Part shown: positions 1 to 39,077 of the stretch, piece by piece
How positions within the stretch are numbered: position 1 is the first letter of the stretch
Layout: the number at the start of each line of letters is the position of its first letter
NCBI GenBank assembly: GCA_012517545.1
Contig: JAAYUW010000105.1
Coordinates: 1 to 39,077 of the forward strand
Direction of reading: 5' to 3'
Source: Exilispira sp.
Lineage (GTDB): Bacteria; Spirochaetota; JAAYUW01
Length of the DNA stretch: 39,077 nucleotides
Notes under the pieces: model-generated
Seen by the model: the letters and a program-made list of their open reading frames with translations, nothing else
What the model was told of the DNA's origin: nothing
The model's database searches: none
Position numbers and translations under genes: made by a program

Positions 1-327
1 AAAAAATCATTAACAATTTTACTTATGCCATATGCAGGAAAACTACTTCCTGCTCTCAGGTCAAAGTCCCATACTATCTTTTTCCTCTTTTAATCCAGAA
101 GCCTCAAGTATAGCTTTAGTAATTCCGATTTTTTGAATAAATGGCTCTGCCGCATCTATTTGTTAGATAGTTTTTTTAAATTTATACCTTATTTCAGGAG
201 CGCTACAAATAATAAAGTTAGTAACATACCAATTGAAGATTCGATGTTTAAATTTTCTTTTGCAATTAATTTTAACTATTTTAAAGTTATTTTTTATCCC
301 TTGTAAAAATATCTTGTTATTATAAAA
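1..327 (-). pseudogene. Decayed coding remnant at left edge
   Basis: Read on the minus strand, one frame stays open from 327 down to 64 apart from a single TAA (163-165), then meets TGA (61-63). Near position 70 the coding-like text moves to the adjacent frame, which stays open to the window edge and reads DFDLRAGSSFPAYGISKIVN. The translated text has ordinary protein composition (for example QIDAAEPFIQKIGITKAIL after the TAA), unlike the low-complexity translations of other gaps here. I see no start codon in the open part. This looks like a gene broken by one nonsense change and one frameshift, and it runs out of the window. I cannot name the family. The alternative is chance open frame in AT-rich DNA, which I think less likely because of the sequence quality around the break. 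Confidence 0.45.
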
Positions 328-456
328 TTAAATAAAGAAATTATTTTGTTTATGAAGAATGCCCAGGATATAAGTAACTATTTTGATGAAATCAACAATT
401 TTATCTGAAGCATATTTATATAGAATTTTTTCTTTTTATAAAAAAAGGAGATAAGG

Positions 457-1374
457 ATGGGTATGAGACTTATCACAAGGTCAGATTTTGATGGTCTTGC
501 CTGTGCAATACTTCTTAAAGAAGCTGGAATAATAGATAGGTTTAAATTCGTTCACCCTAAAGATATTCAGGATGGACTCGTTGAAGTAAATGAAAATGAT
601 GTTCTTGCCAATGTCCCTTACACTCCTGGTGCTGGACTCTGGTTTGATCATCATATGAGTGAAGATGAAAGAAAAGCTTTTCCTTATAACTATAAGGGTT
701 TGAGTAAGCCAGCACCATCTGCAGCTGCCGTTATATATGATTATTACGATGGTGAAACGAGGTTTAAAAAGTTTAAAGCACTGATGAATGCAGTTAACAA
801 ATCTGATTCCGGCAATCTATCTAAAAAGGAGATCCTTCATCCTCGAGGGTGGATTTTATTATCTTTCATCATGGATCCTCGAACAAGCCTTGGAAGATAT
901 AAAGATTACCGAATATCTAACTACCAGCTCATGGAAAAACTAGTTGATTATTGTAGAGTTCTTCCAATAAACAAGATACTTAAACTTGAAGATGTTAAAG
1001 AAAGGATAATAAGATATAAGCAGCAACAAAAAGAATATAAAAAGATGATAAAAAAATACAGTTACATGAAAAATAATGTACTTATAATAGATTTAAGAAA
1101 TGCACCAATAATTTATACAGGAAACAGATTTATAGAGTATTGTCTTTTTCCCAGAGCAAATATTTCTATCAGGGTAATGTGGGGAAAGCAGAATCAAAAT
1201 ATAGTTTTTGCAGTAGGATACTCTATCATCAATAAAACATGTAAGGTAAATGTTGGTAAACTGATGCTTAAATATGGGGGAGGTGGGCATGAAAAAGTGG
1301 GAACATGTCAGGTGCAAGTTCAAGAAGCTGACAGAACACTTCAAGAACTTATTGAAGCATGCACTGAAAACTAA
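457..1374 (+). CDS. DHH-family phosphoesterase (exopolyphosphatase-related)
   Basis: A 305-residue cytoplasmic protein of the DHH/DHHA1 phosphoesterase superfamily, whose members cleave phosphodiester or polyphosphate bonds with Mn ions. Visible motifs are SDFDG at residues 9-13, D117 in NKSDSG, the name-giving D64-H65-H66, and the C-terminal DHHA1 substrate motif GGGGH at 274-278. No signal peptide or membrane segment is seen. The start is supported by an AGGAG ribosome-binding site at 446-450, six bases before the ATG. It lies 20 bases upstream of the GH42 gene and is probably co-transcribed with it, although no functional link is obvious. The substrate (nanoRNA, cyclic dinucleotide, polyphosphate) cannot be told from the sequence; family membership is secure. 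Confidence 0.85.
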   Translation: MGMRLITRSDFDGLACAILLKEAGIIDRFKFVHPKDIQDGLVEVNENDVLANVPYTPGAGLWFDHHMSEDERKAFPYNYKGLSKPAPSAAAVIYDYYDGETRFKKFKALMNAVNKSDSGNLSKKEILHPRGWILLSFIMDPRTSLGRYKDYRISNYQLMEKLVDYCRVLPINKILKLEDVKERIIRYKQQQKEYKKMIKKYSYMKNNVLIIDLRNAPIIYTGNRFIEYCLFPRANISIRVMWGKQNQNIVFAVGYSIINKTCKVNVGKLMLKYGGGGHEKVGTCQVQVQEADRTLQELIEACTEN

Positions 1375-1394
1375 CTGAACCGATTGGAGATTCT

Positions 1395-3386
1395 ATGAGT
1401 AAAAGTTTTAAAGCAGGAGTAGCCTACTATCCGGAGCAGTGGGATAAGACTCTCTGGAAAGATGATGCAATAAGGATGAAAAAGTCCGGGATCGAGATGA
1501 TTCGTATAATGGAGTTTGCCTGGTGTTTGATAGAACCTGTAGAAGGAAAATTCGATTTTTCCCTGTTCGATGAAGTCGTGGACATTTTTAGTAGAGAAGG
1601 GATCAAAGTAGTCTTAGGAACACCAACAGCCACTATTCCATACTGGCTTTTTAAAAAAGATCCTTCCTGTGTTCAGATCAATAGTAAAGGCTTACCTAAA
1701 CAATGGGGTGGAAGAAGATCTGTTTGTGTGAATAACCCAACTTTTATTGAAGCAACAATAAGGCTTCTCAATGCTATTGCAGATCATTATAAAGACAATA
1801 CAAATATCATAGGCTGGCAACTGGATAATGAGATAGGTCATGAAGGTTCTGATAGATGCTTTTGCAAAAACTGTCAGCAGAAATGGAACCTCTGGCTTCA
1901 AAATAAATATGGATCAATAGATAATTTAAATAAGACATGGGGAACTATTTTCTGGGGAACAACTTACCACAGCTTTGATATACCTCTTCCACTTGAAACT
2001 TATGGAGCAGCACATAATCCTTCTATGCTTCTTGACTATAGCCGGTTTATGTCAGATAGCTTTGTAAACTATTTAAATATCCAGCATGATATTTTACGTG
2101 GTAAGATAAATAAGAATCAATGGATAGCGACAGATGTCTTTATGCCTTCGCTATCCAACAATATAGATATAAAGCAACTTACCTCTTTACATGATTTCAT
2201 AGGTCTAAATAACTATCCTGTATGGGGGGATCAAGATGAACCTTTGCCTTACTATTTTACTACCCTCAACATGCTATATTTGAAAGGATTAAAGGATAAA
2301 CCTCATTTCACTGTCTTTGAGCAGTTTAGCTCGATGCAGGGGCACAACTGTCTTGGCTACTTACCTCCTGAAAAGCAGGTTATTTCCTGGACAGATAAAG
2401 CAGTTGCATTTGGTGCAGAAAGACTTTTTTACTTCAGATGGCGAACCGCACCTTTTGGTCAGGAGCAACTCTGCTATGGCATTTTAAATAATGATAACAG
2501 CGACACAGATCTTTTAAAAGCAATTTCAAACAATTTTATTGAAAAGAAAGAAGTCTATGACAGGATTGCATCATCTTCATCAATTAAACCAAAATCCTGC
2601 ATAGCTTACCATAAAGATTCTATAAGAATTCTTTCACACCAGTATGAAACAAAAGCTCTATATTATGCTATGAATGATTACCTTCAAGTCGGCTTTGAGT
2701 TTGAGTTTACAAGATGGTATGCTCCATTTTCAATATTTCAAATTCCTGTCGATATAAAACCTATTGAGGATCTCAATCTTTCTGACTACAAGATTATAAG
2801 TCTTCCCTTTTACCTTCTTTGTGATGTAGAATTCGTCAAAAAGCTTGAAGATTGGGTAAAATCTGGTGGCGTACTCATACTCTCCTGGCGAACAGGGATT
2901 AGAAATAAAGACAATATAGCAATTAACTTAAAACTCCCCGGATACTTTTCAAAACTTGCAGGGATAAATATAGACAGATTCGAATCTTTAAATAATACAA
3001 AAACTCATATCAAGATTGGATTATTCAGATTTAAGGTCGAGGCATGGGCTGATATATTAAATCCAGTTACTGCAAAGGTTATTGCTCGTTATTCCGATAA
3101 AAAGAAACACTACAACGGTTCTGCTGCAATCAGTGTAAACAATTCTGGAAAAGGAAAAGTTTATTATATTGGCACTTCTTTATCAACAATTGGATTACTT
3201 TTTCTTTATCATAAAATTTTTAGAAAAGAGAAAATGAAACCCAAATTTTACGGGGAAGGTATTGAATCTATAGATTATCTGGATAAAAATAATAAAACCT
3301 TTAAAGTCATAATCAATAATTCAAATAAGAATAAACGAGCCTTTGGGAAAAAATTGACCCCTTATTCAATAAAAATTAAAGAATAA
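1395..3386 (+). CDS. GH42 beta-galactosidase
   Basis: A 663-residue glycoside hydrolase of family 42, which releases terminal beta-D-galactose from oligosaccharides. The N-terminal TIM barrel begins with the family signature (YYPEQW at 11-16). The general acid/base is E146 in GWQLDNEIG and the likely nucleophile is E309 in FTVFEQ. The four cysteines that bind structural zinc in this family appear as C111, C155, C157 and C160 (CFCKNC). The middle part from about 390 to 600 fits the trimerisation domain, followed by a small C-terminal beta domain. There is no signal peptide, so it acts on imported sugars. GGAG at 1386-1389 precedes the ATG by five bases. Length is usual for the family. The neighbouring DHH gene lies 20 bases upstream; no sugar transporter is in the window. 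Confidence 0.92.
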   Translation: MSKSFKAGVAYYPEQWDKTLWKDDAIRMKKSGIEMIRIMEFAWCLIEPVEGKFDFSLFDEVVDIFSREGIKVVLGTPTATIPYWLFKKDPSCVQINSKGLPKQWGGRRSVCVNNPTFIEATIRLLNAIADHYKDNTNIIGWQLDNEIGHEGSDRCFCKNCQQKWNLWLQNKYGSIDNLNKTWGTIFWGTTYHSFDIPLPLETYGAAHNPSMLLDYSRFMSDSFVNYLNIQHDILRGKINKNQWIATDVFMPSLSNNIDIKQLTSLHDFIGLNNYPVWGDQDEPLPYYFTTLNMLYLKGLKDKPHFTVFEQFSSMQGHNCLGYLPPEKQVISWTDKAVAFGAERLFYFRWRTAPFGQEQLCYGILNNDNSDTDLLKAISNNFIEKKEVYDRIASSSSIKPKSCIAYHKDSIRILSHQYETKALYYAMNDYLQVGFEFEFTRWYAPFSIFQIPVDIKPIEDLNLSDYKIISLPFYLLCDVEFVKKLEDWVKSGGVLILSWRTGIRNKDNIAINLKLPGYFSKLAGINIDRFESLNNTKTHIKIGLFRFKVEAWADILNPVTAKVIARYSDKKKHYNGSAAISVNNSGKGKVYYIGTSLSTIGLLFLYHKIFRKEKMKPKFYGEGIESIDYLDKNNKTFKVIINNSNKNKRAFGKKLTPYSIKIKE

Positions 3387-3412
3387 AGGTTATTTTTTTA
3401 GCACTTTATATT

Positions 3413-4531
3413 TTAATTTCCATAAGCCTCTATTGAATTTTTGATAAGATCATCTAATGCACTGACAATAAAATCCTTCTTAGAAAACAGGATCCAGTGA
3501 TCCATATCTTCATCAAAGTAAAAATTTTTATAAGAAGTTTCGATCTGAAGGTAATAGCTTCTTATCTTTGATATAGGAGAAAGGTAATCTTTCATACCAT
3601 GTATAAAAATAGTAGGAATATCAAAAAAGTTGCAACTATACAAAACATCCGGGTTAACAAAATAGTTTTGATAATTCGCTATCCCCTTTGTATAATCATC
3701 GTTGTAATATTTTGAGTTATTCTCAAAAACCTGGTAAAGAACCTTATTAAATTCATCGGAAAATCCAGGATTTTTGTCCTTCAACATTACATTTTCATAT
3801 TGAGAAATTTTTTGTTTTTCCTTCTCATCCAGTGATTCGTAACCAGTATTATCTATTTTCTTTAACATATTTTCAAAAAATTCCATGCCTCTTTCATCTG
3901 CCTGACTTTTAGCAATCTCAAGCATTGCGTAAATTTTGCCTGTATCTTTATCAACCTGCTCTATCTGAGTCGCAACAAGTATCTGTCCATCAACTCTTAA
4001 CTTTGTAAGTTCATCATTCCTGCTGGCAACATACGAGTACATCAACGCTATTGATGCTCCAACTCTATAACCTAAAAAGAAAACCTTCTGTCCTGGGAAT
4101 CTGCCCTTTGAGTAGCTAACAACCTTTGCCAGGCTTCCAACGAGCAGTTCATCAGAGATAATGTTATTATTTGAAGCTCCATTGTCTTCAGCAATATGTT
4201 TATTTTTATTGTATGAACTTGCGGAAAAAGGAAAGTCGAATGTTATTAATGTAAACTCACGGGTTAAATCGCCGTAAAAGTTCCTTATAAGCGGATAAAA
4301 GCCAGATGCCGGATTTGGGATAAAAACTATTACTGGATTATTTTTGCTGGAATAATCTATAAATGTCTTGATATTAAAATCCCCATACTTTAAAGTTTTT
4401 TCAGCATGTTTAAATTTTCCATCAATACTACCATATAGATAATTTTCTGTCGATACAAGGGTATAAATTATCGCGAAAATTGCAATTATGCTAACAGTTA
4501 CTATCAAAATAACAAAGGTTCGTTTTTTCAT
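3413..4531 (-). CDS. Membrane-anchored alpha/beta-hydrolase-like protein with altered nucleophile elbow
   Basis: A 372-residue protein with an N-terminal membrane anchor (about residues 6-26) followed by an exported alpha/beta-hydrolase-like domain. The strand and oxyanion region reads VIVFIPNPASGFYP (67-80). The nucleophile elbow, normally G-x-S-x-G, reads GYRVG at 154-158, with arginine (AGA codon) at position 156. The later acid (D315 in HGMKDYLSP) and histidine (H345 in DMDHW) are in place. An insertion rich in charged residues at about 190-290 resembles a lid. The protein may therefore be a non-catalytic or altered member of the fold. It converges with the GH42 gene across only 26 bases, with no clear terminator between them. 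The fold assignment is moderately sure; the function is unknown. Confidence 0.6.
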   Translation of the reverse strand: MKKRTFVILIVTVSIIAIFAIIYTLVSTENYLYGSIDGKFKHAEKTLKYGDFNIKTFIDYSSKNNPVIVFIPNPASGFYPLIRNFYGDLTREFTLITFDFPFSASSYNKNKHIAEDNGASNNNIISDELLVGSLAKVVSYSKGRFPGQKVFFLGYRVGASIALMYSYVASRNDELTKLRVDGQILVATQIEQVDKDTGKIYAMLEIAKSQADERGMEFFENMLKKIDNTGYESLDEKEKQKISQYENVMLKDKNPGFSDEFNKVLYQVFENNSKYYNDDYTKGIANYQNYFVNPDVLYSCNFFDIPTIFIHGMKDYLSPISKIRSYYLQIETSYKNFYFDEDMDHWILFSKKDFIVSALDDLIKNSIEAYGN

Positions 4532-4610
4532 TCTATTCCCCGGCTTTCCTAAAATTATATTTCATAGAATGCTTATTTATTCTGCTCAAACTAACAGAAA
4601 AAACTAACTT

Positions 4611-4640
4611 AAAAAATGGCCAGCATAAGCCAGCCATTTT
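4611..4640 (-). terminator. Rho-independent terminator of the glutamate dehydrogenase gene
   Basis: On the minus strand AAAATGGC pairs with GCCATTTT across a 12-base loop, and the right arm runs into six T residues. It lies about 155 bases beyond the gdhA stop codon. Confidence 0.65.
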
Positions 4641-4795
4641 ATATTTAAATAAAAATTATAAATTGTTCTAGTATTTTTCTATGCAAAATAACCTTCAATG
4701 ACGTTAACATTGAATAGTATACCCCCGGAATTCAAAAAACATGGTAAATAAACCAGATTGAATGCCGGACAAACACAAATAAACAAAGAATTATG

Positions 4796-6136
4796 CTAAA
4801 CAAGACCCTGGTCAATCATTGCATCTGCGACTTTTATAAAACCAGCAATATTTGCGCCATTGACAAGATTACCTGGGCAACCATATTCCTTTGCGTAATA
4901 TTGGCAAGCATCATGTATGCTTATCATAATCTGATGTAACTTAGCATCTACTTCCTCTCTTGTCCAGGAAAGTCGCATGCTATTTTGTGTCATTTCAAGA
5001 CCTGATGTTGCAACTCCACCGGCATTAGCAGCTTTAGCTGGTCCAAAAGGAATGTTATTATCGATAAAGTACTTAACAGCATCAAGTGTACATGGCATAT
5101 TTGCAGCTTCAACAACACATTTGACACCATTCTTAACGAGTTGCTTAGCATCATCTATATCAAGTTCATTCTGAGTTGCACATGGTATGGCAACATCAAC
5201 AGGTATAGACCATGGCCTTTTGCCTGCTTCAAACTTGACCTTAAACTTATCGGCATAATCTTGAACCTTATCTCTTCCTGAGTTTCTCATCTCAATCATA
5301 TAATCTATCTTTTCACCACTAACACCATCAGGATCGTGTATAAAACCATCTGGACCTGAAAGTGTAACAACTTTTCCACCAAGTTCAGTTATCTTTGTGA
5401 CTGCACCCCATGCAACATTACCAAAACCAGATATAGCAACTTTTTTACCTTTAAAATCAGTCCCAATAGTTTTGAGTACTTCCTGTGCAAAATAGGTAAC
5501 TCCAAATCCAGTCGCTTCCGGCCTTATCAAAGAACCACCCCATTTTATACCTTTACCAGTCAATACACCGGTAAATTCATTTACAAGCTTCTTGTATTGG
5601 CCAAAAAGATAGCCAATCTCTCGCCCACCGACTCCAATATCACCAGCTGGAACATCTGTGTCCGGTCCAATATGTCTAAAAAGTTCATTCATAAAGGACT
5701 GGCAGAATCTCATAACTTCATCATCTGATTTACCTCTAGGATCAAAATCCGAGCCACCTTTTCCGCCTCCCATAGGAAGGGTTGTAAGGCTATTTTTAAA
5801 AATCTGCTCAAAGCCTAAAAACTTTAAAACAGATAAGTTAACCGAAGGATGAAACCTTAAACCACCTTTATATGGACCAATAGCGGAATTAAACTGAACT
5901 CTATATCCTCTATTTATATGATACTCACCTTTGTCATCCTGCCAGGGAACTCTAAAACAAATAATCCTTTCAGGTTCAACAATACGTTCCAGTATTTTAT
6001 ATTTCTTATATTTTGGATTCTTATCAACAACCAGTTTAAGTGAATTTAAAACCTCTTCAGCAGCCTGTAAAAACTCTTTTTCCCAGTAATACCTTGTCTT
6101 AAGATCATTGATGACTTCATCAACATAGTGGCTCAT
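4796..6136 (-). CDS. gdhA: NADP-type glutamate dehydrogenase
   Basis: A 446-residue hexameric-type glutamate dehydrogenase, which interconverts 2-oxoglutarate plus ammonia and glutamate and so assimilates nitrogen in the cytoplasm. The substrate-binding stretch PYKGGLRFHP (88-97) and the catalytic lysine K126 in LPMGGGKGGSDFDP are intact, as are the PAGDIGVGGREIG segment and the Rossmann fingerprint GFGNVA in the coenzyme domain. The length matches the E. coli type of about 447 residues. AGGAGG lies just before the ATG. It appears monocistronic: a promoter candidate lies at 6174-6201 and a terminator at 4611-4640. NADP use is inferred from overall similarity to the bacterial biosynthetic type. 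Confidence 0.97.
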   Translation of the reverse strand: MSHYVDEVINDLKTRYYWEKEFLQAAEEVLNSLKLVVDKNPKYKKYKILERIVEPERIICFRVPWQDDKGEYHINRGYRVQFNSAIGPYKGGLRFHPSVNLSVLKFLGFEQIFKNSLTTLPMGGGKGGSDFDPRGKSDDEVMRFCQSFMNELFRHIGPDTDVPAGDIGVGGREIGYLFGQYKKLVNEFTGVLTGKGIKWGGSLIRPEATGFGVTYFAQEVLKTIGTDFKGKKVAISGFGNVAWGAVTKITELGGKVVTLSGPDGFIHDPDGVSGEKIDYMIEMRNSGRDKVQDYADKFKVKFEAGKRPWSIPVDVAIPCATQNELDIDDAKQLVKNGVKCVVEAANMPCTLDAVKYFIDNNIPFGPAKAANAGGVATSGLEMTQNSMRLSWTREEVDAKLHQIMISIHDACQYYAKEYGCPGNLVNGANIAGFIKVADAMIDQGLV

Positions 6137-6173
6137 ATTTCCTCCTAATAAAATTTATAAGTAAGCTAATTTT

Positions 6174-6201
6174 ATTAAAATAAATTTTGCAAGTAAGTCA
6201 A
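6174..6201 (-). promoter_or_regulatory. Candidate sigma-70 promoter of gdhA
   Basis: On the minus strand TTGACT (6196-6201) and TTTAAT (6174-6179) are separated by 16 bases, and the -10 lies about 37 bases before the gdhA ATG. This is a match by eye only, in AT-rich DNA. Confidence 0.45.
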
Positions 6202-6327
6202 GTTTTTCTTTAAATATATTTTAAAATATAATTTTATTTAATTAAGAAATCATGCTAATTACCAGGAACAAAGGTGAAAAGATATCTAACTGGAAAAAAT
6301 GGCAAAAAATAAGAATCTCTCAAATAT

Positions 6328-7692
6328 TTAAGTTATATAGTACCTTATGTAATCGTAATATTTTATAAGCTGATCTAATGAAAGAATTTCGAAAATAGCA
6401 AAAAAAACAATACCAGAAACTATCATTCCAGAACCAAGAATAAGTCCAAAATAGGGATAAGTATAGTCAGGATTTATGGCAATTTGAAAGGAATAATCAT
6501 ATATAAAATAACCAAGAATGGATGTCATAAGTCCAATGCAGCCAGTCCAGAAGTAGTCATATGATCTATCTATCATCTGTTTTGAGTAATTGATATAAAA
6601 ATCAGTAGTCTTTTCTGGCATTAAATATATATATAAAGTTTTTTCTTTCTCCTCTTTTCCAACTGATACGAGTAGTTCCTTAGACTCATAACCTTTTAAA
6701 CTAATCACAAAAAAGTGATTCCCCTCATAAAGATTTATTCTAACTGGAGAATTGCCAAGATAATTGTTTTCAAACTTTATCTGTGCCGATGATGGGAAAG
6801 TTATTATTGTTACCTGACAGTTTGCTTCTTTTAATTGAAGTTCAAAGTTCAACCTTGTGTCCTTTTCAACTTTTAGCTTCTGCTCAATAGTATTTGCATC
6901 TTCAGCAAAGATCTTTATGTTATGAGTACCTTCACTTAAAGACACCAGATAAGTTGAAGGATAGGATTCTGACTCAAAAAATGTGACAATTTTGCCATCA
7001 ATCTCAATAAAAGCCGGATGATTTATATTAAGTTCAACAAGATAAAAATTTTGTTTTAAAACAAAGGAAAGTATATCATGAATAAAGAGTTTTTCTATAT
7101 CTGCATAAAAAGTTATATAATTATAAGGTAGATAAAAAGTTTTTAGCTCTACTATATCAGAAAAATTATTTTTTGATTCACAATCAATCTGAATTAATCT
7201 TTTTTCTGCAATATACCTGTATATAAACTTGAAATTTATAATATCACTGGAATCATCATTATCTTTTTGGCTTTTAGATAATATTAAAGGTTTAGAAAAT
7301 AAATTTTCTTTAAAACTTTCAGAAAAGGAAAAATCATTAAATGTTGAGCGATTTTTCAAGGCAAAATTTTGAACTTTTAATATAAAAAAATTAAAAAGTT
7401 GCTCTCTTTCTCTAACACTGAGTTTTAGTTCATTTCCCTCAATATATTTGTCTATAAGAAATATTAAGGCTGTCTCGATAAATTTGTTTTCATTGCTTCC
7501 ATCAAAGCCAGTTACTTTGGCATTATATTGAAGCTTATTTTCAAAAAGATATTTAAATGGAAAAACAGCAACCTGTGCTTTTGCACTTTGATGATCTATC
7601 GTTATCATGTCGGGATAGGCATTTATGCTCATACAGGGTAAAACAATAAGCATAAAAATAAAAACAAAATAAAAAAAATATATCTTTTTCAT
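6328..7692 (-). CDS. PEGA-domain envelope protein
   Basis: A 454-residue protein with an N-terminal signal segment (about 1-25; a possible cleavage after INA, while C20 is not in a standard lipobox). The N-terminal half (about 30-210) is unrecognised. Two PEGA-like beta modules follow: roughly 220-290, and a clearer one starting VTIITFPSSAQIKFENNYLG. PEGA domains occur in extracytoplasmic or surface-layer-associated proteins and are thought to bind other envelope parts. Near the C-terminus two hydrophobic helices (one in the YDYFWTGCIGLM stretch and one in LILGSGMIVSGIVFFAIFEI) anchor it, so both ends are membrane-proximal. It stands alone between gdhA and the cheY region. The PEGA assignment is reasonably sure; the specific role is unknown. 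Confidence 0.65.
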   Translation of the reverse strand: MKKIYFFYFVFIFMLIVLPCMSINAYPDMITIDHQSAKAQVAVFPFKYLFENKLQYNAKVTGFDGSNENKFIETALIFLIDKYIEGNELKLSVREREQLFNFFILKVQNFALKNRSTFNDFSFSESFKENLFSKPLILSKSQKDNDDSSDIINFKFIYRYIAEKRLIQIDCESKNNFSDIVELKTFYLPYNYITFYADIEKLFIHDILSFVLKQNFYLVELNINHPAFIEIDGKIVTFFESESYPSTYLVSLSEGTHNIKIFAEDANTIEQKLKVEKDTRLNFELQLKEANCQVTIITFPSSAQIKFENNYLGNSPVRINLYEGNHFFVISLKGYESKELLVSVGKEEKEKTLYIYLMPEKTTDFYINYSKQMIDRSYDYFWTGCIGLMTSILGYFIYDYSFQIAINPDYTYPYFGLILGSGMIVSGIVFFAIFEILSLDQLIKYYDYIRYYIT

Positions 7693-7913
7693 AGCATTCT
7701 TTAGCTTTTAAGTCTTCTTTACAATCTTCATTTATATTAACTATAGATGAAATTTTTGTGGTTCTGTAAATTCAGATTTATGCAGCAATTTGATCTTTTT
7801 TCTTTTTGTTAACACAGAGAAATCTGCTAATTTGCTAATTTTAACAAAATACAAGTCCTACTCTTCACAACTAAATATAAGTAAATTTTAGAAAAAAATT
7901 TAACTTTTTTCAA

Positions 7914-7938
7914 CGGACTTTTGACTTCAGACTTTCGC
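7914..7938 (+). repeat. Intergenic heptad repeat, copy A
   Basis: Three to four 7-base units of the NGACTTT type, reading CGGACTTTTGACTTCAGACT and onward, followed by CTGTTATAA. The same units recur in seven other gaps of the window. Confidence 0.6.
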
Positions 7939-7999
7939 CTGTTATAAAAAACAAAGAACGAAAATCTATTGGGATTTTTCATCAAAAGATTTATAACAG
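7939..7999. repeat. Nested inverted repeat
   Basis: CTGTTATAAA (7939-7948) is perfectly complementary to TTTATAACAG (7990-7999). Inside it AAAATC (7961-7966) pairs with GATTTT (7973-7978). It lies 37 bases beyond the cheY stop and could fold in a 3' untranslated RNA; there is no U tract typical of a terminator. Confidence 0.5.
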
Positions 8000-8035
8000 A
8001 GAATCATAAAAAAAACAAGAGCCAAAGTGAATACG

Positions 8036-8401
8036 CTACTTTTCAATAGCCTTTTTTATAGCAGAAATAAGTCTATCTTCCTTAAAAGGTTTTACTATAA
8101 AGTCTTTGGCCCCAAGGCGAATAGCTGAAACAATAAGTTTCTGCTGACCTAAAGCCGAGCACATTACAACCTTAGCGTGAGGGTCAACAAGCATAAGCCT
8201 CTGTAAGGTTTCTATACCATTTAGTATAGGCATGGTTATATCAAGTAGAACAATAGTTGGTTTAATTTCATTGTATTTTTTTAATGCTTCAATACCATTA
8301 GCTGCTTCATAACACTCTGTAAAGCCATGTTTCATCAAGATATCTTTGATCATCATCCTGACAAAAGCTAAATCATCGACGATCAATATAGAAACACCCA
8401 T
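8036..8401 (-). CDS. cheY: CheY-like single-domain response regulator
   Basis: A 121-residue receiver domain with no output domain. The acidic pocket D9-D10, the phosphorylated aspartate D54 (LLDITMP), S82 (CSALGQ) and K104 (VKPF) are all present, so it should be phosphorylated by a histidine kinase such as CheA and act on the flagellar switch or a similar target. A start codon four residues upstream (8413) is possible, but GGTGG lies six bases before the ATG at 8401 and family proteins begin at this point, so I chose 8401. It follows prfB on the same strand by about 50 bases. No chemotaxis kinase or receptor gene is nearby. It could serve a non-chemotaxis partner. Confidence 0.88.
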   Translation of the reverse strand: MGVSILIVDDLAFVRMMIKDILMKHGFTECYEAANGIEALKKYNEIKPTIVLLDITMPILNGIETLQRLMLVDPHAKVVMCSALGQQKLIVSAIRLGAKDFIVKPFKEDRLISAIKKAIEK

Positions 8402-8449
8402 AAATTCCACCATTTAAACTTTATAAAAAAACTTTTTTTTTGTTAATTC

Positions 8450-9670
8450 TTAATAATTTATGTTATATTTTTTCTTAAAGTCAAGAGAAATCATAGCAAA
8501 AATAAAATCATCAATATCACCATCAAGAACTCTATCAGCAGATGAAGATTCATATTTCGATCTATGATCTTTTATTAATGTATAAGGCTGTAATGTATAT
8601 GAACGAATCTGATTTCCCCAGGAGATATCCTTTCTTTCAGCCATTATCTCTTCTTCTTTTTTCTTTTTCTCTTCAAGGTAATATTGGTACAACCTAGATT
8701 TAAGAACCTTCATAGCTGTTTCTTTATTCTGATGCTGGGATCTTTCATTCTGGCATACAACTGTTATTCTGGTTGGTAGATGAATTATTCTAACAGCAGA
8801 GTCAGTTTTATTTATATGCTGACCACCAGCACCTCCTGCTCTAAAAGTTTCAATCTTAATATCTGAAGGATTTATCTGAACATCGACTTCGTCTGAAAGT
8901 TCAGGAAATACATATACTGAAGCAAAAGAAGTATGCCTTCGAGCATTGCTATCGAAGGGAGAGATTCTTACCAGACGATGGATCCCTGTCTCATACTTCA
9001 AAAAACCATATGCATATTCGCCTTTGATATGCAGGGTAGCAACCTTTATCCCTCCACCTTCAACTGGAACTAATTCTAAAACCTCTACCTTAAAATTCTT
9101 CCTCTCTGCATATCTAATATACAACTTAAATAGCATCTGAGCCCAATCTGTAGATTCAAGGCCACCTGCACCAGGTTTTAAGGTCAAAAATGCATTTGAA
9201 TAATCAAGCTGATTAAATATATCGATATAAATAAGTTCTTTAAAAGAAGCTTCTATACTTTGATATAAAGCATAAATATCACTCACATCTTTAGTAGAAG
9301 AAGAGTTCGCCTGTTCGATAAAAGCCATAAGATCTTCGAAATCATTTGATATTTTTTTTAGAGAAGTGATTTTTTTTTCCAATCTATTAAGCAGAGATAA
9401 AACTTTCTTAGCATTGGCTTGATCAGACCAAAAAACTTCATCTTGAGTCTGAGAGTTTAGTTCTGCGATTTGCTCTTCCAGTTTATCTAAAGGAATGGAG
9501 TTCTGGATCTCTTTAAACTGTGCATACAACTGACTTGATAATTTTTTTAATGTAAAGTAATCAACCTGAGAGTTTGTTGAAGTATCATTTGGTTTATTGA
9601 TTTGTGAATTTAAATCTTCATCAAAATTTTCTTCAAAATATTCAAATGATTCCTGATTTTTTTCACTCAT
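8450..9670 (-). CDS. prfB: Peptide chain release factor 2 (RF2)
   Basis: A 406-residue class I release factor that recognises UGA and UAA stop codons on the ribosome and triggers peptide release. The codon-reading tripeptide SPF (237-239) marks it as RF2 rather than RF1, and the catalytic GGQ is at 282-284 in RAGGAGGQHINK. The protein is about 40 residues longer than usual RF2 because of an acidic, Asn/Ser-rich N-terminal extension before the normal start near residue 38. Unlike many prfB genes, the frame is continuous, with no internal UGA and no need for a programmed +1 frameshift. GGTG lies about ten bases before the ATG. It sits just upstream of cheY. Confidence 0.95.
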   Translation of the reverse strand: MSEKNQESFEYFEENFDEDLNSQINKPNDTSTNSQVDYFTLKKLSSQLYAQFKEIQNSIPLDKLEEQIAELNSQTQDEVFWSDQANAKKVLSLLNRLEKKITSLKKISNDFEDLMAFIEQANSSSTKDVSDIYALYQSIEASFKELIYIDIFNQLDYSNAFLTLKPGAGGLESTDWAQMLFKLYIRYAERKNFKVEVLELVPVEGGGIKVATLHIKGEYAYGFLKYETGIHRLVRISPFDSNARRHTSFASVYVFPELSDEVDVQINPSDIKIETFRAGGAGGQHINKTDSAVRIIHLPTRITVVCQNERSQHQNKETAMKVLKSRLYQYYLEEKKKKEEEIMAERKDISWGNQIRSYTLQPYTLIKDHRSKYESSSADRVLDGDIDDFIFAMISLDFKKKYNINY

Positions 9671-10389
9671 ACCTTTTTTTCACCTGATAAAAATATAATA
9701 ACTTGATATATATATAAATAAAGCATAGATCAACTATAAAATCTTGTTTTAATATTAAAAATACTAATTAATCGGAACTAATCGGAAAAAGCAAAAATTA
9801 TATGCTAATCTTGAAAACAAGATAAATAAAATAAGAAAAAGTTCAATAAAAAGATGCTACAGTTCATGGTTAAAAGTCTACAGTACTGGAATCATGCTAT
9901 TATCGATACCTTCTAAAGTCTAAAATCCGGAAATAATTTATTATCAATACTATCAAAAGCCAAAAGTCATAGAAAAATAAGCTCATCTGGCAAATGAGTA
10001 GCTTTTGATATTCGATTCTTTTCCAGGTCAGATCATAAAAAGAAAAGTAAAAAGCAAAAAATACTGGTTTTTCGCAAATTTTCTTTGTATAGCAAAGCCT
10101 TAAAAACTAACAAATAACTAAAATCAACAATCATCTTTGTTCATTATTGTTATTTGGATCCTTTATAAAATTGATATTTACTTTTATTGTTTTATTGTTA
10201 TAATCAATTTGCCTGTGAATTAAATATTAATAAAAAACTCCTTTATTTGCTTTTAAAAAGGATAAAATCCTTTTTTAGTCATTTAGATCTATATTTACGG
10301 CAAATTATGCTATATTCTTGCTCTTTTTTAGGTTAATAGCAATATTATTTCTTGCTATTTTTTTATTTTTAATTAAAGAAGAGAATTAT
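9671..10389. other. Long intergenic region with repeats
   Basis: About 720 bases between the divergent prfB and amidohydrolase genes. It holds three degenerate heptad-repeat blocks (9859-9972) and a small hairpin (CTCAT 9982-9986 with ATGAG 9994-9998). No supported gene is seen. Promoters for both flanking genes must lie here but none is clear enough to call. Confidence 0.6.
9859..9972 (-). repeat. Intergenic heptad repeat, copy B (three blocks)
   Basis: Three degenerate blocks of AAAGTCN units at 9859-9890, 9911-9936 (TAAAGTCTAAAATCCGGAAA) and 9943-9972 (ATCAATACTATCAAAAGCC and onward). The order of the blocks and the ATCAATAC spacer match copy E at 34232-34333. Confidence 0.6.
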
Positions 10390-11187
10390 ATGAAAGAAGT
10401 TAAAATTGCTCTTGTTCAATTCAAACCTAATCATTTAAATATTGAAAAGAATCTTGAAAGATCTTTTGATTTAATAGAGCAAAATCAAGGAGCAGACATA
10501 TATCTTTTCCCCGAGTTGTACTTAAGTGGCTATCTATTTACTTCCATAGAAGAAGTTAAAAAGGTAGCTCTAAGATCTGATAATATAGTTTTTGATACTA
10601 TCAAAAAATATACAAAAGACAAAAAAATTGCCATTATCGGTGGATATGCTGAAGATGAAAGTGGAAGATTTTTTAATTCTGCTTTTTTTATAGCCGAAGG
10701 CGAGTTTCTTCTCAACTATAGAAAGGTTCATCTTTTCAACGAAGAAAAATTATTTTTTTCTCCATCTTTCAATGGTTATAAAGTTACAAAGTATAGAGAC
10801 ATTAATTTTGGTATAATGATTTGTTTTGACTGGATCTTTCCTGAAGCTGCACGAACCTTAACTCTAAAGGGGGCTAATATCATTTTGCATCCCTCAAACC
10901 TTGTCTTGCCCTACTGCCAGGATGCAATGATAACAAGAGCTCTGGAAAATAGAGTCTTTATTGCCACCTGTAATAGAGTTGGAACTGAAAAAGTTGGTAA
11001 GAAAAAACTTGCATTTACAGGTAAATCTCAGATAGTTGATCCTTCCGGGAAAAGACTTATACAACTTCCATCTTCAAAAGAGACTGTTAAAATAGTTAAA
11101 ATTGATGCTTCCTTGAGTGAAAATAAAAATATTACCAACCTTAACAATCTACTTCAAGATAGAAGACCTGATCAGTATATTATGTAG
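10390..11187 (+). CDS. Nitrilase-superfamily carbon-nitrogen hydrolase
   Basis: A 265-residue cytoplasmic amidohydrolase of the nitrilase superfamily, which hydrolyses an amide or nitrile C-N bond through a Glu-Lys-Cys triad. The triad is visible: E42 (FPELYLSGY), K112 (YRKVHLF) and C145 (GIMICFDW). I chose the ATG at 10390 because family proteins begin here (MKEVKIALVQF) and GAAGAG lies just upstream; a longer frame from TTG at 10318 would add an implausible hydrophobic leader. It precedes tRNA-Leu by 15 bases. Substrate is not clear; the family includes omega-amidase, N-carbamoylputrescine amidase and others. Length is normal. Confidence 0.87.
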   Translation: MKEVKIALVQFKPNHLNIEKNLERSFDLIEQNQGADIYLFPELYLSGYLFTSIEEVKKVALRSDNIVFDTIKKYTKDKKIAIIGGYAEDESGRFFNSAFFIAEGEFLLNYRKVHLFNEEKLFFSPSFNGYKVTKYRDINFGIMICFDWIFPEAARTLTLKGANIILHPSNLVLPYCQDAMITRALENRVFIATCNRVGTEKVGKKKLAFTGKSQIVDPSGKRLIQLPSSKETVKIVKIDASLSENKNITNLNNLLQDRRPDQYIM

Positions 11188-11202
11188 ACTTCTATAATTT
11201 AT

Positions 11203-11284
11203 GTCGGAGTGGTGGAACTGGCAGACACGCTAGATTCAGGATCTAGTGAGGCAACTTGTAGGGGTTCAAATCCCCTCTCCGACA
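11203..11284 (+). tRNA. tRNA-Leu (anticodon CAG)
   Basis: A complete cloverleaf: the acceptor stem GTCGGAG pairs with CTCCGAC, the anticodon stem CTAGA/TCTAG encloses the loop TTCAGGA with anticodon CAG at 11237-11239, and the T arm is AGGGG-TTCAAAT-CCCCT. The variable arm (TGAGGCAACTTGT) is of the long class, as expected for leucine, though on the short side. The discriminator is A at 11284. The 3' CCA is not encoded and must be added by the CCA enzyme. A T-run follows directly. Confidence 0.96.
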
Positions 11285-11433
11285 CATTTTTTTACTAAAA
11301 TAAAAGATTTATTCAGAATATTTCCCATAATTTAATACAACTACAAGAAACAACTTGCTTTCAATATCGAGACACTCTTTATTAAAAAGCTTCTGCTAAA
11401 GTGATTCCCCGCATAATATTCTTTCGCTCTTAG

Positions 11434-11472
11434 CTGTTTATAACAGTCTAAAGTCTAAAGCCAGAAAATAAG
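11434..11472 (-). repeat. Intergenic heptad repeat, copy C1
   Basis: CTGTTTATAACAG (a small perfect hairpin, arms CTGTT/AACAG) runs into CAGTCTAAAGTCTAAAGCC. The join TTATAACAG plus AAAGTC units is the reverse complement of the arrangement in copy A. Confidence 0.6.
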
Positions 11473-11600
11473 AGAATATAGAGAAGAATAATGAACTATT
11501 TGCATAGCAAAGTTCAAAAATTTTATTTAATCTCATTCAATCTCTCCAGAAGTTTTATTAATATGACTTATAAAAAAACAAGGGATTGATAATATCAGTT

Positions 11601-11642
11601 AAGTTTATTCCCGGATTTTCAACTTTTGACTATTGACTGTTG
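11601..11642 (+). repeat. Intergenic heptad repeat, copy C2
   Basis: AAGTTTATTCCCGGATTTTC opens the block, followed by ACTTTTGACTATTGACTGTTG. The opening part is nearly identical to copy D at 23454-23480 and to the reverse complement of copy E. Confidence 0.65.
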
Positions 11643-11677
11643 TCCTATACTTAGCTTTAAAAAGCCTATTTAAGTAA

Positions 11678-11738
11678 ATAGTCAAAATCAAAAGTGATAA
11701 TTTTAAATCAAAAGTCTAAGGAAAAGTCTAAAGATAAG
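11678..11738 (-). repeat. Intergenic heptad repeat, copy C3
   Basis: Degenerate AAAGTCN units: ATAGTCAAAATCAAAAGTGA at 11678-11697, then two AAAAGTCTAAG-type units at 11709-11733. Confidence 0.5.
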
Positions 11739-11847
11739 AAACAGTATACAGATAGATTATCTTTCCATTAATAGAGAAATAATTTGATAAAAAAAATAAA
11801 GCAAATAAAATGAATAAAACTGATATGTAAATTAGCAGAGGATATAT

Positions 11848-12807
11848 ATGAGTAATTCTGGTAATAATATTCTTCAAAAAGTCTTTGATTCAATAGAAGG
11901 AAAAATAATTGGTCAAAAAGAGATAATACAAAAGATCTGCATAGCTTTGTTTGCTGGTGGACATATTTTACTGGAGGGAGTTCCAGGCACTGGTAAAACT
12001 TACATCCTAAAATCTTTAGCGTCGCTATTCAATTTAAGTTTCAAGCGGATCCAGTTTACTCCGGATCTTCTGCCTTCAGATATAACTGGAAGCATGATTT
12101 TTGATCCTAAAACTCTTACTTTTATACCTTTTAAAGGACCTGTATTTAACTCAATAATTCTGGCTGATGAGATTAATAGATCTCCTGCTAAAGTCCAATC
12201 AGCTTTACTACAGGCTATGCAAGAGTATGAAGTCAATCTTGGTGGAGAAAATTATCCTATTTCAAAACCTTTTTATGTTGTTGCTACTCAGAACCCTATC
12301 GAACATGAAGGTACTTATCCTCTACCTGAAGCACAACTGGACAGGTTTATGTTTAAACTTATAATATCATATCCAACCAAAGAGGATGAAGTAAAGATTT
12401 TAAGTAATATAAACCCAATAGAAAAAGATAAATTAGAACCTGCCTTTAATATAGATGAATTTTCTAATATTCAAAAGAATATAGATGAAATTTTTTTTGA
12501 TGATAGATTGATCAATTATATATGCGACCTGATTCAGGCAACGAGGAACCAGAAAAATTACGCCCTTGCTCATCTTGCAAATTATATCCAGTGGGGTGCC
12601 TCAACAAGAGCGAACATAGCTCTTTATAAAGCATCAAAGGTCAAAGCCTTCTTTGATGATAGAAAATTTGTTATACCTGAAGACGTACTCTATATATTGC
12701 ATGATGTCCTCAGGCATCGCATAATACTTTCATATGAAGCCATCGCAAGTGGAGTAACTGTAGAATCAATAATTTCTGAAATTGCGGATCATATACCAAT
12801 ACCCTGA
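11848..12807 (+). CDS. MoxR-family AAA+ ATPase
   Basis: A 319-residue AAA+ ATPase of the MoxR group, chaperone-like enzymes that act with von Willebrand factor A (VWA) proteins. The Walker A motif is GVPGTGKT (44-51), Walker B ends in D107-E108 (IILADEINRSP), and sensor 1 follows in ATQNPIEHEGTYPLPEAQLD, the family signature. GAGG lies seven bases before the ATG. It is the first gene of the Bat cluster, followed by DUF58 and two VWA proteins, the usual arrangement for MoxR genes. By analogy it should help assemble or activate the VWA proteins at the membrane, but a specific client is not shown by sequence. Confidence 0.94.
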   Translation: MSNSGNNILQKVFDSIEGKIIGQKEIIQKICIALFAGGHILLEGVPGTGKTYILKSLASLFNLSFKRIQFTPDLLPSDITGSMIFDPKTLTFIPFKGPVFNSIILADEINRSPAKVQSALLQAMQEYEVNLGGENYPISKPFYVVATQNPIEHEGTYPLPEAQLDRFMFKLIISYPTKEDEVKILSNINPIEKDKLEPAFNIDEFSNIQKNIDEIFFDDRLINYICDLIQATRNQKNYALAHLANYIQWGASTRANIALYKASKVKAFFDDRKFVIPEDVLYILHDVLRHRIILSYEAIASGVTVESIISEIADHIPIP

Positions 12808-13048
12808 TTTTATCGTATATATATTGATCAAAAAAAGTTACAAACTAAGCTTTTATATAGCAAACAGATATTTATACTGATTATTTTTAAAGTATTATTT
12901 AGATTATATAAAATTATTTTTATTTTCTGGAATTTAAGCTATCAATTCTAAACTTTAGATTATTGGACTTTAATTTATTAATTTTAATTTTTTTGCTTTT
13001 AATATTAATTCGAGAAAATAGAAAATAAATTAGAATAATGAAATGTAG

Positions 13049-13900
13049 ATGGGGAATATGAAAACCAAGCTTGCCGAAGATTTGTTTTTTAATCAACAAT
13101 TGCTTCAACTTTATATGATTTCTAATAAAACATTTATTGGAGATTATAAAACAGCTTTTAAAGGGATTGGGCTTGATTTTTATCAAAATAGACTTTATTC
13201 ACAGGATGATTCAATAAGACAAATAAATTGGTATCTCTTTGCAAAATTAAGAGAACTTTATGTTAAAGAATATATAGAAGACAGAAATAGATACAATGTC
13301 ATCTGTCTTGATATATCAAAATCGATGTTTATAAAAATAAAAAAGCCATATAAAATGGAACAGGCTCTAGGTGTTGCGCTACTCTTGCTTTATTCCTCTC
13401 TAAAAGTCGGTGATAACACATGCTTTTTACTATTCTCAGATGATGTTAAGTTATTTTTCCCATTTAAAAAAAATTTTAACACATTTTTTCAGATATTTAG
13501 TTGTTTAAAAAATTTGACTGTAGATTTAGAAGCTTCATTTGAATGTCATAAGATTTTTGAAAAACTTTTTAATATTTTAAAAAAAAGAGCACATATATTT
13601 TTGGTTTCTGATTTTATTTTCAGACTTGATGAAAAACTTTTACAATCTCTCACTCAAAAACATAGCTTGACTGCAATCACAATAATAGATGATGAGGAAC
13701 GAAGGATAGATTCACTTTTAAAAAATCGTTCTTCTTTCGAATATAGTTCACTTCTTAAACAGGAGACTTACTATGAAACATATTATAAAAATAGTTCAAT
13801 TCTGAAAAAGTATAACATAGATGTTGTTCCTATATCTTCAATAAATAATCCATTGTCTACACTTCAAAATTTTTTAAGATCAAAAAGGACAGTGAACTAA
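13049..13900 (+). CDS. DUF58 (VWA-like) protein of the Bat cluster
   Basis: A 283-residue protein of the DUF58 family, almost always encoded beside MoxR. The family core is plain: GDYKTAFKGIGLDFYQNRLY, then RQINWYLFAKLRELYVKEYIED, followed by the VWA-like metal site DISKSM. No signal peptide or membrane helix is seen, so it is probably cytoplasmic and could bring the ATPase to its clients. The start is uncertain: ATG 13049 has no good ribosome-binding site, while ATG 13058 three codons later is preceded by GGGG. A 241-base AT-rich gap separates it from MoxR. Coding DNA here is clearly more AT-rich than in the housekeeping genes of the window. Confidence 0.85.
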   Translation: MGNMKTKLAEDLFFNQQLLQLYMISNKTFIGDYKTAFKGIGLDFYQNRLYSQDDSIRQINWYLFAKLRELYVKEYIEDRNRYNVICLDISKSMFIKIKKPYKMEQALGVALLLLYSSLKVGDNTCFLLFSDDVKLFFPFKKNFNTFFQIFSCLKNLTVDLEASFECHKIFEKLFNILKKRAHIFLVSDFIFRLDEKLLQSLTQKHSLTAITIIDDEERRIDSLLKNRSSFEYSSLLKQETYYETYYKNSSILKKYNIDVVPISSINNPLSTLQNFLRSKRTVN

Positions 13901-14063
13901 ATAGCAAATAAGTTATAAGATTTAAAGAATTTTCAATCTATTGATTATATATTAACAATCCGGGATTCTCTTTTTTAAGAGTTGTAACATTTAAGGTTGA
14001 AATAGGATAATTGATACAAATGTTTGCAAATTAGAATATTAAAAAGTACCATGGTTGAGTAAT

Positions 14064-14885
14064 ATGAAAAAATTCTATATAATAACTTTATTTATTTTAT
14101 CTTTTTTTGTATTCACAAGCGCAAATATTGAGATTCAACCATCTAAAATTTACTGTGGAAGTAAATTTACTCTGTTAATAAATCTGACTGATTATGGAAT
14201 ATCCATCGCCGGTACATCAACGCCTTATTTGAAATCATATAACGAAAATATCAATATAATATCTTATCAATTTAAATATAGAAAAAACAAACTTTTTCTT
14301 TCGATCGAAATGCAAATTTTTTCAAATAATTCAATCAATTTATCTGATGTTTCGCTTATAGATGGAGATAATGTTTACACCTTTTCATCTATATCAATAC
14401 CAATCAAAAAATTGGAAAGCAATGTTTTTTCAATTCCAAAAGATAATTTTTTTCAAAAGAGACTCTATATCAATATTTTGATATCATTATTTCTAATAAC
14501 AATAATAATATTTTTTATTTTTTTTATTTTGAAATTTGCTATTGATAATATTAAATCAAAAAATAGATATAATATTTCTAAAAAAGCCTTTTATGGTAAA
14601 AAAGAAAATTTAGTAAGACTCATAAACAAAATAAGATTAGATATAAATGATTGCATAAATTTCAAAAAGGATATTTTAGTTTTTTTAGATGAATGGAATC
14701 TTTTCTTCACTGGCTTTCAAAACAGTTGCAAACTTGATGGGTTGCAGGAGGATGCACAGAGTATAAGAAATTTGATATATAGCTCTCCATCATTTCTATA
14801 TGATAATTTTAAGGATTTTATTGACTCGAAATTACTTGAAATTGAAAAAAAACTAAAAGATATTTACTATCAAAACTCTCAATAA
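14064..14885 (+). CDS. Anchored envelope protein of the Bat cluster (BatD-like, unnamed)
   Basis: A 273-residue protein with a signal peptide (about 1-20), an extracytoplasmic beta-rich domain of about 110 residues starting IEIQPSKIYCGSKFTLLINL, one strong membrane helix (about 135-158, many Ile and Phe) and a cytoplasmic helical tail of some 110 residues. The opening phrase resembles the start of BatD-type domains (an exported domain that begins just after the signal peptide). I recognise no catalytic motif. A TTG three codons upstream would keep the frame, but ATG 14064 begins a normal signal peptide. In many Bat clusters an uncharacterised anchored protein sits between DUF58 and BatA; this one occupies that position. 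Confidence 0.6.
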   Translation: MKKFYIITLFILSFFVFTSANIEIQPSKIYCGSKFTLLINLTDYGISIAGTSTPYLKSYNENINIISYQFKYRKNKLFLSIEMQIFSNNSINLSDVSLIDGDNVYTFSSISIPIKKLESNVFSIPKDNFFQKRLYINILISLFLITIIIFFIFFILKFAIDNIKSKNRYNISKKAFYGKKENLVRLINKIRLDINDCINFKKDILVFLDEWNLFFTGFQNSCKLDGLQEDAQSIRNLIYSSPSFLYDNFKDFIDSKLLEIEKKLKDIYYQNSQ

Positions 14886-14974
14886 ATGGCTCTCCTTTAT
14901 TTAGCTTTAAAATAATTAAACCTTAAGTAAAATCTTATTTCAGAAGAGTCATAAATTATTTAAAAAGAAGAAAA

Positions 14975-15952
14975 ATGAGATTTTCTTACCCTCTAAATTT
15001 TCTTTTACTTATTCCAGCTGCAGGCATTTTTTATTTGATTATAATCTTAAAAAGAGGAAAAACAGGTTTTCCTCTAAGTTCTATCCCTGTAAAACCAGAA
15101 AAATTAAACTATTTGATGTTTTTTAAGTATTTATTTTTATTTTTGGTTCTATTTTTATTGATAATAGGAAGCACATCTCCCATGGTTCCTATTTCTAAAG
15201 TTCCGATCGAAGAGAAAGGACATGCTTTTGTTTTCTGTCTTGATATCTCTTCAACGATGAAAGCACTTGATTTTGCACCTCAAGATAGATTTTTTAAAGC
15301 AAAAGAGACTATTAAAGAATTTATAGATAACAGAAAGATGAATTTTTATGGACTTGTGATCTTTGCAAAATATTCACTCCCGATAGTACCTCTCACTTTT
15401 GATAATAACTTTCTAATCCAAAAACTTGAATCTATTCAGATTGGAGATATAGAAGATGGCACAGCAATTGGAAATGCTATTATCAATGCTGTAGAACTTT
15501 TAAAGTACTTCAAAGGTGAATCAAAAAATATAATATTAATAACAGATGGAATCAACAATGATGGATACATTGATCCTATTTTCGCAGTGCAAGTAGCAAA
15601 AAATTATGGTATGAAGGTATACCCTATAGCTATTGGGTCAGATTCACCTGTGAATTTCCCTTTTGTTGATTCAAAAGGCCTTTCTTACACCAAGAAGATT
15701 AAAATTTCAGTGGATATTGCCCTATTAAGACAAATAGCACAAATAGGAGGCGATGGAAAAGTTTATACAGCTACAAATTCTAGAGAATTCGACAGTATCT
15801 TCAAAGAGATTGAAAAGCAAAATCCAATAGAACTAAATATCAAATCTTATATTACATACAAGTCCATAGATCATTTGTTTTATGTTTTGTCTGTATTGAC
15901 TTTTATCATTTTTCTTTTTCTTGAACTATTTTCTATAGAGGTTGAATATTAA
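14975..15952 (+). CDS. batA: BatA-like VWA membrane protein
   Basis: A 325-residue VWA protein with two N-terminal membrane helices (about 7-25 and 48-66) and one C-terminal helix (about 303-320), leaving the VWA domain between them. The metal-binding (MIDAS) site is complete: D90-x-S92-x-T94 (DISSTM), T163 (DGTAIG) and D191 (ITDGINNDG). This is the architecture of BatA/BatB (Bacteroides aerotolerance) proteins. It follows the anchored protein by 89 bases and overlaps the next VWA gene by one base (TAATG), so the two VWA proteins are translationally coupled and probably act as a pair. The name is based on architecture and order. Confidence 0.85.
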   Translation: MRFSYPLNFLLLIPAAGIFYLIIILKRGKTGFPLSSIPVKPEKLNYLMFFKYLFLFLVLFLLIIGSTSPMVPISKVPIEEKGHAFVFCLDISSTMKALDFAPQDRFFKAKETIKEFIDNRKMNFYGLVIFAKYSLPIVPLTFDNNFLIQKLESIQIGDIEDGTAIGNAIINAVELLKYFKGESKNIILITDGINNDGYIDPIFAVQVAKNYGMKVYPIAIGSDSPVNFPFVDSKGLSYTKKIKISVDIALLRQIAQIGGDGKVYTATNSREFDSIFKEIEKQNPIELNIKSYITYKSIDHLFYVLSVLTFIIFLFLELFSIEVEY

Positions 15953-16992
15953 TGACTAAAGCAACAATTATTATTTTTCTTGCAACTTTTTTATTGATAA
16001 TTGGTATTTTGTTGAAACATCATATCTATAAAAATTTCATAATAACCAAGAATTATAATGATTCTTATCTTAAAAAAAAATTCATAAAAAAAATGATTTT
16101 GCTTTTTTTTATAGCACTGTCAATAGCTCTCACCTTTTCAAATTTTAATATCGGTTACAAAAAATTACCTACATATGCTAATTTTATTGATACTGTGATA
16201 ATGATCGATTATTCAACTTCTATGCTTGCTAATGATGTTGAACCAAATAGATTTTTTGCCTCTAAAATAATTGCAAATAATTTTATAGATAATTTCCAAA
16301 ATAATAGATTTGCCTTTGTACTATTTGGTGATGATCCATATATCGAGATCCCTTTAACTGATAATTTAGAATTTATGAAGAGAATTATAAATTCAATAGA
16401 TTTGAATGATCAGTATTATAGGGCTTCAAGGATTATTTCAGCAATAGAAACATGCATAAATCTTCTTGAAAGAAGCCCTGCAACTTATAAAAATCTTATA
16501 ATTATTTCTGACTTTGATTTTGCTGAAAATCAATTGACTTCTTCATTAAAAAAAAGAATTTCCACGGAACTTGCATACATATATTGCATAATTATTTCTT
16601 CTCGCGAGGGATCCAGGATTTATCTTCCTCAGAAAGGTTCTTTTTTGAAAGATCAGTTTCAAAACGATGTATTTTCAAAAACAAATATCAATTTTATTAA
16701 CGATTTAGCAACTTTACCAAATTGTTTTATAAATAGATGGCAGGATTCCTTTGAGAAATATATTGAAATTATTCAAAAAAATCAAAAAGATCAACTTGTT
16801 AAGCTGCAAACAAATGATAATATATCACCAAGAAAGGCTAACTTTTTCTTTGGATTTTTAGCAGCTATTTTTATCATCTTTTATATCTTCGAAAATATAG
16901 ACATTAGTGAAATTTTATATGATGGTTTATTGTTAATTCGCAAAATTGGTTCTTCTTTGTTTCATTTTGATAAGAAAGAAAAAAAATTATAA
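15952..16992 (+). CDS. batB: BatB-like VWA membrane protein
   Basis: A 346-residue second VWA protein with the same plan as BatA: N-terminal helices (about 4-22 and 47-64), a VWA domain and a C-terminal helix (about 297-313). The metal site reads D86-x-S88-x-S90 (DYSTSM) and D187 (IISDFDF), while the position of the usual threonine appears to be S159 (YRASRI), a conservative change. Its ATG shares a base with the batA stop codon. It is more diverged and more AT-rich than BatA. The BatB name rests on position between BatA and the TPR protein. Confidence 0.82.
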   Translation: MTKATIIIFLATFLLIIGILLKHHIYKNFIITKNYNDSYLKKKFIKKMILLFFIALSIALTFSNFNIGYKKLPTYANFIDTVIMIDYSTSMLANDVEPNRFFASKIIANNFIDNFQNNRFAFVLFGDDPYIEIPLTDNLEFMKRIINSIDLNDQYYRASRIISAIETCINLLERSPATYKNLIIISDFDFAENQLTSSLKKRISTELAYIYCIIISSREGSRIYLPQKGSFLKDQFQNDVFSKTNINFINDLATLPNCFINRWQDSFEKYIEIIQKNQKDQLVKLQTNDNISPRKANFFFGFLAAIFIIFYIFENIDISEILYDGLLLIRKIGSSLFHFDKKEKKL

Positions 16993-17040
16993 TTGGTATA
17001 TATAACTTAATGCGAAATTACTTCAAAAGACAGGAAAAAA

Positions 17041-17622
17041 ATGATAATAAGAAACAAAATGTTGAATATTTTTATATTGATTTTTTTTCTCATTACAACA
17101 GGCTTTCTCATTTTTTTAAACTTTACATTGCAAGGAAAATATTTGCTTTCCATTCTTCAAAAAAATAATGACTACTATTTTATAAATCTCAATAGATTAG
17201 CAAAAAATAGCAAGGAAGCAGAGATCGATCTCTGTATCTTATTATTAAACAACAATCTTTTAATTTCAGCTAAAAATCAAATTGATAATCTTGAAAAAAT
17301 TCAGATGAATAAACGGGAAAAATCCATTTTTTTCACTTTAAAATCTGCACTTTATTTAAAATATCAAGATTTAAATTCTGCAAAAAAATATGCGATTGAA
17401 GCCTTAAAGCTTAATCCAGATGAAACTTATATGCAAAAAAATCTATCTTATATACTTATGCTTATAGAAAAAGAATCCACAAAAAATGAAACTAACTCGT
17501 TTTTTGAAGAAATATCAAATTTTCAATATCTTGACCTTCAGAATCTTCAAAAATCTCAAAATCAGTACATTGGAAATCAGCTTGAAAAATCTTCTGGTAA
17601 AAATAATGAAAGATATTGGTAA
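17041..17622 (+). CDS. batC: BatC-like anchored TPR protein
   Basis: A 193-residue protein with an N-terminal membrane helix (about 8-28) and tetratricopeptide-like repeats. The clearest repeat is ALYLKYQDLNSAKKYAIEAL followed by KLNPDE at about 102-127. The C-terminal 45 residues are polar and rich in Gln and Asn, a common tail of BatC proteins. AGGA lies six bases before the ATG. Its end overlaps the start of batD by 17 bases. In Bat clusters the TPR protein is thought to hold the VWA proteins together at the membrane; that role is inferred from context. Confidence 0.7.
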   Translation: MIIRNKMLNIFILIFFLITTGFLIFLNFTLQGKYLLSILQKNNDYYFINLNRLAKNSKEAEIDLCILLLNNNLLISAKNQIDNLEKIQMNKREKSIFFTLKSALYLKYQDLNSAKKYAIEALKLNPDETYMQKNLSYILMLIEKESTKNETNSFFEEISNFQYLDLQNLQKSQNQYIGNQLEKSSGKNNERYW

Positions 17623-19279
17623 TAGTTTTAAAATATTTTGTTTTATTCCCTTGAATTCAACCAGGAACATAATCAATAAACTGGAAGTTCATCTATTTTC
17701 TATATTTTTTATATTGATGTTAATTTTCCTGTTTTCGTTTCAAATAAACATAAATGCTGGTGAAAACATTCTCTTTAGCATTCAGGTTGAACCACTGACG
17801 ATTCATGTTGATGAAGTATTCCAGCTTATAATCTCCATAGAATCCTCAAACCGTATAGATATAGACAAATTACCTGACTTTTCTCAATATAAATCATTAC
17901 AGCTTGTTCAGCCACCCATAATCGATGGATTTGTAGAATCCAATATAATCAATTACCAGATCAAGACAAGATATGTAAAAAGAATTATATTTAATCTCAA
18001 GGCAAATGAGTCAAATATGATTACAGAGCTATCATTAAGCATGATAGTTAATGGAAAGACCCATGTACTTAAAAGTTTTTCTTTACCAATATATGATAAA
18101 AAGATAGAGGAAGAACAAACTAACCTCGAGACTTTCTTTATAAACAATATTAATCCGGAAAAAGTCTATCCCGGACAACCTGCTATTTGTGAATGGATTA
18201 TTTATTCTAAAAGAGATCTAACTGATATCCATATATTGAAACAGCCTGATATTTATGGATGCACCTTCCAGAAAATTAATTCTAATATTGAAAAAGAACT
18301 GATCTCACTTTTTAATGAACAGATATACAAATATACTATTTACAAAGCGCTTATTTTTCCTATAGATATCAATGATGCTAAATACGGACAGCTTTATGTC
18401 TCGTTTTATTTTGAAGAAAATCATGAGATTAAGGAAGTGAAATATTCATATCCGGCAAAAAAGTTAAATGTGAAGAAATTACCCGATTTTGATTCTTCAT
18501 TTTTTGGACTAATTGGAAATTACAGGATAGATTATTCATATAAAAGGATTGAAGAGGAAAATAGTATTTATTATCAAATGGAAATCATTTTTTCAGGAAC
18601 TGGTAATCACCAATATTTAGATTTTACTAAACTAAAATTTGTTCAGCAAAATTGGAATATTTTTGGACCTTTAATTTATAAGGATGATTCTGTCACAAAA
18701 CTTACCTATCTTTTATATCCAAATAAATATGGAGCATTGATCTTTAACGAGGTCGATATTTCGATATTAAATCTTGAAACTGAATCCATGGAAAAATTTG
18801 TGATTCCTCCTTCAATGGTTATTATTAACCAGGATGTAGAACAAGCTTTAAAAGGTTATCAATTTATCCCATCATCCATAAATGTTTCATATAAATTTAT
18901 TGAGGAGAAGAGAGATTATTTGAGCATTATACCAATATCCTGGTTTATTCTGTACTCGTTTATTGCATTAATGTTATCATTTTCTTTATGGTTGGTTCAT
19001 TTGCTAGTTGTTAAAATATCAACTGCCAGAAGAAAATCTTTATCTTTTGAAAATCTCTGGTTAAAATTATCAAGCAAATATGATTTTAGTAATGAAAAAA
19101 ATCTTAATAATTTTTTGGAAAATTTGAATAAAAAAGAAAGACAGCTTATTTTAACATCTCAGTTTATCTATCAGAATCTTTTCTCGGAGAATGTAAATAA
19201 AAAGATAACAACTCAAAAAATAAAACATCTGAATAAAAACTTGAAAAGATTTATTAAAATAAAGAAGATAAAATTATGA
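17606..19279 (+). CDS. batD: BatD-like oxygen-tolerance family protein
   Basis: A 557-residue protein with a signal segment (about 26-48 of the chosen frame, ending near NINAG), a long exported beta-rich region made of repeated Ig-like BatD modules (QVEPLTIHVDEVFQLIISIE and later NPEKVYPGQPAICEWIIYSK are typical openings), one membrane helix (in SWFILYSFIALMLSFSLWLV) and a basic cytoplasmic tail. I placed the start at ATG 17606; the frame is open back to 17486 but the added part would overlap batC by 137 bases and looks like shadow sequence. Its stop codon overlaps the batE ATG (ATGA). BatD is thought to present an extracytoplasmic surface for the VWA complex. Confidence 0.8.
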   Translation: MKDIGNSFKIFCFIPLNSTRNIINKLEVHLFSIFFILMLIFLFSFQININAGENILFSIQVEPLTIHVDEVFQLIISIESSNRIDIDKLPDFSQYKSLQLVQPPIIDGFVESNIINYQIKTRYVKRIIFNLKANESNMITELSLSMIVNGKTHVLKSFSLPIYDKKIEEEQTNLETFFINNINPEKVYPGQPAICEWIIYSKRDLTDIHILKQPDIYGCTFQKINSNIEKELISLFNEQIYKYTIYKALIFPIDINDAKYGQLYVSFYFEENHEIKEVKYSYPAKKLNVKKLPDFDSSFFGLIGNYRIDYSYKRIEEENSIYYQMEIIFSGTGNHQYLDFTKLKFVQQNWNIFGPLIYKDDSVTKLTYLLYPNKYGALIFNEVDISILNLETESMEKFVIPPSMVIINQDVEQALKGYQFIPSSINVSYKFIEEKRDYLSIIPISWFILYSFIALMLSFSLWLVHLLVVKISTARRKSLSFENLWLKLSSKYDFSNEKNLNNFLENLNKKERQLILTSQFIYQNLFSENVNKKITTQKIKHLNKNLKRFIKIKKIKL

Positions 19280-20040
19280 AAATTAAAATAAATAATAATA
19301 TTTTGATTAAATTGTTGATATTTATTTTGGTAATAATTATCAACTTACCATTTATATATTTATTTAATTCGAACAGTTTATCCTCTACTTATGAGGAACA
19401 ATTTCAAATTGCACTTAATAGAATTGAAAATAACGATTTTCCTGAGGCAATATATTTGTTGGAAAAACTATGGCAGCAAAATGGAAAAACCATTTCTGTA
19501 GCAAAAAATCTAATTTTTCTATATTCTTCAACCGGTCAACAGGCAAAGTTATATTCGTTTATAAGGAAAAGCAGCATAGATTTTGGTTATAATAAAAAAT
19601 ATAATGAATTTTTAAAAAATATTTTACCTGATGATAAAAAATGGCTAACAAAAATAAGTGTTATAGATTATATTAACAATCAACTACTTTTTATTTTCTT
19701 CACCATATCGAATATTTGTTTTTTGTTTTTATTTAGTTTAAGTTTTTTTGATAAAAAAATAAATGTTAAAACAATGCTAATTTTAATAATTATATTGAAT
19801 TCTTTTGTATTTGTTCTATATTTTGTTAAATTTAGTTTCGTTTTACATAAGAATGAGGCACTGATTTTTGAAAATACCGATATTTACGAATTCCCTCTTA
19901 GCGATTCTAAAATTTATTTCACTACAAAAATATTTTCTAAGGCCACTATCTTAGAAAATCTTGACAATTATCTTCTCATTTCCTTGCCAAATGGTAAAAA
20001 AGGTTGGGTAAAAAGTGAACTTGTTCTTAAAATATTTTAA
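19276..20040 (+). CDS. batE: BatE-like protein (TPR plus SH3-like domain)
   Basis: A 254-residue membrane protein. An N-terminal signal or anchor (about 10-30) is followed by a TPR-like stretch (EEQFQIALNRIENNDFPEAI and on), two membrane helices (about 133-155 and 164-186), and a C-terminal bacterial SH3-like domain ending in the usual LISLPNGKKGWVKSELV pattern. This TPR-helices-SH3 order is that of BatE proteins. It overlaps batD by four bases. The SH3 domain would face the periplasm and may bind peptidoglycan; this is inference from the domain type. The histidine kinase frame begins 14 bases after its stop, which suggests co-expression. Confidence 0.78.
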   Translation: MKIKINNNILIKLLIFILVIIINLPFIYLFNSNSLSSTYEEQFQIALNRIENNDFPEAIYLLEKLWQQNGKTISVAKNLIFLYSSTGQQAKLYSFIRKSSIDFGYNKKYNEFLKNILPDDKKWLTKISVIDYINNQLLFIFFTISNICFLFLFSLSFFDKKINVKTMLILIIILNSFVFVLYFVKFSFVLHKNEALIFENTDIYEFPLSDSKIYFTTKIFSKATILENLDNYLLISLPNGKKGWVKSELVLKIF

Positions 20041-20134
20041 AGACTTATGATGTATGATTACAGAAAAATATAATATTAAATAAATTCTTAAATTTCTCTT
20101 TAAAGAAAGAAAAAGTTTTCTTTTAATAGTTCTT

Positions 20135-22024
20135 TTGCTTTTATCACTTTTAGTTGTTTCTATCTTTTTTTATAATGATCTTATAGTATCTGAAAGAGTA
20201 TTTTTTGAAAATCGAATAATAGAAAATTTTAACTCAAAGATAGATAGTACCGTTTCTTTTATTGTTAACTCTATTAAAAATTTAAACCAACAATTAAATA
20301 CATCTCTTTTTTCTTTTTACTCAGATTTACTAGAAAAAGTAGATTCTAACTCCTATATCAATTTTGCCATTATTTATCCTGATTTTAAAAATTTTATCAA
20401 ACTCTCAGAATATGAAATAAGTGAAGAAAAAAAAGAAGAAGCTTATCTTGCATATGTTTCTGCTTTGCAAGCATATCAAAACAAACAATTTCAACTTGCA
20501 GAATCTTATTTGCTTGAAAACATTCAGACAAAAAGTAGTTTCATTTATACTTCCTTAATTTCATTTGACCTTCTTTTCGATATATATAAAGAACTTAAGA
20601 ATCTACCTCAACTTGAAATGTACTCCAATAAGGCACTATATCATATTTTGTTGCATAAAATAAATACCCCTTTGATATATAAATTAATGCAAAATTTTTA
20701 TATATATAACAATTCTAAAAAAACAAGAGATAGCATTATTTTTCAAAAGAGAATTTTTGATCTATTCAAATTAGACAACCCTGAAAATATTCTTTCTACA
20801 GCTTATGCACTGCCTTTTTCAAAAAATATCATGGACTATCTTACAAGTTCATCATTTGAAAAGGAGTTTTATAGTTTTTTAAACTCTGTTGATAATCAAG
20901 AAATTTATTTTTTTAACTTGCTAGATGATAATAATGCTATTTTTATCAGCTTTGTTAACTTGAATTCAAAAAATTTCCCTATAATCTATTCTATAGATCT
21001 TACAAAATTGGCATCTTTATTATCTGATTCAAAAAATATCTATCTATTTGATTTTTCAATGCAATATGGATCTCTCCCTTCTCAAAAGGAATCTTACTCA
21101 CTTTATAAAACAACAGATATAACTATTGGTTCTTATAGAAAACTTTATGCTGGAATGTATGTTAGAAGTGAAGAATTTTATGGATACATAAGCAAAAAAA
21201 GATATAAAATTTCTAACATTGCTTTTGTAGCTTTATTACTGATAATTTTCATAACCATAACACTTCTTATTACTTTTACTTTAAAGGAATTTACTTTAAA
21301 TAAGCTAAAATCAGATTTTATCTCTATAGTTTCTCACGAGTTAAAGACACCAATAACAGCTATGCAACTGATGCTCGAAACAATAATTGTACGGTACAAT
21401 ACGATTGATGATAATAAAAAAATTGATTATATGCAAAAAATTTTCAAAGAAACAGAAAGATTATTATTTTTAATAAATAATTTACTTGCTTATTCCAGAA
21501 GCGAAAAAGGAAAGAATACAATTTCTTATTCTGAAATAAATATCGTTGAAGTTTTAACAGAAGTACTGGAATTTTTTAAAATTGACAAAAAAAATTTACA
21601 ATTCAATATAGATATACCAGAAAAAGAAATTATAATTGATGCAGATGGACAATCTTTAAAACAGGTATTTTATAATCTTATAGATAATTCTTACAAATAC
21701 AGCGGAGATGACAAAATAATAAATATTTCTATTAATATTGATAAAAATAATATTAAGATTATATTTAAGGATAATGGATATGGAATAGATCCAAAAGATC
21801 TACCCTATATTTTTGAAAAATTTTATAGAGGCTCTGAAACTAACTTAGTACCTGGAACAGGTCTGGGATTAAGTCTTACCAAATCCATTATTGAGATGCA
21901 CCAGGGTAAAATAACTGTAAACTCTACTCTGGGCGAAGGAACTACTTTCACAATAATATTGCCCATTAAGAAGAAAAAAGTTAAAGGGAGGCCAAATGAG
22001 CCAAAAGAAGATCTTATTGGTTGA
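20135..22024 (+). CDS. Membrane sensor histidine kinase, N-terminus disrupted or mis-started
   Basis: A kinase of at least 629 residues. From the TTG at 20135 it has a shortened first membrane helix, a sensor region (about 20-355) containing TPR-like helices (ALQAYQNKQFQLAESYLLEN), a second helix (361-383), then the dimerisation box with H401 (VSHELKTP), and an ATPase domain with N-box NLIDN (514-518), DNGYGI (546-551) and GTGLGL (574-579). The true start is unclear: the frame is open back to 20084 and supplies the missing basic residues and first part of helix 1, but no ATG, GTG or TTG lies there. The next in-frame ATG, 20054, is separated by a TAA at 20081-20083. It overlaps the regulator gene by 29 bases. 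Confidence 0.85.
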   Translation: MLLSLLVVSIFFYNDLIVSERVFFENRIIENFNSKIDSTVSFIVNSIKNLNQQLNTSLFSFYSDLLEKVDSNSYINFAIIYPDFKNFIKLSEYEISEEKKEEAYLAYVSALQAYQNKQFQLAESYLLENIQTKSSFIYTSLISFDLLFDIYKELKNLPQLEMYSNKALYHILLHKINTPLIYKLMQNFYIYNNSKKTRDSIIFQKRIFDLFKLDNPENILSTAYALPFSKNIMDYLTSSSFEKEFYSFLNSVDNQEIYFFNLLDDNNAIFISFVNLNSKNFPIIYSIDLTKLASLLSDSKNIYLFDFSMQYGSLPSQKESYSLYKTTDITIGSYRKLYAGMYVRSEEFYGYISKKRYKISNIAFVALLLIIFITITLLITFTLKEFTLNKLKSDFISIVSHELKTPITAMQLMLETIIVRYNTIDDNKKIDYMQKIFKETERLLFLINNLLAYSRSEKGKNTISYSEINIVEVLTEVLEFFKIDKKNLQFNIDIPEKEIIIDADGQSLKQVFYNLIDNSYKYSGDDKIINISINIDKNNIKIIFKDNGYGIDPKDLPYIFEKFYRGSETNLVPGTGLGLSLTKSIIEMHQGKITVNSTLGEGTTFTIILPIKKKKVKGRPNEPKEDLIG

Positions 22025-22682
22025 AGATGAAAAAAATATCAGGGATATTCTCAAAGATAACCTTGAATACGAGGGTTATACTATTTTGGAGGCTGAGGAT
22101 GGTTTAAAAGGTCTTGAAATCGCTAAAAATGAAAACCCCGATCTTATTATACTTGATTTAATGCTTCCTCAAATGCACGGTTATGATTTTATCAAGCAAC
22201 TGAAAAAGACAAATCCAACCATACCTATCATCATTGTTTCAGCCAAATCAGAAGAGATAGACAAAATAAAAGGACTCGATCTTGGAGCTGATGATTATAT
22301 TACGAAACCTTTCCAGATAAGAGAGCTTGTATCAAGAATAAAAGCCGTATTTAGAAGATACAATAAAACAAATGAATATATTCAAAATTTTTCATTTAAG
22401 GACTTTTACATAGATTTTGATAAAGGAATTCTCTATAAAAATAATGAAAAAATAGATATTTATTTTTACGAATTTGAAATATTAAAATACTTAATAATAA
22501 ATAAAAATAAGCCAGTCACTCGAAATGATATTGTTGAAGCCGTTTGGAAAGCAGAAGGAGCTATATCTTCCAGGAATATAGATACTCATATTGTAAATCT
22601 ACGAAAGCTAATTGAAGATGATCCGGCAGACCCAAAATATATAAAGACTGTTTTCCGCATTGGTTATAAGTTTGAAATTTAA
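21996..22682 (+). CDS. OmpR/PhoB-type response regulator
   Basis: A 228-residue two-domain regulator. The receiver domain has E10-D11, phosphorylated D54 (LILDLMLP), S82 and K104 (TKPF). The C-terminal winged-helix DNA-binding domain of the OmpR/PhoB class spans about 130-228, with SSRNIDTHIVNLRKLIEDDP in the recognition helix region and the wing RIGYKFEI at the end. GGGAGG precedes the ATG. Overlap with the kinase gene shows that the two form one pair, and their place after the Bat genes makes Bat or envelope genes likely targets, although no operator can be named from the sequence. Confidence 0.94.
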   Translation: MSQKKILLVEDEKNIRDILKDNLEYEGYTILEAEDGLKGLEIAKNENPDLIILDLMLPQMHGYDFIKQLKKTNPTIPIIIVSAKSEEIDKIKGLDLGADDYITKPFQIRELVSRIKAVFRRYNKTNEYIQNFSFKDFYIDFDKGILYKNNEKIDIYFYEFEILKYLIINKNKPVTRNDIVEAVWKAEGAISSRNIDTHIVNLRKLIEDDPADPKYIKTVFRIGYKFEI

Positions 22683-22696
22683 AAAGGTGGCTTTTT
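22681..22696. terminator. Weak bidirectional terminator
   Basis: AAAAAG and CTTTTT pair across the loop GTGG between two convergent genes, so either strand ends in a T-run. The stem is short and mostly A-T. Confidence 0.4.
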
Positions 22697-22752
22697 ATTA
22701 AATTTTTTATTCAATTAATATTCGATGAAACTTTTATTATAATATTCTTTCA

Positions 22753-23358
22753 TTATAATGTATCTAAAGCATCATCTATAGATTGTTCTAATAATTGATT
22801 TAATTCTTGTTCTTTTTCTTCTACATTTTGCAATAATGTTTTATCTATCATTTTAATAATAAATGGATCTCTTTCTAGAATTAATAAAGTTTTTTCATCT
22901 TCCCAGATAAATTGCTGCTGGTTTACCTCGGGCTGACCGTATTTTTTATAAAGTCTTAGATACTCATCATACAATGAAATATATACTGGATTAACAAAAA
23001 ATATCATCATCTTGAGTTCATCTTCAAAAAAGTAGCAAAGAATCTTTCTGAAAAATGGTGGATATAATATTGCAATAACAGATTTGTCTGGTTGCTTCAT
23101 GTAAACTTCAAGTTCCCCTTCAACAATAATATTGTTTTGCTTTATAACATTTTCAAATTCATCTGCCTTCATCCCAAGGTAAATTTGGTGAAAGTGCCTT
23201 TCTAGTGATAATGAATTTGAACTAGAAGCTGAGGAACTGGAGCTTGAAGAACTGGAACCAGTCAAACTCTCCTGCGCATTTATATTAAAATAAAAAGAAA
23301 GCAAAAAGATAAAAAGAATAAGCCAAAACAATGTTGCAATTTTAGATTTATTTCTCAT
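22753..23358 (-). CDS. Secreted protein with poly-serine linker, function unknown
   Basis: A 201-residue exported protein that I do not recognise. A signal peptide (about 1-28, cleavage likely after NAQ or NA) is followed by a low-complexity serine linker (residues 35-48, with one Ala and one Asn), then a compact domain of about 110 residues rich in Tyr, Phe and acidic residues, starting with the phrase RHFHQIYLGMKADEFENVIK. The phrase LGMKADEFENVI resembles the start of small periplasmic modules of the SmpA/BamE sort (LGMTxxEV), but this is only a hint. The C-terminal 30 residues are helical and acidic. It converges on the response regulator gene and has no partner on its own strand. Confidence 0.65.
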   Translation of the reverse strand: MRNKSKIATLFWLILFIFLLSFYFNINAQESLTGSSSSSSSSSASSSNSLSLERHFHQIYLGMKADEFENVIKQNNIIVEGELEVYMKQPDKSVIAILYPPFFRKILCYFFEDELKMMIFFVNPVYISLYDEYLRLYKKYGQPEVNQQQFIWEDEKTLLILERDPFIIKMIDKTLLQNVEEKEQELNQLLEQSIDDALDTL

Positions 23359-23418
23359 AATTTTTCACTCTTTGAGCAATTTTTACGGGCACTGAATATA
23401 ACCTTCTAAAGATCATCT

Positions 23419-23484
23419 TCCCTGACTTTTAACCTTAAACTGTTTTGTAGTCAAGTTATTCCCGGACTTTAGACTTTCGACTAT
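23419..23484 (+). repeat. Intergenic heptad repeat, copy D
   Basis: Two blocks: TTCCCTGACTTTTAACCTTA at 23419-23438, then TTATTCCCGGACTTTAGACT at 23457-23476 ending TTTCGACTATTA. In reverse complement the spacer GGGAATAACTTGAC matches that of copy E (GGGAATAAACTTGAC). Confidence 0.65.
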
Positions 23485-23650
23485 TATATTTACTATTATT
23501 AATTTCGTGAAAATTCTAAAACAATTGAGGTTCTTTTTTATAGATTATCTAAATCTACATAAAAAAGATTGCATAATTCTGGCCCAATTCTTGAAAATAA
23601 GCTGCATTACTTTAATTTAGCGAATCTATCCTTTGTCATTTAGAATAAAG

Positions 23651-23671
23651 AAAAATAGGCTCTTAGCCTAT
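23651..23671 (-). terminator. Rho-independent terminator of the cell-shape operon
   Basis: ATAGGCT (23655-23661) pairs perfectly with AGCCTAT (23665-23671) across a three-base loop. On the minus strand the hairpin is followed by TTTTTCTTTATT. It lies about 125 bases beyond the methyltransferase gene. Confidence 0.75.
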
Positions 23672-23796
23672 AAATATTGTTATGTAATGAAAAATATTGA
23701 CATTTCGCTTCTTTTTACGGCTTAACCATATAAACTATTTGGAAAAGGAGAAATATTAGTCACACAAAAAGGCAAAGAAAGTAAAAATATGCTAAA

Positions 23797-24774
23797 TCAA
23801 AGAATTTGAGCATTACTTTTATAAATCCAGGAAGCAGCTATTGCAAATGCAGAAGAAACATTTAAAGAGTTTTTTACACCATTTTGAGGGATTGAAATAC
23901 AAAAATCGGCATCTGAAATAAAATCATCATCTACTCCGAATTCTTCATTCCCAACAACCAGAGCTATTTTATCTTCAAAAGTAGAATCCCATAAACTTAT
24001 AGAATCCTTTTTCTTCTCGAGAACATAAATTGTATAATTCTCATTTCTCAAGTAATTTATGCAATCTTTGATATTATTAAATTTTAAAATTTCTATAAAA
24101 TTTTCAGCACCCATAGAACTGCGAAAAATTTTATTTTCAGGAATCATAGTTGTTATTCCGGTCATTATGACTTTTTCAAAGCAAAATGACTCTGCACTTC
24201 TTATTATTGAACCTGCATTGAAAGGTGATCTAATATTATCAAGAATTACAGATAGATTTAGTCTTGATTTGACACCATGAGTTTCATCATAACTGATATA
24301 ATTTGTAAAATCTGATTCAAAATTGCTCATATTTTCGTTGAGAATAATAGCCTGTCTCAATGAAATCAATATTTGATAAAGTTCTTCTCGATTTTTTTCT
24401 ATTAAAATATTCCATGACTGCATATAAGATTTACTTTCAATTGTTAGTTTAGAGCCTTCCGTTTTGATTAAGTAACCTGTAAAGATTAATCTTTTAATCT
24501 TTTCAATATAATCAAAGTAATTCTTATATTTTTGTGTATAGAAAATCAATTTCATTAAATTTTTTTCGATAGTATTTAAGTAAATTTCTTTATGTTTTCT
24601 TTCGCAGTCAATCTCATTTTTGTTACAATTTTCGTTTAATTGGAAGTATCTATTGATCGTTAGATGACTTATTTTTAAATCCAGAAGCAAATTATCAAGT
24701 AATGATAAGATTTTTTTTATCTGATTTTTTCGAGATAATTTAAAGTAATTCTCATCATTATAAATTTTTTCCAT
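23797..24774 (-). CDS. SpoU/TrmH-family RNA 2'-O-methyltransferase
   Basis: A 325-residue SPOUT methyltransferase that would add a methyl group from S-adenosylmethionine to a ribose of tRNA or rRNA. The knotted domain occupies the C-terminal half with the three family motifs: LDNIRSPFNAGSIIRSAESF (178-197), VVGNEEFG (273-280) and SIPQNGVKNSLNVSSAF (294-310). The first 165 residues form a helical, lysine- and glutamate-rich region that matches no substrate-binding domain I know; it may bind RNA. It is the last gene of the cell-shape operon, 17 bases after the radical SAM gene. The target nucleotide cannot be told. Confidence 0.85.
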   Translation of the reverse strand: MEKIYNDENYFKLSRKNQIKKILSLLDNLLLDLKISHLTINRYFQLNENCNKNEIDCERKHKEIYLNTIEKNLMKLIFYTQKYKNYFDYIEKIKRLIFTGYLIKTEGSKLTIESKSYMQSWNILIEKNREELYQILISLRQAIILNENMSNFESDFTNYISYDETHGVKSRLNLSVILDNIRSPFNAGSIIRSAESFCFEKVIMTGITTMIPENKIFRSSMGAENFIEILKFNNIKDCINYLRNENYTIYVLEKKKDSISLWDSTFEDKIALVVGNEEFGVDDDFISDADFCISIPQNGVKNSLNVSSAFAIAASWIYKSNAQIL

Positions 24775-24791
24775 TCATTTATCTTATTTCC

Positions 24792-27413
24792 TTAAAAGCT
24801 CTTTTTTTGAATTTCTATCTTTCTTTTATAAAAGCTTGAAAAATCAATCTGCTCATTATAAGTATTGAGATATTTTACAATATTTTTTTGATTTTCTTCA
24901 ATATAAGAAGTTATCTTAAGTTTATTGCCATCAACATGTATATCTCTAATATCAAAGTGGCCAAGTCTTAGGTAATTCTCTATTTTATCCACCAGAATTT
25001 CATCGCTTTCGCCATCATTATTGAAAGGAATATCAAGATATTCTATAAAATAGTTTTGTTTTCTAAATTTATCAAAACTTTCGATGGCAGTAATGGATGA
25101 AATTTCAAGTCCTCCAGATAAAAACCTTTTTATTTGCTCAAGTATTATTTCATCATCTACAATTTCATTGCAGGCAGATATCAATACAACATCATCAATA
25201 GTCTCAGAACCAAGTGATGATGGAAATGGAAAAAATATCTTTGCCGTTGGATTAAAACCTTCGGAATATACAAGATCAAAACCAAATAATCTTAATAGTT
25301 TAATAAAAAGAGTATAAAAATCTATATGCCCGATATATCTATAATAATCCTTTTTAGAAAATCTAATGCAAAAACCTCTCGCCTTATCATTCTTTTTTAA
25401 ACAATTTGCAAGATAATGAGGTTCATCCAGTAAATTGATAAAACTTGATATTTCATAATCATTATATACTTTAGATCTACGATTTATAAAAGGTGGATTA
25501 CAACTTCCACAATCATAGCAGATATTTTCATTTAAAGCACAATTTTCCGTGGTTTCTCCAGTTTTATATTTATTTCTTTCAATCTTTAAAAATTCCGAAA
25601 ATTTGTTGTTAGAAAAATATTGCGAAATGTCTATCTTATTTTTGATAAAAAATGGAATTTCAAAAGATGCAAAATATTTTTCATAAAAACCATTTTTTCT
25701 TTTCTCATCCCAGGCATCATAAGCCACATTATTTTTATAGGCTTCAAATAACATGGTAGAAGCATCAAATGCCCCATTTGCAAAAAAATATTCCAGATGA
25801 GAAATGTAAGGATCAGGATATTTTATCTGCATTTTACCATTTCTGTATTTATATTTTAGCCTTTTAACAAAATTTAAAAATAATTCTGAATCAAGTTGTT
25901 TATCATACAAAAAGGGCGTAAATGGCTTTGGTATAAGCAATGCAATACTTACATTTACCCTGAGCCCTTTAAAATTTTTAATAATATTGTCTAAAAGTTT
26001 TTCAATATCTTCAGCTTCATTTTCAAGATCGGGAAAGCCAAGAATAAAATAAAGTTTAACAAGTCGCCATCCTTTTTCGTATAGTGATTTCAAAATAGTA
26101 AAGAATTTTTCTTCAGTAAATTCCTTGTTTATTTTCAACCTGACTTTTTCACTTCCAGCTTCTATGGCAAAAGTTAATCCTGATTTTCTTATCGACTGCA
26201 ATGAAGAAAAAAGCTCAATATCAAAAGAGGCAACTCGTAAAGAAGGTAAAGATAAAGAAATATTCCTATCGTTAAAATAATTCTCCAATGATTTTACGAG
26301 TGGTATTATGTTGGTATAATCAGAAACAGATAGGGAAGATAAATTGCACTGCTCATATCCAGTATGTATAGAAGTTTTAACGGCTATTTCAGCAACTTTT
26401 AGGGCATCTCTTTCTCTGTAAGGTCTATATATATATGAAGCCTGGCAGAAACGGCATCCATTCAAGCATCCTCTGGCTACCTCAATTGATGGTCTATCCT
26501 GGATCGATCTAACAAAAGGTAGTATTTGAAATGCAGGATAATCAACATTATCCAGATTATCTATACAACCAGGAATTATTGGATCTATTCTATCGAAAAA
26601 TGTAGCAGAATTGTTGTTTAAAAATTCTAAAAATGAGATAAATTTTTCATCTGAAAAATCTGCATTTTTAAATGAACATTCACTTTTTAGCCTATTATTT
26701 ACCTTAAGAAATTCGTTTTTTGCTGTATTTAAGATATCTACAAAAGAAAAACAACCATCAATTCTGCAGAGTTTATCAATCCTCTCTTTTCGGGTAAGAT
26801 GCTTTCTTTTATTTTCGATATCAGTTTTGACAATTTTTTCAATGGCTTGCTCACCATCACCTATAAAAAACAGATCTATAAAACTTGAAAGAGGAAAAGG
26901 ATTAAAAGCTGACACTCCACCTAAAATAATTATTGGATCATCTTCAGATCTTGAAAAAATATCTACACTTATGTTCGCAAGTTTTAACATTGCCAGTATG
27001 TTTGAAAAAACAAGTTCTGTTTGAACGGTGAATCCCCATATATCAAAACTTTTGACAGGCAACCAGCTTTCCAGACTAAAGATAGGTACGTGCTCATTTA
27101 ATAGCATTTCATATAGATCTTGTTCAGGCATAAAACATCTTTCACAACAAGCTTCTTCTATATTGTTTATGATATGATAAAAAAGTTTTACTGTGAGATT
27201 TGACATCCCTATCTCATAGATGTCTGGATATGTAAAAAGAAACCTGTAAAATGGATTATTTTTATGAATAGAGTAAGGTTCTACACCAATATACCTGGCT
27301 GGTTTAGTAACCCTATGAAGCAACATATCTATTTTTTCTTTCAGATCACTTTTATAGATCTTCTGGTCCAAAAATCTATTATAAAAATCAAAATTAAAAT
27401 TATTGATGCTCAT
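24792..27413 (-). CDS. B12-binding-like radical SAM protein fused to DUF2344 (TIGR03960/TIGR03936 type)
   Basis: An 873-residue radical SAM enzyme. The N-terminal 290 residues are a cobalamin-binding-like domain with the phrase YPDIYEIGMSNL. The iron-sulfur cluster cysteines are C316, C320 and C323 in ARGCLNGCRFCQASYIYRPY. A second cysteine cluster (C625, C632, C635, C638) sits between the barrel and the C-terminal DUF2344 domain (about 678 to the end), which opens FCIRFSKKDYYRYIGHIDFY. In other bacteria the two halves are often joined like this and lie near ribosome or cell-shape genes such as rodA, rng and rplU; the reaction is not established. It overlaps rodA by four bases (ATGA), so the two are translationally coupled. 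Confidence 0.88.
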   Translation of the reverse strand: MSINNFNFDFYNRFLDQKIYKSDLKEKIDMLLHRVTKPARYIGVEPYSIHKNNPFYRFLFTYPDIYEIGMSNLTVKLFYHIINNIEEACCERCFMPEQDLYEMLLNEHVPIFSLESWLPVKSFDIWGFTVQTELVFSNILAMLKLANISVDIFSRSEDDPIIILGGVSAFNPFPLSSFIDLFFIGDGEQAIEKIVKTDIENKRKHLTRKERIDKLCRIDGCFSFVDILNTAKNEFLKVNNRLKSECSFKNADFSDEKFISFLEFLNNNSATFFDRIDPIIPGCIDNLDNVDYPAFQILPFVRSIQDRPSIEVARGCLNGCRFCQASYIYRPYRERDALKVAEIAVKTSIHTGYEQCNLSSLSVSDYTNIIPLVKSLENYFNDRNISLSLPSLRVASFDIELFSSLQSIRKSGLTFAIEAGSEKVRLKINKEFTEEKFFTILKSLYEKGWRLVKLYFILGFPDLENEAEDIEKLLDNIIKNFKGLRVNVSIALLIPKPFTPFLYDKQLDSELFLNFVKRLKYKYRNGKMQIKYPDPYISHLEYFFANGAFDASTMLFEAYKNNVAYDAWDEKRKNGFYEKYFASFEIPFFIKNKIDISQYFSNNKFSEFLKIERNKYKTGETTENCALNENICYDCGSCNPPFINRRSKVYNDYEISSFINLLDEPHYLANCLKKNDKARGFCIRFSKKDYYRYIGHIDFYTLFIKLLRLFGFDLVYSEGFNPTAKIFFPFPSSLGSETIDDVVLISACNEIVDDEIILEQIKRFLSGGLEISSITAIESFDKFRKQNYFIEYLDIPFNNDGESDEILVDKIENYLRLGHFDIRDIHVDGNKLKITSYIEENQKNIVKYLNTYNEQIDFSSFYKRKIEIQKKSF

Positions 27414-28729
27414 ACCGATGAATATCTTTTCATTGAAATATTAAGAACAAGCATATATGCAAATATAGAGGTCAATAAACTTGAACCCCCGGAAGAAAGA
27501 AAAGGCAAGGGAACTCCAGTTATGGGCATAAGCCCTATAGTCATACCAATATTTAAGATGGATTGATTAAAAAAATAACCAAAAATCCCTGCAAGAACCA
27601 TTTTATTGTAAAAAGAAGACGTGATTCTGATTAAAGTCAGTATTTTTACAAAAATAGTACCATAAATTATTAATATTAAAAATGAAAGGATAAATCCTCC
27701 TTCCTCACCTATTATAGAAAATATGAAGTCTGTGCTTCTTTCAGGAAGAAAACCAAACTGACTTTGAGTACCTCTAAAAAGACCTTTACCAAATAATCCC
27801 CCTGCACCTATTGCAATTTTACTTTGTATTATATTATAGCCAGATCCTAATTTATCAAGTTCAGGATTGATAAAAACTAATAATCTTTTTTTCTGATAAT
27901 CAGCGAGTATTTTATCGGCTAAAATACTAAGAACTATTGAAATACCTATACCTATTAGAATAAATGAAATTCTCATGACAGTTTTAGACTCAACCTGGGT
28001 GGAAATGAGAAGTATTATAACTCCAACAATTGTCATTAGAGCACTAATTATCAGAAAGTATTTATTTGAAAAAACAAGGTTCTTAATGAAAACTGTGGTA
28101 TCAATAAGCTTTAAATATACCCTTAATAGTGGTAAAGAAAAAACAAATACACCCATAATCACAGTTAATATTAAAAGTTCAATGTTTAAATTTGCTAGAA
28201 ATGCAATTGTTAAAAAAATCAAAACCAGAATAAAAGTTGAACCAAAATCTGGTTGTAAAAGTATCAAAATAGCTGGTAAAGCTGTAACAAGTCCAACAAT
28301 GATAAAAAATTTAACTGAACTTCTATATTTCTCATCATTTTGATATAAGGTAATTATTTTGGCAACAAAAAGAATATAAAAGAGTTTCATAAACTCAGAT
28401 GGTTGAATGCTAAAAAAACCAAATTTGATCCAGCTTTTTGAACCTCTAACCCTTGTTCCTATAAGTAATGTTGCAATTAACATCAATATTCCAAATAAGT
28501 ATAAAAACTCAGATATATCCTGAATTTTTTTTATATCGATAAGAAGTACAAATATTCCTCCAAGTATCCCAACAGAAGCATAAATTATCTGCATCAAATA
28601 CCTTGTTTTTAATGATGGAATATTTTTTGTTCCTGAGTATATGAATAAAACAGAAATAACAAGCAGTATTAAAAGTATAGCAAATAATAGATAATCTATA
28701 TGTGCAATATTTAGCTTCTTTTCCTTCAT
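27410..28729 (-). CDS. rodA: RodA (SEDS peptidoglycan glycosyltransferase)
   Basis: A 439-residue SEDS-family membrane protein that polymerises lipid II during cell elongation together with PBP2. Family motifs are plain: the segment KFGFFSIQPSEFMKLFYIL, QPDFGST at 159-165, and the large loop GSGYNIIQSKIAIGAGGLFG followed by FLPERSTDFIF with the essential aspartate D334. The C-terminal GVPLPFLSSGGSS is also typical. The protein is about 60 residues longer than usual RodA because of an insertion at about 212-265 that seems to add two membrane helices before the NPELD loop. It lies 47 bases after mrdA. Confidence 0.95.
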   Translation of the reverse strand: MKEKKLNIAHIDYLLFAILLILLVISVLFIYSGTKNIPSLKTRYLMQIIYASVGILGGIFVLLIDIKKIQDISEFLYLFGILMLIATLLIGTRVRGSKSWIKFGFFSIQPSEFMKLFYILFVAKIITLYQNDEKYRSSVKFFIIVGLVTALPAILILLQPDFGSTFILVLIFLTIAFLANLNIELLILTVIMGVFVFSLPLLRVYLKLIDTTVFIKNLVFSNKYFLIISALMTIVGVIILLISTQVESKTVMRISFILIGIGISIVLSILADKILADYQKKRLLVFINPELDKLGSGYNIIQSKIAIGAGGLFGKGLFRGTQSQFGFLPERSTDFIFSIIGEEGGFILSFLILIIYGTIFVKILTLIRITSSFYNKMVLAGIFGYFFNQSILNIGMTIGLMPITGVPLPFLSSGGSSLLTSIFAYMLVLNISMKRYSSV

Positions 28730-28776
28730 TCTTTTTTACCCATTAAATATCACTTCATTTTCAAATTATTCATATA

Positions 28777-30597
28777 TTACTCTTCATCATGAGGAGATAA
28801 ACCCTTAGAAATCAGTTTGAGATACTTTTTATACCAGGCTTGCTGTATGTCAGCCTTTGCTTTTTCCATACTTTTATTTCCATAGTACATATCAAAAAGA
28901 ACAGATGCAATAGGAGCTGCGATCGAGGCTCCATAACCAGAATTTTCAACCATAACAGTTATGACAAGTTCTGGATCATCATATGGACCAAAAGCTGTAA
29001 ACCAGGCGTGTGTATTACCAAATGTCTGTGCAGTTCCTGTTTTCCCGGCTATTTCAACTTCAGCAGTTGTTCCGCCATATCTTGCTGTTCCTTCATCAAC
29101 AACTTTTTTCATGGCCTGTTTTATTACTTTCCAGACCCATTCACCAATACTAACCTTATTTAGTACTTTTGGAGCCAGTTGAAGCACTGTCTTACCCTTG
29201 TTTATATCAACTATCTCATCTACAATATGTGGGACATAATTTGTCCCTTCATTTGCTATAAGCATAGTAGCAAGATTCATTTGAAGTGGAGTTACCAGTA
29301 AGTAACCCTGCCCTATTGCAAGATTTAATGTGTCTCCATCAAACCATGGTTCATTATACTTGTTTATTTTCCACTCATTTGATGGTATAAAACCCTTTGC
29401 TTCACCTGGTAAATCTATACCAGAAAGATTACCAAATCCAAGAATTCTTGAATATTGGTTTATAGTAGAGATAGAAGTTTTTAATGCAAGATTATAAAAG
29501 AAAATGTTACAGGATTCGACTATAGCTTTCTCAATATTAATAGTCCCATGTCTGCCAAGACATTTAAACTCTCTATCCCCAAGTTGAAATGTGTGATTAC
29601 AGTAAAACTTTGTATTTGTGTCTATCACTTTACTATCCAGACCAATAACTGACATAAATATCTTAAATGTAGAGGCAGGCGGATATTCAGCAGCTATAGG
29701 TCTGCAAAGAAATGGATTGTCAGGATTATTGTTTATTTGACTGAATTGTTCTGAACTCATACCTTTTATAAAAAGGTTTGGATCTATAGACGGCGATGAA
29801 GCGAGAACCAGAATCTCTCCTGTCTTTGCATTCGAAACTATAACTGAACCTCTATACCCCTTTAACATATCATAGGCTGCTTGCTGTAAGCGCGAATCTA
29901 TTGATAATTTAAGCGAAAGACCATTTTCAGGTTCATCTATAACATTATTTTCGATAACTTCACCCAGCGCATTTGTCCTTATTGCCATTTTTCCTTTTTT
30001 GCCTTTGAGATACTCATCATATTGTTTTTCTAAACCCAGCTTTCCAAGTAAATCATTAGGCTTATAGCCTTTTTTAGAAAGAAATATAAGTTCTGTTGGT
30101 GTTATTTGCCCCAAATAACCAATAAGATGAAACATAGAATCACTATAAGGGTAGTACCTGTATGACAAATCCTCAAATCTAATATCAGGATATAAAAAAT
30201 TCTGTTCATACAACTTTGCTATCTGTTTTTCATCGTAAGTTTGTGCTAGAAATATCCTTTCACCTCTTGAAACAGTTTGATACTTTTGCTTTATATCATC
30301 AATATTAAATGAAATAATATTATTGATTGTAGCTAATTGATCTTCAACCTCTGAAACATCTTTTTTTGTTTTAACAAAATATATTTTCCATACTGGCTTA
30401 TTTGAAGCAAGTATATCGTTATTTCTATCTATTATCAAACCTCTCAAAGGCTCAATAGGCTGATACATCTCAACATTTCGGATAGAACTAATCAAATAAT
30501 TGTAATTTGAAATTATCTGAAGATTAAAAAGCCTGGCAGAAAAAACAAAAAGAACAAAAATAGATAGTATTATCAAAAAGGTTATTTTATTTTCCAT
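28777..30597 (-). CDS. mrdA: Penicillin-binding protein 2 (peptidoglycan transpeptidase)
   Basis: A 606-residue class B PBP that cross-links peptidoglycan during elongation as the partner of RodA. An N-terminal membrane helix (about 5-27) is followed by the pedestal domain (PLRGLIIDRNN at 50-60) and the transpeptidase domain with its three motifs: S309-T-F-K312, S362-C-N364 and K519-T-G-T522. The YCNHTFQLGDREFKCLGRHG insertion is typical of non-proteobacterial PBP2. It overlaps mreD by 11 bases and is followed by rodA, the common mreBCD-mrdA-rodA order. The start ATG has normal N-terminal context. Confidence 0.96.
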   Translation of the reverse strand: MENKITFLIILSIFVLFVFSARLFNLQIISNYNYLISSIRNVEMYQPIEPLRGLIIDRNNDILASNKPVWKIYFVKTKKDVSEVEDQLATINNIISFNIDDIKQKYQTVSRGERIFLAQTYDEKQIAKLYEQNFLYPDIRFEDLSYRYYPYSDSMFHLIGYLGQITPTELIFLSKKGYKPNDLLGKLGLEKQYDEYLKGKKGKMAIRTNALGEVIENNVIDEPENGLSLKLSIDSRLQQAAYDMLKGYRGSVIVSNAKTGEILVLASSPSIDPNLFIKGMSSEQFSQINNNPDNPFLCRPIAAEYPPASTFKIFMSVIGLDSKVIDTNTKFYCNHTFQLGDREFKCLGRHGTINIEKAIVESCNIFFYNLALKTSISTINQYSRILGFGNLSGIDLPGEAKGFIPSNEWKINKYNEPWFDGDTLNLAIGQGYLLVTPLQMNLATMLIANEGTNYVPHIVDEIVDINKGKTVLQLAPKVLNKVSIGEWVWKVIKQAMKKVVDEGTARYGGTTAEVEIAGKTGTAQTFGNTHAWFTAFGPYDDPELVITVMVENSGYGASIAAPIASVLFDMYYGNKSMEKAKADIQQAWYKKYLKLISKGLSPHDEE

Positions 30598-31108
30598 ACA
30601 TCTTTTTAGAATTTAATTCGATAATCGGTTTTATATATATAATCATAGAAAGAAATGGTACCCAGAACAAAGTATATAAAATATGTATAGCATATGATAA
30701 CAGTGTCGATTTATATATTACAAAGACCTCTTTGAAGATATAACCAAAGAGATAATAAATAAATAGTTTTATCAGAAGACTCAATAAAACTAAAAAAAGG
30801 TAAAATGGCAAGGTCTTAATATTTAAGTAGTTTTTAAAGTTATAAAGAAGTGCCACTACAATACAATAGAAAAAGGCATTCAATCCTGCCAGATTACCAG
30901 AATAAACATCTATTACAAAGCCTGTAATAAAGGCAAATATAAGCATCTCAAAATCGTCACAGATCTGAAAAAGCAAAATTATCAAAACAAGCATAATATC
31001 TGGCATAACATTTTTGATGGCCAGAAAGTTATTTGTAAAGATAGATAATTGAATGAACAAACAAATGGAACCAATTATAAAATAAAATAAAATTCTTTTA
31101 AAAAGCAT
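30587..31108 (-). CDS. mreD: Rod-shape determining protein MreD
   Basis: A 173-residue integral membrane protein with about five hydrophobic helices. The MreD signature is seen in MPDIMLVLIILLF and GFVIDVYSGNLAGLNAFFY (about 62-80). MreD helps link MreC and the PBP2-RodA complex to MreB filaments. It sits between mreC (13-base gap) and mrdA (11-base overlap). Length is usual. MreD is poorly conserved in general, so position adds to the support. Confidence 0.9.
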   Translation of the reverse strand: MLFKRILFYFIIGSICLFIQLSIFTNNFLAIKNVMPDIMLVLIILLFQICDDFEMLIFAFITGFVIDVYSGNLAGLNAFFYCIVVALLYNFKNYLNIKTLPFYLFLVLLSLLIKLFIYYLFGYIFKEVFVIYKSTLLSYAIHILYTLFWVPFLSMIIYIKPIIELNSKKMYGK

Positions 31109-31121
31109 TTTCTTTCTCTTT

Positions 31122-31988
31122 TTATTGAGATATGCTGGATTCAGTATAATCTTCAGTTATTTCATAATTCAAAATAACAAATACATATTGAATTTTAGAA
31201 AAATCGATAAGTGGTTTTAAAGTAATCTTTTGATATAGACTAAAATTCTGTTTCTGAACATCAACTACTTTCCCCACAAGTATTCCTGGCGGGAAAATAC
31301 CACCAAAGCCAGCAGTTATAAAAATATCGTTAAAAAATATATCGGCTTCATTTGGGAAATATTCCACCTGCAAAAGATTACTTGTTGGAGCATCTCCTCT
31401 TGCTATTCCAGAATAGTTGCTATACAACTCTTTAACCGAGATAGATGATCTTGCATCAAAAACAGTCATTACTTTTGAATAAAAAAAATTGACCTCAATT
31501 ACCTTCCCTACAATTATTTTTTCACCATCCTGGATCGCATAAACAGCTAAACCTTTTTTAATATTATCATTTGAACCTCGATTTATAGTAATAACTGAAT
31601 ATAGATTGGTAGGATCCTTAAGTATTATTTGAGCTGGTAAGACATCATAAGGAGCTTCTTCTTTTAAATTTAGCATCTGCTTGAGTTCTTTATTTTCTCT
31701 TTCTAAAAGTTCAAGTTTAAATTTTGCTTCTTTCAACTGCTTGAGCTCTTCATTAAGCCTTACATTTTCCTGCTTTAAAAGATTCAACTCTTTTAATGAA
31801 GAAAAAAATGTTAAGGTATTTTGTACGACAAAAGTGTACGCCTTAACAAAAGGGTAAGAAATAGCTCCAAATATGACTTTAGGAGTTAAAATAAAACTTG
31901 AGGTGGTAAAAAACATACTTATAATGGAAATGACAATAAAAATAATAAAAAAAATAGTAAATTTGTTCTTTAAAAAATATTGGTTCAT
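31122..31988 (-). CDS. mreC: Rod-shape determining protein MreC
   Basis: A 288-residue protein with one N-terminal membrane helix (about 11-29), a coiled coil (about 66-108, LKELNLLKQENVRLNEELKQ) and a periplasmic two-barrel domain beginning LPAQIILKDPTNLYSVITIN. MreC is a dimeric scaffold that activates PBP2. The ending with FGGIFPPGILVGKVVDV is typical of the second barrel. A 177-base AT-rich gap without a clear hairpin separates it from mreB; an internal promoter there is possible. Confidence 0.95.
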   Translation of the reverse strand: MNQYFLKNKFTIFFIIFIVISIISMFFTTSSFILTPKVIFGAISYPFVKAYTFVVQNTLTFFSSLKELNLLKQENVRLNEELKQLKEAKFKLELLERENKELKQMLNLKEEAPYDVLPAQIILKDPTNLYSVITINRGSNDNIKKGLAVYAIQDGEKIIVGKVIEVNFFYSKVMTVFDARSSISVKELYSNYSGIARGDAPTSNLLQVEYFPNEADIFFNDIFITAGFGGIFPPGILVGKVVDVQKQNFSLYQKITLKPLIDFSKIQYVFVILNYEITEDYTESSISQ

Positions 31989-32165
31989 AAAAATATCAGT
32001 TCTTCACCTTTATAAAAATAAAAAATAACATAGTTAATGAAAAAAATTATTGGTTCTTTTTTATTTAGATTTTCAAACAATATTTAAAATATATTTCATA
32101 ATAACGGTAAAATTAAAATTATTTATATTAAATAAAAATCACTTAAAATTAAAAATAAATTCTAA

Positions 32166-33182
32166 CTAAATTGTCTTATATATTTTATTTTTATCAAGAG
32201 ATTCAAGAAACCTGGCGGTTCCCATAACTATAGCTGTCAATGGGTTTTCAGCAAGAAAAACTGGAACCTTAGTTTCTTCTGATATCAGTTTATCAAAACC
32301 TCTAAGCAATGAACCTCCTCCCGCAAGAACTATGCCTCTATCTACTATATCACCTGCAAGTTCAGGGGGTGTTTGATCCAGTGTCTTTTTAATCTCCTCA
32401 ACAATCTGGTATAAAGGCTCTTTTATGGCTTCCCTAATCTGATCGGAATCTATCAATAAGGTTTGAGGTAATCCTTTTATAGCATCTCTACCTTTTATTT
32501 CAAATGAAAGTTTTTCATCTCCATGAAATGCACTACCAACTTTTATCTTAATCTCCTCAGCTGTATTCTCACCTACAACAAGGTTGTGCTTCTTTTTCAG
32601 GTAGTTTATAATGGCCTGATCTATCTCATCGCCAGCGACCCTTATAGCATTTGTAACAACCATGCCCCCAAGAGAAATAACAGAAATCTCGGTAGTTCCT
32701 CCTCCAATATCAACTATCATATGCCCTGCAGGCTCATCTATCGGGATATTTGCACCAATGGCTGCTGCAAGAGATTCTGGTATAAGATGTATATCTCGAG
32801 CTCCAGCCTGTTCGATAGACTCTCTAACTGCTTTTTTCTCAACTTCAGTAATACAGGTTGGAACACCAACAACTACTCTTGGTTTTACAAGAGTTGATCT
32901 ACCTATAGCCTTCTTTATAAAATCTCTTATCAATCTATTCATAACATCAAAGTCTGCTATCACTCCATCTCTCATTGGTCTTATGGCCTGGATGGCTCTT
33001 GGTGTTCTTCCAAGCATCTGTTTAGCTTCGTTACCAATAGCCATTATTTTATTTGTTCCTGTCTCAACAGCCACTACAGTAGGCTCATTGACGACGATTC
33101 CTTTTCCTTTAACATAGATCAAAGTATTAACGGTTCCAAGATCAATGCCGACATCACAAGAAAAAACATCGGTTAAACCCAT
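32166..33182 (-). CDS. mreB: Actin-like rod-shape protein MreB
   Basis: A 338-residue bacterial actin that forms membrane-associated filaments and directs lateral cell-wall synthesis. The ATP-binding motifs are clear: phosphate 1 [11 protein letters not shown] (10-20), phosphate 2 DIGGGTTEI (158-166) and the adenosine motif [14 protein letters not shown] near the C-terminus. Length matches the family. It is 12 bases after the TPR gene and has AGGAG a few bases before its ATG. GC content is clearly higher than in the Bat cluster, as expected for a highly expressed conserved gene. Confidence 0.97.
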
Positions 33183-33194
33183 CTAGATCTCCTT

Positions 33195-34112
33195 TTATTG
33201 CAAAGCTTTTAATAGATTTTTTGCCAGTATATTTTCTTTATTTATAAGTAAAGCCTTCGTAAGGTAATTTATTGAGGTATCAATATCATGCAAACAACTG
33301 AAACAATATCCAAGGTAATAGTATGACATATCTGAGTTTGGTGCCAGATCCACACATTGAAGTAAAATCTCAATGGCTTTATTAAATTGTTCAAGTTCTA
33401 TATATATCTTCCCCTGCAAGAACAAAGCATCTTTTCTTAAATCAAGATCTGTTGCGTTGGTTGAAATTCTCTGCAAGAAAGTAAGCGCTTCATTTTTTTT
33501 ATCAGCATTTTTTAAAACTATTGAGTAATAGTATAAAAACCTATAATCATTTTGATACTTATTGTAAATTTTACTCATAGCTTTTTGTGCAGATGCAAAA
33601 TCTTCAACTTCCGTATACATTATGCTAAGTTTGTAAAGTAATTCATCTTCTGGTATTAAATATTTTCGATTTGTTGCTTTCATATATTTTTCAAAAAAGA
33701 CCAATGAGTAAGGATAATATTTTTTGCCTAATTTGTAATAATTATCACCTATATAAAAGTAAATGTTTGAAGGGACATTAGCGTTATTATAATAAAAATA
33801 AGCTGTTCGGAAGTATAAAAGTGAATTCAGGTAATCACTTTGATAATAGTATATTAAACCAACTTTATAGTAATACCACCAGTTGATGTTTTCACCAGAT
33901 TTTATCCTGTCTTCAAGTATTTTAAGAGCTTTATCGTATTCTCTTCTTTCGATAAGATTATCAATATATCTAGTTGATGCTCCTTTTTTAAGCGTAAAAT
34001 TTTTAGAAAAAAAAAGCAAAAAAATGACAACTAATAGGATAAGTACAATAAAAAGAAAAATAAAAATATTACTCTTTCTTTTAGGTTTCTGTCTATAAGA
34101 TGTATAATACAT
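33195..34112 (-). CDS. Membrane-anchored TPR protein leading the mre operon
   Basis: A 305-residue protein with a short basic N-terminus, one membrane helix (about 16-35) and six or more tetratricopeptide-like repeats over about 45-305, the last ones being the most regular (AIEILLQCVDLAPNSDMSYYYLGYCF). It lies 12 bases upstream of mreB and is presumably made with it; a scaffold role for the elongation complex is plausible but is inference only. AGGTAG precedes the ATG. Its immediate upstream sequence contains a copy of the flgB start region and a 25-codon ORF. Confidence 0.8.
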   Translation of the reverse strand: MYYTSYRQKPKRKSNIFIFLFIVLILLVVIFLLFFSKNFTLKKGASTRYIDNLIERREYDKALKILEDRIKSGENINWWYYYKVGLIYYYQSDYLNSLLYFRTAYFYYNNANVPSNIYFYIGDNYYKLGKKYYPYSLVFFEKYMKATNRKYLIPEDELLYKLSIMYTEVEDFASAQKAMSKIYNKYQNDYRFLYYYSIVLKNADKKNEALTFLQRISTNATDLDLRKDALFLQGKIYIELEQFNKAIEILLQCVDLAPNSDMSYYYLGYCFSCLHDIDTSINYLTKALLINKENILAKNLLKALQ

Positions 34113-34115
34113 AAG

Positions 34116-34193
34116 CTACCTGACGCTCAAATACCAATTTAATGTAGAAATAGAATATAAAAAGTCAATCTTTTTAATGCCAAAATCCAGCAT
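34116..34193 (-). CDS. Possible 25-codon leader ORF copied from the flgB start
   Basis: ATG at 34193 is preceded by GAGG with a spacing of seven bases. The first six codons (MLDFGI) are the same as in flgB; the rest is unrelated (KKIDFLYSISTLNW and on). It stops three bases before the TPR-gene ATG, so ribosomes ending here could restart on the TPR gene. It may equally be an unused relic of the duplication. The length gives no statistical support, only the shared start and spacing do. Confidence 0.35.
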   Translation of the reverse strand: MLDFGIKKIDFLYSISTLNWYLSVR

Positions 34194-34248
34194 TTTTTTG
34201 CCTCATTCAAAATTTTTAGTCGTAATCGATGCAATAGTCGAAAGTCCA
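34181..34248 (-). repeat. Duplicate of the flgB leader, copy 1 (upstream of the TPR-mre operon)
   Basis: On the plus strand CAAAATCCAGCATTTTTTTG and the following bases to about 34248 match 34809-34895 with small gaps: first six codons, GAGGC ribosome-binding site, the ATTTTTA block, then CAATAGTCGAAAGTCC against CAACAGTCAAAAGTTC. Confidence 0.65.
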
Positions 34249-34333
34249 AAGTCCGGAAAAAAGACTTTTATCAATACAGTCGAAAGTCCGGGAATAAACT
34301 TGACGACACTACAGTCAAAAGTCACGAAAAAAG
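34232..34333 (-). repeat. Intergenic heptad repeat, copy E (three blocks)
   Basis: Best copy of the family. Block 1 (34232-34263) has AGTCGAAAGTCCAAAGTCCG; block 2 (34270-34304) has CAGTCGAAAGTCCGGGAATA then AACTTGAC; block 3 (34308-34333) has CAGTCAAAAGTCACG. Blocks 1 and 2 are separated by a spacer ending in ATCAATA, also present in copy B. Confidence 0.7.
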
Positions 34334-34391
34334 AAAAAATAGAGATAAAGAAAATTGAAAATAGGTATTAACTTTGAATGAAAAATGAATT

Positions 34392-34820
34392 TTATCTTAA
34401 CACAAGGTTAACAAGGTTGTAATCCTGTTTTAATAGATCAAGCATTGCTGAATATACGAGAGTAGTTTTAGATAGATCTGTATTTTCTCTATCTATGTCA
34501 ACATTATTGCCATCATTTCTTATTGAGCTTGCATAATCCAGAACTCTTTTAGGAGTGACAGAATCCCATGGAATCGGAATCTCAAATGGTATATGCTTTT
34601 CATTTGTAATGCGAGCATCAAGTTTTTCATCACTATTTTCCGAGGCAAGCGCTCTTTTAAGCTGCGCCTCAAAAGTCACCGAAGATCTCTTGAATCCGGG
34701 TGTTTCTGAGTTAGCAATATTGTTTGCTATAGTTGAATATCTAAAATTTTGAGCCTCTATTCCTTTCTTCAAAAGTTCAAAGGTTTTATGTGAAAAATTA
34801 TTTATTCCAAAATCCAGCAT
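34392..34820 (-). CDS. flgB: Flagellar basal-body rod protein FlgB
   Basis: A 142-residue proximal rod protein of the flagellum. The N-terminal rod signature IANNIANSETPGFKR (31-45) and the C-terminal helix ending LVYSAMLDLLKQDYNLVNLV fit the family. It is exported by the flagellar type III system, so it has no signal peptide. GAGG lies six bases before the ATG, and a promoter candidate is at 34900-34928. The usual partners flgC and fliE are not downstream; instead there is a repeat-rich gap and the mre operon. FlgB is intact, so the rod genes must lie elsewhere in the genome. Confidence 0.92.
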   Translation of the reverse strand: MLDFGINNFSHKTFELLKKGIEAQNFRYSTIANNIANSETPGFKRSSVTFEAQLKRALASENSDEKLDARITNEKHIPFEIPIPWDSVTPKRVLDYASSIRNDGNNVDIDRENTDLSKTTLVYSAMLDLLKQDYNLVNLVLR

Positions 34821-34895
34821 TTTTTGCCTCGTTTAAGATTTTTAATAACAATCCAGAATACATTCCAAAGTACAACAGTCAAAAGTTCGAGAACA
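34809..34895 (-). repeat. Duplicated leader of flgB, copy 2, with a heptad remnant (copy F)
   Basis: CAAAATCCAGCATTTTTTGC at its left end and CAACAGTCAAAAGTTCGAGA (34873-34892) at its right end match copy 1 in the same order and orientation. The 34873-34892 part is a worn heptad unit. Confidence 0.6.
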
Positions 34896-34899
34896 GGAA

Positions 34900-34928
34900 T
34901 TTATAAAACAATAAAAAACTCAAGTTAA
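34900..34928 (-). promoter_or_regulatory. Candidate promoter of flgB
   Basis: On the minus strand TTAACT (34923-34928) and TATAAA (34900-34905) are separated by 17 bases. The start site would leave a leader of about 70 bases that includes the heptad remnant. By eye only. Confidence 0.4.
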
Positions 34929-35048
34929 CGGATAATCAGATATTATTTTAAAAATAAAACAGATAAGATTTTATACATTTTTTAATTTTTTTCGGCATAA
35001 TTTATAAAACTTAAATAAAGAATTTTACAATATTTCGATACATATAGT

Positions 35049-36401
35049 ATGGGAACAAAGAAGATGAAAAAGAAAATGCTTGTTATTTCCATGATTCTTT
35101 TACTTCTATCAACATTACAGCTTTATGCATATTCTATAGATGATTTTATCGAAGATCTTTTAAAATACACCAGTGGCTCTCTTTCCTCAAAGGAAAATGA
35201 GATTATTAAAAAAAGAATTGAAATTTTTATAAAGCAGATAAAGGTTGATGATAATTTACGAGATAACCTTGCTATAAAAATCTCATCTTTAAATTCCGAT
35301 CAACAACTCAAGATTTTTAATATCTTAAAGATTTATCTTAGCGACGAACAACTTATTTATCTATTTTCCTATAATTTTCCATATTATAAAAATTCACTTT
35401 TGAATATAGAAAAAACAAAATTAAACGATTCTTTTACCGGACCTCACGGAACCCCTGATAATAGTAATATCGCTATAAAAGAAGAAAAAACCTCTGCCGA
35501 TCAACAAACTGAAAACGAGGGTGATCCTCAGTTAAATAAAGAGAATGAAAAAGAACAAGATGAAACGATAGAGAATGATGATACAAACGATACAAATACT
35601 CAAACACAGAGTAACGCTTCGGGACAATCATCCGGAGTAAATACAGGCACGAATACAGGTGCAGATTCAAATTCAAGTTCAGGAACAGGAACAAATTCAA
35701 ATACAGGAGCAAATCAGACTCAAGGTGGCAACAAAAATGGCTCCAATAGCAATTCTAATGGAAGCTCAAACCCTGTAACTTCGGCAAATGCAACAAAAAG
35801 CAATAATCAAAGCAATAATCAAAGCAACAACCAGGACAATACTCAAAACAACAATTCAAACAACTACGCAAATAACTACCTTTCCAGTATTAAGGTCCCT
35901 GATTTACCGGAACTCAACAAAACATATACACAAAGCGAGCTTAACCTTATTTATGCTGAAGGATATAAACTCTTCTATAAGTCAGATTTTGAAGGTGCAT
36001 TTGTGAAATTCTGGATCTGCTTTAAAGAAAGCTTCAATATTGAAAATTCAGCTTATTATCTTGCACTGATCTATGAAAAAAATAAAGAAATTGATAATGC
36101 ACTTACCTTCTACAAAATTTCCCTCGAAATAAACATTAAAAAAACTAATATTGAACCTAAAATGGTCGGGTTCCTATATAAGAAAATTGGAACTCTCTTT
36201 ATAAATCAGAAATCTTATGAACAGGCAATAATCTACTTTAAAAAAGGGATCGAGTTCTACCCGACAGACAATGAACTTTACTTTTATACAGGGTTTTGTT
36301 ACTATAAACTTATGGATTATGAAAAGGCGAAAGAATATTTCACAAAGGCTTCAAAGCTTGGAAATCTTCAGGCAAATGAATATTTAAAGCTCTTGAACTA
36401 A
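35049..36401 (+). CDS. Exported TPR protein with long Asn/Ser/Gly/Thr linker
   Basis: A 450-residue exported protein. A signal peptide (about 1-27, end LQLYAYS) is followed by a helical domain (about 28-125), an acidic and then uncharged low-complexity linker (about 140-275, dominated by Asn, Ser, Gly, Thr and Gln) and a C-terminal TPR domain of four or five repeats (about 288-450; for example YEQAIIYFKKGIEFYPTDNE). The start could be ATG 35049 or ATG 35064, five codons later, which begins a more ordinary signal peptide; neither has a strong ribosome-binding site. It is divergent from flgB and convergent with the DUF115-like gene. The role is unknown; the layout suggests a periplasmic scaffold on a flexible tether. 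Confidence 0.75.
   Translation: MGTKKMKKKMLVISMILLLLSTLQLYAYSIDDFIEDLLKYTSGSLSSKENEIIKKRIEIFIKQIKVDDNLRDNLAIKISSLNSDQQLKIFNILKIYLSDEQLIYLFSYNFPYYKNSLLNIEKTKLNDSFTGPHGTPDNSNIAIKEEKTSADQQTENEGDPQLNKENEKEQDETIENDDTNDTNTQTQSNASGQSSGVNTGTNTGADSNSSSGTGTNSNTGANQTQGGNKNGSNSNSNGSSNPVTSANATKSNNQSNNQSNNQDNTQNNNSNNYANNYLSSIKVPDLPELNKTYTQSELNLIYAEGYKLFYKSDFEGAFVKFWICFKESFNIENSAYYLALIYEKNKEIDNALTFYKISLEINIKKTNIEPKMVGFLYKKIGTLFINQKSYEQAIIYFKKGIEFYPTDNELYFYTGFCYYKLMDYEKAKEYFTKASKLGNLQANEYLKLLN
35809..35844 (+). repeat. 12-base tandem repeat encoding SNNQ
   Basis: Three copies of AGCAATAATCAA, the third with changes (AGCAACAACCAG), in frame within the linker of the TPR gene. Such repeats can change in copy number by slippage. 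Confidence 0.7.
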
Positions 36402-36440
36402 AATTCAACATTTCACTTCAAAGTGTCTGCTCTGATTGCT

Positions 36441-37937
36441 TCATCCCTGCGAGATTCTATAATATAGATCTACTTCATCTTTTACAGGCAAAGATTTCAG
36501 GCTTTTTTTGTATATTGGAAATTTATTTCTATTCTCGATATATAACTTTGTCTCGTAATTTTGTAAGGTTTTAAAGTAATCTGATTTATTCATAACATAT
36601 CTATATAGAGGATAAAACCTGTGATGAGTTGGCTTTTCATCACTATTGAAGCCTGAGCCTATAAGAAATATAGTATTTTTATAAATTTGTGAAGCATTTT
36701 TTGATATTAATCCCTTATAAAATGTTGTCAGAGTCGCTCCATAAAACGGAAAAACTGGAAGAAAAAATTTTGTAAGAATAGTTCTCTCCTGCTCTGTATC
36801 AAGACTTACAAATATCGGATTCTGTCTTAAACTTCTTAAAATAGCAGGATGAACTATGAATGATGTTATCAAAGGCAAATCGAAATCTTCTATCTGATAA
36901 TACCCAAAAAAACCTGCATCGAAAAAAATCTGAAAAGAAGGATCTACGCCGTAACTACGTAAAAGATTGACAGTTGAAGGTATGGAAATTGAAAGATAAT
37001 TATGTGAAATATTTTTTCGCATCTTATCATCAAGTTTTTCCATAAAATCGAGTACACTTTTAGATGCACCCCACAAAATTAGATCTTTTTCCATCAAAAT
37101 GTGAGCAAATGCATTGAAATTCTCGACCATCCAGGCTCTTTCATTTACAAGATTAACATTTCTTTTTATATTACTCTGCCAGAGTCTCTCAAAGTATTGT
37201 TCGGTAAGATCTGACTTTAATTGTCGTTCCGTTATAGCTTTTATGCTTTCAACAAGAAAAAGCAGATGATCACTTTGAAAAAATTCAAACTTATTTGATG
37301 CTATTCTTACACTAAAAAAGTTTTTGGTTTTATACTGCGAAGGGGATGTTTCTATATGAAGCTTAATCTTCTGCATCCCATAATTTATCAAAATCTCTTC
37401 AAAACTTTGAGAAACAGCCTGTATAAAAAGATTTAAATCGGTTGATATTGATATTTCAAGTCCATTTTTACTTGAAGTAATTTGAATTTTTTCAAGATTT
37501 TTTTTGAAGTCTTCGGTAAAAGAGTCGTAATTTGAATCAAACATTAAAAGTTTTGTGTTATTAAAGCTCAGGACACTCCAATCTATCAAAAAAAGACTGA
37601 AAAAAAAGGTAAAAAAGGATGTAAAGATAACAATCTTTTCCTTTAAACCTCGAAAAATTTGATTATAGTTATTTGCAAGAGCATAAAGGGAAAGAGCTGA
37701 ACAGTTTTCAATAACAAAAATAACCTCTTTTTTCTCGATGTCAGAAAAGTCTATCCTTGAAAGTGGATTGTATCTTGAATACAGATAAAAGTTCTCAAAT
37801 GCAATAACTGGATTGCCATCAAACGCAATTTTTAAAAGAGGAAAGATATTATTGTAAAGTTTGCCTTTAAAATTTTCGGAAAAATCAAAAAACTCACAGT
37901 TCCTGTTAAAAATTCCCTTAAAATCGCTTTCAGTCAC
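36441..37937 (-). CDS. DUF115-like protein (motility-associated family), diverged
   Basis: A protein of about 498 residues that resembles the large DUF115 (MptE-like) proteins encoded near flagellar genes in spirochaetes and other bacteria, some of which act as flagellin-modifying glycosyltransferases. Points in favour are FENFYLYSRYNPLSR near the N-terminus (family pattern LHSxYdPxxEA), the later LILWGASKSVLDF where a glycine-rich GAGPSLD loop is normal, and RSYGVDPSFQIFFDAGFFGYY. The glycine-rich loop is degenerate. The frame is open to ATG 38009, which would overlap pyrG by 80 bases; I prefer GTG 37937, overlapping the pyrG stop by only 8 bases. Strand and overlap suggest co-transcription with pyrG. 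Confidence 0.6.
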   Translation of the reverse strand: MTESDFKGIFNRNCEFFDFSENFKGKLYNNIFPLLKIAFDGNPVIAFENFYLYSRYNPLSRIDFSDIEKKEVIFVIENCSALSLYALANNYNQIFRGLKEKIVIFTSFFTFFFSLFLIDWSVLSFNNTKLLMFDSNYDSFTEDFKKNLEKIQITSSKNGLEISISTDLNLFIQAVSQSFEEILINYGMQKIKLHIETSPSQYKTKNFFSVRIASNKFEFFQSDHLLFLVESIKAITERQLKSDLTEQYFERLWQSNIKRNVNLVNERAWMVENFNAFAHILMEKDLILWGASKSVLDFMEKLDDKMRKNISHNYLSISIPSTVNLLRSYGVDPSFQIFFDAGFFGYYQIEDFDLPLITSFIVHPAILRSLRQNPIFVSLDTEQERTILTKFFLPVFPFYGATLTTFYKGLISKNASQIYKNTIFLIGSGFNSDEKPTHHRFYPLYRYVMNKSDYFKTLQNYETKLYIENRNKFPIYKKSLKSLPVKDEVDLYYRISQG

Positions 37938-39005
37938 TGCTTTTAGCTCTTTTATTTTTATATTCCAAAGCTTTTTTAATAAAATTACAAAATATAGGAT
38001 GCGGCTCAAAAGGCTTGGATTTGAACTCAGGATGAAACTGAACTCCTATTCCGAAGGGGTGATCTGCCCATTCAACAATCTCAGTCAGATTTTTTTCTTT
38101 ATTTTTGCCAGATATTATAAATCCATTTTCACAAAACAGCTTTTCATATTCATTATTGAACTCATATCTATGCCTATGTCTTTCACTGACACTGGTTTCT
38201 TTGTAAATCTTAAAGGCAAGGGTATCTTTTTTGATCTCACACTGATAAGCACCAAGCCTCATCGTCCCACCTTTCTTATCGATAGATTTCTGGTCTTCCA
38301 TGATATGTATAACGGGATGCAAAGTTTCGGAAAACTCCGAAGAGTTAGCATCCTTAATTCCCAGGACATTTCTGGCAAATTCTATTGTCATACATTGCAT
38401 ACCAAGACATATCCCAAAATAAGGTATCTTGCATTCCCTGGCTTTTTTAATAATCGATATTTTCCCTTCTATTCCTCTATTCCCAAATCCACCAGGAACT
38501 AAAATACCATCTGCTTGAGTTGTTATACTATCTATTATCGAAGAATCTCCTTCCACTTCTTCGGAATCCACCTTGATAATATTTAAATCAACCTGATTAA
38601 ATATTGCAGCATGCTTTAAGGCTTCATAAACTGATTTATACGCATCGTTAAGTTTTATATATTTTCCAACAACTGCAATTGTTACCTTTTCCTTTTTTTT
38701 CGATAGAATACTGTCAACTTTGATCCACTTATCAAGATCAACTTCTTCAACCTTTAGATCAAGTTTATCACATATTTTTTCACCTAACTTTTGCTTTGTA
38801 TATATTATTGGCAATCTATAGACAGAATCAACATCTGGAGCCTCAAATAGATCTTCTTCCTGTATTGAGCAGAAAAGTGCAATCTTTCTTCTCATATCTT
38901 TTGTAAGACTCCCCGAAATTCTGGTCATAATTATATCTGGAACAATACCAATCTGTCGAAGCATCGCCACACTATGCTGTGATGGTTTTGTCTTGTACCG
39001 AAACG
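37930..39005 (-). CDS. pyrG: CTP synthase, 3' part only
   Basis: The C-terminal part (about 350 residues) of CTP synthase, which makes CTP from UTP, ATP and glutamine. Recognisable sequence starts at KTKPSQHSVAMLRQIGI, a conserved place near residue 220 of full-length enzymes (about 540 residues). The rest of the synthase domain and the whole glutaminase domain follow, with nucleophile Cys in FGICLGMQCM and the His-Glu pair in QFHPEF. The ATP-binding N-terminal part is missing. The open frame continues to an ATG at 39060, but its first 20 residues bear no likeness to CTP synthase. The gene is therefore cut by a breakpoint near 39000, either a contig-end join or a real rearrangement. Confidence 0.9.
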
Positions 39006-39077
39006 ACTTTAGCTGTGACTTTCTGACCGTTGATGGTGGCATCCACGTCTTCACCGACATGATATCGGTCGGCTAAT
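38996..39077 (-). other. Foreign, higher-GC coding fragment at right edge
   Basis: The last 80 bases are about 50% GC against about one third in the neighbourhood. On the minus strand the frame different from pyrG reads as clean protein (ADRYHVGEDVDATINGQKVT, then AKVVSVQDK) and reaches a stop inside pyrG. The pyrG frame in this stretch has a TAG at 39073-39075. It appears to be the tail of an unrelated gene joined to pyrG. Confidence 0.55.

Follow-up and report, generated by a model that had tools for sequence, protein, structure and literature searches.

Tandem repeats of seven-base units occur sporadically across bacteria, and their origin and spread are still to be explained. Geobacter metallireducens holds 49 copies of an element with four GGGACCG/GGACCGG heptads, and another class with five MTYCTGA heptads (PMC2700814). 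TAACTGA direct repeats are found in marine Beggiatoaceae, some Cyanobacteria and Bacteroidetes, as about 170 sets of 2-6 heptads (PMC4679880). GGGAATC heptads in Xanthomonas and GGGGA(T/C)T heptads in Nostoc number about 185 per genome, about 90% of them intergenic and on both strands (PMC4692102). The cyanobacterial short tandem heptanucleotide repeats (STRR), cited in PMC4692102, comprise three heptanucleotides of Calothrix PCC 7601. REP/REPIN sequences with RAYT are defined by a palindromic core and a Y1 transposase (PMC3116915). As far as we found, the literature describes no heptad repeats in the lineage studied here.

Copy number and distribution

The window, the whole stretch of 39,077 nucleotides analysed here (Exilispira sp., contig JAAYUW010000105.1), had been annotated from its letters as holding a dispersed heptad family, outside genes and in both orientations, at eight places. 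All three statements held. The pattern AAAGTCNAAAGTC (≤2 mismatches) occurs 23 times in the window compared with 7.2 ± 2.6 in shuffled sequence, nearly all at the eight places, none of which lies within an ORF of ≥100 aa. Genome-wide, AAAGTCNAAAGTC is found 32 times on each strand. The first-pass annotation had named a genome scan without excess as the result that would count against it; the scan was run and the excess is present. Exact heptad pairs of AAAGTCNAAAGTC number 64 in the 2.36 Mb genome against 1 for a reversed-pattern control, the spacer CGGGAATAAACTTGAC (≤2 mismatches) 23 against 0, and GACTTTNGACTGTTATA, the head edge of the unit, 124 against 3.

A profile that covers the unit in full, built on 41 copies from across the genome, was used to scan the genome and its relatives, as the annotation had also proposed. 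At E≤0.01 there are at least 137 matches in this genome, a floor from 150 scored candidates, compared with 1 marginal match in one same-genus relative (G001) and none in another (G002) or in a genome of the same order (G003). Contigs chosen without bias held 10 copies in 124 kb, which corresponds to about 190 per genome. Of 393 genomes from the phylum, this is the sole one to rise above background (88 vs 0-3), and the distribution of the family is thus sporadic and lineage-specific. Worn copies of a short intergenic sequence, non-coding and laid out in heptad steps, number well over a hundred in the host species.

A 15-base pattern, AAAGTCCGGGAATAA, was also searched over all GTDB genome contigs and rejected as too short: the matches listed come from assorted unrelated taxa, and of 80 loci no more than 2 have even three heptad-like hexamers nearby, none of them a run. 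A viral-contig match to AAAGTCNAAAGTCCGGGAA is due to chance; the stretch around it is GC-rich, looks coding and has no other heptads.

Architecture of the unit and its copies in the window

The copies in the 41-copy alignment can be aligned as one unit of about 55-60 bp with two central variants, approximately ACAGTC-(NAAAGTC)1-3-CGGGAAWAAA-(CTTGACRAYACT or GACTTTTATCAAT)-ACAGTC-NAAAGT. Tandem units are exactly 7 bp, in runs of 2-4, and their order is fixed, with ACAGTC always first in the run and AAAGTC later. Moreover, the 7-bp register runs on to about 70 bp: 179 of 274 same-strand distances of ≤90 bp between A[AC]AGTC motifs are divisible by 7, and the distribution peaks at 7, 14, 28, 35, 42 and 70. 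The motifs that the annotation had noted beside the heptads are indeed shared, but its division into separate flanks and spacers does not hold, as these are parts of one longer unit in 7-bp register. Together, register and fixed order demonstrate copying of the unit as a whole; slippage at each site, taken alone, does not account for this. An 8-bp periodicity signal stems mainly from one tandem array.

The window was scanned with the profile without filtering; as the stronger window copies contributed to the profile, their matches arise partly by construction. The five best matches sit in four of the eight places and the next three also lie at listed places; all other positions in the window score below every one of these eight. 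A degraded copy with three heptads of the AAAGTCTGAAGTCAAAAGTC type lies at 7902..7938 (minus strand; profile 7902-7931, E=0.004), in the gap between a PEGA-protein gene and a response-regulator gene, with the head motif GACTTTCGCCTGTTATA at 7930-7946 (1 mismatch). The gap from prfB to a carbon-nitrogen hydrolase gene, 719 bp long compared with 119 and 137 bp in same-genus relatives, contains a plus-strand copy with the central variant TTATTATCAATACTATC (9859..9972; profile 9912-9968, E=6e-12), preceded by a degraded partial unit that matches weakly (9869-9892, E 0.87). The short copy ATAACAGTCTAAAGTCTAAAGCCAGAAAATAA, after a tRNA-Leu gene (11434..11472, plus strand; profile 11445-11472, E=6e-4), carries the head motif without mismatch on the other strand (11439-11455). 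Copy ACAGTCAATAGTCAAAAGTTGAAAATCCGGGAATAAACTTAAC is on the minus strand (11596..11642; profile 11598-11631, E=6e-8) and matches the spacer with 1 mismatch. The weakest of the eight places, at 11678..11738 (plus strand; profile 11705-11725, E=0.47), holds only possible decayed heptads, which need 2 mismatches. A full copy with the CTTGAC central variant, ATAGTCGAAAGTCTAAAGTCCGGGAATAACTTGACTACAAAACAGTTTAAGGTTAAAAGTC, is found at 23419..23488 (minus strand; profile 23424-23482, E=9e-16) in a gap of 438 bp, compared with 36 and 80 bp in relatives. Two tandem plus-strand units, one of each central variant, occupy 34232..34333 (profile 34236-34287, E=1e-15, and 34288-34327, E=3e-9); their AGTC blocks are 35 bp (5x7) apart, with direct-repeat spacings of 35 and 35. 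The last copy, ACAACAGTCAAAAGTTCGAGAACAGGAAT, is degraded and lies upstream of a flgB-like gene (34873..34923, plus strand; profile 34877-34923, E=3e-4).

Age, origin and possible roles

The copies are old and none is young: mean pairwise identity is 62%, and the nearest neighbour is at most 85% identical. The closest relatives share a median protein identity of about 60%, and the host species is represented by one genome. Same-genus relatives have the same genes in order, without copies. Syntenic gaps with a copy are longer than the relatives' gaps by a median of 272 bp, and those without a copy by 0 (Mann-Whitney p=0.0002). The copies themselves explain part of this extra length (25-190 of the median 272 bp). 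Decayed heptads were considered as the source of all the extra intergenic DNA and rejected: no lag-7 signal is seen outside copies, so the remaining length is not decayed heptads. Some copy neighbourhoods share 40-150 bp beyond the copies, pairwise. Most of this sharing comes from a second copy or from repeats of other families and is not taken as evidence that flanking DNA was carried along.

Placement was measured on 73 copies from about 0.49 Mb of the genome, mostly sites picked by heptad pattern. Only 1 of the 73 mapped copies lies inside an ORF, the other 72 being intergenic. In gaps between tandem genes there is no orientation bias (19 same vs 15 opposite), nor is there any in a second count (14 vs 13). 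Median distances are 119-124 bp to gene starts and 50-66 bp to stops, and 13 of 64 placed copies lie in gaps between convergent genes.

We consider it probable that the family is a lineage-specific set of heptad repeats of a known kind, probably non-functional, each a chain of diverged 7-bp steps about 55-60 bp long. As the 7-bp register suggests, replication slippage would have built up a short seed, 7 bp at a time, into a compound unit. Copies of this unit would then have reached many intergenic sites, in either orientation, by a probably recombinational route, and the presence and absence of copies would place the copying after the host species split from the sequenced same-genus relatives. 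The copies would since have decayed by point mutation under little or no selection, surviving where no gene was broken; intergenic placement, lack of orientation bias and old divergence are the basis for this step. Such a family most likely has no sequence-specific job and would mainly lengthen intergenic DNA, although copies may act as a recombination substrate. The AAAGTC and CGGGAA cores are well conserved and conservation is uneven, which could also come from weak selection on a binding site.

That conservation, together with intergenic placement, would suit putative sites at which a species-specific regulator binds DNA or RNA, its affinity tuned by heptad number. MacGregor proposed regulator binding for TAACTGA repeats (PMC4679880), and so did the authors of the Geobacter study for the heptad elements there (PMC2700814). 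However, the absence of orientation bias, the greater distance to starts than to stops, the copies in convergent gaps, the strong decay of many copies and the relatives that keep the same gene order without them make such a role unlikely. A non-autonomous MITE- or REPIN-like element moved by a transposase in trans would account for whole units at many sites in both orientations and for orthologous gaps without them, and its transposase might have disappeared or be encoded in the roughly 6% that the draft lacks. This also appears improbable: the 41 copies have no palindromic core or conserved fold, near-identical copies are absent, and neither inverted arms nor terminal inverted repeats occur in the two stretches scanned (23.3-23.6 and 34.1-35.05 kb). 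Target-site duplications accompany 12% of copies against 17% of random intergenic controls, a test weakened by fuzzy copy boundaries. As for dispersal machinery, the Y1 transposase (RAYT, PF01797) is absent from the 94%-complete draft, control genomes having given matches, and no reverse transcriptase was found in this genome. An active process in 7-nt steps might instead write or spread the unit, through stepping synthesis, templated synthesis or a protein that reads sequence. Such a process would keep different heptads in register for 70 bp and place the chain across the genome with neither a transposase nor a reverse transcriptase, and with no inverted repeats or target duplication, but we regard it as decidedly improbable.

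The annotation had also suggested an effect on transcription, since heptads create the -35 hexamer TTGACT. This hexamer is enriched (0.52 per copy, per 120 bp, on the reverse strand, vs 0.04 in the control) and the head edge is common, yet complete -35/-10 pairs (15-19 bp apart, ≥10/12 matches) occur in 10% and 7% of copies against 11% of control intergenic DNA. With no bias in orientation or proximity to starts, promoter or transcription-start elements are barely credible. Much the same holds for a structured small RNA, terminator or UTR element, which we find scarcely plausible: moderate folding is seen for single copies in the window (34225-34335, z -2.1 and -2.8), but the remainder fold like shuffles and orientation is unbiased. 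The proposed search for conserved RNA folding gave nothing, RNAalifold predicting no consensus pair on 41 copies, and tRNA was the sole Rfam match.

Comparison with known heptad repeats

The annotation's comparison with STRR is borne out in type, as the family is dispersed, non-coding, present in two orientations and far above chance. STRR are likewise dispersed intergenic tandem heptads, but their units differ from AAAGTC and their hosts belong to another phylum. The remark that no described counterpart is known finds no support, given the kinds published from Geobacter (PMC2700814), Xanthomonas and Nostoc (PMC4692102), and Beggiatoaceae, Cyanobacteria and Bacteroidetes (PMC4679880). What is new here is confined to sequence and host; the kind of repeat is already published.

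The elements of G. metallireducens are likewise dispersed, short tandem heptad runs in many copies without known function, but their unit is GC-rich, they also occur within genes and they are fewer (PMC2700814). By eye, AAAGTC is unrelated to their heptads, and the family here has two unit types and a 7-bp register that extends beyond the run. TAACTGA repeats are similarly intergenic and strain-specific, some relatives having shorter, repeat-free gaps; they differ in unit and are pure heptads without the CGGGAA...CTTGAC middle (PMC4679880). In one genome they lie directly before start codons (PMC4679880), a placement absent here. The Xanthomonas and Nostoc heptads also lie nearer the upstream ORF, at 28 nt against 160 nt, the corresponding distances in the present family being 50-66 and 119-124, but they form G-quadruplexes and reach 26 units (PMC4692102), whereas AAAGTC cannot form such structures and has 1-4 units. 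REP/REPIN sequences are also short and extragenic, with hundreds of copies (PMC3116915); unlike them, the present family lacks both palindromic core and Y1 transposase.

The family alone is no evidence of a new function. Since same-genus genomes keep the same gene order without the repeats, the gain is datable and the shorter orthologous gaps can be read directly. To the known heptad repeats it thus adds an AT-rich host, a unit that keeps its 7-bp register through non-identical steps, and a clean before/after comparison by which the origin and dispersal of heptads become testable.

Abundance and placement of the heptad repeats

Within the window, 23 matches to AAAGTCNAAAGTC with up to two mismatches were found, against 7.2 expected, and none of 100 shuffles scored as high. 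The first-pass annotation had listed eight heptad places, all described as non-coding (7914-7938, 9859-9972, 11434-11472, 11601-11642, 11678-11738, 23419-23484, 34232-34333 and 34873-34892). A profile was built from 41 copies, the stronger window copies included, and the window was scanned unfiltered. The eight best matches (E <1e-7 for five) fall on seven of these places and bear the list out; 11678-11738, the only place without one of them, is a doubtful copy.

The excess extends to the whole genome (G000, 2.36 Mb in 197 contigs), where exact AAAGTCNAAAGTC occurs 64 times, 32 per strand, against once for the pattern read backwards. The head edge GACTTTNGACTGTTATA is found 124 times (3 in the control). 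With 150 candidates scored, at least 137 profile matches at E<=0.01 were recovered from G000, which is a floor. Genome searches at this threshold gave a single marginal match in the same-genus genome G001 and none in G002 (same genus) or G003 (same order). Ten copies in 124 kb from eleven contigs chosen regardless of the repeat extrapolate to ~190 per genome. When two mismatches are allowed, AAAGTCNAAAGTCCGGGAA occurs 88 times in G000, whereas every other genome among 393 from the phylum has 0-3, the control level. The window is not foreign, since G001 and G002 share its gene order.

Almost all mapped copies (72/73), and 62 of the 64 exact AAAGTCNAAAGTC pairs, lie outside ORFs, which take up about three quarters of the DNA. 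Between genes of the same direction, 19 copies run with the genes and 15 against. Median distances are 50-66 bp to stops versus 119-124 bp to starts; counted per gap, the preference for stops (18 to 9) is not significant.

A single unit in seven-base register

Side-by-side reading and alignment of the copies reveal a single unit of ~55-60 bp. It runs from ACAGTC through one to three NAAAGTC and CGGGAAWAAA to a middle that is either CTTGACRAYACT or GACTTTTATCAAT, and then to ACAGTC-NAAAGT. This is often followed by ...AC-AACAGTC, the start of the next unit, and tandem pairs are common (e.g. 34232-34333, with AGTC blocks spaced 35 and 35 bp). ACAGTC is the first hexamer in 23 of 66 runs and later hexamers are always AAAGTC, so the order is fixed across copies. 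Around the AAAGTCCGGGAA anchor, information content is limited to the preceding ~14 bp and the following ~40 bp.

Distances between A[AC]AGTC on the same strand peak at 7, 14, 28, 35, 42 and 70 bp, and 179 of 274 are multiples of seven; the spacers are therefore part of the same seven-base chain. The spacers described in the first-pass annotation are real and recurrent (CGGGAATAAACTTGAC, up to two mismatches, 23 in the genome versus 0 in the control), but they are not separate pieces.

Gap length and other repeats

All nine syntenic gaps containing a copy were longer in G000 than in the relatives (among them 719 against 128, 660 against 158 and 438 against 58 bp). Gaps with a copy had a median excess of 272 bp (n=9) and gaps without one of 0 (n=30; p=0.0002), lengths being ORF-based with a start-codon uncertainty equal for both classes. 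Copies make up only part of the excess, and seven-base periodicity is absent from intergenic DNA outside them; another cause must therefore also lengthen the gaps. ORF cover was ~74% in the G000 sample, which is biased to repeat sites, and 86% in stretches of G001 and G002; heptads alone are insufficient to explain this higher non-coding share.

G000 seems rich overall in lineage-specific intergenic repeats. A second dispersed repeat, CCCATAYTTAGTTRCGAAGAGCC, has 11 copies in G000 (contig positions C82:3038, C100:1315, C177:4787 and others, stretches L284-L286) and none in the three relatives or the reversed control; related inverted pieces, GGCTCTTCGC, look terminator-like. Possibly a third small repeat, TTTGTATAGCAAAG / TTTGCATAGCAAAG, lies in heptad-bearing gaps at 10084-10097 and 11499-11512. 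Contig C171 holds a tandem array of at least ten exact copies of the 8-bp unit AAATAGYT (L184:6238-6323). In the window, 34171-34218 and 34798-34845 form a 48-bp duplication (~80% identical, score 58 vs <=26 in shuffles), in which the 5′ end of a flgB-like gene and its upstream DNA are repeated downstream of that gene. Both copies sit just before a heptad copy, and this local duplication may have carried one along.

Origin of the family and known heptad repeats

TTGACT, earlier noted as a -35-like hexamer through which the units might affect transcription, is indeed enriched in the copies, but correctly spaced -35/-10 pairs are no more frequent than in other intergenic DNA. At the RNA level, no consensus base pair exists among the 41 copies, most window copies fold like shuffles, and Rfam returned no family other than tRNA. 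Inverted arms were absent from two window stretches scanned apart, flank duplications beside copies were at chance level, and neither a Y1 transposase nor a reverse transcriptase was found in G000. A REPIN or MITE identity is rejected on the features tested (fold, inverted arms, flank duplication and Y1 transposase). We infer that the family has no function.

The heptads are most likely lineage-specific dispersed repeats. The unit would first have been built up through amplification in seven-base steps, presumably by slippage, for which Mrazek and colleagues (cited in PMC4679880 and PMC4692102) suggested a polymerase contact of ~7 nt. It would then have been copied into intergenic sites in both orientations, probably through recombination, the copies decaying afterwards. 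Mean pairwise identity among the 41 copies is 62%, identity to the consensus is 62-85% and that between nearest neighbours never exceeds 85%; judged by this divergence, there was no recent burst of copying.

Dispersed heptad repeats are an established kind. In G. metallireducens, 49 elements carry four heptads in tandem, and a further class carries five (PMC2700814). Xanthomonas carries ~185 GGGAATC arrays, ~90% intergenic and closer to the upstream ORF (PMC4692102). BOGUAY has 169 TAACTGA sets, and in some Bacteroidetes relatives the gaps are shorter and without them (PMC4679880). The AAAGTC-type family is like the G. metallireducens elements, the GGGAATC arrays and the TAACTGA sets in type and setting; its sequence, host and compound unit set it apart from all three.
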